From NCBI RefSeq assembly GCF_022458985.1, contig NC_061770.1:35817599-35881598 (forward strand): a stretch of 64,000 nucleotides of DNA, in the 5' to 3' direction. Of the stretch, positions 1 through 64,000 are shown one piece after another (the first letter of the stretch is position 1; each line of letters opens with the position of its first letter). Under the pieces are notes generated by a model. That model was not told the DNA's origin and searched no databases. It saw only the letters and a list, made by a program, of their open reading frames with translations. The DNA comes from Mugil cephalus. Its lineage: Eukaryota > Chordata > Actinopteri > Mugiliformes > Mugilidae. The position numbers and the translations under genes are program-made.

Positions 1-588
1 TAAAGTGCACCCTACTGATGCACATGTTTGAAATAACCAAAAAAAAAAAATTGAACTTGTGTATTTGCATAGCTTAATATTGAAATTAATTATTTTAAAT
101 AATAATAACAATGTATATTCATAAATCCCACTAGGTGGCGTTAAATACAGGACACATATAGACCCCTGCTGTAGATATTATTGAGCATTGCTGCTTTTCT
201 GGAGGCTAGACTATGCCAACTCATGCTAAGATATTATTTCACCTATGTGCTCTATAAATAGGGGAAAATTCAAATTCATAATTTATTGGGATGAAGTGTT
301 TTTCACAGGATTGGGAGCCAGAGCCGTCGAGATTTGTATTACTAAGCTAAGCTAAGCTATGCTAACTCTGTATCGTGGAAAGCAAAGTTTTTGATTTTCC
401 ATAAAAGCAAACCAATAAAAATATAATAAAAAGTCAAGATATCGTTAAATATGATACTATTTTATACCGTGCTCTGATTTAGCAAACTATATATTAAATA
501 ATAATAGATCATCCACGCTGTGGTTTGTTCCAGTACAGCACAGACACACTAAGACATTTCAGTCAGAACGTATTGTTGTCTTTCTTAC
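1..588. other. Intronic flank at the left edge, no exon recognised
   Basis: AT-rich sequence that should be intron of the OGA-like gene. A short run of a gctaa-type pentamer lies near 341-366. No coding segment or full mobile element was recognised. Confidence 0.5.
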
Positions 589-763
589 CCAGCCAGCATA
601 TGAAGGCCTTGGCCACCAGAGCCGTGTTCCTCAGGTCCCACACGTAAGGGTAAAGGTCGTAAAGCACCGCCCTGTTGGCTCCGCCCACGACGCTGCAGTG
701 GAGCTGTGCTATGTCCTCGCACAGAGACAGGAACCTGGAGGCCCGCCCGCGCCACTCGTCCAC
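589..763 (-). CDS. mgea5l: OGA-like exon 10, last exon inside the window
   Basis: Codes [20 protein letters not shown] and on to [18 protein letters not shown] and FICWLG, the dimerising stalk of OGA. The donor is GCTGG|gtaag at 588. The expected next segment (GDQEPWAFRGG-like) was not found in 1-588. Confidence 0.88.
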
Positions 764-3700
764 CTGAGGGGGACACGCATCCGGTACGACGGTCACTTCT
801 TATTCATCGGCACTAAAAAAAAACAAAAAAAAAAAAAAAAAAAAACCTGGGCTCCTCGCCGGTACCTTCTGAGGCGCCGCCTTCTTGCTGTTGGCGCCGA
901 CCGCGTGGCAGTTGCTCTTCAGCCAGGTGAGGTCCTGCAGCAGCTTCTGGGCCGAGGGTCCGTGCTCGTGGGGGAGGTAGTAGAGGCCGACGAGGAGCCG
1001 CACCTGGGACTCGCTCAGCATCCCCTTCCCGCCGCAGTGGCCCCGACCCTGGGCCTTCTGCCCCCGGCCTCCCCCCGAGCCCTGGGCCTGCTGGTTGGCC
1101 GGCTGGCCAGGCTGGTTTGGCCGCTTTCTCTCCCCCTCCCGTCCCTCCCCCTCCCTCTCCCCCTTGGCTTTGGTGGGCGACGGAGGAGGGGAGCCGGAAT
1201 TCAAGGGGAAGACGGGGAGTTTGGCCACGGCGGTCGTCCCTCTGAATGTGGAAGAGCATTCAGACCTGTCAGGAGTCTTGCAGCGGGACGCTGGCGCAGA
1301 GGCTCGCTGGTCCGTCCGAGGGTTTTGACGACCTATAATAAAAATAATAATAATATAATGAAGTAGTAGCAGATTTAACTAAGTTTCCACTCAAAAAGTA
1401 GTTTATGTTGTTTACCTGCTTGTAGCGGTTGGTTGAGTTCTTCCATCCAGTCGTGCAGCGCAGCAGACAGAGCTCTGTCAGGACAGTACTCCTCATCTAA
1501 AGCAAACACAACGTCACATTATAGCAGCAGTGAAGTTACTCTAATGACTTCGACTCAACACATTAGCATAACCGCTCTTTTGATGCTCTCTGCCTTACGC
1601 TATAATATAGGCACAACGTTGTGGTGCCGCACAGCAGTCCTTCATGTAATCATTAAAATTCATCTTCCATTTCCCTCCAAATTACAGACCTCAGCCTGAC
1701 CTTCATCTCCCACTTTAAAGCGTCTTTGTCCTCCAGCTCTTCCTTGTTGCTGCTCCACAGAGGGACCTTGATTTCTTCCTTCATCTCACCATGCAATTAT
1801 TCCTCCTCCTCCTCCTCCTCCCCCCTCATCCTCCCCACCCACCCAGTCTTCAGAGCATCACACGCCACAGTGCTTCTCAGCTCCTGCAATTTTCCATCCA
1901 GTTCCCTCGCTCCCCCCCCCCCTCTCTCTCTAGGACTTCACTGTCACAGAACATGAATTAGAACAAATGTCAAATCAAGGTGGTGCGACTCAAAGTCAAT
2001 GTGTGCTCCAGGAATGATGACTGAGCCTCTGTGAATCTAAATTAAAGACATTTCAGCCAGGGATGCACCGATCCGATATTTGTATCGGTATCGGTGCTGA
2101 TATCAAAGAAAATTCTAGATCGGGTATCGGTGACAATGAGCTGATCCATATCGGTAGTGGATGTTTAATTCCCATTTGCACTGAACTATATTAAGAGCTG
2201 ATTGCTATTTATTTTTAAGTCTATCAACCAAACCAGTGAAGCTCAATTTCAGCCCCTTTATTTATTATTTAATATTTATTTTGTTTTACATGGGATTTTG
2301 AATCCCTAATTGCACCGACCGAACCAGTTACACTTGTTATGTTTTTCATGGTTAAGATTGTTTTACTGGTGCACAATTAGTAAATAAGTAATTCGGTACA
2401 TTTATATCTGTCTTTTTGTTTTTTTAAAATTAGGAAAAAAATGTTTAAGTCAAGTCTGATGTTGCCTTTCACAAAACAATGATTCCAGTCTTTTCCACAC
2501 AATGAAACTTACCATTTGTTGTTGCGTTGTTTTTCCTGTATCGGTATCGGCCGATACTAAACCTCAGATATCGGTATCAGTGGTGAAAAAGGCGGATCGG
2601 TGCATCCCTAGTTTCAACATTTGTTTTTTGCAGTGAAAGGATGTGAATTTTGATATTCAGGAAATATTCGCAAAATGATAATAATGTATATTTCTAAATA
2701 GCACTAGTTTAATATAGAACACGTATAGTAAGGAGGGGGAGCGCCTTTCTATTCCATCTGATCTAATCACAGACCAAACACCCTGATATAGATTGAGCCA
2801 ATACTCATTCACCTCCTCCTCATTAAAAGTCTTGTGACTGCACTTTCATGGATCTTTACGGGTCAAGGGTAGTAATTCTTGGAATATTTGTGGCACCTAG
2901 GGGTGCATTTAAAGAGTTACAGTAACTGTTTTATTGGCGCCGTGGTCTGGACATCGTCTTTCTTCATCCAATACATCAGATCCCTGTGCACCTTCCAGAG
3001 ACAATAGTTTTAAGTTTCTTTATTTCTGTGTTATGTAATATCTGACACAATTTCTGCCTGGTGGTCAAACTGGTGCCAGTTGCCAGGCAACACTGGTTCA
3101 CTGGCTTATTTCTCCAGGAAGCAACGGGGCCTAGACGTGCCTGGACGTGGTCTGGCGCAGCCGTTATTAGCTTATCGTCCCCTCGACAGTCGTCAGCCCT
3201 CCCTCACCTTTCGTCTCCTCTCCTCCAGCTCTGTACCAGCTTCCCAGCGTGTGCAGAGGGATGTAGTTGGCTTCGAACTCGCAGTTGGGGTTGAGCAGCA
3301 GGCCCCTGAGCTGGCTCCGCAGCTGAGGCTCCCGGCCCTTGAAGGGCCCCAGGAAGAGGCGCCTGGAGTCGTAGTCGTTGGCGTGCAGGTTGTCCCAAAT
3401 GAGCGGGGGCCGCTGGAGCACGGACTCCACCTCCGCCAGGCAGTCCGCTGACAGTTTCCTGGAGATGACCTTGCTGCCTGTTGGACAGGTTTGAGAAACA
3501 AGCACGGTCACATTCACAACTGAAGAAATAGAGAGCTGCCCCCCCCCAACTCTTCTCAAACGGGAAAAATCTGCTAAAGGAGGCAAATATTTTCTCTGAG
3601 GAGGCAGACGAACGGGGTTTGCAAGATGCGTACACGTACAGGCTCATGTAGCTTTGAGGCATAGTTTGCATGAGGAGCTTTGGTCTTGGTTCAGAGGGGC

Positions 3701-6700
3701 TTCCGGGAAAAATTAGTTTTTTCCTAATTCTGACGAGAACAGGCGTCAGGAGGACTGAAACACTCCTGACAACTTTCCAAGTCCATCACAGAAGCTAAGG
3801 CTTTATACATAAATCTGCAAAAATTAAAACTGCACTGACAGCGTCCAGCTCAAACAATGCAGGCTGTTTTACTGCAAATAATTCTGACCCGTTTAATCAA
3901 AAGAAACACAATCACTCATGAGCAAACGAAGGTTTTATCTGAACGTCAGGGTCGAGCAGGGCTGCAGAATACAAGGCGTGCTTTGGTTATTCTCTATAAA
4001 CTTTTCAGAAACGAGTGCATTGGACTGCACCCGCACCCTGCACATTACAAAACGCAGAACTCAAGAGCGAAAGCAGAGCGCGTTTCTACTGTACTTCCAT
4101 ATGCGTGTGGGCGGATGTGCACCTAGATCATCTTGTCGTCTGTGGAGGAGGTTGTGTGGATTTGTGCCTGCGCTTGTTTGCACGCTGGGCCGTGTTTTGC
4201 AGGTCGGCTAATGAGGCCGGACGTTAGAAAACAGGAAGCTACGGATTCTGGTTAATGTCGGCAGGAATACAGCCACAGTATGGGTGCAGGGGTGGAGCTG
4301 AACCGGTGTTTTTTTTATAAATACTGGTTTCAAACAAATCGATTTCAAGTTATTTCTATTCTAGAACTGGACAAACATCCTATCAAAAAGCTGCTTTTCA
4401 TCATGTGACTAAATTAGAAGTGTAACTTAAAAAAAAATGTGTTTTTACACCAATTTAGAATTTTATTTGAACACAAACACAAATACTGGATGTCTTGCAC
4501 ACTTATAACGGTGACAGTTATAATGTTTGTGTCTCACCTGTCCATATTACATTTATGTCTGGCAGTAGGTCCTCCCCAACAGTTTGCAGGTAAGGAGACT
4601 TGGATACACTGGGAGAACACAGAGAACCACAGTACTCTACAGACACAGGGAGAGAGGTGATGTTTTAGGAAGACGCAGTTAATCTGAGACGCAAGCCGTC
4701 CATCTCTAATCCTACCTGTGGGGCAGAACAGGAAGACGGGTGGTTCCCCTAGGAACCGATACATCTCATTGGTTACTGTGACCTGAGCATGGGCGAAGGA
4801 AGCGAAGGCCTCGCTGTCGGCCTGACACATGGAGTGGTCGATGTCATCGAACAGAATGGCAAACGCCTGGCAACCCAGGTCTGACACCTGCAGAGAGTGA
4901 AAAAAAGACGAAAAAAAGAGTCAAAATTACGCTGTTCCACTTCTGCCATGTTTAACTGTGCCACGCACCTGTCTCAGCTTCCGTTTGAGTAGCGTCATGT
5001 CGCAGGAAGAAGAAAAGACGATGTCCTGTCCAGGAGACAGCGCGTAAACAAACTTTAGGCCTCTTGACTGGGCCTCTGCTATGAGAGTGCGCAGCTGACC
5101 TGGGATATAAAAGATGAAACGAATCAAACTGGGAGACACTGGACAAAATTTCCATTCATAAAAAGACAGGATGAGATGATACAATCACTTGCGCCGTGAT
5201 CTGAGGCAAAACACATTTAGGAACCAAGTCAAACTGAAAAGCCATCCAGCAGGCTAGCAGTTAGCTACCAGCTAGCAACCAACAAGAAGACACCAGCTAA
5301 CTAGCCTAGCCAGCAGCAGCAGGTAAGAAGAGATGGGACATGCAACTACACTTCAACCAACACATCTCCCCTCTGCCTAAGAACGAAAGTATAACAGTAA
5401 AAGCTAACTAGCTAATTAGCCTAGCCAACAGCAGGTAAGAAGTGATGGGACATGCGACTACACTTCAACCAACCCTTCTCCCTCTACCTAAAAGTAAAAC
5501 AGATAAATGATCATTTGAATGAATAGAGAAAGTAAAATTTTAAGCCCTGACTACAAATGTCTGGTAAATATTTTACTGTTTTATTAGCACCTAAATTCAG
5601 CTTGATTCTAGTAGTATTGGCTATTACACAAAACACAGCTGATGCCTTTATGATTATAATAATAATAATAATAAAAATGATTTCATGAATTCGATCTCGC
5701 CCCATTAGCTGGAGCAGAAAGACGTCCCTACCCTCCTCTTCGGGGGAATAGACTTCTCTCCACAGCAGTCTGTGTTTCAGGTCATCTTTTGGTCCGTACA
5801 GGTAGGTGTTCAGCCCCCAGCCCTGCATCCTGGTGGAGATAAGACACGAGGGGAGGGAACGTGTCACCAAAAGTGAAGGTTTGTTTGAGTGATTTACTTG
5901 CCAAAGCAAACACAACATGGACATGGCAGTGGAAGAGTAAGAAGAGAGAGGATGTATAGACTTTCACGTCACCTTTGACTCGTGCTTGTTTTTACCTTTT
6001 CTAGCGGGAAACACTTTTTGTTTTTTTAAGTGATTTAAATCCACCGGTAACCTGAATGGTTACTCCATGACTTTTAACTTTTGCTACAAGCTGCGAGGAA
6101 AACAGATCCCCCGTATCGACCGTGGGGCGCCAAGGCCACCTCGGTTACAGGAAATGACCTCCTGAATTATAAATAGAGCATAGTACTAGGAGTGAAACGA
6201 CATCTGCATCGGCATGCATTCGCACACATGCAGCACACACATCTGTACATAAACACGAATCTGTCACTGCCTCTGTGCGTGAAGTTGTCTTTCTTGTCAT
6301 TTTCAGGTGGGCTGAGTTCTCCCTCGCTCTCTCCGCTTTCATCGTTCCCCCGGACAGATGGCGCGTGCGTCGCCTCCACAAAAGCTGCAGCCGGCCTCCC
6401 ACAAAATTACGCACACGCGCATCCTGTAAGAGGCGTCCACAGCTCGTCACTGCAGGTCTTACGCAGCGAGCAGCCGTACGAATTCGTCCCGCGCCCCACA
6501 CTGGGCTCTAAAAATGAACGTCTATAAATAAACCTGGAGCCCACACGCTCAGCTGCTGCTAAAGTTTGGGAAATTAATAATTAACCGATGTATAATTTTT
6601 TCCGGCCCAATCGGAATCTTTAGCCGAACTTCATGTTGTTATTCCTACACAAATTACTAGTGACTCGGGCGTGTGCACTTTGAATATAATTAAGAGCAAT

Positions 6701-8148
6701 AGAAAGCAGAGAGTGGAGGGACGCTCTGTCTCTCTCTCTCTCTGTCTCTCTCGGGACGTGCAGGCAGCTGTTACCATTGGCTGCTGAACTGCAAAACTGT
6801 GTCATGGCTCCCAGCTGGGATTCACGTGGTTCCACTTATACGTAAAGATCAGTGCGCCGTCAGGAATTAATTGGTTCCCCACCAACATCAGGGTACACAC
6901 ATCTGAAAGCAACGCCGCATCCGTGATTGGTGCATCCATTCATATTTGACACAGTTTTCAGCTTTCTGCAGTAGCTTCCACCATGGAAATCAATTGCTAA
7001 TTTGTTAAATATGCACGTCATATTAAACTTCAATATACGTTTTCACACGTTTTCTTTTACAGATTTGTTGAAGAGGACTTTTGAACCTAAATAAATAAAA
7101 TTGAATATTTGCATGCACACAATTTAAAGCTGAGATATTTCATATTTGACTTGAGTTGCACCGCGAGCGTGGCTATAAAAATATATCCTGGCGCTGTGGA
7201 CCACATCCCATCCTTCACCTCCTTTCACCATCCTTCCATTATGATAAAAGGGCAGCGTCTCCGTCCTGTCATCCACGGCTGAAGCTCGGGACTGAGGTGA
7301 GCCAGCCCTTTGCTGTGGAGGCTTTCTGCGCCAGGGATTTTTCTCTGATGTCCGCCTGGCACTGAAATAGAGGACGTGCGACTGGGTTCAGCCCCGAGGC
7401 CCGAGGTCAGTCACTCTTTAGCTCGCACCATTCACGTGAAGGGGAAAACACTCCCTCTGACCTGGTTTACGAGGCATATGCACGGACACCTGGGCTCACA
7501 GACCATGCGTACAGGTAAGCAGACAAACACTGAACCTTCTTGTTGCATAGTAAAGACTTACCATTGGAAGAGAACCCTCCTCTGATCCATAGACCAGGGC
7601 CTTCCATAGAAACCTGGAGAGAGGAAATAAAAATTAAAACATGCATGTCACAAAACAGAAGCTATTACTCATACAGCTTAGCAGGCTTGATTACCGATTA
7701 CATCTGAAGGGTCATATAAGAGATCTGCTTCTCTAAATAGTTGCCTAAATTTATTTTTACTGACCAATTGTAAAAGTGTTGTGTTGTGTAACCTCTAAAA
7801 CTTACTTTCTGGCAATGCAATTGTAACTTCTCACCAACTGAAAGCACGCTGGCTAAAAATGCACACTGGAAATAAGGATAATTCTTCATATGTACTCTTC
7901 TTGATTCATCACTTGCCACAAACTTGTAATTTTTCTGCCACTGCGCACACGTGAGGCCGGCGTTGCAGCTATAGCGCTGCATGTTTGGCCACATAAAACG
8001 ATGGATGAGCTTGGTTATATCGCCCGTCCCTGCTGTGTTTGGCACAGGCATAATTCATCTCCAGCTACGCTCTGCATCACATTTTCTATTCTTAGAAATG
8101 GAACCATCTCCAGTATCCCTCTGCTTCCTTTGTGTTTTTGAATAAGTC

Positions 8149-8184
<36 letters not shown>

Positions 8185-8312
8185 ATGGTAGTATCTGTGT
8201 AGAATAAGTGGGTCAGAGTGAGAATTAAATCAGACACACTTACTGTCCAGGCTGCTTTCTCCTGCATTCCTCCGGGGATTTATTTATTATTAGTATTATT
8301 ATCATTATTTTG

Positions 8313-8347
<35 letters not shown>

Positions 8348-9698
8348 GCATTTGGAGCACTACCTATTAAGCCAAGCCCAATAACTAACTCTGCTGGAAG
8401 CTGCCACATGAGACTAAGAAACACGCTGGTTTTAGGAGGTAGAGGAATTAGCAATAAGGTGTGTGTCTATGCTAGACCTGAGATTAACATAACTATAAAG
8501 TGGCATACAATGAATCAACTGACATAATAATTAATCACGATTATTAATTCAAGTAACGTCTTAAGAAAATTAACAACAAACACATCAATCTATTTGATAT
8601 CATCTTTCAAATGATGGTAGGGTGTGATATGAGTTCATATCATTTTGTGACGGCCTAATTTGTGCGCAAGAGGTTTATTCCCTGTACTTTTTTTTTTTTT
8701 TTACCAGATACAAAAGCACAAATAGAGTTGTCACTCATCCATCTACAGTGTTAGAAGTGGTAATTCATCAGTGGGTTTAGGGCATCTCAACAACAATGTA
8801 AATTTACATCGTGGTCATGAACAATGTCTCCGAAAAGAAAAGAAAAGAAAAGCAGTGGATCGAGAACTGAGCCATGAGGGACGCCACAGAGAAATGTCAT
8901 ATATTCACCAAGAATAACAAAATAGCACAACAACAACAACCAAGTGTGACTACACAGAAAAGTGTCAAATCACTGCATCACATATCATGTGGACACGTTG
9001 GTAACAGACATTAATGCTAACAACATGCTGACACTTGTTCACAAGCAATAACAACTATAATTTATCTTGTAATTACAACCTAATGTATCTTTAATGTCAT
9101 CACATCCATCATCATCACTGTTAGTGTTTCGTCATCATTATCATATTATTATCGCTATTATCAGTTTCTTTCTTTTGTTTTCTCAACCTCCACTGTTTTT
9201 ATTGTTTCAACTTGTTCCTCACATCCTCCACAAACACTACTACGGTCAGGTCGCGCTAGCAAACATTATCTTCACCATCATTAACCATCACATATTCACC
9301 ACTATCACCTTCACTGCCACCGTCCATTATCCGAAACATCAGCTTCCCTTTCGGCTGCAGCCTTTCGCCCAGACGTCACTGAATGCCTTTCGCCGCCTGA
9401 TCTTTGATCTTCACTTCAAGCCTGACTGATCACTACCAGTCCATCATCTCATAAAGACGTTTCCATCCTGCCTGCCCTACACCTGTCGATGTCTCCCATC
9501 ACCACCTTTACAGCAGATGGCAAAACCTTCGTTTTCAAATGTAGGTCAAGCGGTGATGTATTCAAAAATCACTGCCCGGGAGGTAAGAAAAAAAAAATAT
9601 ATATATATATATCACATGATCAAACAAGGAGGTCAGTTATGAAGTCGGCCGCTCTTACCTTCCACCACCCCACAAAGAAACTGCTTCTTCTCCTCCAT
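589..9698 (-). CDS. mgea5l: O-GlcNAcase-like protein (GH84 family), ten exons, 3' end beyond the window
   Basis: Encodes a nucleocytoplasmic hydrolase of the OGA family, which removes O-linked N-acetylglucosamine from Ser/Thr of proteins. Minus-strand exons: 9659-9698, 7562-7613, 5732-5829, 4969-5099, 4716-4887, 4538-4636, 3208-3477, 1416-1496, 866-1332, 589-763. All boundaries have AG/GT sites and the 1585 nt stay in one frame. The start is the ATG at 9698 ([13 protein letters not shown]), giving a much shorter N-terminus than human OGA. Visible in order: GFYGRPW, YGPKDD, the catalytic pair in LFDDIDH (residues 121-122, matching human D174/D175), [10 protein letters not shown] (225-234), NPNCEFEAN, a low-complexity linker, then stalk-type sequence. 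The C-terminal acetyltransferase-like domain is not in the window. The catalytic part looks roughly 60% identical to human OGA as I recall it, lower than I expect for teleost oga, so I favour the paralogue mgea5l; the symbol is less certain than the family. Confidence 0.92.
813..845. repeat. Poly(A)/poly(T) tract beside a splice donor
   Basis: An almost pure A run on the plus strand, interrupted once by C. On the coding (minus) strand it is a T run starting about 20 nt after the donor of exon 9 and ahead of the acceptor of exon 10. Its length is unreliable in sequencing. Confidence 0.85.
866..1332 (-). CDS. mgea5l: OGA-like exon 9: low-complexity linker and first stalk helix
   Basis: A 467-nt GC-rich exon. 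Its first two thirds code a disordered linker: a Ser/Pro/Arg part, then an alternating Lys/Glu/Gly/Arg stretch, then a Gln/Gly/Pro-rich stretch. It then enters [20 protein letters not shown], which matches the helical stalk of OGA. The acceptor lies in an AT-rich context (ttattatag), so the 5' boundary is the least secure of this gene. The phase fits exon 8 exactly. Confidence 0.82.
1416..1496 (-). CDS. mgea5l: OGA-like exon 8
   Basis: An 81-nt exon coding [18 protein letters not shown]. This aligns with the YSPQMALKLALTEWLQEF segment that follows the acidic insert of human OGA. Exon 7 joins it directly through a split Asp codon, so most of the acidic stretch of human OGA between WYKSN and this segment is absent here. 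Confidence 0.85.
2058..2610. mobile_element. Non-autonomous hAT-like DNA transposon (about 553 bp)
   Basis: The left end reads CAGGGATGCACCGATCCG and the right end is its inverse (CGGATCGGTGCATCCCTA), with subterminal TATCGG repeats in both arms. Flanking octamers atttcagc and gtttcaac match at 6 of 8 positions, as expected of an old 8-bp hAT target duplication. It has no transposase ORF. It lies in the intron between exons 7 and 8 of the OGA-like gene. Confidence 0.85.
3208..3477 (-). CDS. mgea5l: OGA-like exon 7, end of the catalytic domain
   Basis: A 270-nt exon with [20 protein letters not shown] and [16 protein letters not shown]. Trp225, Asn227, Asp232 and Asn260 match the substrate-contact residues Trp278, Asn280, Asp285 and Asn313 of human OGA at a constant offset of 53, so no indel separates them. 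Confidence 0.93.
4538..4636 (-). CDS. mgea5l: OGA-like exon 6
   Basis: Codes for [18 protein letters not shown] and on to NVIWTG. The Tyr in EYCG (residue 166) matches active-site Tyr219 of human OGA. The exon is 99 nt and phase 1-1. Confidence 0.9.
4716..4887 (-). CDS. mgea5l: OGA-like exon 5 with the catalytic Asp pair
   Basis: Begins [18 protein letters not shown]. Asp121-Asp122 are the general acid/base and the residue that orients the acetamido group in substrate-assisted catalysis. It continues with [20 protein letters not shown] and ends at FLFCPT with a split Glu codon. Confidence 0.93.
4969..5099 (-). CDS. mgea5l: OGA-like exon 4
   Basis: Codes for a barrel strand-helix unit ending in LLKRKLRQ, with the family segment [15 protein letters not shown]. 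It ends in phase 0 before gtgcgt. Confidence 0.9.
5294..5501. repeat. Two-copy direct tandem duplication of about 105 bp
   Basis: Copies at about 5294-5400 and 5401-5501 share AGCTAACTAG, TTAGCCTAGCC or its variant, GCAGGTAAGAAG, TGATGGGACATGC and CTACACTTCAACCAAC. It lies in the intron between exons 3 and 4 of the OGA-like gene. The function is unknown. Confidence 0.85.
5732..5829 (-). CDS. mgea5l: OGA-like exon 3
   Basis: Codes for [19 protein letters not shown] and on to SPEEE. Lys45 in YGPKDD matches the substrate-binding Lys98 of human OGA. The donor is GAGG|gtaggg and the phase fits exon 4 through a split Gly codon. Confidence 0.9.
6725..6752. repeat. (TC)n microsatellite
   Basis: Short CT repeat with two interruptions, in an intron of the OGA-like gene. 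Confidence 0.85.
7562..7613 (-). CDS. mgea5l: OGA-like exon 2
   Basis: A 52-nt exon between tctccag and gtaagt. It codes [16 protein letters not shown] plus split codons at both ends. Gly14 and Tyr16 correspond to sugar-pocket residues of OGA. It is too short to be found as an ORF and was recognised by family sequence. Confidence 0.88.
8153..8183. repeat. (GT)n microsatellite
   Basis: About 15 uninterrupted GT units in the first intron of the OGA-like gene. Confidence 0.95.
8315..8346. repeat. (GT)n microsatellite
   Basis: About 16 GT units, 130 bp from a similar tract. Confidence 0.95.
9659..9698 (-). CDS. mgea5l: OGA-like exon 1 (coding part)
   Basis: Codes for the first 13 residues, [13 protein letters not shown], and the first base of a split Gly codon. 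The donor is GAAG|gtaaga. [14 protein letters not shown] is the hallmark entry into the GH84 barrel once exon 2 is joined. The 5' UTR must lie above 9698; its limit was not determined. The sequence there is very GA-rich on the coding strand. Confidence 0.88.
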
Positions 9699-12359
9699 CC
9701 TGTCCTCAGCACCGCTTCCAGTCGATCCCCCCCGACGAACGAGGGAAGAAGGGGATGCTCTTCCCGTTTCCTCGGCTTAGATGCAGGGGATGTTCTTCAT
9801 GCCTCTCCTCCGTCTGCCTCCCTCCACCTCCTCTACTCTACTCCCTCTCCCTTTTTTTTTTCTCCACATCCCTGGGGCTCCCAGTGATGCGTTCAGGTGC
9901 TCAGCGGAAGCTCGTACATTCTAGCACTAACTGTAATTGTGCGTGTAGTCACGGGATTTGTAATGATTAACGCTTTCAAGAGTGAGCAATAAAGTGTAAA
10001 GTCTAATTATGTGTTAAATATCCCCTAACAACAATCGTGATTATTTATGCTACTGCTCAAAGTTTAGATAAAGCCAATTAAGCTTATTTCCCCTGTTTGT
10101 TTTCATTTCACCTACGAACCTGAGAGCAGCAATGTGTCGGACGCAAGAGGGCAGGAGAACTCGCAAGACAACATGATGTTGATCGCTATAGTAACAATTC
10201 AGGCAAATAAATCCTGCAGCTAAGCAAAACTCCTCAATATGAACTGTTAAATGTAAATCTCTTCAGTAGATATTCATATAAAATGACTGCTAATGTGTAA
10301 GCATGCAAACGAAAATTATTATCATAGTGCAACTACGGGTTAAAATGTATATAAACACAAACTCATTCACATTTAAATAATTAATCTAAATAATTCATTT
10401 TTTTTAAAGAGCTGTGTTCCTTCATTTTATTTCCACCCAATATTCCATATAAATGGGTCAGTGTGAATTCAAATGTGCAGTATTATAATGGAGGGTATGT
10501 ATAGATATATACACACGTAGGTCTATTAGCGATTAAAATCATCACGACTCACTGAATTTTCAACCGATTTTCAATCCGTTTGGTTTATTATAAATGTCAT
10601 GACACATATTTCCGACACAATATAGATCGGTTGCATTAAAAATGCGGACAATGTGCAACGCTTTACACCATTTAAAAGCTTCCAGGTATTTGTCAAATCG
10701 GATATATATATAACAATAATATATCCAATAACAATAATAATACCATCCCATTTTTGACATAATAATCAAAATAAAACAAGATGCGGTTCCAGGAATAGTA
10801 TTTGTGAAATAATACAATAATATTAAATATTCAAAATTCATGTTAAAAAGTCAAAGTATTGAACGTTGATGCTGAACTTCACACGCACATTCACGCACCA
10901 GTGCCAGTGTTTTACTTGTTTGCGTGCACCTTCTAAAGTTGCATCGTGTTTACCTTTGTTTTAGATCATATCACCTGGCTTGAGAATCTTCAGTGCCCAT
11001 TTGTCTTTGTCTTTTTCCAGAGAAAGCAGCTTACTGAATTCCTGAGATGTCGACTTGCAGACTTGAAAATTAATTCTGTTCCTTTTTTCGTCTGTCCTAT
11101 GGCCATGAAGGCATCTTCTGCCTCATCTGCACGGGCACAGTGGTAAGACAGGCAAGGTGTTCACAAGTGAGTCGACAAATTTATGATCATACTCACAGGT
11201 CATTTCGTTACAAACATTATTATTATTTTACAGTGAAATCGGTTTACAGTCGATTGTTGGGATAATTAACTGTGGCTTAATGGACCTTTATGCTTATAAA
11301 TGCACTCGGAAAACTCCAGTAAATCAGTCTCTTAAAACTGTCACGACTAAAAGCATCTATAATTCAGTCTAAAATAGAAATATAGTTTCTAAACTGATAT
11401 GCATCGTGGCTTTTTATTACTGTGAACAAGTTAGTTACCGCAGTAATTTGACTACAGCACCCCTTGCTGGAATTAAATTCACTTACATCAGTGCCACATT
11501 CGTTGGCACTGGTGGTAAGCGAGGTCCGTTTCTCAATGAAAACCCGGACAGGATGTAGCTGCATTACTCGTTCACCACACTGCATCAGCAAATTAATTTA
11601 TATTAGACATATTGCCTCTGGGTTTCTTCAATATAAACAGAACTAATACGATAAAATGCTGCAATATAGACGTAGATGAGATAAAGCTACTTTTATTGTT
11701 GTTATAATTATTTTCATTTAATGAAACCTTAGGAATGGGAGTGAAAGGAATTTGATCTAATAGCTTAAAGGTCGACAAGATACGGGTGTGTGGAAACTCA
11801 GGTAATACAGTGATTCATTTCTTATCTTTGTTCTGTCTCTTTTTTCATTTTTTTCTCCACATTTTAAAGGTTCTGGGAAGGATTTTAAATGCAGTTATTA
11901 ATACAATGGTGTAAATGTGACTATTGAATTAAATATGTGTGTTTGTGCTCAACTTGGCATTGTATTATAGACCTGGTGAAGGATTCCTCCTCCTCCTCCA
12001 ACAGTGCTTATGAAGTGATTGTTTTCTTTGTATGTTTGCGTTGCAGTTTTCAAACTTCCTCGATCCTCCTGCTTAATTCAGTTGTTACTGGGTCATTCTG
12101 TGTGTTTTTTTTATGCTCTACAGATGTTAATCATTCCACAGAAACACTGATTCACTAGTTATGAAGTCATGAACTCGTTGGGTCACCTCTAGTTATGTGT
12201 GGCATGTATTCCAAAAACCACAATATTTACATCCTTTAAAACAAGAAACACAAAGGCGCAAAATGTTCCCTGTAGTCCATCTAAGCCCCTTATTAGCCAT
12301 TAATAATCCTCTTATTAGATAATTACTGCACGGGTAATTAGCTTTCAGCTGGCAACAAG
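9699..12359. other. Intergenic spacer between divergent genes, no gene recognised
   Basis: Contains the undetermined 5' UTR and promoter of the OGA-like gene at its left side (pyrimidine-rich on the plus strand near 9700-9870). The rest is AT-rich sequence with no coding segment I can assign. A stretch at 11021-11142 has an acceptor and a donor but no recognisable protein. Confidence 0.5.
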
Positions 12360-12572
12360 TTATTTAACCCCAACGAATGCAATGAAGAGCTTCTGATTTC
12401 TTAAACAACCATGTGGAAAGACGCATCTGATGGTCGTGGAAAAGGTGTTTGAGAAGTTCATACATCAAGCAAAGAGAACATCTAAGGAGATGTTACTAGA
12501 ATTGGGTTAAGAACCGTCCAAGGCATTACTGAAAAGCTGGAAGGATGGTGGGGAACCATCGTCTAGGAGGAA
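12360..12572 (+). mobile_element. Tc1/mariner-like transposon fragment
   Basis: Matches the widespread fish Tc1-like repeat: the stretch with ACAACCATGTGG, GTCGTGGAAAAG and GAGATGTTACTAGAATTGGG resembles the 5' transposase-coding part. The reading frame is broken and no terminal repeat is visible. It is cut off on the right where the Rex3-like fragment begins. Confidence 0.75.
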
Positions 12573-13085
12573 GAGATGAGGTCCACCCAGGAGAACCCCA
12601 ACGTGCAGGCAGAGAGTCCCACCCCAGGGTCCAACCCCTCTCAAGGACTTGGGTTCTAGAGGCGACACTATGTGTCAAGGTGAGGCCGACTAGATCTAAT
12701 AGATAGACTTCTACCTCTTCCACAAGATCCGCCTCCTTCCCCGCAGGAGAGGTTCCAAGGGCCAGCTACCATAACCGAGGATCAGACCGCCAAGGCCGGC
12801 CCCCCTCTGGGCGGTGGGTCTGGGATGTAACCAGTTTGGGCTCCATGAGCAAAGGCGCTCGCTCCAGGGTGGGGCCCCAGTAGACCTCCGGGCCAGGTAC
12901 ATGTTCTCTTCTTCTTTTTCATCATTGAGGATCTTCTGAACCATTATTTGTTTGACCCTTCACCGAGGACCAATTTGCCCCGGGAGACCACACCAGGGGC
13001 AAAACGACCCGGACAGCATAGCCCCTAGGGTCATTAGGGCACTCAAACTCCTCCACCGCAATAAGGTAACGGTTCAAGGAGCCGT
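12573..13085 (-). mobile_element. Rex3/RTE-type LINE fragment (5' part with endonuclease start)
   Basis: Read on the minus strand it shows DLVGLTLTHSVASRTQVLER and GWTL, the early endonuclease segment of fish Rex3/RTE retrotransposons. The preceding part (WNLS...) is in another frame, so the copy is frameshifted. No reverse transcriptase is present. Confidence 0.75.
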
Positions 13086-13632
13086 TCACAGTAATGTACT
13101 CATTATGACATCACAGTCTAACCTGTAGAAAACACAAGGGATAAAAACGTAAGATACAGTTTGTATCCAAATTGTGATAAGGCCCTGACAAATGTCAACC
13201 AGGAAGAAGGAAGCGGTTTCTCTTATTTTTGTTCCTAAATAGATCTGTCAACGCAGCAACACAGCATCTTCCCCTTGTTATAGATTTCATGGAAGATTTC
13301 ACTACCACCTCAGCATAACAGATACATTTCAAATGCAACATGACCCATCAGTGCCATAATGACACAGCTCTGTGCTACGACATGGAGGAGAATATGCAGG
13401 GGGATTTTAAACAGCTGGGTTTGACACTATCTGCATACCTTTCCATCAGAGGAGGGAACTAAGTGCAGAGAAAAAAAAAGAGTTTTATCTTTTATTTCCC
13501 GGTTCCAGCACTAAGGGTTTTGTCCCTAAGAGTTGAGGCATGCGAAAACTTTAAACACTGACAGCAGATGAGCGTTGAGTGTATAGACCTGAAGTGTTGC
13601 ATTTCCAGTAGGACGAGGTGGACGTGACATCG
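13085..13632 (+). other. 5' flank and putative non-coding first exon of lectin-FN3 gene 1
   Basis: Homologous to 52260-52916 upstream of gene 2, so it is the left end of the duplicated unit. A shared splice donor (ATCG|gtaagtaaaacc, gene 2 ACG|gtaagtaaaacc) suggests a non-coding first exon ending at 13632. The acceptor is at 14063, just before the ATG exon. The transcription start was not identified. Confidence 0.5.
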
Positions 13633-14072
13633 GTAAGTAAAACCTCTAACTTTATATAGAGACTTCTGGATATATTATAAACATGTAGACACTCACCAGC
13701 CACTTCATTAGGTTCAAGGTAGATTTAAAATCTATATGATAAGATAAGATTTAAGAACTGACAGAGCTTCTGTTTCAGCTGTGTTTCCTTTGTGGAGGCT
13801 GTGGTTTATTGTTCTTAGTTAACATCCTGTTTCAGCATAAGCTGAACTTTGTTACAGTCATGAATCTATGATTTAGAGCAGGACTGTTTTATTAGAATGT
13901 ATTTGTTTCAAGTAGTTTAGGTACATAAAGTGGTGGGTAAGTGTATATAGTACAGTTATATACAATTTCACAGATCCACAAGTCTGTGATGTGAACTGTG
14001 ACAGGATAATGCAACTTTAAATTACACATTTTAGAATTGATTAACATTATGCGTCTTTCAAAGGTTTAACTC

Positions 14073-14106
14073 ATGGATTATGGACTGTTCTTCATTGCAC
14101 TGTCAG
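14073..14106 (+). CDS. Gene 1 signal-peptide exon
   Basis: Codes MDYGLFFIALS plus one base of a Gly codon, before gtaggt. Joined to the next exon it makes a hydrophobic leader with likely cleavage after AFA, before QSRQYYF. An in-frame codon string upstream of exon 2 (from 14628) could give another start but lacks a conserved equivalent; the same leader exon exists in gene 2. Confidence 0.85.
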
Positions 14107-15990
14107 GTAGGTGCCTCTTGTTTGATTTTTAAAACTCTTAAAACTTAAGCAGTCTTCAAAACATAGTTTGAATGTCAGTGATGTTCAACAAATTCTTGCG
14201 TTTTCTATTACACTGCTTGTTGAACTGGTTCTGGTGGTTTTATTGTTGGCAGTGAACTCTGTCTCACTGAGACTGACTGAAGGTTATTTATACTATAATC
14301 GAAGCAGACGTATTGTTTAGGTGCTAGACGTTCATTTCAGACAGGCTGCTGGGTTGTTAGGGTGAGTGGAGCATTGTTACCCTGGATGGCAGTTGTGACA
14401 TAGTATGGAGCAGACAATGAGAGACAGCATCCAAAAATAGTAGCACCTTACAAATGGTTTTACTCGCAGCTAAGTGTTAGAATACAAAAACCTCATCAAT
14501 AAGCAAGAGTTTAGGATAAGTCCACTGAAACTCTTCTGAAACCACTTGAAGCACAATACATCTGTAGCATAAATGTATTTAATTTATTGAAAAAATAATA
14601 ATGATAATTATCTGAAATCTTACTATCTTGCATTGTAAATTAACTAAAGTGAGTACCAGAATATTTTTTGTTTTAGGAGCACTGGTCAGCGTCGCCTTTG
14701 CCCAGTCTCGCCAGTACTACTTTGTGAACGAGCAGCTGAACTGGACTGAGGCTCAGAGTTTCTGCAGAAACAACTTCACTGATCTGGCCACCATAGAAAA
14801 CATAGCTGATGTTAACGCTGTTACGAACACCGGGAAACAATCAGACTACACTGGTGAGTTCTTAACAATGTAAAATACCATTTTTAAAAAAAACTTTTTT
14901 GATGAACCTTGATATGACACTGAGGAGGATAACATTGTTGGTTGGTCAGAATGTGCTCATAAATATCGTAAATTGTTTGAATAACTGAAACATCTTTTTG
15001 AACAGGCAAAGCCTGGATAGGTCTCTATGATGACTTGGTGAACAGTTGGAGATGGTCTCTGAATGACAGCAGCTTCTATGGGGAAGGAGAAACAACGTAC
15101 AGAAACTGGGATTCTGGTCAGCCCAACAATCTTGGTGGACAGCAGTACTGTGTGGCGCTTCTTGCTCCGGATCCATACTTTGGCACATGGGATGACAGAT
15201 TGTGTAGTGATCAACTGAGCTTTGTGTGCTACAACGGTGAGTACTAAGTTTAAGTTTATTTCATTTTGTACTAAGAGAGTGAGCATTATTAAATGGCTAA
15301 ATGTGTCCTCTCTCTGCATAACATTTCCTAAAGCACCTACGCATTTGTTTGGTTGGAATCTTACTGAATCCAGACCTCTGGCTATAATCTGACATATTTA
15401 AATGTTTATGTTCATTAATATGTACCGTCCCAATAAAGAAACCATCCTGACTCAGTTTATTCAACCCTATGTTTCCAGGTACTGCTGCAGATGGGACACC
15501 AATATATATTAAGAATGAGTTAGTAGCAAACTGGACCGAAGCTCAGAGAATATGCAGGAGGGATTATGTTGATCTAGTCAGGTACAATGTTTACTACTCC
15601 CTTGTGCCCTTGTGAGGTGGTTATCTGTCATTTTAACTTTAACGTTAATGGGTGTATGCTACTCTTTCCTCCTTAACAGCATACGAAATCAGACAGAAAA
15701 TAACAACATCACACAACTGGCAAATGGATCTTTTGTGTGGATCGGCCTGTATCGGGAAAAAGTGTGGTCCGATGGGAGCGAATCTCTGTTTCGACACTGG
15801 GCTACAGGGCAACCAAATTCTGGCCTGCAGCAGTGTGTGGCCACAATGGTTAATGGCTCAGAAGAAGGACGATGGTCGGATGAAGACTGTGCCACCAGTT
15901 TACCATTCATCTGTTACTCAAGAAGTAATGCATCTGTTTTCTACTTTCACACACTGTGCATGGGTTCATACATGCATTAAGGCAGCAATG

Positions 15991-16049
<59 letters not shown>

Positions 16050-19000
16050 TAGGGCTGTGAAAGTTAACGCGTTTACTCGGATTAATCTATCGTCACAATT
16101 AATCTGATTAACACTTTAACGCAATTAATCCATCTGCAGCTCAGAATGATTATGACTGTCTCATTTCAGGCAGTTTGTCCAGTAGAGTTACCATCAGGCA
16201 TGTGCAAATGTGCAGTTCATCCTGGAGTTACAGGCAGCAGAATCAACCGATAAAGATGGAAGTCGCTAAATGCAGAGCTGCTCGTCCTCTACATGAGACG
16301 TTTGTGTGCGAAAAAAAAAAACTAAATAAAAACAAGATGGAACATTGGGCCAACATAATGTATTATGCACACTCTACAGGAAGGAGTTGTCTTTTCACCG
16401 AAGCACTTCCATCTTAAAATAGCACATTAACACCAAGCATATGTTAGTCAGCTACTCTGCTAGCACTTTGGCTAATGCATCGCCCAGCTTCACAGGGACA
16501 AACCAAAACAAACCAAGACACTGACAAGCTGGCAATGCTGGCTTACAAATATGTGTCCGCTCCTGCAACCACTGTTCACTGGGAGAGACCGTTCTCAGTT
16601 GCAGCAACATTGGAAATAAGAAGCGGTCGGCTCTCCTCTTAATGTCAACAAGTTAGATTGTCTTAGTAGCAACAGGGACACATTAATGTGGACAAAAGTT
16701 AGTTTAAAAAAAGACAATAAAGACGATAAAGAATAAATTATATTTAATTGTGATTAATCGAAATTAATCTACAGTAACCCTGTGATTAATCTGATTAAAA
16801 TTTTTGATTGTTTGACAGCGCTAATATATATAAATGACTATATGTGTATATATCAGAGGGCTGTAAATGTTTGGATCTTATTCAAAGCACTGTGGTGTAA
16901 AATGGTGCAAAACCATGTCATATAAAAACAAATACTCTCAAAAACCTTGATGCGGGAAATAATAATTCAGAACATGATCAATGCTCTGTCTTTAGGATGC
17001 TAAAAATGTCTCTTATCCCATTTGTCTAAATTTCACCCAATGCAGCAAACTTCAGATCAGCTGGACAAAATGAGACCAGCATCACTCTGCAGTGGAATAA
17101 AGTCAACGACAACGTCAGCTTCATTCTCCAGTTTAATGGTACAGAGACAAACATCATGGCACCAACTGGAGATGGACCAGTAATTCACACAGTCTCATCT
17201 CTCACTGCTGGAACTACATACACATTCACTCTCTTCTCTGTGTTTGAGAACATCAGAAGCAGTGGATTACAACTTACAGCAGTCACTGGTAAGATATTTT
17301 TAAGTTAAGTGACTTATCGAAAACATGAAAATGGAATAGACTGGCAATGTTTTTTAAACATCTGTTAAACATCTGTATTCTTTATCGCTAGCATTAGAAT
17401 TTATTCATGTGGGATGCAAAATGGACCCAATCCATTAATTATTGTTGTTTTCTTGCCAAACAAACATGTTTCATAATAAACATGGTGATCTGATACAACA
17501 GAAGTAAAATATCTTGATTTTACTTTACCACACGTTCAGGATCAGAATTGGTCAGGTTGGATGCAAAATGGTCCCAGTATAAAAGAAATGTAAAAAATTT
17601 GAGTAGAATGAACAAAAAGTCAAATTAATGTTTTCAGATTTCTTGTTCTTAAACAAAAATAATGTCTTTCATAAACAGATCATATTTTTCTAAGTTTTTA
17701 TGTTCCTCTCCATCAACATCATATTTTATCCAGTTGGGATGCAAAATGGGGCCAAAAATAGACCTTACAAACCAAATGTTTTATTTACAGAAATGTCTTA
17801 TTTTTTGTTTCAGCTCCTCTGAACACAGATAACTTCAGATCAGCAGAACAAAATGAGACCAGTATCACTCTGCAGTGGAATAAAGTCAACAACAACATCA
17901 GCTTTATTCTCCAGTTTAATGGTACAGAGACAAACATCATGGCACCAACTGGAGATGGACCAGTAACTCACACAGTCTCATCTCTCACTGCTGGAACTAC
18001 ATACACATTCACTCTCTTCTCTGTGTTTGAGAACGTCAGAAGCAGTGGATTACAACTTACAGCAGTCACTGGTAAGATATTTTTAAGATAAGTGATCTAT
18101 AGAAAACACGAAAACTTAATAGAGTGGCTGTCTGTTTTCAAAGAACCCTTTTCTGCATCAGCATTAGAATATATTCTTGTTGGATGCAACTTTGACCCTT
18201 ATTTATTTTTTCTTTCCAAACAAATATCTTTCATATAAAACATGGAAATTTGATCAAAACAGAAGTAGTAAACTAGAAAGTAAACTACTCTTTACTGTAC
18301 ATCATCTCAGAAAGACATACGTTTCCTCATTAACTGTATCAGGTTATATAAATGCTGTGAATGCTCAGTCCACATTTACGCAAAGTTTTATAAAATCTGG
18401 TTTGGCCTCTAGATGGTGCCAATGAACTTCCCTCCAAAATTTCTACATGAAATATGACACTAGAAAATATTAAAACTGAACAGAGGGGCCAATGTGATCA
18501 AAACATAAGTAGAATTTCTTGATTTTACTTTTTCTCCCATTCAACATCAGAATTGTTCAGGTTAGATGTATGATGTTTCCAGTATAAACTCAGGTAAAAT
18601 GCACAGGGAGTCAAATTAATGTTATCAGATTTCTAATTCTTGAACCATAATATTGTGTTTCATATAGTAGGAGACACTGTTTGTCAGTTTTCTTTGTTAC
18701 TTATTATCACCATCATATTTTATCCATGTGGGAGGCAAAATGGACCAAAAATCAAGATTTGACAGGTCAAAGATGTTTACAGAATTTTGTTCTGTTTCTG
18801 TTTCAGCTCCTCAAAACACAGATAACTTCAGATCAGCAGAACAAAATGAGACCAGTATCACTCTGCAGTGGAATAAAGTCAACGACAACGTCAGCTTTAT
18901 TCTCCAGTTTAATGGTACAGAGACAAACATCATCGCACCAACTGGAGATGGACCAGTAACTCACACAGTCTCATCTCTCACTGCTGGAACTACATACACA

Positions 19001-22000
19001 TTCGCTCTCTTCTCTGTGTTTGAGAATGTCAGAAGCAGTGGATTACAACTTACAGCAGTCACTGGTAAGACATTTTTAAGATGACTGACTATACAAAAAA
19101 ATAAAAACTGAATAGACTGGCAGTGTTTTTAAGGTACCTGTATTCTGTATCATCAGCTTTAGAGTTAATTTATGTGGGATGCCAAACGGACACATTCTTT
19201 TAATGATCATTATTATCAATTTCTAGTCAAACAAATATGTTTTATACAACACAAGTCAATCTGTCCAAATACAATAAGAATATCGTGGATTTTTTGTTTT
19301 TTCTTGTATTCAGTGTCAGAATTGTTCAGGTTGGATATACAATTGTACAAAAACAGGTAAAATTCTTACAATGTCAAATTAATCTTTTCATGTTTCTGAT
19401 TCTTAAACAATGATAGTTTGTTTTATGGAGTAGGAGACTTTTCTTACTTTTGGTATTCCACTTCATCACCTTATCTTATCCCATCCATGTGGGATGCAAA
19501 ATAGAGCAAACAAATACTTCACAAGCCCAATGTTTTGTTTACAGAAATGTCTTACTTTTTTTTTTTTTGTTTCAGCTCCTCTGAACACAGATAACTTCAG
19601 ATCAGCAGAACAAAATGCGACCAGTATCACTCTGCAGTGGAATAAAGTCAACGACAATGTCAGCTTTATTCTCCAGTTTAATGGTACAGAGACAAACATC
19701 ATCGCACCAACTGGAGATGGACCAGTAAATCACACAGTCTCATCTCTCACTGCTGGAACTACATACACATTCACTCTCTTCTCTGTGTTTGAGAACGTCA
19801 GAAGCAGTGGATTACAACTTACGACAGTCACAGGTAAGATATTTTTAAGATGGCTGACTATACAAAAAAAGAAAACTGAATCGACTGGCAATGTTTTTCA
19901 GGCACGTATATTCTGTATCATTAGCCAGAGTTAATTTATGTGGGAGGCAAAATGGACACATTCTTTTGATCATCATTATTGTCAATTTCTTGTCAAACAA
20001 ATATGTTTTATACAACAAAGGTGAATCTGTCCAAATACAATTAGAATATCGTGCTTTTTTTCCACTTGTGTTCAGTGTCAGAATTGTTCAGGTTGGATGC
20101 AAAATGGTCCAAATAAAAAAAATTTACGAACTCAGTTAAAATTCTCAATGTCAATAATCTTCATGTTTGATCTAACAATGATGTTTGTTTTATGGAGGAG
20201 ACTTTTTACTTTGGTATTCCAATTATCACCTTATCTTACCCATTGTGGGATGCAAATAGACAACAAATACTCCAAGCCATTTTTTAGAAATTCTTATTTT
20301 TTTTTTTTTTGTTTCATCCTCTGAACACAGATAACTCAACACAAACAAAATGAACTATATCATGCAGTGGAAAGTCAACGACATGTCAGCTTTATTCTCC
20401 ATTTAATGGTACAGAGACAAACTCATCGACCAACTGAGATGACCATAACCACACAGTCTCATCTCTCACTGCTGAATACATACACTTCACTCTCTTCTGT
20501 GTTGAACGTCAAAGCAGTGATTACATTACGCATCACTGGTAGACATGTTTAAGAGACTGACTATACAAAAATCAAACTTAATACAGTGACAGTGTTTTCA
20601 GGCACGTGTATTCTGTATCACGCTAGCTATTTATGTGGAGAAAAATGGACACATTTTTAATCAATTATCATCAATTCTTTAAAAAAATTTCATAAAACAC
20701 TGTCCAAATACAATTACATATCGTGTTTTTTTTCTTGTAGTCAATGTCAGTGTCAAAATTTCCAAAAACAAAATGTAACAGTTAAATTAAATTAATATGT
20801 TTTCATTTTGATTTAAATGAAGTTTTTTACTTTTTTGTTCATCACCTATTTTCCTGTGGATGCAAAATGGAGCTAATGATAGACCTGCAGCCTAAGTTTG
20901 TTACGAATTTTGTTCATTGTTCAGCTCTCCAACACAGATAACTCACAGCAGACAAATGACTAGTATCACCTGGATGGAATCAAATCAACAAAATGTCCTC
21001 TCCTCATTAATGTACAGAGACCACATGCACACGGATGGACCTAACTCACACAGTTCATCTCACTGCTGAACTAATCACATTCTCTTCTGTGTTGAAACGT
21101 CAGAAGCAGGATTACAACTTAAGCAGCATGTGAATTGCAAGATAATTGATCTACAGAAACATGTAACTGAATAAAGTCGCAGTTTTCAGTCATCTGTATT
21201 CCGCATTACCAGCCTTAGGTTATTATGGTGCCAATTATTAATATATTTTTAGTTTTCAAAAAGTAATTAAAACGAATATCAGATGATACTTTTGTACTAA
21301 TTGACAAAATTGTTGAGAAATGGATTAAATAAAATGATTAATTAGATTTTTGTTCTTAAAAATAAGTATTCAAAGCAACCAATTTTCTCAGTTTCTATTC
21401 CTCTCCATCCTATTTTATCGTTATGCAAAAGGAGCAAAAATCAGATTGAAGGCAAGATGTTTACAGAATTTTGCTCTGTTTCTGTTTCAGCTCCTCAAAA
21501 CACAGATAACTTCAGATCAGCAGAACAAAATGCGACCAGTATCACTCTGCAGTGGAATAAAGTCAACAACAATGTCAGCTTTATTCTCCAGTTTAATGGT
21601 ACAGATACAAACATCATGGCACCAACTGGAGATGGACCAGTAAATCACACAGTCTCATCTCTCACTGCTGGAACTACATACACATTCACTCTCTTCTCTG
21701 TGTTTGAGAACGTCAGAAGCAGTGGATTACAACTTACAGCAGTCACTGGTAAGATATTTTAAAGATGACTGACTATACAAAAAATCAAAACTGCATAGAC
21801 TGGCAATGTTTTTCAGGCACGTATATTCTGTATCATCAGCCTTAGCTTTAATTTATGTGGGATGCAAAATGGACACATTCTTTTAATCATCATTATTATC
21901 AATTTTTTGTCAAACAAATATGTTTTATACAACAAAGGTGAATCTGTCCAAATACAATAAGAATATTGTGCCTTTTCCCCCTTGTATTCAGTGTCAGAAT

Positions 22001-25000
22001 TGTTCAGGTTGGATGCAAAATGGTCCAAATAAAAAAATGTACGAACTCAGTTAAAATTCTCAGAATGTCAACTTAATCATTCATGTTTCTGATTCTTAAA
22101 CAATGATAGTTTTTTTTATGGAGTAGGAGACTTTTCTTACTTTTGGTATTCCACTTCATCACCTTATCTTATCCCATCCATGTGGGATGCAAAATAGAGC
22201 AAACAAATACTTCACAAGCCCAATGTTTTGTTTACAGAAATGTCTTACTTTTTTTTTTTTGTTTCAGCTCCTCTGAACACAGATAACTTCAGATCAGCAG
22301 AACAAAATGAGACTAGTATCACTCTGCAGTGGAATAAAGTCAACGACAATGTCAGCTTTATTCTCCAGTTTAATGGTACAGAGACAAACATCATCGCACC
22401 AACTGGAGATGGACCAGTAAATCACACAGTCTCATCTCTCACTGCTGGAACTACATACACATTCACTCTCTTCTCTGTGTTTGAGAACGTCAGAAGCAGT
22501 GGATTACAACTTACGACAGTCACAGGTAAGATATTTTTAAGATGACTGACTATACAAAAAAATAAAAACTGAATAGACTGGCAGTGTTTTTAAGGTACCT
22601 GTATTCTGTATCATCAGCTTTAGAGTTAATTTATGTGGGAGGCAAAATGGACACATTCTTTTAATGATCATTATCATAAATTTCTAGTCGAACAAATATG
22701 TTTTATACCACACAAGTCAACCTGTCCAAATACAATTAGAATGTCGTGGGGGTTTTTTTTCTTGTATTTAGTGTCAGAATTGTTCAGGTCGGATTCAAAA
22801 TTTTCCGAATAACAAAATGTATGATTTCAGTTAAAATTCTTAGAATGTCAAATTAATCTTTTCATGTTTCTGAATCTTAAACAATGATAGTTTGTTTTAT
22901 GAAGTAGGAGACTTTTCTCACTTTTGGTGTTCCACTTCATCACCATATTTTATCCAAGTGGGATGCAAAATGGAGCTAATGATAGACCTTGCAGGCCTAA
23001 GGGTTTGTTTACGGAATTTTGTTCATATTTGTTTCAGCTCCTCAAAACACAGATACCTTCAGATCAGCAGGACAAAATGAGACCAGTATCACTCTGCAGT
23101 GGAATGAAGTCAACAACAACGTCAGCTTCATTCTCCAGTTTAATGGTACAGAGACAAACATCATGGCACCAACTGGAGATGGACCAGTAACTCACACAGT
23201 CTCATCTCTCACTGCTGGAACTACATACACATTCACTCTCTTCTCTGTGTTTGAGAATGTCAGAAGCAGTGGATTACAACTTACAGCAGTCACTGGTAAG
23301 ATATGTTTAAGATAAGTGATCTATAGAAAACATGAAAACTTAATAGAGTGGCGGTCTGTTTTCAAAGAACCCTTTTCTGCATCAGCATTAGAATATATTC
23401 TTGTTGGATGCGACTTTGACCCAATTTATTTTTTCTTTCCGAACAAATATCTTTCATATAAAACATGGAAATTTGATCAAAACAGAAGTAGTAAACTAGA
23501 AAGTAAACTACTCTTTACCGTACATCATCTCAGAAAGACATACGTTTCCTTATTAACTGTATCAGGTTATATAAATGCTGTGAATGCTCAGTCCACATTT
23601 ACGCAAAGGTTTATAAAATCTGGTTTAGCCTCTAGATGGTGCCAATGAACATCCCTCCAAAAATTCTACATGAAATATGACACTAGAAAATATTAAAACT
23701 GAACAGAGGGGCCAATGTGATCCAAACATGAGTAGAATTTCTTGATTTTAGTTTTCCTCAAATTCAACATCAGAATTGTTCAGGTTGGATGTATGATGTT
23801 CCCACTATAAAAAAAGGTATAGACTAAGGTAAAATGCACAGGAAGTCAAATTAATATTTTCAGATTTCTAATTCTTGAACCATAATATTGTGTTTCATAT
23901 AGTAGGAGACACTGTTTGTCAGTTTTCTTTGTTACTTGTTGTTTACGGAATTTTGTTCTGTTTCTGTTTCAGCTCCTCAAAACACAGATAACTTCAGATC
24001 AGCAGAACAAAATGAGACCAGTATCACTCTGCAGTGGAATAAAGTCAACAACAATGTCAGCTTTATTCTCCAGTTTAATGGTACAGAGACAAACATCATC
24101 ACACCAACTGGAGATGGACCAGTAACTCACACAGTCTCATCTCTCACTGCTGGAACTACATACACATTCACTCTCTTCTCTGTGTTTGAGAACGTCAGAA
24201 GCAGTGGATTACAACTTACGGCAGTCACTGGTAAGATATTTTTAAGTTAAGTGACTTATCGAAAACATGAAAATTTAATAGACTGGCAATCTTTTTTAAA
24301 CATCTGTATTCTTTATCACTAGCATCAGAATGTATTCATGTGGGATGCAAAATGGACCCAATCCATTAATTAATGTTGCTTTCTTGCCAAACAAACATGT
24401 TTCATACAAAAAATGGTGATCTGATACAACAGAAGTAAAATATCTTGATTTTACTTTACCACACGTTCAGGATCAGAATTGGTCAGGTTGGATGCAAAAT
24501 GGTCCCAGTATTAAAGAAATGTAAAAAAGTTGAGTAGAATGAACAAAAAGTCAAATTAATGTTTTCAGATTTCTTGTTCTTAAACAATAATAGTGTGTTT
24601 CATAAACAGATCATATTTTTCTAAGTTTTTATGTTCCTCTCCATCACCATCACATTTTATCCATGTGGGATGCAAAATGGGGCCAAAAATAGACCTTACA
24701 AACCAAACGTTTATTTACAGAAATGTCTTATTTTTGTTTCAGCTCCTCTGAACACAGATAACTTCAGATCAGCAGAACAAAATGAGACGAGTATCACTCT
24801 GCAGTGGAATAAAGTCAACAACAACGTCAGCTTTATTCTCCAGTTTAATGGTACAGAGACAAACATCATTGCACCAACTGGAGATGGACCAGTAACTCAC
24901 ACAGTCTCATCTCTCATTGCTGGAACTACATACACATTCGCTCTCTTCTCTGTGTTTGAGAACATCAGAAGCAGTGGATTACAACTTACAGCAGTCACTG

Positions 25001-28000
25001 GTAAGATATTTTTAAGATAAGTGATCTATAGAAAACACGAAAACTTAATAGAGTGGCTGTCTATTTTCAAAGAACCCTTTTCTGCATCAGCATTAGAATA
25101 TATTCTTGTTGGATGCGACTTTGACCGAATTTATTTTTTCTTTCCAAACAAATATCTTTCATATAAAACATGGAAATTTGATCAAAACAGAAGTAGTAAA
25201 CTAGAAAGTAAACTACTCTTTACTGTACATCATCTCAGAAAGACATACGTTTCCTCATTAACTGTATCAGGTTATATAAATGCTGTGAATGCTCAGTCCA
25301 CATTTACGCAAAGGTTTATAAAATCTGGTTTGGCCTCTAGATGGTGCCAATGAACTTCCCTCCAAAAATTCTACATGAAATATGACACAAGAAAATATTA
25401 AAACTGAACAGAGGGGCCAATGTGATCAAAACATAAGTAGAATTTCTTGATTTTACTTTTTCTCCCATTCAACATCAGAATTGTTCAGGTTAGATGTATG
25501 ATGTTTCCAGTATAAACTCATGTAAAATGCACAGGGAGTCAAATTAATGTTATCAGATTTCTAATTCTTGAACCATAATATTGTGTTTCATATAGTAGGA
25601 GACACTGTTTGTCAGTTTTCTTTGTTACTTATTATCACCATCATATTTTATCCATGTGTGATGCAAAAATGGAGCCAAAAATCAAGATTTGAAATGCCAA
25701 GGATGTTTACAGAATTTTGTTCTGTTTCTGTTTCAGCTCCTCAAAACACAGATAACTTCAGATCAGCAGAACAAAATGAGACCAGTATCACTCTGCAGTG
25801 GAATAAAGTCAACAACAACGTCAGCTTTATTCTCCAGTTTAATGGTACAGAGACAAACATCATCACACCAACTGGAGATGGACCAGTAACTCACACAGTC
25901 TCATCTCTCACTGCTGGAACTACATACACATTCACTCTCTTCTCTGTGTTTGAGAACGTCAGAAGCAGTGGATTACAACTTACGGCAGTCACTGGTAAGA
26001 CATTTTTAAGATGACTGACTATACAAAAAAATAAAAACTGAATAGACTGGCAGTGTTTTTAAGGTACCAGTATTCTGTATCATCAGCTTCAGAGTTAATT
26101 TATGTGGGAGGCAAAATGGACACATTCTTTTAATGATCATTGTTATCAATTTCTAGTCAAACAAATATGTTTTATACAACACAAGTCAATCTGTCCAAAT
26201 ACAATAAGAAAATCGTGGATTTTTTGTTTATTCTTGTATTCAGTGTCAGAATTGTTCAGGTTGGATATACAATTGTACAAAAACAGGTAAAATTATTAGA
26301 ATGTCAAATTAATCTTTTCATGTTTCTGATTCTTAAACAATGATAGTTTGTTTTATGGAGTAGGAGACTTTTCTTACTTTTGGTATTCCACTTCATCACC
26401 ATATTTTATCCATGTGGGATGCAAAATGGAGCCAATGATAGACTTTGCTGGCCAAAGTTTTTTTGTTTTTTTTTTTGTACAGAATTTTGTTTTTATTTGT
26501 TTCAGCTCCTCAAAACACAGATACCTTTAGATCAGCAGGACAAAATGAGACTAGTATCACACTGCAGTGGAATCAAATCAACAACAATGTCAGCTTCATC
26601 CTCCAGTTTAATGGTACAGAGATAAACATCATCACACCAACTGGAGATGGACCAGTAACTCACACAGTCTCATCTCTCACTGCTGGAACTACATACACAT
26701 TCACTCTCTTCTCTGTGTTTGAGAACGTCAGAAGCAGTGGATTACAACTTACAGCAGTCACTGGTAAGATATTTTTAAGATGACTGACTATACAAAAAAT
26801 GAAAACTGAATAGACTGGCAATGTTTTTCAGGCACGTATATTCTGTATCATTAGCGTTAGAGTTAATTTATGTGAGATGCAAAATGGACATATTCTTTTA
26901 ATCATCATTATTATCAATTTCTTGTCAAACAAATATGTTTTATACAACAAAGGTGAATCTGTCCAAATACAATAAGAATATCGTGGATTTTTTGTTTTTT
27001 CTTGTATTCAGTGTCAGAATTGTTCAGGTTGGATATAAAATTGTACAAAAACAGGTAAAATTCTCAGAATGTCAAATTAATCTTTTCATGTCTCTGATTC
27101 TTAAACAATAAGACTGTGTTTTATGAAGTAGGAGACTTTTCTTACTTTTGGTGTTCCACTTCATCACCATATTTTATCCATGTCGGATGCAAAATTGAAC
27201 CAATGATAGGCTTTGCTGGCCTAAGGTTTTGTTTACAGAATTTTTTTCTTTTTTGTTTCAGCTCCTCCAAACACAGATACGTTTGGATCAGCAGGACAAA
27301 ATGAGACTAGTATCACGCTGCAGTGGAATCAAATCAACAACAATGTCAGCTTCATCCTCCAGTTTAATGGTACAGAGACAAACATCATTGCACCAACTGG
27401 AGATGGACCAGTAACTCACACAGTCTCATCTCTCACTGCTGGAACTACATACACATTCACTCTCTTCTCTGTGTTTGAGAACGTCAGAAGCAGTGGATTA
27501 CAATTTACAGCAGTCACTGGTAAGACAACAGACTCCACTAATCTAGTTTACTGTTATCACCTCAGAAAAACATATTTTCCTCATTATCTGCATCAGGTTA
27601 TAAATGCTGTGAATGCTCAGTCCACATTTCCTCCAAGGTTTACAAAACCTGATTTGGCCTCTAGATGGTGACAATGAACTTCCCTCCAATCATCGTACAT
27701 GAAACATGTCACTTGTTCCTCATGGTTCAGTTTACTTTTATCAACCAGTGGCCGTGGGTTGCTTCAGTCACTTTATTTTTCTCTTTCTGCTTCAGCTCGT
27801 CAAGATACACATAGCTTCATATCAAAACCCTGTTTGCTGTATCCCCAGCTTTAGAGTTAATTGATGTGGGAAGCAAAATTGGCCCTTTTGTTTTTTCTCA
27901 TCAAATGAATATGTTTCATATAAAACATGGCGATCTGATCAAAGAGAAGTAAACTATTTTGATTTCAGTTTTCCTCGCATTCAACATCAGAATTGTTCAG

Positions 28001-31000
28001 GTTGGATGTAAAATGTTCCCAGTATCAAAAAAAGGTATAAACTCAGGTAAAATGCACAGGGAATCAAATGAATGTTTTCAGATTTCTTTTTCTTGAGCCC
28101 TACTATTGTGTTTAATAGAGTAGGAGACACTGTTTTTCAGTTTTCTTTGTCACTTATCATCACCATTATATTTTATCTATGTGGGATGCAAAATGGACCA
28201 AAAATCAAGATTTGAAAGGCAAGGATGTTTACAGAATTTTGTTCTGTTTCTGTTTCAGCTCCTCTGAACACCGATACCTTCAGATCAGCAGGACAAAATG
28301 AGACTAGTATCACTCTGCAGTGGAATCAAATCAACAATAATGTCAGCTTTATTCTCCAGTTTAATGGTACAGAGACAAACATCATCGCACCAACTGGAGA
28401 TGGACCAGTAACTCACACAGTCTCATCTCTCACTGCTGGAACTACATACACATTCACTCTCTTCTCTGTGTTTGAGAACGTCAGAAGCAGTGGATTACAA
28501 CTTACGACAGTCACAGGTAAGATATTTTTAAGATAAGTGATCTGCGGTCTGTTTTCAAAGCACCCTTTTCTGCATCAGCATTAGAATATATTCTTGTTGG
28601 ATGCGACTTTGACCGAATTTATTTTTTCTTTCCAAACAAATATCTTTCATATAAAACATGGAAATTTGATCAAAACAGAAGTAGTAAACTAGTAAGTAAC
28701 TACTCTTTACTGTACATCATCTCAGAAAGACATACGTTTCCTCATTAACTGTATCAGGTTATATAAATGCTGTGAATGCTCAGTCCACATTTATGCAAAG
28801 GTTTATAAAATCTGGTTTGGCCTCGAGATGGTGCCAATGAACTTCCCTCCAAAAATTCTACATGAAATATGACACTAGAAAATATTAAAACTGAACAGAG
28901 GGGCCGATGTGATCAAAACATGAGTAGAATTTCTTGATTTTACTTTTCCTCACATTCAACATCAGAATTGTTCAGCTTGGATGTATGATGTTCCCACTAT
29001 AAAAAAAGGTATAGACTAAGGTAAAATGCACAGGAAGTCAAATTAATATTTTCAGAATTCTAACTCTTGAACCATAATATTGTGTTTCATATAGTAGGAG
29101 ACACTGTTTGTCAGTTTTCTTTGTTACTTGTTGTTTACGGAATTTTGTTCTGTTTCTGTTTCAGCTCCTCAAAACACAGATAACTTCAGATCAGCAGAAC
29201 AAAATGAGACCAGTATCACTCTGCAGTGGAATAAAGTCAACGACAACGTCAGCTTTATTCTCCAGTTTAATGGTACAGAGACAAACATCATGGCACCAAC
29301 TGGAGATGGACCAGTAACTTACACAGTCTCATCTCTCACTGCTGGAACTACATACACATTCACTCTCTTCTCTGTGTTTGAGAACGTCAGAAGCAGTGGA
29401 TTACAACTTACAGCAGTCACTGGTAAGATATGTTTAAGTTAAGTGACTTATCGAGAACATGAAAATTTAATAGACTGGCAATCTTTTTTAAACATCTGTA
29501 TTCTTTATCACTAGCATCAGAATTTATGCATGTGGGATGCAACATGGTCCCAATCCATTAATTAATGTTGCTTTCTTGCCAAACAAACATGTTTCATAAT
29601 AAACATGGTGATCTGATACAACAGAAGTAAAATATCTTGATTTTACTTTACCACAGGTTCAGGATCAGAATTGGTCAGGTTGGATGCAAAATGCTCCCAG
29701 TATTAAAGAAATGTAAAAAAGTTGAGTAGAATGAACAAAAAGTCAAATTAATGTTTTCAGATTTCTTGTTCTAAAACAAAAATAATGTGTTTCATAAACA
29801 GATCATATTTTTCTAAGTTTTTATGTTCCTCTCCATCAACATCATATTTTATCCAGTTGGGATGCAAAATGGGGCCAAAAATAGACCTTACAAACCAAAT
29901 GTTTTATTTACAGAAATGTCTTATTTTTTGTTTCAGCTCCTCTGAACACAGATAACTTCAGATCAGCAGGACAAAATGAGACCAGTATCACTCTGCAGTG
30001 GAATAAAGTCAACAACAATGTCAGCTTCATTCTCCAGTTTAATGGTACAGAGACAAACATCATTGCACCAACTGGAGATGGACCAGTAACTTACACAGTC
30101 TCATCTCTCACTGCTGGAACTACATACACATTCACTCTCTTCTCTGTGTTTGAGAACGTCAGAAGCAGTGGATTACAACTTACAGCAGTCACTGGTAAGA
30201 CATGTTTAAGATGACTGACTATACAAAAAATCAAAACTGAATACAGTGACAGTGTTTTTCAGGCACGTGTATTCTGTATCATCAGCCTTAGAGCTTATTT
30301 ATGTGGGAGGCAGAATGGACACATTCTTTTAATCTTAATTATCATCAATTTCTTGTCAAACAAATATGTTTCATACAACACAAGTCAATCTGTCCAAATA
30401 CAATTACAATATCGTGTTTGTTTTTTTCTTGTATTCAGTGTCAAAATTGCTCAGGTTGGATCCAAAATTTTCCAAATAAAAAAATGTATGAACTCAGTTA
30501 AAATTCTTAGAATGTGAAATTAATGTTTTCATGGTTCTGATTCTTAAACAATGATAGTTTGTTTTATGAAGTGGAGACTTTTCTCACTTTTGGTGTTGCA
30601 GTTCATCACCATATTTTATCCATGTGGGATGCAAAATGGAGCTAATGATAGACCTTGCAGGCCTAAGGTTTTGTTTACGGAATTTTGTTCATATTTGTTT
30701 CAGCTCCTCCAAACACAGATACCTTCAGATCAGCAGGACAAAATGAGACCAGTATCACTCTGCAGTGGAATAAAGTCAACGACAACGTCAGCTTTATTCT
30801 CCAGTTTAATGGTACAGAGACAAACATCATGGCACCAACTGGAGATGGACCAGTAAATCACACAGTCTCATCTCTCACTGCTGGAACTACATACACATTC
30901 ACTCTCTTCTCTGTGTTTGAGAACGTCAGAAGCAGTGGATTACAACTTACAGCAGTCACTGGTAAGATATTTTTAAGATGACTGACTATACAAAATAATA

Positions 31001-34000
31001 AAAACTGAATAGACTGGCAATGTTTTTCAGGTACCTATATTCTGTATCATCAGCTTTAGAGTTAATTTATGTGGGAGGCAAAATGGACACATTCTTTTAA
31101 TGATCATTGTCATCAATTTCTAGTCAAACAAATATGTTTTATACAACACAAGTCAATCTGTCCAAATACAATAAGAATATCGTGGATTTTTTGTTTATTC
31201 TTGTGTTCAGTGTCAGAATTGTTCAGGTTGGATATACAATTGTACAAAAACAGGTAAAATTCTTAGAATGTCAAATTAATCTTTTCATGTTTCTGATTCT
31301 AAACAATGATAGTTTGTTTTATGGAGTAGGAGACTTTTCTTACTTTTGGTATTCCACTTCATCACCATATTTTATCTATGTGGGATGCAAAATGGAGCTA
31401 ATGATAGACTTTGCTGGCCCAAGGTTTTTTTTTTTTGTACAGAATTTTGTTCATATTTGTTTCAGCTCCTCAAAACACAGATACCTTCAGATCAGCAGGA
31501 CAAAATGAGACCAGTATCACGCTGGAGTGGAATCAAATCAACAACAATGTCAGCTTCATCCTCCAGTTTAATGGTACAGAGACAAACATCATCACACCAA
31601 CTGGAGATGGACCAGTAACTCACACAGTCTCATCTCTCACTGCTGGAACTACATACACATTCACTCTCTTCTCTGTATTTGAGAACGTCAGAAGCAGTGG
31701 ATTACAACTTACAGCAGTCACTGGTAAGATATTTCAAGATAATTGATCTACAGAAGACATGTAAACTGAATAAAGTCGCAGTCTTTTTCAGTCATCTGTA
31801 TTCCGCATTACCAGCCTTAGAGTTTATTTATGTGGGATGCCAAATGTATTCAGTTCAATAATTATTTTTAGTTTCTTGCCAAAGAAATGTGTTTAATATA
31901 AAACACGGCGATCTGATCAAGCAGAAGTGAAATATCTTGATTTTGGTTTACCTCACATTCAGGAACAAAATTGTATGGTTGGATGCAAAATGGTCCCAGT
32001 ATTAAAGAAATGTAAAATATGGATTAAAACTCTCAGAAAGTCAAATTAATGTTTTAGATTTCTTGTTCTTAAACAATAATAACGTATTTCATGAAGCAGG
32101 CCATATTTTCTCAGTTTTCATATTCCTCTCCATCACCATCCCATTTTATCCACGTGTGATGCAAAAATGGAACCAAAAATCAAGATTTGAAAGGCCAAGG
32201 ATGTTTACAGAATTTTGCTCTGTTTCTGTTTCAGCTGTTTCTTTCTGTGTTTCATATAGTAGGAGACACTGTTTGTCAGTTTTCTTTGTTACTTGTTGTT
32301 TACGGAATTTTGTTCTGTTTCTGTTTCAGCTCCTCAAAACACAGATAACTTCAGATCAGCAGAACAAAATGAGACCAGTATCACTCTGCAGTGGAATAAA
32401 GTCAACTACAACGTCAGCTTTATTCTCCAGTTTAATGGTACAGAGACAAACATCATCACACCAACTGGAGATGGACCAGTAACTCACACAGTCTCATCTC
32501 TCACTGCTGGAACTACATACACATTCACTCTCTTCTCTGTGTTTGAGAACGTCAGAAGCAGTGGATTACAATTTACAGCAGTCACTGGTAAGATATGTTT
32601 AAGTTAAGTGACTTATCGAAAACATGAAAATTTAATAGACTGGCAATCTTTTTTAAACATCTGTATTCTTTATCACTAGCATCAGAATGTATTCATGTGG
32701 GATGCAAAATGGACCCAATCCATTAATTAATGTTGCTTTCTTGCCAAACAAACATGTTTCATACAAAACATGGTGATCTGATACAACAGAAGTAAAATAT
32801 CTTGATTTTACTTTACCACACGTTCAGGATCAGAATTGGTCAGGTTGGATGCAAAATGGTCCCAGTATTAAAGCAATGTAAAAAAGTTGAGTAGAATGAA
32901 CAAAAAGTCAAAATAATGTTTTCAGATTTCTTGTTCTTAAACAATAATAATGTGTTTCATAAACAGATCATATTTTTCTAAGTTTTTATGTTCCTCTCCA
33001 TCACCATCACATTTTATCCATGTTTGATGCAAAATGGGGCCAAAAATAGACCTTACAAACCAAATGTTTTATTTACAGAAATGTCTTATTTTTTGTTTCA
33101 GCTCCTCTGAACACAGATAACTTCAGATCAGCAGAACAAAATGAGACCAGTATCACTCTGCAGTGGAATAAAGTCAACGACAACGTCAGCTTCATTCTCC
33201 AGTTTAATGGTACAGAGACAAACATCATTCCACCAACTGGAGATGGACCAGTAACTCACACAGTCTCATCTCTCACTGCTGGAACTACATACACATTCGC
33301 TCTCTTCTCTGTGTTTGAGAACGTCAGAAGCAGTGGATTACAACTTACAGCAGTCACTGGTAAGACATTTTTAAGATGACTGACTATACAAAAAAATAAA
33401 AACTGAATAGACTGGCAGTGTTTTTAAGGTACCAGTATTCTGTATCATCAGCTTCAGAGTTAATTTATGTGGGAGGCAAAATGGACACATTCTTTTAATG
33501 ATCATTGTTATCAATTTCTAGTCAAACAAATATGTTTTATACAACACAAGTCAATCTGTCCAAATACAATAAGAAAATCGTGGATTTTTTGTTTATTCTT
33601 GTATTCAGTGTCAGAATTGTTCAGGTTGGATATACAATTGTACAAAAACAGGTAAAATTATTAGAATGTCAAATTAATCTTTTCATGTTTCTGATTCTTA
33701 AACAATGATAGTTTGTTTTATGGAGTAGGAGACTTTTCTTACTTTTGGTATTCCACTTCATCACCATATTTTATCCATGTGGGATGCAAAATGGAGCCAA
33801 TGATAGACTTTGCTTGCCAAAGGTTTTTTTTTTTTTTTTTTTTGTACAGAATTTTGTTTTTATTTGTTTCAGCTCCTCAAAACACAGATACCTTTAGATC
33901 AGCAGGACAAAATGAGACTAGTATCACTCTGCAGTGGAATCAAATCAACAACAATGTCAGCTTCATCCTCCAGTTTAATGGTACAGAGATAAACATCATC

Positions 34001-37000
34001 ACACCAACTGGAGATGGACCAGTAACTCACACAGTCTCATCTCTCACTGCTGGAACTCCATACACATTCACTCTCTTCTCTGTGTTTGAGAACATCAGAA
34101 GCAGTGGATTACAACTTACAGCAGTCACTGGTAAGATATTTTTAAGATGACTGACTATACAAAAAATCAAAACTGCATACACTGGCAATGTTTTTCAGGC
34201 ACGTATATTCTGTATCATCAGCCTTAGCTTTAATTTATGTGGGATGCAACATGGACACATTCTTTTAATCATCATTATTATCATTTTTTTGTCAAACAAA
34301 TATGTTTTATACAACAAAGGTGAATCTGTCCAAATACAATAAGAATATTGTGCTTTTTCCCCCCCTTGTATTCCGTGTCAGAATTGTTCAGGTTGGTTTC
34401 AAAATGGTCCAAATAAAAAAATGTACGAACTCAGTTAAAATTCTCAGAATGTCAAATTAATCTTTTCATGTTTCTGATTATTAAACAATGATACTTTGTT
34501 TAATGGAGTAGGAGACTTTTCTTACTTTTGGTATTACACTTCATCACCTTATCTTATCCCATCTATGTGGGATGCAAAATAGAGCAAACAAATACTTCAC
34601 AAGCCCAATGTTTTGTTTACAGAAATGTCTTACTTTTTTTTTTTTGTTTCAGCTCCTCAAAACACAGATAACTTCAGATCAGCACAACAAAATGAGACTA
34701 GTATCACTCTGCAGTGGAATAAAGTCAACGACAACGTCAGCTTTATTCTCCAGTTTAATGGTACAGAGACAAACATCATGGCACCAACTGGAGATGGACC
34801 AGTTACTCACACAGTCTCATCTCTCACTGCTGGAACTACATACACATTCACTCTCTTCTCTGTGTTTGAGAACGTCAGAAGCAGTGGATTACAACTTACA
34901 GCAGTCACTGGTAAGACAACAGACTCCACTAATCTAGTTTACTGTTATCACCTCAGAAAAACATCATTCCCTCATTATCTGCATCAGGTTATAAATGCTG
35001 TGAATGCTCAGTCCACATTTCCTCCAAGTTTTACAAAACCTGATTTGGCCTCTAGATGGTGACAATGATCTTCCCTCCAATCATCGTACATGAAACATGT
35101 CACTTGTTCCTCATGGTTCAGTTTACTTTTATCAACCAGTGGCCATGGGTTGCTTCAGTCACTTTATTTTTCTCTTTCTGCTTCAGCTCGTCAAGACACA
35201 CATAGCTTCATATCAAAACCCTGTTTGCTGTATCACCAGCTTTAGAGTTAATTGATGTGGGAAGCAAAATTGTCCCTTTTGTTTTTTCTCATCAAATGAA
35301 TATGTTTCATATAAAACATGGCGATCTGATCAAAGAGAAGTAAACTATTTTGATTTCAGTTTTCCTCGCATTCAACATCAGAATCGTTCAGGTTGGATGT
35401 AAAATGTTCCCAGTATAAAAAAAAGGTATAAACTCAGGTAAAATGCACAGGGAGTCAAATTAATGTTTTCAGATTTCTTATTCTTGAGCCATGCTATTGT
35501 GTTTAATAGAGTAGGAGACACTGTTTTTCAGTTTTCTTTGTTACTTATCATCACCATCATATTTTATCTATGTGGGATGCAAAATGGACCAAAAAATCAA
35601 GATTTGAAAGGCCAAGGATGTTTACAGAATTTTGTTCTGTTTCTGTTTCAGCTCCTCTGAACACCGATACCTTCAGATCAGCAGGACAAAATGAGACTAG
35701 TATCACTCTGCAGTGGAATCAAATCAACAATAATGTCAGCTTTATTCTCCAGTTTAATGGTACAGAGACAAACATCATCGCACCAACTGGAGATGGACCA
35801 GTAACTCACACAGTCTCATCTCTCACTGCTGGAACTACATACACATTCACTCTCTTCTCTGTGTTTGAGAACGTCAGAAGCAGTGGATTACAACTTACGA
35901 CAGTCACTGGTAAGATATTTTTAAGATGACTGACTATACAAAACATAAAAACTGAATAGACTGGCAGTGTTTTTCAGGCACCTGTATTATGGATCATCAG
36001 TCTTAAAGTTTATTTATGTGGGATGCAAAATGGACACGTTCTATAATCACTATTATTATCAATTTCTTGTCAATCAAATATGTTTTATACAACACACGTC
36101 AATTTGTCTTAATACAATTAGAATATCTTGGTTTCAGTTTTCCTTGTATTCAGTGTCAGAATTGTTCATGTTGGATGCAAAATGGTCCAAATAAAAAAAA
36201 ATTTACGAACTCAGTTAAAATTCTCAGAATGTCAAATTAATCTTTTCATGTCTCTGATTCTTAAACAATAAGACTGTGTTTTATGAAGTAGGAGACTTTT
36301 CTTACTTTTGGTGTTCCACTTCGTCACCATATTTTATCAATGTCGAAGGCAAAATTGAGCCAAAGATAGGCTTTGCTGACCTAAGGTTTTGTTTACAGAA
36401 TTTTGTTCTTTTTTGTTTCAGCTCCTCAAAACACAGATACCTTCAGATCAGCAGGACAAAATGAGACTAGTATCACGCTGCAGTGGAATAAAGTCAACAA
36501 TAATGTCAGCTTTATTCTCCAGTTTAATGGTACAGAGACAAACATCATCGCACCAACTGGAGATGGACCAGTAACTCACACAGTCTCATCTCTCACTGCT
36601 GGAACTACATACACATTCACTCTCTTCTCTGTGTTTGAGAACGTCAGAAGCAGTGGATTACAACTTACAGCAGTCACTGGTAAGAAATTTTTAAGATAAG
36701 TGATCTATAGAAAACATGAAAACTTAACAGAGTAGGGGTCTGTTTTCAATGAAACCTTTTCTGCATCAGCATTAGAATATATTCTTGTTGGATGCGACTT
36801 TGACCCATTTATTTTTCTTTCAAACAAATATCTTTCATTAAAACTGGAAATTTGATCAAACAGAAGTAGTAACTAGAAGTAAACTACTCTTTACTGTACA
36901 TCTCTCAGAAACATACGTTTCCTCATTAACTGTATCAGTTATTAAATGTGTGAATGCTCAGTCCACATACGCAAAGTTAATAAATCTGGTTTGGCCTCTA

Positions 37001-40000
37001 GATGTGCCAATGAACTTCCTCCAAAAATTCACATGAAATATACACTAAAATATTAAAATGAACAGAGGGCCAATGTGATCAAAACATAGAAGAATTTCTG
37101 ATTTTTTTCCTCAAATTATGTTTTCAGTTGATGTAATGCCAATAAAAGTATAGACTAATTAAAATAGTGTCAATTAAGTTTCAGTTTCTATTCTTAACCT
37201 ATACATGTGGAGAATGTCATATGATTTTACAATTTTTTCTGTTCATCCAAAAAAGAATTAATACGACAAAATGGACAGTTATCTCTGATAGTCACAAATC
37301 AGTATTCTCGTTAATGTAGAGACAAACATCACCAATGGAATGACAGAATCAAAGTCTCATTTCACTGCTGGAATACATAAATTCACTCTCTCTCTTGTGG
37401 AACTCAAACAGTGGATTACAACTTCAGCAGTCACTGGTAAGATATGTTTAAGATGACTGACTATACAAAAAATCAAAACTGAATACAGTGACAGTGTTTT
37501 TCAGGCACGTGTATTCTGTATCATCAGCCTTAGAGGTGATTTATGTGGGATGCAAAATGGACACATTCTTTTAATCATCATCATCATCAATTTCTTGTCA
37601 AACAAATATGTTTTATACAACACAAGTCAATCTGTCCAAATACAATTGGAATATCGTGGGGTTTTTCTTTCTTGTATTCAGTGTCAGAATTGTTCATGTC
37701 CGATCCAAAATTTTCCAAATAACAAAATGTATGAACTCAGTTAAAATTCTCAGAATGTCAAATTAATCTTTTCATGTTTCTGAATCTTAAACAATGACAG
37801 TTTGTTTTATGAAGTAGGAGACTTTTCTCAATTTTGGTGTTCCAATTCATCGCCATATTTTATCCAAGTGGGATGCAAAATTGAGGTGATGATAGAATTT
37901 GCTGACCTAATGGTTCGTTTACAGAATTTTGTTCATATTTGTTTCAGCTCCTCCAAACACAGATACCTTCAGATCAGCAGGACAAAATGAGACCAGTATC
38001 ACTCTGCAGTGGAATGAAGTCAACAACAATGTCAGCTTCATTCTCCAGTTTAATGGTACAGAGACAAACATCATGGCACCAACGGGAGATGGACCAGTAA
38101 ATCACACAGTCTCATCTCTCACTGCTGGAACTACATACACATTCACTCTCTTCTCTGTGTTTGAGAACATCAGAAGCAGTGGATTACAACTTACAGCAGT
38201 CACTGGTAAGACAACAGACTCCACTAGTCTAGTTTACTGTTATCACCTCAGAAAAACATAATTTCCTCATTAACTTCACCAGGTTATATAAATGATGTGA
38301 ATGCTCAGTCCACATTTCCTCCAAGGTTTACAAAACCTGGTTTGGCCTCTACATGGTGACAATGAACTTCCCTCCAATCATTCTACATGAAACATGTCAC
38401 TTGTTTCTCATGGTTCACTTTACTTTTATCAACCAGTAGCCGTGGGTTGCTTCAGTCACTTTGCTTTTCTCTTTCTGCTTCAGCTCATCAAGGCACACAT
38501 AGCTTCATATCAAAACCCTGTTTGCTGTATCACCAGCTTTAGAGTTGATTTATGTGGGACGCAAAATTGGCCTTTTTTTTTTCTCATCAAATGAATATGT
38601 TTCATATAAAACATGACGATCTGATCAAAGAGAAGTAAAATATCTTGATTTTAGTTTTCCTCACATTCAACATCAGAATTGTTCAGTTTGGATGTATAAT
38701 GTTCCCAGTATCAAAATATATATATTTAAATTCAGGTAAAATGCACAGGGAGTCAAATGAATGTTTTCAGATTTCTAATTCTTGAACCATAATATTGTGT
38801 TTCATATAGTAGGAGACACTGTTTTTCAGTTTTCTTTGTTACTTATTATCACCATCACATTTTATCTATGTGGGATGCAAAATGGACCAAAAATCAAGAT
38901 TTGAAAGGCCAAGGATGTTTACAGAATTTTGTTCTGTTTCTGTTTCAGCTCCTCAAAACACAGATACCTTCAGATCAGCAGGACAAAATGAGACCAGTAT
39001 CACTCTGCAGTGGAATAAAGTCAACAACAATGTCAGCTTTATTCTCCAGTTTAATGGTACAGAGACAAACATCATGGCACCAACTGGAGATGGACCAGTA
39101 AATCACACAGTCTCATCTCTCACTGCTGGAACTACATACACATTCGCTCTCTTCTCTGTGTTTGAGAATGTCAGAAGCAGTGGATTACAACTTACGACAG
39201 TCACTGGTAAGATATTTTTAAGTTAAGTGACTTATCGAAAACATGAACATTTAATAGACTGGCAATCTTTTTCAAACATCTGTATTCTGTATCACTAGAA
39301 TTAGAATTTGTTTATGCAGAACGCAAAATGGACCCAATCCATTAATTATTATTATTTTCTTGCCAAACAAATGTGTTTCATACGAGACAGGGCAATCTGT
39401 TCGAATAGAATTAGAATATCTTGATTTTAGTTTTCATTATATTGTCAGTATTGTTTAGGTTGGATGCAAATTGGTCCGAATATATATATATATAAAAAAG
39501 AGAAACCTATGAACTCAGTTAAAATTCACAGAAAGTCCAATTAACGTTTATACTTTTTTTGTTCTTAAACAACAAGAGTGTGATTCCTTGTATGGGAAAT
39601 GCCTTTTCTCAGTTTTCTTTGTTACTTATCATCACCATCATATTTTATTCATGTGGGAGACAAAATGGACCCAAAAATCAAGATTTGACAGGCCAAAGAT
39701 GTTTACAGAATTTTGTTCTTTTCTGTTTCAGCTCCACTGAACAACGATACCTTCAGGTCAGCAGGACAAAATGAGACCAGTATCACTCTGCAGTGGAATA
39801 AAGTCAACAACAATGTCAGCTTTATTCTCCAGTTTAATGGTACAGATACAAACATCATTGCACCATCTGGAGATGGACCAGTAACTCACACAGTCTCATC
39901 TCTCACTGCTGGAACTACATACACATTCACTCTCTTCTCTGTGTTTGAGAACGTCAGAAGCAGTGGATTACAACTTACAGCAGTCACTGGTAAGATACTT

Positions 40001-43000
40001 TTAAGATAAGTGACTTATTGAAAACATGAAAACTGAATAGATTGGCAATGTTTTTCAGACACCTGTGTTCTGTATCATCAGCCCTAGAGTTTATTTATGT
40101 AGGATGCAAAATGGACACATTCTTTCAATCTTTATTATCATCAATTTCTTGTCAATCAAGTATGTTTCATACAACACAAGTCAATCTGTCCGAATGCAAT
40201 TAGAATATCTTCGTCTTAGTTTTCCTTGTATTTAGTATCACAGTTGTTCATGTTGGATGCAAAATGGTCCAAATAAAAAACGTATACGAAGTCAGTTAAA
40301 ATTCTCAGAATGTCAAGTTAATCTTTTCATGTTTGATTCTTAAACAATAATAGTGTGTTTTATGGAGTAGCAGACTTTTCTCACATTTGGGGTTCCACTT
40401 CATCACCATATTTTTTCCATGTGGGATGCAAAATGGAACGAATGATAGACTTTGCAGGCCCAGGGTTTTATTTACAGAAATGTCCTATTTTCTGTTTCAG
40501 CTCCTCTGAACACCGATACCTTCAGATCAGCAGGACAAAATGAGACCAGTATCACTCTGCAGTGGAACAAAGTCAACAGCAATGTCAGCTTTATTCTCCA
40601 GTTTAATGGTACAGAGACAAACATCATCACACCAACTGGAGATGGACCAGTAAATCACACAGTCTCATCTCTCACTGCTGGAACTACATACACATTCACT
40701 CTCTTCTCTGTGTTTGAGAATGTCAGAAGCAGTGGATTACAACTTACAGCAGTCACTGGTAAGATATTTTTAAGTTAAGTGATCTATAGAAAACATGAAA
40801 ATTTAATAGACTGGCAATCTTTTTCAAAAATCTGTATTCTGTATCCCTAGAATTAGAATTTGTTCATGTAGGATGCAAAATGGTCCCAATCCATTAATTA
40901 TTAATTTTTTCTTGCCAAACAAATGTGTTTCATACGAGACAGGGCAATCTGTTCGAATACAATTAGAATATCTTGATTTTAGTTTTCATTATATTGTCAG
41001 TATTGTTTAGGTTGGATGCAAAATGGTCCGAATATATATATATATAAAAAAAGAGAAACCTATGAACTCAGTTAAAATTCACAGAAAGTCCAATTAACGT
41101 TTATACTTTTTTTGTTCTTAAACAACAAGAGTGTGATTCCTTGTATGGGAAATGCCTTTTCTCAGTTTTCTTTGTTACTTATTATCACCATCATATTTTA
41201 TCCATGTGGGAGGCAAAATGGACCCAAAAATCAAGATTTGACAGGCCAAAGATGTTTACAGAATTTTGTTCTGTTTCTGTTTCAGCTCCACTGAACACAG
41301 ATACCTTCAGATCAACAGGACAAAATGAGACCAGTATCACTCTGCAGTGGAATAAAGTCAACAACAATGTCAGCTTTATTCTCCAGTTTAATGGTACAGA
41401 TACAAACATCATTGCACCAACTGGAGATGGACCAGTAACTCACACAGTCTCATCTCTCACTGCTGGAACTACATACACATTCACTCTCTTCTCTGTGTTT
41501 GAGAACATCAGAAGCAGTGGATTCCAACTCACAGCAGTCACTGGTAAGATATTTTTAATATAAGTGATTTATTAGAGAACATGAAAATTTAATAGATTGG
41601 CAATCTTTTTCAAACATCTGTATTCTTTATCACAAGCATTAGAATGTATTCATGTGGAATGCAAAATGGGTACAGTTACCTATTTATTGTTAGTTTCTTG
41701 CCAAACACACGTTTCATACAAAACATGTCAATCTGACAAAATAGAAGTAAAATATCTTCATTGTAGTTTACTTCATATCCAGGTTCGGAATTGGTCAGGT
41801 TTAATGCAAAATTGTCCCACTATGAAAAAAAAAAATATAAACTCTGGTAAAATTAACAAGAAGTAAAATTAATGCCTTCACATTTCTCATTATTGAACAA
41901 TAACAGCGTATTTCAGAAAGCAGGAAATATTGTTCTGTGTTTTGTTATACTCCTCTTCATCACCATCACATTTTATGTATTTGGGATGAGAAATGGTGCA
42001 AAAAAAGAAAAAAAAAAAAAGACTTTACAAACCAAATGTTTTGTTTACAGAAATGTCTTATTTTTTGTTTCAGCTCCTCAAAACACAGATACCTTCAGAT
42101 CAATAGGACAAAATGAGACTAGTATCACTCTGCAGTGGAATAAAGTCAACAACAATGTCAGCTTTATTCTCCAGTTTAATGGTACAGAGACAAACATCAT
42201 CACACCAACTGGAGATGGACCAGTAACTCACACAGTCTCATCTCTCACTGCTGGAACTACATACACATTCACTCTCTTCTCTGTGTTTGAGAATGTCAGA
42301 AGCAGTGGATTACAACTTACAGCAGTCACTGGTAAGATATTTTTAAGATAAGTGATCTATAGAAAACATGAAAACTTAATATAATGGCAATCTTTTTCAA
42401 ACATCTGTATTCTGTATCACTAGAATTACAATTTGTTCATGTAGGATGCAAAATGGACCCAATCTATTAATTATTACCATTTTATTGCCAAACAAATGTG
42501 TTTCATACGAGACAGGGCAATCTGTTCGAATAGAATTAGAATATCTTGATTTTAGTTTTCATTATATTGTCAGTATTGTTTAGGTTGGATGCAAAATGGT
42601 CCAAATATATATATATACAAAAAAAAAACTATGAACTCAGTTAAAATTCACAGAAAGTACAATTAAAGTTTATACTTTTTTTGTTCTTAAACAACAAGAG
42701 TATGATTCCTTGTATGGGAAATGCCTTTTCTCAGTTTCCTTTGTTACTTATTATCACCATCATATTTTTTTCATGTGGGAGGCAAAATGGAGCCAAAAAT
42801 CAAAATTTGAAAGGCAAAGATGTTTACAGAATTTTGTTCTTTTTTGTTTCAGCTCCTCAAAACACAGATACCTTCAGATCAGCAGGACAAAATGAGACCA
42901 GTATCACTCTGCAGTGGAATAAAGTCAACAACAATGTCAGCTTTATTCTCCAGTTTAATGGTAGAGAGACAAACATCAGAGCACCAACTGGAGATGGACC

Positions 43001-46000
43001 AGTAACTCACACAGTCTCATCTCTCACTGCTGGAACTACATACACATTCACTCTCTTCTCTGTGTTTGAGAACGTCAGAAGTAGTGGATTACAACTTACA
43101 GCAGTCACTGGTAAGAAATGTTTAAGATAAGTGATCTATAGAAAACATGAAAACTGAGTATAGTGGCTGCCTTTTTTTTTTTTAGACAATTGTATTCTTC
43201 ATCACTAGCATTAGAATTTAGTCATGTGGGATGCAAAATGGACCCAAATTATTTATAGTTTTTTCTTACCAAACAATTGTGATATGTTTAATACAACACC
43301 TGGCAATTTGATCAAAGAGAACTCGAATATTTAGATTGTAGTTTACCTTGCATTCAGCCTCAGAATTGTTCAGATTGGATGCAAAATGGTCCAACTAAAA
43401 CATTTCTAAACTCAGATAAAATTCACAGACAGTGAAATTAATGGATTTCACGTTTCTTATTCTTAAACATTAATAGTGCGTTTCATAAAGTAGGAGGCAC
43501 TCTTTCTCAATTTGTGTGTTACTTATCATAACCATAATATATTATCTATGTGGGATGTAAAGACTTCACAGGCTAAAGGTTTTGTTTACAAAAATGTCTT
43601 ATTTTTTTGTTTCAGCTCCTCAAAACACAGAAAGCTTCAGACCAGCACAACAAAATGAGACCAGTATCACTCTGCAGTGGAATAAAGTCAACAACAATGT
43701 CAGCTTTATTCTCCTGTTTAATGGTACAGAGATAAACATCAGAGCACCAACTGGAGATGGACCAGTAATTCACACAGTCTCATCTCTCACTGCTGGAACT
43801 ACATACACATTTACTCTCTTCTCTGTGTTTGAGAATGTCAGAAGCAGTGGATTACAACTTACAGCAGTCACTGGTAAGACAATAGTTAACTGTATCTGGT
43901 TATACAGATGCTGCGAATGCTCAGTCAACATTTACATGAAGGCTTACAATACCTGGTTTGACTTCTAGATGGTGCCAATCAATTTCCCTCCAGAAATTCT
44001 ATATGAAACATGACAATTGTTCCTCATGATTCACTGTATTTTTATTGACAAGTGGCTGTGAGTTGCTAGAATCACTTTACTTTTTCTGTTTGTCTTAGTT
44101 CCTCCAAAAGCCGAACTCTTTAGACTGGTAGGACAAAATGAGACCAGTATCACTCTGCAGTGGAGTAAAGTCAACAACAACGTCAGCTTTATTCTCCAGT
44201 TTAATGGTAGAGAGACAAACATCATCGCACCAACTGGAGTTGGACCACTAACTCACACAGTCTCATCTCTCACTGCTGGAACTACATACACATTCACTCT
44301 CTTCTCTGTGTTTGAGAACGTCAGAAGCAGTGGATTACAACTCACAGCAGTCACAGGTAAGGTCATTGTTTTTTATCGAACAAAACTAAACAGTTTTATT
44401 TGTACTGATGAAAAATGTGAACTTAGAAAAAAATGCATGCTCTCATACCTAGTGTGTCACAAATAACCATATACCTTGACTAACAAAGCAACAATGAACA
44501 GTCACCACTCAGTAAACAGCAGCTGGGGGCAGTAGTGTGTTTTATTCATCAAGATACTGAACATATGAAAGGATACATAAATGGGAATGGCAGTTTCATT
44601 ACTATAGATAACATTTAGTGGAAGTGATAATAAATCACTAGAAACAGTATGTATATGATGCTGACTTTTAGGAATACTACCTTTTGTGTGTAATTATTAC
44701 TACAAAACACCCGAAAGGGGCAGGCATCATTTTTAAATGAGGGATGAGGGAAATCAGCCTGTGCCGTTGCCAACTCTGACATGGTGGCAGGACATTTCCG
44801 CCACATACACTGTCAGTGTAGGATATGAGTACCCTTTCTACAGAAGGGACTGCAGGAACCCAAGAATAGTAGGCACAGAGCACCACAATTGGTCCTCATT
44901 CTGACTCACACACCAGGTGGAAAACAGTTTCCTCCTATTTTTATACTGCAGACGATTGGAAGGTGCCCTTTAGTTCATTATAGTATGCCTGACAGGATCA
45001 GCACACAAGTTCAACAGTGTCTCTGGCCCTCCAGCTGCCAGACACACAGTTGGAGGCGTTGGGGATTGGGGTGTCAGATCCGACCCCCCCGTTGGGAAGG
45101 CGACACGGTATCTTGTGAGTTTGTGCAGAAGAGGAAACCCCGGCCAGAAGGGGGCCACCAGCAGTACCCTGTGATCCTCCTAAAGGACTCTTTGAAGCAC
45201 CAGCAAAATCAAAGGAAGGGAGGGAAAGACATAGAAAAGACTGATTGGCCAAGGGTGGGCCAGTGCATAATGGCCTAGAGTGCTGGTTGCCTCGGTCAGG
45301 GAGTACCAAAGGGGACAGTGACACCTCAGAGGTGAAGAGGTCGACCTCTGCCCTGCTGAAGCATTGGCAAATAGCTTCCACCACCTCTGGGTGGAGGCGC
45401 CATTCCCCTGACAGTAGAGAAAGTCTGCCAGGTGGCTCTGCTCTCCCTGTAGATACATTGCCCCGGAGGCTGAGCAGGTGGGGGGCAGCCCACTTGAGGA
45501 GGTCCCTCATCACCTTCAGCAGGCTTGCAGACTTGGGTCCACCCTGATGGTTGATCTGAAACACTGTTGATGTGTTGTCTGACTGTATGAGGACATGCCA
45601 GCCCCTCAAGTTGGGCAGGAAGTGCATGAGAGCCAGATGAACGACTCGCAGCTCCAGCACATTGATGTGCACCTGTCTGTGGCAGACCACTGCCCACGGG
45701 CCACTCCCCATACTAAGGAGCAGGCATCTGTGGTGACAACCTCCTTGCGAGATGGGACAGAGCACAGAGGGACGCCCCTGAGCATGTACTCCCTGTCCCT
45801 CCATGGCACCAAAGTGAGGAGACACCAGTGTGATACCTTGATCTTCCATTGCCACTTAGCATCCAGTGAAAGCTGTTCAGCCACATATGCAGAGGGCGCA
45901 GCAACAGCAAACCCAGGGGCACAACAGATGTCAGTTTGCCCATGAGCCCAGATAAGGCAAATGTCCTCGCCTCCTGAACAGGGCAAGAAGGCACAAGATG

Positions 46001-48820
46001 TCATCCACACAGTGGGGGGACAGACAAGCTGTCATGGAAACACTGTTCAAAGCCACCCCAATAAACGTTGTGGTCTGAGATGATTCTAGGCAGCTTTTCT
46101 CAAATTGACCCTAAGGCCTAGGTCGGTCAAGTGAGACAGAAGTCGCATCGTGTCTCAGGACACCTGAGACCGATAGATACCTACAGATACAGCAGAATCT
46201 TCATGCCCTGAGATTGCAAGGGCGCAAGGGCTGTGGCAATGTACCTCATGAACACCCTTGGGGAGAGGGAGAGCCAATATGGGGTGAAACCCGCCAGTCT
46301 TTTCTGGTACAAGGAAGTAGGTTGAGTAGAACCCTCTGGGGTTCTTGATGATGGTCATCTTGACCCGGACTGATGTGGGTGGCCGGTAGCGAAATTGTAG
46401 CTTGTACCCGTGGGTTAGAGTGACAATCACCCAGGGGTCTGTAGCATGAGCAGTCCACTGTTGGAACCACCTGGAAAAGGTACTTGCAGCTGATTCAAGG
46501 CTGGGCGCATGAAAGCATGTGGACCTGTCATCTGTCTCAGCAAGTGAGCTCAAAGCAGAGTTGTGGGAGCCTGGCTCAGATGCCAGGGAATCCCCATCTC
46601 CTGGGTCTTGCCCATAATCATGAAAATGGGTAGATGAAGCTGCCAGGGAGAGTGCATCATCCTCCGGAGTCAACACAGGCATCGAAGGAGTGGGTACCAC
46701 CTTGCCTTCCAACGGAGCATCAGGCCGGTCAAGTCATGAGTTCGGACTTCATTCGGGCCAGCTCCATAGTCAGGCTGGCCCGACAGGTGGAGGCCCCTGT
46801 CACCCTCCTGAGGTTCCAGCTCTGCCAGCCTGGCAGCACTCATGGCCTGAGGCAAGTAGCTGCAGTTCATGCAGGGATTGCCAGAGAGTGCATCCTGCAG
46901 GTGCTCCAGACTGAGGCATGTAGGACAATGATCATGGCCAGGGTCTGGCTGCAGAGACGCCTCAGAGATCGTACAGAGATGGGAGTCCTATCATGGTGGC
47001 CCCCCACACTTTGCTGGCCTTGTGCTGGAGTAAGGGGGTGCTCACACTGTCTGTACCAAACTAGTAGTCCAGTCATTGCTCCCCAGTCAGACGTCAAATG
47101 AGCCTCGGACAATAACGGAAGATGTGCTTCTCTACCTTTCTCTTTGGCTCTCAACGAAGGTGGTCGCATTTTTCCTCCCTCTCCTCTCCCTTATCTTCCC
47201 TGCTTTTCAACTCCTCACGTCTCATCTGTCTACTGTATATATGTTTTGAGAGACTCTCTCCGCACTGCTCTCCAAACTACAAAATCATGAAATTGATAAA
47301 CTGGTCTCTCAACGCAATTGACACAATTTTTTTCAACGAGAAGCCTGGGTTCGGGGGTGCTGGACTGCCCTGCACAAACATCCGCAGCTGGCAAACTGTA
47401 ATTTCCCAAATTTGTGGGACAAATAAAGGTTCTCTGATTCTGATTCTGATTCGGGTCGTCCAGGGGTCACAGGTGACTTTGTTGGTATACATACTCGAAC
47501 TGCGCGAAGGGGAATATCCAGTGTTTAAAGCACCACATCTGGCAGTCAGTAGGGATAAAATAGGACTCACTGCACTTCTCCTTCTCTGTCTCAGCTCCTC
47601 AAAATGCAAGAAACTTCGGATCATCAGGACAAAATGAGACCAGTATCACTCTGCAGTGGAATAAACTGAGCAACAATGTCAGCTTTATTCTCCGGTTTAA
47701 TGGCACAGAGACAAACATCATCGCACCAACTGGAGATGGACCAGTAACTCACACAGTCTCATCTCTCACTGCTGGAACTACATACACATTCACTCTCTTT
47801 TCTGTGTTTGAGAACATCAGAAGCAGTGGAGTCAGCGTCACAGTAGCTACTGGTAAGATGTATTACTTGATTAATGAGGACTCATTTACACATGACGAAA
47901 ATACTAATGATGAATTCATCATTTAATGTTGTAAATGGAAAATAGCACAGCAAAAGTGTTTTTGTTTGGTGTGAAAATCTTTCCTCTTGCTCCTACCTAG
48001 TAGTTAACATCTGCTTTTCAGTTTTCATGTTTTATTTCTTTGTTTCTTGTTTATCTGTCTTTTGCTCAGTTCTGCAAAGTCACTTTAAAAGCATAATTTG
48101 ACCCACGACAACTGACACTGTAGAGAAACCTGTTGCAAAAGTTATAAATTGGACATTAATTCATCTTAATGTATTCTTCTTTCCATGCAAACATCATCTC
48201 TCAAAAATCATATGACTCTGTTTCATACGACAAAAGGGCCTTGTAAGTATCGTTTTGGTAAAAGTATGGATATTTGTTATTGCCTCAAAATTTGCAATTT
48301 CTCAGTAATTGAAAAATACATTAATTATAATCGCTAATGGTACAGTAGAGTTAATAATACATAACTTATATATAACATTAGTATGCTGTATGTAATTTAA
48401 TTAATAGTGTCCATATCCTTGAAGAGCATAAATGTACACTATGTTTGTGCATAAGTTATAGTTATTTTAAATTTTGTTGAATATTTGCTTATATTACATA
48501 TAATTTTACTGTGTCCTGTTGTTATTTTTTATAACGTATTGTGTATTTTTGTCAACAGTTTATGTTGTTGGATTGAACGTAAGATTAAGGTCATTTGGTC
48601 AGCTGTCAGAGTCAGAGCTACAGGTTTTGTTGGAGCAGGTGAGATGAACTTCTGTTTATTTATTTCAATTCAAGTGACATAAAACTGCATTTGTCCAGTA
48701 CTAATGTTGATATATGCTGCATGCTGTTTTGTTTCTGTCTTTTATTTCATCTAGTTCTTCAGACAATACGGAGTGTCGCCACAGTCGTTGTCCCTGAAGG
48801 TTCTGTCGGTTCAGCCATGA
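14073..48820 (+). CDS. Giant secreted protein with two C-type lectin domains and at least 33 FN3 repeats (gene 1)
   Basis: Predicted extracellular carbohydrate-binding glycoprotein; I do not recognise a named orthologue. Exons: 14073-14106 (signal), 14677-14853 and 15006-15236 (lectin domain 1), 15479-15581 and 15680-15924 (lectin domain 2), then 33 intact FN3 exons between 17046 and 47852, then 48559-48638 and 48755-48820 ending in TGA. All joins keep the frame; the sum is 9435 nt, 3144 residues. Each FN3 exon starts and ends in phase 1, so any number can be skipped or added without a frame change. No transmembrane segment or GPI-like end is seen, so secretion is inferred. Automatic annotation might call it a receptor phosphatase-like or mannose receptor-like protein because of the FN3 or lectin domains; no kinase, phosphatase or membrane part supports that. 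Three more FN3 copies (near 20.4, 21.0 and 37.3 kb) are damaged in this sequence. Confidence 0.85.
14677..15236 (+). CDS. Gene 1 C-type lectin domain 1 (exons 14677-14853 and 15006-15236)
   Basis: Begins YYFVNEQLNWTEAQSFC, then WIGLYDD, GQPNNLGGQQYC, TWDDRLC and FVCYN. The Cys pattern and WIGL core are those of a C-type lectin fold. The sugar-site loop reads QPN, between the EPN of mannose-type and QPD of galactose-type domains, and the WND position reads WDD. Calcium binding is therefore plausible but specificity is open. Both outer boundaries are phase 1. Confidence 0.88.
15479..15924 (+). CDS. Gene 1 C-type lectin domain 2 (exons 15479-15581 and 15680-15924)
   Basis: Begins TPIYIKNELVANWTEAQRIC, then VWIGLYRE, HWATGQPNSGLQQC, GRWSDEDC and FICYSR. 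It has QPN and a WSD in place of WND. The two exons are separated by only 98 bp and joined through a phase-2 codon. The last exon ends in phase 1, which fits every FN3 exon that follows. Confidence 0.88.
15995..16049. repeat. (TA)n microsatellite
   Basis: Imperfect TA repeat that served as insertion site of the adjoining hAT-like element. Confidence 0.9.
16050..16823. mobile_element. Non-autonomous hAT-like element with 8-bp target duplication
   Basis: The ends are TAGGGCTGTGAAAGTTAACG on the left and, inverted, TAGCGCTGTCAAAC on the right. Both flanks carry atatatat, consistent with an 8-bp duplication although inside a TA repeat. The subterminal regions are rich in GATTAAT motifs. No transposase. 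It lies in the intron between lectin domain 2 and the first FN3 exon of gene 1 and is absent at the matching place of gene 2, so it arrived after the duplication or was lost there. Confidence 0.85.
17046..19833 (+). CDS. Gene 1 FN3 exons 1-4
   Basis: Exons 17046-17288, 17814-18071, 18807-19064 and 19576-19833. Each codes one FN3 domain with the landmarks FRSAEQNETSITLQW, NVSFILQFNGTE, TGDGPV and TAGTTYTFTLFSV, and ends at LTAVTG or LTTVTG. There are no cysteines, as is usual for FN3. Exon 1 is 243 nt, not 258: its acceptor (aatgcag) sits 15 nt further in, and the join after CYSR stays in frame. Exon 2 has NNNISF instead of NVSF. Confidence 0.88.
20327..20538 (+). pseudogene. Damaged FN3 exon copy (fifth position)
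   Basis: Recognisable as an FN3 exon but about 45 nt short through many small, mostly one-base, deletions. The acceptor tttcag is written tttca. As given it cannot be translated. The flanking intron shows the same deletion-only differences, so I suspect poor consensus sequence rather than a true pseudo-exon. Its junctions suggest a real exon of the usual length in the genome. Confidence 0.6.
20925..21132 (+). pseudogene. Damaged FN3 exon copy (sixth position)
   Basis: Fragments such as CAACACAGATA, TGGACC, ACTCACACAG and GAAGCAG follow the FN3 exon order but with dozens of missing bases, and the end lacks the normal GTCACTG|gtaag donor. It lies in the same deletion-rich tract as the preceding copy. 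The next intact exon (21491) is normal. Confidence 0.55.
21491..26763 (+). CDS. Gene 1 FN3 exons 7-13
   Basis: Exons 21491-21748, 22268-22525, 23038-23295, 23973-24230, 24743-25000, 25737-25994 and 26506-26763, all 258 nt. Differences between them are few: DNF or DTF after the start, AEQ or AGQ, KVN, EVN or QIN in the second strand, IIAP, IITP or IMAP in the loop, and GPVTH or GPVNH; the last adds a fourth N-glycosylation sequon. All keep AG acceptors after a T-rich tract and gtaag donors. Confidence 0.88.
27262..31723 (+). CDS. Gene 1 FN3 exons 14-19
   Basis: Exons 27262-27519, 28259-28516, 29165-29422, 29937-30194, 30704-30961 and 31466-31723, all 258 nt. Exon 14 reads FGSAGQ and LQFTAV. 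Exon 19 has LEW in place of LQW. Exons 16 and 17 read GPVTYTV. Exon 14 is followed by a distinct intron type (gtaagacaacagactcc) containing a relic exon start. Confidence 0.88.
27796..27830 (+). pseudogene. Relic FN3 exon start inside an intron
   Basis: After cttcag the text CTCGTCAAGATACAC and AGCTTCATATCA matches the first 35 nt of an FN3 exon, then it breaks off into intron sequence. The same truncated relic recurs at about 35187 and 38484, so it decayed once and was then copied with the larger unit. Confidence 0.65.
32230..32270 (+). other. Deletion scar: acceptor fused to intron sequence
   Basis: A complete polypyrimidine tract and acceptor (tgtttctgtttcagct) runs straight into text normally found about 150 bp upstream of an acceptor (gtgtttcatatagtagg). 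One FN3 exon with part of its intron seems to have been removed here, just before exon 20. Confidence 0.55.
32330..36679 (+). CDS. Gene 1 FN3 exons 20-25
   Basis: Exons 32330-32587, 33102-33359, 33873-34130, 34653-34910, 35652-35909 and 36422-36679, all 258 nt. Exon 20 has KVNYNVS. Exon 21 reads NIIPPTG. Exon 22 has TAGTPYTF and a QIN strand. Exon 23 has SAQQNE. This block parallels exons 12-15 in intron types and in the relic exon after exon 23, showing that several exons were duplicated together. Confidence 0.88.
35187..35225 (+). pseudogene. Relic FN3 exon start inside an intron (second copy)
   Basis: Same truncated exon beginning as at 27796, with CTCGTCAAGACACAC after cttcag. Confidence 0.65.
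37246..37436 (+). pseudogene. Damaged FN3 exon copy (26th position)
   Basis: The last 60 nt (GTGGATTACAACTT, CAGTCACTG|gtaag) are nearly normal. The first part has lost many bases and the acceptor. The deletion-rich text starts in the preceding intron at about 36800 and stops at the exon end, so the damage does not follow gene structure. Confidence 0.55.
37948..43110 (+). CDS. Gene 1 FN3 exons 27-33
   Basis: Exons 37948-38205, 38949-39206, 39732-39989, 40501-40758, 41286-41543, 42074-42331 and 42853-43110, all 258 nt. Exon 29 starts LNNDTF and has APSGDG. Exon 31 reads FRSTGQ and GFQLTAV. Exon 32 reads FRSIGQ, a variant common in gene 2. Exon 33 has FNGRETNIRAP, which removes the NGT sequon. 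Confidence 0.88.
38484..38520 (+). pseudogene. Relic FN3 exon start inside an intron (third copy)
   Basis: CTCATCAAGGCACAC after cttcag, the same truncated relic as at 27796 and 35187. Confidence 0.65.
43616..44356 (+). CDS. Gene 1 FN3 exons 34-35, more diverged
   Basis: Exons 43616-43873 and 44099-44356. Exon 34 reads NTESFRPAQQNETS and ILLFNGTEINIRAP. Exon 35 starts VPPKAELFRLVGQ after an unusual acceptor (gtcttag) and has WSKVN, FNGRE and GVGPL. The intron between them is only 225 bp. These two escaped most of the homogenisation seen in the array. Confidence 0.85.
44700..47170 (-). mobile_element. Degenerate DIRS-like retrotransposon, antisense in an intron of gene 1
   Basis: On the minus strand, pieces in different frames follow the order of a fish DIRS-type pol. 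An RT entry (GFYSTYFLVPEKTGGFHP, about 46320-46260) is followed by a linker with HLTDLGLRVNLRK near 46130. An RNase H-like part shows VVTTDACS near 45740, HINVLEL near 45660 and SDNTSTVFQINHQGG near 45560, and then EWRLHPEVVEAI and AEVDLFTSE. Part of the RT is missing and several frameshifts are present, so it is dead. Further sequence to 47170 may be the gag-like ORF. No tyrosine recombinase was recognised. Confidence 0.75.
47240..47455 (+). mobile_element. 3' tail of a non-LTR retrotransposon
   Basis: Ends in GGGACAAATAAAGG followed by a (TTCTGA)n-like tail, typical of 5'-truncated fish LINE copies. The clade is not certain. It lies between the DIRS-like remnant and FN3 exon 36. Confidence 0.55.
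47595..47852 (+). CDS. Gene 1 FN3 exon 36, terminal repeat
   Basis: Starts APQNARNFGSSGQNETS, has KLSNNVSFILRFNGTE, and ends in RSSGVSVTVATG instead of the usual RSSGLQLTAVTG. The same ending occurs only in the last FN3 exon of gene 2 (61511-61768). The last repeat therefore keeps its identity while internal repeats were shuffled. Confidence 0.88.
48559..48820 (+). CDS. Gene 1 C-terminal tail (exons 48559-48638 and 48755-48820)
   Basis: Codes VYVVGLNVRLRSFGQLSE and on to LLEQFFRQYGVSPQ, ending LSVQP and TGA at 48818-48820. It is 48 residues, has no hydrophobic membrane span and no Cys. The pattern of a GLxVRL strand, an LSESELQ helix start and a final SLKV strand looks like the tail of other fish FN3 or mucin-like proteins, possibly half of a SEA-like fold; this is inference. 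Confidence 0.75.
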
Positions 48821-49104
48821 GACCAGCAGCCGTGTTTTTGAGTTTTGAATGTTTTCTTTAACCACGTTTAGTTTTTCATGTGTAATCCCAGGTCCTACCT
48901 CACAGCCTAACCTTCCACTAGTAGAGAAAAGGCGATGGAAAGGAGGAGAACTGATGTGCAATGCCGTGCAAAAAAATCCCAAAAACAACATATTTTTATA
49001 TGGCGTATACTTTATTTCTTCATATTCATATCAAACATTAACTCCTCTTTTTTGTAATAATTGTATTCTATCCTTTATAATATTGTTATACATTGTCAAA
49101 TTGA

Positions 49105-49110
49105 AATAAA
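49105..49110 (+). terminator. Putative polyadenylation signal of gene 1
   Basis: AATAAA 285 nt after the stop codon, in sequence homologous to the gene 2 3' UTR, which has AATAAA at 63041. Confidence 0.6.
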
Positions 49111-49329
49111 GTGTCTCAGAATGAAGAAAAAGTGTATCATTGGGGTTTTCAAGTGGGCACCTCCCTTCACCAATGCTTCTTTACGTCAGGCCCACAACAC
49201 CTCAAGAAGGCTTAACAGTGACTTCCAGCATCCTGGAATCACCCCCCTCCATTCTGCCACCATGCAACCGTGTGATTTTCAACTGAGAGGTTAGCTTAGC
49301 CCTACTACTACCTACTAAAACCACTCAGC

Positions 49330-49565
49330 TAGCCTTACCTTTAGCATGCTCCCCATGTTTCCTCAGAGTCCTGGAAGCGTACAGCTCGTCGAGAGACTGT
49401 TCTTGTCCTTAGCAGAGGCTGTAGCATACCAGGTGGTGATGGAGTTGGTGAGAATGGACTCAGTCATGGCAGTGTAGAGGTGCACCATCATTGTCTTTGG
49501 CAGGTTGAATTTCTTTGGCTGCCGCAGGACGTAGATCCTCTGCTGTGCTTTCTTGAACCATTTTC
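49330..49565 (-). mobile_element. LINE fragment (end of reverse transcriptase ORF, L2/Rex1-like)
   Basis: On the minus strand WFKKAQQRIYVLRQPKKF and LYTAMTESILTNSIT are followed by WYATASAKDKNSL, the typical end region of a fish non-LTR reverse transcriptase. A frameshift then gives ELYASRTLRKHGEHA-type sequence. The clade is inferred from memory of such sequences. Confidence 0.7.
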
Positions 49566-49574
49566 ACACATGGA

Positions 49575-49760
49575 TTGGTCACCACAGACTCCAGACCCCA
49601 GTGAGAATCTTTGGGATGTGCTGCGGTGAGACTGTGGTCAGACTCTCCCATCATCGATACAACATCTTGGTGTATGATTCATGCAAAACTGGATGGAAAT
49701 AAATCTTGTGAAACTGCAATTGCTTAACAAAACAATGCCACAGTTAATGTGTGTTGCAAA
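49575..49760 (+). mobile_element. Tc1/mariner-like fragment, 3' part
   Basis: Contains CCAGACCCCAGTGAGAATCT, GACTCTCCCATCATC and CTGGATGGAAATAAATCTTG, as in the 3' end of a common fish Tc1-like transposase region. No intact ORF. It directly abuts the LINE fragment. Confidence 0.65.
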
Positions 49761-49769
49761 GCTAAGGTA

Positions 49770-50299
49770 ACGAAATATGTGTGACCTTTTTTTGTTTTTG
49801 GTGGAATCTTTTGTTTCTCCAGGCTGTGCACTGTAGCGCCATTCTGAAAGAATGTGGTTAGCCCAGGTGATTTCCAGCTTTGCTTAGTTACATAAGCAGA
49901 GCTGTTTGCATGCTCATAAAACATGAACACAAAAACATAAAAAGAAAGTCTGAATCATTTTACAGTATAAACTGTGAAAAAACGAACGAAAAGAACTGAA
50001 TTAAACTAGAAACTATTTGTTAAGAACATTTAAGCAGCATAATAAGCCGTCAGTGGAAACATTTTTTTTCCACTGTTTGTGCAATGCTGGTTTGTATGTT
50101 TTTGTTCATCTATGCATCAGGGCCTAAATCAGCAACTTCGAACAAGTTAGATTCATGAACCCTAATTGGACAGTCCTGTCTGTAGTTCTTACAAGAGCAA
50201 CTGTGTAATTGGTTAGATGTCACACAAAGAGGGGAAAAATTCAACATGCTTGCCTTTAGTCACTAAGAACCAGGAGACAGCAGACAATATAATACTCTT
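49770..50299. other. Intergenic, nothing recognised
   Basis: AT-rich sequence without a coding segment I can support. Confidence 0.4.
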
Positions 50300-50464
50300 A
50301 TAATTGCTGGGTTGCTTCTGTAAACATATTTCTGGGTTATTTGAGGTACTATGAACACATTGCTGGGTTGTTTTGCATTGGGTCAATTGGGTCAAAGGGG
50401 TTCATTTATAGCTGAACACCTAGTTGGGTAAATTTGACCCAACTCCTGGTTCATTCATTTTCCC

Positions 50465-51535
50465 GCTCATTTAGGTCGTACTCAAACCAGGCTTGTTTAG
50501 TCCGCTTGAAACTGACTTTTTCTCTAGTGTGGACCTTTTGGGTAGGTGTGAATACAAATCAGCGGACTCTGCTGCGGACCCAACAAGTGAATCAAGACCA
50601 CCTCTGCAGCTGGAACTTGGTTCACTTGTTGGGTCCGCACCAGAGTCCGTGACGAACCCTGGTACATTCGTTTGTCCTGTGAATGCAATCTGAACCTTTT
50701 CCGGTACCTTTTTATGTAATTAATATCTTACGGAAAAACTGACCCCCCTTTGAAACCACCAATACAACACACAAAAGCCCGACACGTGTAGGGCGTCCTG
50801 CATTTAATAAACAGAATTAATATCGTTTTTTACATCATGTAAATTCAGAATAATTCCAAATCTAACGGGAAAAAAAAATGCCACATCAACCCTAACTTAA
50901 ATGTTTAATTTTTAAATTATATTACGTTCATTTAACTTGAGACCGCCAATACCATGAAGTTAAACAAACTTAATATAATCCATTCGCCGCAGGTGTCCAA
51001 ACAAAAAATAAGCGACAGGTTCGTCAGCAAAAACAAGAAAAAAAACAAAAATGTGCGATTGATCGCTAACTGGTATACCAGGAACAAAAAAGTTACAATA
51101 AATGTTGTGATCGGTCATCAGTTGTTTCATTTATTCATTCATCCATTTGTTTCTATTTCATACGAAGAATGAGCCGTCGGTCAACGTGGGGCACAGAAGA
51201 GATGCACTGCCTCCTCGATATATGGTCGGAGGAGAGCATGTATCAGCTGCTTGACACACAAAAATCGCAGAGAGAATGTGCGAGATAGGTTTTACCCGGA
51301 CTCAGACGCAGTGTCGGCTTAAAGTGAAAAAACTTGGCCAAAGATCCCGCCCATAATTTTTATCCAGTAATTGACCGGCTACAGGAAACACGTGGGTTTG
51401 TTTACAGTTGGTCCACTTTTCAAAAAATGCAATGTGAATAGAAACCGAACCTTTTTTTTTTTTAAGGGGCCGGACCAAATCAAATGAACTATCTGACTTT
51501 CTGGTGTGAATACCCCTTACTGTCCAGTTTTGTCT
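50465..51535. mobile_element. PIF/Harbinger-like element remnant
   Basis: The borders resemble each other in inverted orientation: TAGTGTGGACCTTTTGGGTA and similar near 50525, and CCGGACCAAATCAAATG with GTGTGAATACC near 51475-51515. Near 50560-50640 an inner pair (GCGGACCCAACAAGTGAA and TTCACTTGTTGGGTCCGC) forms an almost perfect palindrome about 30 bp apart. The enclosed Myb/SANT-like ORF supports the Harbinger assignment. Transposase proper was not found. Confidence 0.55.
51169..51288 (+). pseudogene. Broken Myb/SANT-like ORF of a Harbinger-type element
   Basis: Starts MSRRSTWGTEEMHCLLDIW and continues SEESMYQLLDTQKSQ, the N-terminal half of the Myb/SANT-like DNA-binding domain that accompanies PIF/Harbinger transposases. 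It stops at TAG after 39 codons. Further matching sequence continues downstream in another frame (VKVKNL-type region near 51320), so the copy is dead. Confidence 0.65.
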
Positions 51536-52259
51536 GGATCTGATTGACCAGACAGGGGACTGAAGAGCACCTCAGGCACAAGAATTTTCTAGTTGGTTAA
51601 ATTGAATGTTTGCTTACATTTTTAATAGTTTCAAACTTAATATAATTCACAATCATGGTTCATAAGTGGGTTTAATTTTTTTATTCTCTGACATTTATTA
51701 ACAATATTAAGATTTAAATTAAACTAAGATTCTCTATCTAACTATAACGATAGCTCTTTGAATTTCACAATTTAATGTGTGGTGGTTCAGGACCCCCCTG
51801 GTCTAGAGAGTGTTTCAGAGTGAGTGAGTTTTGATTTGGAAATGTTGTTTTGATCTAAACTTGAATATATTGGTTCTGAATGTGAATTTACACTATGTTT
51901 GTTTCCAAATTGTCATTGAAATTGCCACTAAATGAAAGTTAGCAGTGGCCTTTATTTTAGTTTGATCATTTATGATAACAAATAATGTATTTTTGATTTT
52001 TAAATGTAAAAGTAGTAATGCAATGAGATAACCTGAATGGGGTTACTTTTACTCATTGGGTTGGGTCAAATGAGCAACGAAGCTCACCCAACCACTTGAG
52101 TCAAAGTAACCCAGCATGTGCTCTGTCCCATCATTGACCAACCCTTGGGTTATAGGTTGGGTTATTTTTTAACACAGCAGTTTAGACATCACATACAATG
52201 AACAACAAAGCTGCAAAATATTAGGATATTAAAACAGAATCACACATAGAGCTGCTGTT

Positions 52260-52916
52260 CAAAGTACTCGTTATGACTCATCACAGGGCGTTATGTCACA
52301 TCTGAAACCAATCTACAGTCTAACACACATCAAACAATAGGGATAAAAATGTTAGGTACAGTTTGCAACCTAACTGTGATAACACCATGACAAATGTCAA
52401 CCAGGAAGAAGGAAGCAACCTTTGTCTGTAAATAAATCTTTCAACACAAAGGCATAACTTCTTCCTTTTGGCATAGATTCCTTGAAAGAATAGAAGAGCT
52501 CGCTACTGCCACTACCACCTCAGCATAACAGATTCATTTTAAATGTAACATGAGTGCCATAATGATGCAGCTCTGTGCTACGACATGGAGAAGAATATGC
52601 AGGCAGATTTTAACCAGCTGGGTTTGTCTGCATACCTTTCCATCAGAGGAGGGAACTTAGTGCAGAGAGAGAGAGGAAAGAAAATCTGCTTTATCTTTTA
52701 TTTCCTGGTTCCAGCACTTAGGGTTTTGTCTCTAAGAGTTGAGGCATGTGAGAACTTTAAACACTGACAGCAGATGAGCGCTGATAGACATTAACCGCTG
52801 AATTACAGCATCAAGTGCAGAGTGCATAGACACACACGTTAACGAATATTTAAGAGGTTTCAAGTGCTGCGTCTGAAGTGTTGTATTTTAAGTAGGACGA
52901 GGAGGAAAAGACAACG
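52260..52916 (+). other. 5' flank and putative non-coding first exon of gene 2
   Basis: Homologous to 13085-13632 with small indels; gene 2 has about 80 extra bases near 52790-52870. The shared donor (ACG|gtaagtaaaacc) ends a presumed non-coding exon at 52916; the acceptor is at 53347. No core promoter could be assigned. Confidence 0.5.
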
Positions 52917-53356
52917 GTAAGTAAAACCTCTAACTTTATATAGAGACTTCCAGATATATTGTAAATATGTAGACACTCACCAGCCACTTCATTAGGTACA
53001 AGGTAGATTTAAAATCTATATGATAAGATAAGATTTAAGAACTGACAGAGCTTCTGATTCAGCTGTGTTTTCTTTGTGGAGGCTGTGGTTTATTGTTCAT
53101 AGTTAACATCTTGTTTCAAAGTAAACTGAACTTTGTTACAGTCATGAAGCTACGATTTAGAGCAGGATTGTTTTATTAGAATGTATTTGTTTCAAGTAGT
53201 TTTTGTACATAAAGTGGTGGGTAAGTGTATATAGTACAGTTGTATACAATTTCACGGATCCACAAGTCTATGATGTGAACTGTGACAGGATAATGCAACT
53301 TTAAATTACACATTTTAGAATTGATTAACATTATGCATCTTTCAAAGGTTTAACTC

Positions 53357-53390
53357 ATGGATTATGGACTGTTCTTCATTGCGCTGTCAG
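53357..53390 (+). CDS. Gene 2 signal-peptide exon
   Basis: Codes MDYGLFFIALS, identical to gene 1. The leader continues in the next exon as GALVSITFAQSHQYYF. Confidence 0.85.
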
Positions 53391-56300
53391 GTAGGTGCCT
53401 CTTGTTTGATTTTTAAAACTCTTAAAACTTAAGCAGTCTTCAAAACTATAGTTTGAATGTCAGTGATGTTCAACAAATTCTCTCCTGAGTACTAATGTTT
53501 TAATGAGGACTTTTATTTATAGAGCACTGTCTCTCTGGAACCACCTGCCATAAGACCTCTGTAGCATCGACAGTAAATTTACTTTTAAATAATCTAAAAT
53601 CTTTTTATCTAGCACTGTATTTGCATAGCATGATTTTTCAATGTATTTTCTTTATATTTTTTAAATGTTTTTGTGTGGACCCCAGGAATACTCGCTGTTT
53701 GCTATGACACCAGCTAAAGGGAATCCTTAATAAAATCTAATCAAATGTTTACATTCACTGTAATAGTACATTGAAAGTATATACACTTATAAAGTGAGAA
53801 CCAGAATATCTTTTGTTTTAGGAGCACTGGTCAGCATCACCTTTGCCCAGTCTCACCAGTACTACTTTGTGAACGAGCAGCTGAACTGGACTGAGGCTCA
53901 GAGATTCTGCAGAAACAACTTCACTGATCTGGCCACCATAGAAAACATAGCTGATGTTAACGCTGTTACAAACACCGGGAAACAATCAGACTACACTGGT
54001 GAGTTCTTAACAATGTAAAAATACCATTTTGTTGATGAACCTTGATATGACACTGAGGAGGATGACATTGTTGGTTGGTCAGAATGTGCTCATAAATATT
54101 GTAAATTGTTTGAATAACTAAAACATCTTTTTGAACAGGCAAAGCCTGGATAGGTCTCTATGATGACTTGGTGAACAGTTGGAGATGGTCTCTGAATGAC
54201 AGCAGCTTCTACGGGGAAGGAGAAACAATGTACAGAAACTGGTATTCTAATCAGCCCAACAATCTTGGTGGACAGCAGTACTGTGTGGCGCTTATTGCTC
54301 CGAGTCCATACTTGGGCACATGGTTTGACATAGAGTGCAGTGTACAATGGAGCTTTGTGTGCTACAACGGTGAGTACTAAGTTTAAGTTTATTTAATTTT
54401 GTACTAAGAGAGTAAGCATTAGGAAATGGCTAAATGTGTCCTCTCTCTGCATAACATTTCCTAAAGCACCTACACATTTGTTTGGTTGGAATCACCGGAG
54501 CGATATTTTATCCTACTGAATCCAGCTATAATGTGACATATTTAAATGTTTATGTTCATTAATATGTACCATCCCAATAAATAAACCATCCTGACTCAGT
54601 TTATTCATCCCTATGTTTCCAGGTACTGCTGCAGATGGAACACCAATATATATTAAGAATGAGTTAGTAGCAAACTGGACTGAAGCTCAGAAAATATGCA
54701 GGAGGGATTATATTGATCTAGCCAGGTACAATGTTCACTACTAATGTACTCTGAATATCAGATGTTGATATGTTGACCGCATATTTTGAGGGCTTCATTA
54801 GTTTTTTTTTATCCCTTTTCTATATTCTACAAAGTTAGCCACCATAACCACAAAAGTGCAGACAATGTCCCTATTCAAAGAAATGTTAAGATGTACGAGT
54901 TCAATACTGATAAAGACCGATCAGGCATAACATTATGACCACCTGCCTAATATTGTATAGGTCCCTTGTGCCCTTGTGAGGTTGTTATCATACTTTAACC
55001 TTGATGGGTGTATGCTACTCTTTACTCCTTCACAGCATACGAAATCAGACAGAAAATAACATCATCACACAAGTGGCAAATGGATCTTTAGTGTGGATCG
55101 GCCTGTACCGGGAAAAAGTGTGGTCCGATGGGAGCGAATCTCTGTTTCGACACTGGGCTACAGGGCAACCAAATGATGGCCTACAGCGGTGTGTGGCCAC
55201 AATGGTTAATGGCTCAGAAGAAGGACGATGGTCAGATGAAGACTGTGCCACCAATTTACCATTCATCTGTTACTCAAGAAGTAATGCACCTGATTTAGAA
55301 TATCTTCAATTTAGTTTTCCTCGCATTCAGCATCAGAGTTGTTCAGGTTGGATTCAAAACTGTCCCACTATAAAAACGTGAAAACTCAGGTAGAATGAAC
55401 AGATAGTTTTTCTCAGTTGTTGTTTTCCTTTTTATCACCATTATATTTGATCTATGTGGGATGCAAAATGGAGCCAACAAAAAGACTTCACAGACTAAAG
55501 GTTTTGTTTACAAAAATGTCTTCTTTTTGTTTCAGCTCTTCGAAACACAGATAGCTTCAGATCAATAGGACAAAATGAGACCAGTATCACTCTGCAGTGG
55601 AATAAAGTCAACAACAATGTCAGCTTTATTCTGCAGTTTAATGGTACAGAAACAAACATCATCGCATCAACTGGAGATGGACCAGTAACTCACACAGTCT
55701 CATTTCTCACTGCTGGAACTACATACACATTCACTCTTTTCTCTGTGATTGAGAATGTCAGAAGCAGTGGATTACAACTTACAGCAGTTACTGGTAAGAT
55801 AGTTTTAAAATAAATAATCTACAGAAAACATGAAAGCTGAATATAGTGGCGATCTGTTTTCAAGAACCTGCATTCCGTATAACTACGAGTATAACCCTGG
55901 CATGTGGGATGCAAAATGGACCCAATATATTGCTTTGTTTTTTTGTTTGTTTTTCTCAACAGACAATTATGATATATTTAAGACATGAAAGCTGAACATA
56001 GTTGTCATCTTTTTTCAAAAACTTGTATTCTCTATCACTTGTATTAGAATTTATTCATGTGGGATGCAAAATGTACTCAATTTATTAATGATTTTTTATC
56101 TCATGCTTTCACTTTTTTATGCTATGTGTGTTTCATTAAGTAGAAGATGTTTTTTCTCAGTTGTTGTTTTCCTTATTATCACCATTATATTTGATCTATG
56201 TGGGATGCAAAATGCACCTCCAAAAAAGACTTCACAGGTCCAAGGTTCGGTTAACAAAAATATCTTCTTTTTTGTTTCAGCTCCTCAAAATACAGATACC

Positions 56301-56943
56301 TTCAGATCAATAGGACAAAATGAGACTAGTATCACTCTGCAGTGGAATAAAGTCAACAACAATGTCAGCTTCATTCTCCAGTTTAATGGTACAGAGACAA
56401 ACATCATCGCACCAACTGGAGATGGACCAGTAATTCACACAGTCTCATCTCTCACTGCTGGAACTACATACACATTCACTCTCTTCTCTGTGATTGAGAA
56501 CATCAGAAGCAGTGGATTACAACTTACAGCAGTCACTGGTAAGATATGTTTAAGATAAGTAATCTATAGAAAAACCTGTATTCTGTTTCACTACTGTTAT
56601 AATTTCGGCATGTGGGATGCAAAATGGACCCAATATATATCTACAGACAATTACAATATATTTAACACAACACAGGGAAATTTGATCAAAGAGAAGTATA
56701 ATATGTTGAATTTTGTTTTCCTGAAATTCAGCATCAGAATTGTTCAGGTTGGATGCAAAATGGTCCCACTATAAAAACATGTGTAAACTCAAGTAGAATG
56801 AACAGGAAGTCAAATGAATGCTTTCAGGTTTCTTATTCTTTAACAATAATAGTGTGTTTTGTAGAACAGGAGACACCTTTTCTCAGTCTTTGTGTTCCAC
56901 TTCATCATCATCATATTTGATCTAGTGAGATGCAAAATGGTGC

Positions 56944-56986
<43 letters not shown>

Positions 56987-59900
56987 AAAGACTTCACAGG
57001 CCCAAGGTTTTGTGTACAAAATGTTTTCTTTTTGTTTCAGCTCCTCAAAACACAGGAAGCTTCAGATCATCAGGACAAAATGAGACCAGTATCACTCTGC
57101 AGTGGAATAAAGTCAACAATAATGTCAGCTTCATCCTCCAGTTTAATGGTACAGAGACAAACATCACTGCAGCAACTGGAGATGGACCAGTAATTCACAC
57201 AGTCTCATCTCTCACTGCTGGAACTACATACACATTCACTCTCTTCTCTGTGATTGAGAATGTCAGAAGCAGTGGATTACAACTTACAGCAGTTACTGGT
57301 AAGATATGTTTAAGATAATTGATCTACAGAAAACATGAAAGCTGAATATAGTGGCGGTCTGTTTTCAAGAACCTGCATTCTGTATCACTACCAGTATAAC
57401 CTTGGCATGTGGGATGCAAAATGGACCCAATACATTGTTTTTTTTTTTTCTTTTTACTCAACAGCCAATTATGATATATTTAACACATGAAAGCTGAATA
57501 TAGTTGTCATCTTTTTAAAAAAGTTGTATTCTCTATCACTATTATTCGAATTTATTCATCTGGGATGCAAAATGGACTCAATTTAATAATGATTTTTTTT
57601 CCTCATGTTTTCACTTTTCTTATGCTATGTGTGTTTCATAAAGTAGGAGACCTTTTTTTCTCAGTTGTTGTTTTCCTTTTTATCACCATTATATTTGATC
57701 TATGTGGGATGCAAAATGCACCCCCAAAAAAGACTTCACAGGTCCAAGGTTTTGTTTACAAAAATGTCTTCTTTTTGTTTCAGCTCCTCAAAACACAGAT
57801 AGCTTCAGATCAATAGGACAAAATGAGACAAGTATCACTCTGCAGTGGAATAAAGTCAACAACAATGTCAGCTTTATTCCTCCAGTTTAATGGTACAGAG
57901 ACAAACATCATGCACAACTGGAGATGGACCAGTAATCACACAGTCTCATCTCTCACTGCTGGAACTACATACACATTCACTCTCTTCTCTGTGATTGAGA
58001 ATTCAGAAGCAGTGGATTACAACTTACAGCAGTTACTGGTAAGATATGTTTAAGATAATTGATCTACAGAAAACATGAAAGCTGAATATAGTGGCGGTCT
58101 TTTTCAAGAACTCATTCTGTATCACTACCGTATAACCTTGGCATGTGGGATGCAAAATGGACCCAATAATTGTTTTTTTTCTTTTTACTCACAGCCAATT
58201 ATGATATATTTAAACATGAAAGCTGAATATAGTTGTCATCTTTTTAAAAAAGTTGTATTCTCTATCACTATTATTCAATTTATTCATCTGGATGCAAATG
58301 ACTCAATTTTAATGTTTTTTTTCTCATGTTTTCACTTTTCTTATGCTATGTGTGTTTCATAAGTAGGAGACCTTTTTTTCTCAGTTGTTGTTTTCCTTTT
58401 TATCACCATTATATTTGATCTATGTGGATGCAAAATGCACCCCAAAAAAGACTTCACAGGTCCAAGGTTTTGTTTACAAAAATGTCTTCTTTTGTTTCAG
58501 CTCCTCAAAACACAGTAGCTTCAGATCAATAGGACAAAATGAGACAGTATAACTCTTCAGTGGAATAAAGTCAACAACAATGTCAGCTTTATTCTCCAGT
58601 TTAATGGTACAGAGACAAACATCACTGCAGCAACTGGAGATGGACCAGTAATTCACACAGTCTCATCTCTCACTGCTGGAACTACATACACATTCACTCT
58701 CTTCTCTGTGATTGAGAATTTCAGAAGCAGTGGATTACAACTTACAGCAGTTACTGGTAAGATATGTTTAAGATAATTGATCTACAGAAAACATGAAAGC
58801 TGAATATAGTGGCGGTCTGTTTTCAAGAACCTGCATTCTGTATCACTACCAGTATAACCTTGGCATGTGGGATGCAAAATGGACCCAATACATTGTTTTT
58901 TTTTTTTCTTTTTACTCAACAGCCAATTATGATATATTTAATTATGAAAGCTGAATATAGTTGTCATCTTTTTAAAAAAGTTGTATTCTCTATCACTATT
59001 ATTCGAATTTATTCATCTGGGATGCATAATGTACTCAATGTATTAATGCTTTTTTTTCTCATGTTTTCACTTTTCTTATGCTATGTGTGTTTCATTAAGT
59101 AGGAGACCTTTTTTTCTTAGTTGTTGTTTTCCTTGTTATCACAATTATATTTGATCTATGTGGGATGCAAAATGCACTCTCACAAAAGACTTCACAGGTC
59201 CAAGGTTAAGTTTACAAAAATGTCTTCTTTTGTGTTTCAGCTCCTCGAAACACAGCTAGCTTCAGATCAATAGGGCAAAATGAGACTAGTATCACTCTGC
59301 AGTGGAATAAAGTCAACAACAATGTCAGCTTTATTCTCCAGTTTAATGGTACAGAGACAAACATCATGGCACCAACTGGAGATGGACCAGTAAATCACAC
59401 AGTCTCATCTCTCACTGCTGGAACTACATACACATTCACTCTCTTCTCTGTGTTTGAGAACATCAGAAGCAGTGGATTACAACTTAAAGCAGTCACTGGT
59501 AAGATATCTTTAAATTAATTGATCTCCAGAAAATATGAAAGCTGAATATAGTGGCGGTCTTTTTTCAAAATTCTGTATCACTACTGGTATAATCTCGGCA
59601 TGTGGGATGCAAAATGGACCCAATATACTGTTTTTTTTCCCCTTTAACAGCCAATTATGATACATTGAAGACATGAAAGCTGAACAAAGATGTCATTTTT
59701 TTTTTCAAAAACTTGTATTCTCTATCACTTGTATTACAATTTATTCATCTGGGATGCATAATGTACTCAATGTATTAATGCTTTTTTTTCTCATGTTTTC
59801 ACTTTTCTTATGCTATGTGTGTTTCATAAAGTAGGAGACCTTTTTTTCTCAGTTGTTGTTTTCCTTTTTATCACCATTATATTTGATCTATGTGGGATGC

Positions 59901-62810
59901 AAAATGCACCCCCAAAAAAGACTTCACAGGTCCAAGGTTTTGTTTACAAAAATGTTTTCTTTTTGTTTCAGCTCCTCAAAACACAGATAGCTTCAGATCA
60001 ATAGGACAAAATGAGACAAGTATAACTCTTCAGTGGAATAAAGTCAACAACAATGTCAGCTTTATTCTCCAGTTTAATGGTACAGAGACAAACATCACTG
60101 CAGCAACTGGAGATGGACCAGTAATTCACACAGTCTCATCTCTCACTGCTGGAACTACATACACATTCACTCTCTTCTCTGTGTTTGAGAACATCAGAAG
60201 CAGTGGATTACAACTTACAGCAGTCACTGGTAAGATATGTTCAAGATAAGTGATCTATAGAAAACATGAAAGCTGAATATAGTGGCGGTCTGTTTTCAAA
60301 AACCTGTATTTTATATCACCATTATCATAACTTTGGCATGTGTGGTGCAAAATGGACCCAATATGTTAATATTTTTTTCCTCAACGAACAATTATGATAT
60401 ATTTAACACAATCCATGGCAATTGCTCAAGAGAAGTAGACTATCTTCGATTTAGTTTTCCGCGCATTCAGCATCAGAATTGTTTATGTTGGATTCAAAAT
60501 AGTCCCACTATAAAAACATGGGAAAACTCAGGAAGAATGAACAGATAGTCAATACAATGTTTTCAGATTTTCTATTCTTGAACAATGATAGTGTGCTTTA
60601 TAGAGTAGGATACAGCTTTTCTCTTCCCATCACCATCATATTTTATCTATGTGGGATGCAAAATGGTGCAAAAAAAAAAAGACTTCACAGGCCCAAGGTT
60701 TTGTTTACAAAAATGTTTTCTTTTTGTTTCAGCTCCTCAAAACACAGGTAGCTTCACATCAATAGGACAAAATGAGACCAGTATCACTCTGCAGTGGAAC
60801 AAAGTCAACAACAATGTCAGCTTTATTCTCCAGTTTAATGGTATAGAGACAAACATCATCACACCAACTGGAGATGGACCAATAACTCACACAGTCTCAT
60901 CTCTCACTGCTGGAACTACATACACATTCACTCTCTTCTCTGTGATTGAGAATGTCAGAAGCAGTGGATTACAACTTACAGCAGTCACTGGTAAGATATA
61001 TTTCAGATAAGTGATCTATAGAAAACGTGAAAGCTGAATATAGTGGCGGTCTGTTTTCAAGAACCTGCATCCTATTTCACTACTATCATAATTTCAGCAT
61101 GTGGGAGGCAAAATGGACCCAATATGTTGATATTGTTTTCCTCAACAAAAAATTATGATATATTTAATACAATACATGGCAATTGGATCAAAGAAAAGTA
61201 GAATATCTTCAATTTAGTTTTCCTCGCATTAAGCATCAGAGTTGTTCACGTTGGATTCAAAATGGTCCCACTATAAAAACATGAGAAAACTAGGTAGAAT
61301 GAACAGATAGTCAAATCAGTGTTTTCAGATTTCCTTTTCTTGAACAATAATAGTGTGCTTTATAGAGTAGGATACAGCTTTTCTCTGTTGTTGTGCTCCT
61401 TCTCGTCACCATCATATTATATCTATGTGGGATGCAAAATGGAGCCCCCCAAAAAAAAGACTTCACAGGTCCAATGTTTTGTTTACAAAAATGTTTTCTT
61501 TTTGTTTCAGCTCCTCAAAACGCAGGAAGCTTCAGATCATTAGGACAAAATGAGACCAGTATCACTCTGCAGTGGAATAAAGTCAACAACAATGTCAGCT
61601 TTATTCTCCAGTTTAATGGTACAGAGACAAACATCATCGCACCAACTGGAGATGGACCAGTAACTCACACAGTCTCATCTCTCACTGCTGGAACTACATA
61701 CACATTCACTCTCTTCTCTGTGTTTGAGAACATCAGAAGCAGTGGAGTCAGCGTCACAGTAGCCACTGGTAAGATACGTTTTATGTGATTAATGAGCACT
61801 CATTTACACATGACAAAATACTAATGATAAATTAATCATTTAATGTTGTACTGAAAATAAAAATAGGTTTATGGCTCACTAATGGTATTTGAGCCTAGTT
61901 GGCATCAGTAGTAGCTCAAACAAGACACCACATAGCACTAACCGGAATCAAAAGTGTTGTTGTTTGGTATGAAAATCTTTCCTCTTCCTCCTGCCTAGAA
62001 GTTAACATCTGCTTCTCAGTTTTCATGCTTTATTTCCTTGTTCCTCGTTCATGTGCCTGTCACTCTGTTCTGCAAAGTCAATTTAAAAGCATAACTCGCC
62101 TCAGTACAACTGATACTGCAGAGAAACATGTTGCAAAAGTTATAAACTGGACATTAATTCATCGTAATGTATTCTTCTTTTCATGCAAACATCGCCCCTC
62201 GAAAATGAAACATGACTTCACACGAAAAAAAGGGCCTTGTAAGTATCGTTTTGGTGAAAGTATGGATAATTGTTATTGTTTCATAATTTACAATTTCTCA
62301 TTAATTGAAAAATACATTAATTATAATGGTACAGTAGAGTTAATAATACATAACGTATATAGCATTACTATGCTGAATATAGTTTATTTAATAGTGTCCA
62401 TATCCTTGAAGAGCATAAATGTACATTATGTTTGTGCATAAGTTATAGTTATTTTAAATAATTTTTAGTATTTGCATATATTACATATCATTTTACTGTG
62501 TCCTGCTGTTATTTTTTTTATAACTTATTGTGTATTTTTTGTCAACAGTTTATGTTGTTGTGTTGAACGTAAGATTAAGGTCATTTGGTCAGCTGTCAGA
62601 GTCAGAGCTACAGGTTTTGTTGGAGCAGGTGAGATGAACTTCTGTTTATTTATTTCAATTCAAGTGACATAAAACTGCATTTTTCCAGTACTAATGTTGA
62701 TATATGCTGCATGCTGTTTTGTTTCTGTCTTTTATTTCATCTAGTTCTTCAGACAATACGGAGTGTCGCCACAGTCGTTGTCCCTGAAGGTTCGGTCGGT
62801 TCAGCCATGA
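53357..62810 (+). CDS. Secreted protein with two C-type lectin domains and nine FN3 exons (gene 2)
   Basis: Tandem paralogue of gene 1. Exons: 53357-53390 (signal), 53822-53998 and 54139-54369 (lectin 1), 54623-54725 and 55036-55280 (lectin 2). FN3 exons: 55536-55793, 56281-56538, 57041-57298, 57784-58038 (damaged), 58501-58756 (damaged), 59241-59498, 59972-60229, 60733-60990 and 61511-61768. The tail is 62549-62628 and 62745-62810. With nine full repeats the protein would have 1085 residues. As written, the two damaged exons break the frame, so either they are skipped (phase 1-1 exons allow that) or the text is wrong there. No membrane segment is seen. Function is inferred to resemble gene 1: an extracellular glycan-binding glycoprotein. 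Confidence 0.83.
53500..53755 (+). mobile_element. 5'-truncated LINE copy in intron of gene 2
   Basis: Has TGGAACCACCTGCCAT near 53540 (end of a LINE ORF, WNHLP-like) and a 3' end with TGTGGACCCCAGGAAT and CCTTAATAAAATC. It is absent from the matching intron of gene 1, so it inserted after the duplication or was lost there. Confidence 0.6.
53822..54369 (+). CDS. Gene 2 C-type lectin domain 1 (exons 53822-53998 and 54139-54369)
   Basis: Nearly the same as in gene 1 up to YRNW, then it differs in the ligand half: YSNQPNNLGGQQYC, APSPYLGTWFDIEC and SVQWSFVCYN. TWDD of gene 1 is TWFD here. The changes cluster in the loops that normally bind calcium and sugar. Confidence 0.87.
54623..55280 (+). 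CDS. Gene 2 C-type lectin domain 2 (exons 54623-54725 and 55036-55280)
   Basis: Starts TPIYIKNELVANWTEAQKIC and ends GRWSDEDCATNLPFICYSR, with GQPNDGLQRC in the binding loop. The intron between the exons is 310 bp, against 98 bp in gene 1, because of a repeat fragment (GCATAACATTATGACCACC, a common fish transposon piece) near 54920-54960. Confidence 0.87.
55536..57298 (+). CDS. Gene 2 FN3 exons a-c
   Basis: Exons 55536-55793, 56281-56538 and 57041-57298, all 258 nt. They read LRNTDSFRSIGQ, APQNTDTFRSIGQ and APQNTGSFRSSGQ at the start, and share FSVIENV or FSVIENI where gene 1 always has FSVFEN. Exon c has NITAATGDG in the loop; its Asn-Ile-Thr is an additional sequon. Confidence 0.87.
56948..56981. 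repeat. (AT)n microsatellite
   Basis: About 16 AT units in an intron, 60 bp upstream of the acceptor of FN3 exon c. Confidence 0.92.
57784..58038 (+). pseudogene. Gene 2 FN3 exon d, with indels
   Basis: An FN3 exon with an extra C in the ATTC-TCCAG region and small losses near ATCATGCACAACTGG, GTAATCACAC and GAGAATTCAG. The net length is 255 nt but the middle is out of frame. Splice sites are normal. Probably a sequence error (see the deletion-rich tract). Confidence 0.6.
58501..58756 (+). pseudogene. Gene 2 FN3 exon e, two one-base deletions
   Basis: 256 nt with normal splice sites. One base is missing in ACACAGTAGC and one in GAGACAGTAT relative to exon g (59972). Otherwise intact. It reads FSVIENF. 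Confidence 0.6.
59241..60990 (+). CDS. Gene 2 FN3 exons f-h
   Basis: Exons 59241-59498, 59972-60229 and 60733-60990, all 258 nt. Starts: APRNTASFRSIGQ, APQNTDSFRSIGQ and APQNTGSFTSIGQ. Exon f reads LQLKAVTG and exon h FNGIETN (loses the NGT sequon) and GPITH. Exons f and g have FSVFEN, h has FSVIEN. Confidence 0.87.
61511..61768 (+). CDS. Gene 2 FN3 exon i, terminal repeat
   Basis: Starts APQNAGSFRSLGQ and ends RSSGVSVTVATG, the counterpart of gene 1 exon 36. Confidence 0.88.
62549..62810 (+). CDS. Gene 2 C-terminal tail (exons 62549-62628 and 62745-62810)
   Basis: Same 48-residue tail as gene 1, with VVVLNVRLRS for VVGLNVRLRS and KVRSVQP for KVLSVQP. TGA at 62808-62810. Confidence 0.77.
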
Positions 62811-63040
62811 GACCAGCAAACGTGCTTTTGAGTTTTGAATGTTTTCTCTAACCACGTTTAGTTTTTCATGTGTAATCCCAGGTCCTACCTCACATCCTAA
62901 CCTACCACTAGTAGAGAAAAGGCGATGGAAAGGAGGAGAACTGATGTGCAATGCCGTGCAATATATAGTTATGACTGTCAGAAGTGTTAGTATATGTTAA
63001 AATTGTATCCTATCTTTTATGATATTGTTTGTCAAACTGA

Positions 63041-63046
63041 AATAAA
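63041..63046 (+). terminator. Putative polyadenylation signal of gene 2
   Basis: AATAAA about 230 nt after the stop codon, in the position that matches gene 1. Confidence 0.6.
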
Positions 63047-63049
63047 AAA

Positions 63050-63553
63050 ATTTAAACTTATTCAAATACTTCCCTCTGTATAAATAAACATCTGTCTGTC
63101 TGTCTACCTACGCATTATGAATGGATAATGAGTTACAAAGAAATACTACACCATTCAGTCCCTTCGAGTATCCGATTCAGACTTTGCTCCTCCCACCCTG
63201 GAACAACATGCAAAAAAAAAAAAAAAAAGCTCCTGTGGGAACAAAACAGATCCAGAGGGAGTGGTCCAGGCTACATGGGGAGGACTCTGGCTTCAAACAC
63301 TCAGTGTGCCAGTATTTGCCTTTGCTACCTCAGAGGTCAACTTCCATGGAAAACAGGTAAAATGAAAACCAAATGATTGATGGATTCTGTGTCTTTCTGC
63401 GTTTTGATTCAACGTACTGTAAATCTGTAATATTTCTGCAATACTTCACAGATACGGAGCACTTATAACTTAAGCTATTATTGTTTAATCTGTGGGTAGT
63501 GTTTAATCTGTGGTGAGGTGTGCTGCTTGTTATGGGAGTTTTTTATATATATA

Positions 63554-63557
<4 letters not shown>
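63050..63557. other. 3' flank, no gene recognised
   Basis: Includes an A run near 63211-63228 and short ORFs (63121-63376) without recognisable protein features. Confidence 0.4.

Positions 63558-63630
<73 letters not shown>
63558..63630. repeat. Long (GT)n microsatellite
   Basis: About 36 GT units, the longest simple repeat in the window and a likely polymorphic marker. Confidence 0.95.
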
Positions 63631-63632
<2 letters not shown>

Positions 63633-63814
63633 ACTGAATTTGCATGAAACCGTATAAATTAGGAAGTAGCTCAGTGTCTCAGTTCTCAGTGGGTGTTTTG
63701 AGTCAGTGTTTCAAGCTAATATTGAAACAGAGAGCCTGAGTCACATGACCTTGCTGCTGAACTTTGGTCAGCCAGCGACAGTTTGAACTGTTTCAAGTTA
63801 ATACACAATATTAT

Positions 63815-63880
63815 ATCATAAGATAAGATAAAAAACATTCCTTTAATTCATCCCACAGTGGGACAATAAAAGAGCTCCCA
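63815..63880 (-). mobile_element. L2-like LINE 3' tail fragment
   Basis: AAGATAAGATAA followed by CATCCCACAGTGGGACAA resembles the inverted 3' end of fish L2-type LINEs. It is too short for a firm call. Confidence 0.4.
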
Positions 63881-64000
63881 GTGCCTGTAATAAGAGGTTT
63901 AAACATTTCTCTTTATTGTATGCTTTGTGACTAAAATCAAAATATCTTCCCTGTGATTCAGAATGTCAATGATTAATGTCCTTCCCCTTATCAGTTAATG

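Follow-up and report, generated by a model that had tools for sequence, protein, structure and literature searches.

Two neighbouring genes lie on the forward strand of the window, the 64,000-nt stretch of Mugil cephalus DNA analysed here: gene A (14073..48820, +) and gene B (53357..62810, +). Gene A was rebuilt from the sequence as 40 exons, which join into 9435 nt and encode 3144 residues with a single terminal stop. The sequence-only reading of this DNA had arrived at the same 9435-nt frame and at two lectin domains followed by 33 intact FN3 exons (32 of 258 nt, the first of 243 nt, all phase 1-1); the independent exon list gives the identical length with one terminal stop and reproduces all of these counts, and the CTLD pair upstream of the FN3 array is supported by Pfam. 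The elements of gene A are as follows:

gtaagt after 13632, acceptor AG before 14064, + strand: probable 5' UTR intron, read from the sequence
14073..14106, + strand: coding exon 1, start codon and first half of the signal peptide (MDYGLFFIALSG...), GT donor, in frame with exon 2
14677..14853, + strand: exon 2, remaining signal peptide and first half of CTLD1, AG/GT, in frame, Lectin_C
15006..15236, + strand: exon 3, remaining half of CTLD1 with its ligand-site loop (QPN...WDD), AG/GT
15479..15581, + strand: exon 4, first part of CTLD2, AG/GT
15680..15924, + strand: exon 5, remaining CTLD2 (QPN...WSD), phase 1 end, AG/GT
17046..47852, + strand: FN3 array, 33 intact single-exon repeats, phase 1-1
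17046-17288, + strand: FN3 exon 1, 243 nt
17814, 18807, 19576, 21491, 22268, 23038, 23973, 24743, + strand: starts of FN3 exons 2-9, 258 nt each
25737, 26506, 27262, 28259, 29165, 29937, 30704, 31466, + strand: starts of FN3 exons 10-17, 258 nt each
32330, 33102, 33873, 34653, 35652, 36422, 37948, 38949, + strand: starts of FN3 exons 18-25, 258 nt each
39732, 40501, 41286, 42074, 42853, 43616, 44099, 47595, + strand: starts of FN3 exons 26-33, 258 nt each
48559..48638, + strand: tail exon 1 (VYVVGLNVRLRSFGQLSESELQVLLEQ), AG/GT, starts in phase 1 and ends in phase 0
48755..48820, + strand: tail exon 2, stop codon included (FFRQYGVSPQSLSLKVLSVQP*)

All 33 FN3 exons of gene A are preceded by AG and followed by GT, 32 of them with the donor gtaaga. 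The first (17046) is 15 nt short of the others because its acceptor sits at a site that corresponds to the interior of the other exons. An AATAAA stands at 49105, 3' of the tail exons; Pfam finds nothing in the tail by itself (E up to 1). Core-motif FN3 exons number 41 on the + strand of the window (33 in gene A, eight in gene B), each flanked by AG and GT, and an nhmmer profile of these 41 finds four additional places: three relics in gene A introns and the gene B exon 58501-58756. The array as assembled may contain assembly errors.

Upstream of gene A, exons 3170-3643 and 4537-4920 on the opposite (-) strand match Pfam NAGidase (E 1.3e-18; the second piece, at 3.3e-4, falls below the cut-off), and we take the gene to which they belong to be O-GlcNAcase-like. 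Retroelement-like ORFs, recognised by eye, occupy 44998-46733 (-) in the gene A intron that separates FN3 exon 32 from exon 33, where G+C is 48-49% versus 34-38% in neighbouring 2-kb windows; a Pfam search at E up to 0.01 matched neither of the (-) ORFs 45001-45855 and 46158-46733. The first 300 nt of one window flank (L013:1-300) likewise gave no Pfam match, and Rfam and tRNA scans of the 64-kb window found nothing.

The domain search of the joined protein that had been proposed earlier was carried out on three pieces: both CTLDs plus the first FN3 repeat, repeats 2 and 33 fused to each other and to the tail, and the tail by itself. Both Lectin_C and fn3 were matched. Lectin_C covers two stretches of the first piece (E 7.5e-34), in which fn3 reaches 23.5 bits, slightly below the cut-off of 25; in the second piece fn3 covers two stretches (E 8.4e-14). 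An AlphaFold2 model of one repeat, built from an alignment of 29 repeats (23 from the window, six from a locus on C16), has seven strands and a mean pLDDT of 92.7, and matches solved FN3 domains including domain 2 of human CD148, with modest E-values (nine chains at E <= 0.001).

The description of the repeats as nearly identical holds: mean nucleotide identity is 94.6% (85.9-99.6%) and mean amino acid identity 90.8% (76.5-100%) over the 496 pairs of 32 exons, with 31 distinct protein repeats among the 33. Over 32 exons dN/dS averages 0.48, or 0.42 when only the first 29 among them are counted, while three copies within the introns have decayed, which rules out chance as the reason that the FN3 exons are open. 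These relics are:

20317..20526, + strand: relic FN3 exon, nhmmer E 1.6e-36, stops in all three frames
20931..21125, + strand: degenerate, shortened relic FN3 exon, nhmmer E 1.9e-21, stops in all three frames
37303..37436, + strand: remnant of the 3' portion of an FN3 exon, covering profile positions 92-258, nhmmer E 6.1e-14

N-glycosylation sequons number 114 in the gene A protein, 105 of them in FN3 domains, where they recur at N13 (33/33 repeats), N27 (33/33), N35 (31/33), position 51 (7/33) and position 4 (one repeat). Their codons vary synonymously (ACC, ACT or ACG for T15; AAC or AAT for N27) and the residues stay constant, and therefore selection seems to act on the sequon sites; the repeats are probably heavily sugar-coated. 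None of the 33 FN3 domains contains a cysteine, all eight cysteines of the protein lying in the CTLDs.

A hydropathy scan of the gene A protein shows a hydrophobic, signal-like start and no other 19-residue window above 1.36, which fits a secreted product as far as hydropathy shows. Of the long secreted glycoprotein with two lectin heads that the sequence-only reading proposed, the secreted nature and the two CTLDs fit, with the signal-like start and the 114 sequons; the word lectin is less secure, and a place on mucosal or egg surfaces is speculative. Sugar-binding CTLDs carry E-N-E-N-D at site 2 (EPN/QPD and WND). The corresponding residues of gene A are Q-N-Q-D-D in CTLD1, by alignment of exon 3 (best Lectin_C stretch 31-146) to C-type mannose receptor 2, and Q-N-Q-S-D in CTLD2, by eye; those of gene B, also by eye, are Q-N-Q-F-D and Q-N-Q-S-D. 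Neither CTLD of gene A thus has the site of a canonical Ca2+-dependent sugar-binding C-type lectin, and the designation is doubtful because the usual Ca2+/sugar residues are incomplete in both. CTLDs can also contact FN3 domains directly, as tenascins do with lectican CTLDs (PDB 1tdq, as far as the available part of that record goes); by analogy, self-association of the gene A product through such a contact is a possibility.

Gene B follows the plan of gene A, with seven non-FN3 exons of equal length:

53357-53390, 53822-53998, 54139-54369, 54623-54725, 55036-55280, + strand: CTLD exons
55536, 56281, 57041, 57784, 58501, 59241, 59972, 60733, 61511, + strand: starts of nine FN3 exons (55536..61768)
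62549-62628, 62745-62810, + strand: tail exons

The first of these exons runs from ATG to GT and the other CTLD exons are flanked by AG and GT. Two FN3 exons, 57784 (255 nt) and 58501 (256 nt), are frameshifted; without them gene B forms a single frame of 914 codons including the stop, followed by AATAAA at 63041 and 63083. The tail exons of genes A and B agree at all but 3 of 146 nt, and the last FN3 exons, A33 and B9, group as sisters (support 0.996). Of the nucleotide differences in exons 1-5, which encode the signal peptide and the CTLDs, 31 lie in residue-changing codons and nine in unchanging ones, or 0.050 residue-changing and 0.054 not changing per site. The 24 residue changes cluster in the CTLD1 loop (10 of 40 residues versus 14 of 223 elsewhere; Fisher p 0.0009, which is optimistic because the loop was picked after the alignment had been seen). 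The FN3 exons of A and B are 93% identical on average and the gene flanks about 89-95%, apart from one 5' stretch at 77%; the array introns of gene B are about 25% different from those of gene A, versus about 5-11% for the flanks over most of their length. Three of the eight internal gene B introns have a gene A intron among their top five matches, at best about 73-76% identical, and for the other five the top five are all gene B introns. FN3 exons may have been exchanged between the two genes; alternatively, old intron families may have been retained differently in A and B without inter-gene exchange.

The exons and introns of the array appear to have had different histories. The comparison used 28 of the 32 array introns (498-743 nt, selected by a length window of 450-800 nt that left out four of other lengths), giving 378 pairs. 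The introns group into families of similar introns, as defined by a single-linkage cut at 0.10. Over all pairs, the mean intron p-distance is 0.231, versus mean exon differences of 0.068 at synonymous and 0.034 at nonsynonymous sites. When pairs are binned by intron divergence (<0.03, 0.03-0.08, 0.08-0.15, 0.15-0.25 and 0.25-0.5, with 5, 22, 37, 96 and 218 pairs), the exon synonymous means are 0.048, 0.052, 0.082, 0.062 and 0.070, that is, a slight initial rise and then a flat course while the bin-mean intron divergence runs from 0.02 to 0.28. For the five intron pairs below 0.03, there are 70 differences over 2580 sites in the flanking exons and 64 over 3144 in the introns; 59 of these 70 exon differences fall on the 28 polymorphic sites shared across the array (second allele present in three or more copies), where 10.9% would be expected for evenly spread new mutations.

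Linkage within and between exons and introns points in the same direction. Across one set of 27 copies, the four-gamete test fails for 61% of 231 site pairs in exons and for 28% of 21,528 in introns, and r2 declines with distance, in exons from 0.16 at less than 60 nt to 0.05 and in introns from 0.24 to 0.17. When only the 10 copies of the largest intron family are compared, the gap narrows (72% exon versus 55% intron), and therefore the introns recombine too. Some association with the upstream intron is seen in the first 43 nt of the exon (ratio 0.70; 4 of 23 sites at p < 0.05, uncorrected), and little or none in the other five exon segments (ratios 0.84-1.07); no link to the downstream intron was seen (ratios of 0.85-1.17 for six segments, 0 of 23 sites passing). 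The FN3 exons are nearly unlinked to the introns that adjoin them, an observation that is new here. This pattern suggests homogenisation limited to the exons, and its simplest account would be exchange mainly within exons, whether through conversion or through unequal crossovers inside them. Nonet's proposal for the repeated exons of teleost piccolo b was unequal crossing over between repeated-exon regions, in preference to gene conversion (PMC3484663, available part).

A search of the 634.8-Mb genome with an FN3 query (E <= 0.001) gave 50 matches, 43 in the window and seven on C16, the latter 30-48% identical to the query. The C16 locus contains FN3 exons with the motif QNETSITLKW, a hydrophobic stretch (by eye) and three Y_phosphatase exons. 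The best matches of the phosphatase pieces are two-domain chains of PTPRS, LAR, PTPRF, alpha, epsilon, gamma and zeta (E 9.6e-72 to 4.8e-50), followed by chains of PTPRB (3e-49), PTPRJ (6e-48) and PTPRH (6e-46), which stand well above the listed shorter chains of other types, e.g. 2nv5 (5e-36); an R3-type receptor phosphatase fits these matches. With less than 50% identity between the array and the phosphatase FN3 domains, the two may go back to a shared source, with no direct descent of one from the other. Two repeated FN3 exons on C16 (L010 9122-9376 and L011 352-606) have identical translations, and recent exon copying is therefore not confined to the lectin-like genes.

CTLD matches number at least 156 in the genome (150 of 238 candidates scored), many as neighbouring pairs that can be read as dual-CTLD genes on C1, C20, C11, C14 and other chromosomes; outside the window, the match with the lowest E-value among those listed has 49% identity. 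One dual-CTLD gene (L015) has a phase-1 intron after CTLD2, into which 1-1 FN3 exons can therefore enter with the frame intact. The intron that splits CTLD2 in the window (15582-15679 in gene A, 54726-55035 in gene B) has no counterpart in the CTLD2 exon of L015, and may therefore have been gained. Descent of the gene A tail from dual-CTLD tails was plausible by eye (L015 has a phase-0 intron and a similar helix pattern) and failed two shuffle tests: 30 of 200 and 333 of 2000 shuffles scored at least as high, versus 0 of 1000 for each of three known tails used as controls; the exon pairs of the comparison tails were joined by eye, with splice sites checked for L015 only. A search of the genome with the gene A tail found only two copies, both in the window (genes A and B), and two tail pieces compared with loci L009-L038, which include the window flanks L013 and L014, gave nothing convincing (best E 0.86), though such short queries could miss distant kin. 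With no detectable kinship between the tail and dual-CTLD tails, an insertion into a dual-CTLD gene may be argued from CTLD likeness and intron phase.

These observations could be combined in the following manner. Gene A would be functional in this fish and encode a secreted product roughly 3,100 residues long, composed of a signal peptide, two CTLDs, an FN3 rod and a short tail; the rod would comprise 33 FN3 domains bearing 105 sequons. FN3 exons of receptor-phosphatase type may have been inserted into a dual-CTLD gene, in a phase-1 intron that follows CTLD2, and may then have multiplied by unequal exchange. Given the strong patterns in the array, the exons would then have been homogenised by conversion or crossover inside them while the introns diverged. 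An FN3 domain is 3-4 nm long, so that a rod of 33 would be of the order of 100 nm. In the most tentative step, the product would be a soluble recognition molecule with a probable part in innate or mucosal defence, its CTLD heads changing fast and its glycosylated rod setting them apart or multimerising them. A defensive recognition role draws indirect support from the rapid change in the CTLD1 loop and from the clustering of CTLDs in the genome. The intact frame, the domains, the splice phases, the constraint on the repeats, the conservation of the sequons and the paralogue B can all be read directly from the DNA, and to the whole account (working secreted gene, copied FN3 rod, exon homogenisation, receptor-phosphatase-type source and recognition role) we assign a probability of about 0.7. 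A bolder version, for which the odds fall just short of even, sees the array as a self-renewing polymer in which exchange is limited to the 258-nt exons, with the drifting introns as barriers and perhaps exchange between A and B too. If so, repeat number should vary between individuals and species as in a mucin VNTR, and the array would be the counterpart of such a VNTR made of folded, glycosylated domains that carry fast-changing heads.

Other explanations account for parts of the evidence. Selection alone, acting also on synonymous sites through splicing or codon use and without exchange between repeats, would be consistent with the dN/dS of 0.42-0.48 and the gtaaga donor of 32 of the 33 exons, and some of the exchange pattern might be imitated by repeated mutation at a handful of hot sites; selection would not, however, make exon variants independent of their own introns or yield 61% four-gamete failure, and exons beside near-identical introns differ mostly (59 of 70) at sites polymorphic throughout the array, so that we consider selection alone improbable. 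Rather more weight, with the odds still clearly against it, is due to the idea that transcripts use a subset of the FN3 exons, the full 33-repeat protein being rare or absent. A stalk of variable length is possible because every FN3 exon of gene A is symmetric (phase 1-1), and the two broken exons of gene B could be skipped with the frame kept, whereas all 33 exons of gene A are open and the repeats are on average constrained.

A membrane receptor whose transmembrane exon was missed would agree with the C16 relatives, which belong to a receptor phosphatase, and with hydrophobic stretches in the 3' introns and beyond: the unspliced sequence from the last FN3 exon of gene A to gene B contains 10 open stretches with a hydropathy window above 1.9. 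The spliced model, however, has no strongly hydrophobic window past its start, and the tail exons join in frame, differ between A and B at so few positions (3/146 nt) and are followed by AATAAA, which makes a receptor a poor prospect. That gene A is a decaying or non-coding duplicate, as its three relic exons and the two broken exons of gene B might indicate, is hardly credible against a 9435-nt open frame across 40 exons and a repeat dN/dS well below 1.

Similar proteins are annotated in teleost databases. The sequence-only reading held that C-type lectin plus FN3 without a membrane anchor is not a standard vertebrate architecture and that FN3 arrays of this uniformity are uncommon; the former needs qualifying in view of the published Fugu groups CFN3 and F1 (PMC514892), and the latter has a more extreme precedent in the lamprey tenascin TN50 (PMC11401434), both sources as partly available. 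In the Fugu survey of Zelensky and Gready (2004), an unclassified CFN3 is entered as 'Protein with CTLD and FN3 domains' (PMC514892, Table 1), among U-group models that the authors call the lowest in quality; this line of 2004 is the only description of a fish CTLD and FN3 type met in the literature searched, and gene A, with CTLDs and FN3 in one protein, resembles CFN3 by description only. Group F1 of the same survey consists of soluble proteins with two or three CTLDs, for which its authors found no mammalian orthologue (PMC514892). Gene A shares with F1 the two CTLDs (Lectin_C, two stretches) and, by the hydropathy scan of the spliced model, the soluble nature without a transmembrane domain; it differs in its 33 in-frame FN3 domains, FN3 not being mentioned for F1 in the available text, and, by a criterion of our own, in its tail, which is unlike those of the dual-CTLD loci of the Mugil cephalus genome.

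In the R3 phosphatases (PTPRB/H/J/O/Q), FN3 domains are mostly encoded by single exons with phase 1:1 introns (PMC5336234, available part), a feature found in gene A as well; their membrane span and cytoplasmic phosphatase appear neither in the gene A pieces scanned with Pfam nor in the hydropathy profile. Lamprey TN50 has 131 FN3 domains, many of them identical (PMC11401434, available part), and thus shares the very long array, but has EGF-like and fibrinogen-related domains where gene A has CTLDs; no Pfam match to either was seen in the scanned gene A pieces, which cover the CTLDs, FN3 repeats 1, 2 and 33 and the tail. In teleost piccolo b, a single symmetric zinc-finger exon was amplified 8 to 16 times (PMC3484663, available part), as the symmetric FN3 exons were here, but in a synaptic protein, with another domain and fewer repeats. 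Since Fugu CFN3 and lamprey TN50 precede it, neither the pairing of CTLD and FN3 nor a long uniform FN3 array is new in gene A; two CTLDs with 33 FN3 repeats, or a decoupling of exons and introns in such a gene, were not found among the matches listed in the literature searched. To the fish CTLD and FN3 type gene A adds a detailed gene model, and its array is a natural case for separating exon and intron histories, in which exon-limited homogenisation is testable with population data.
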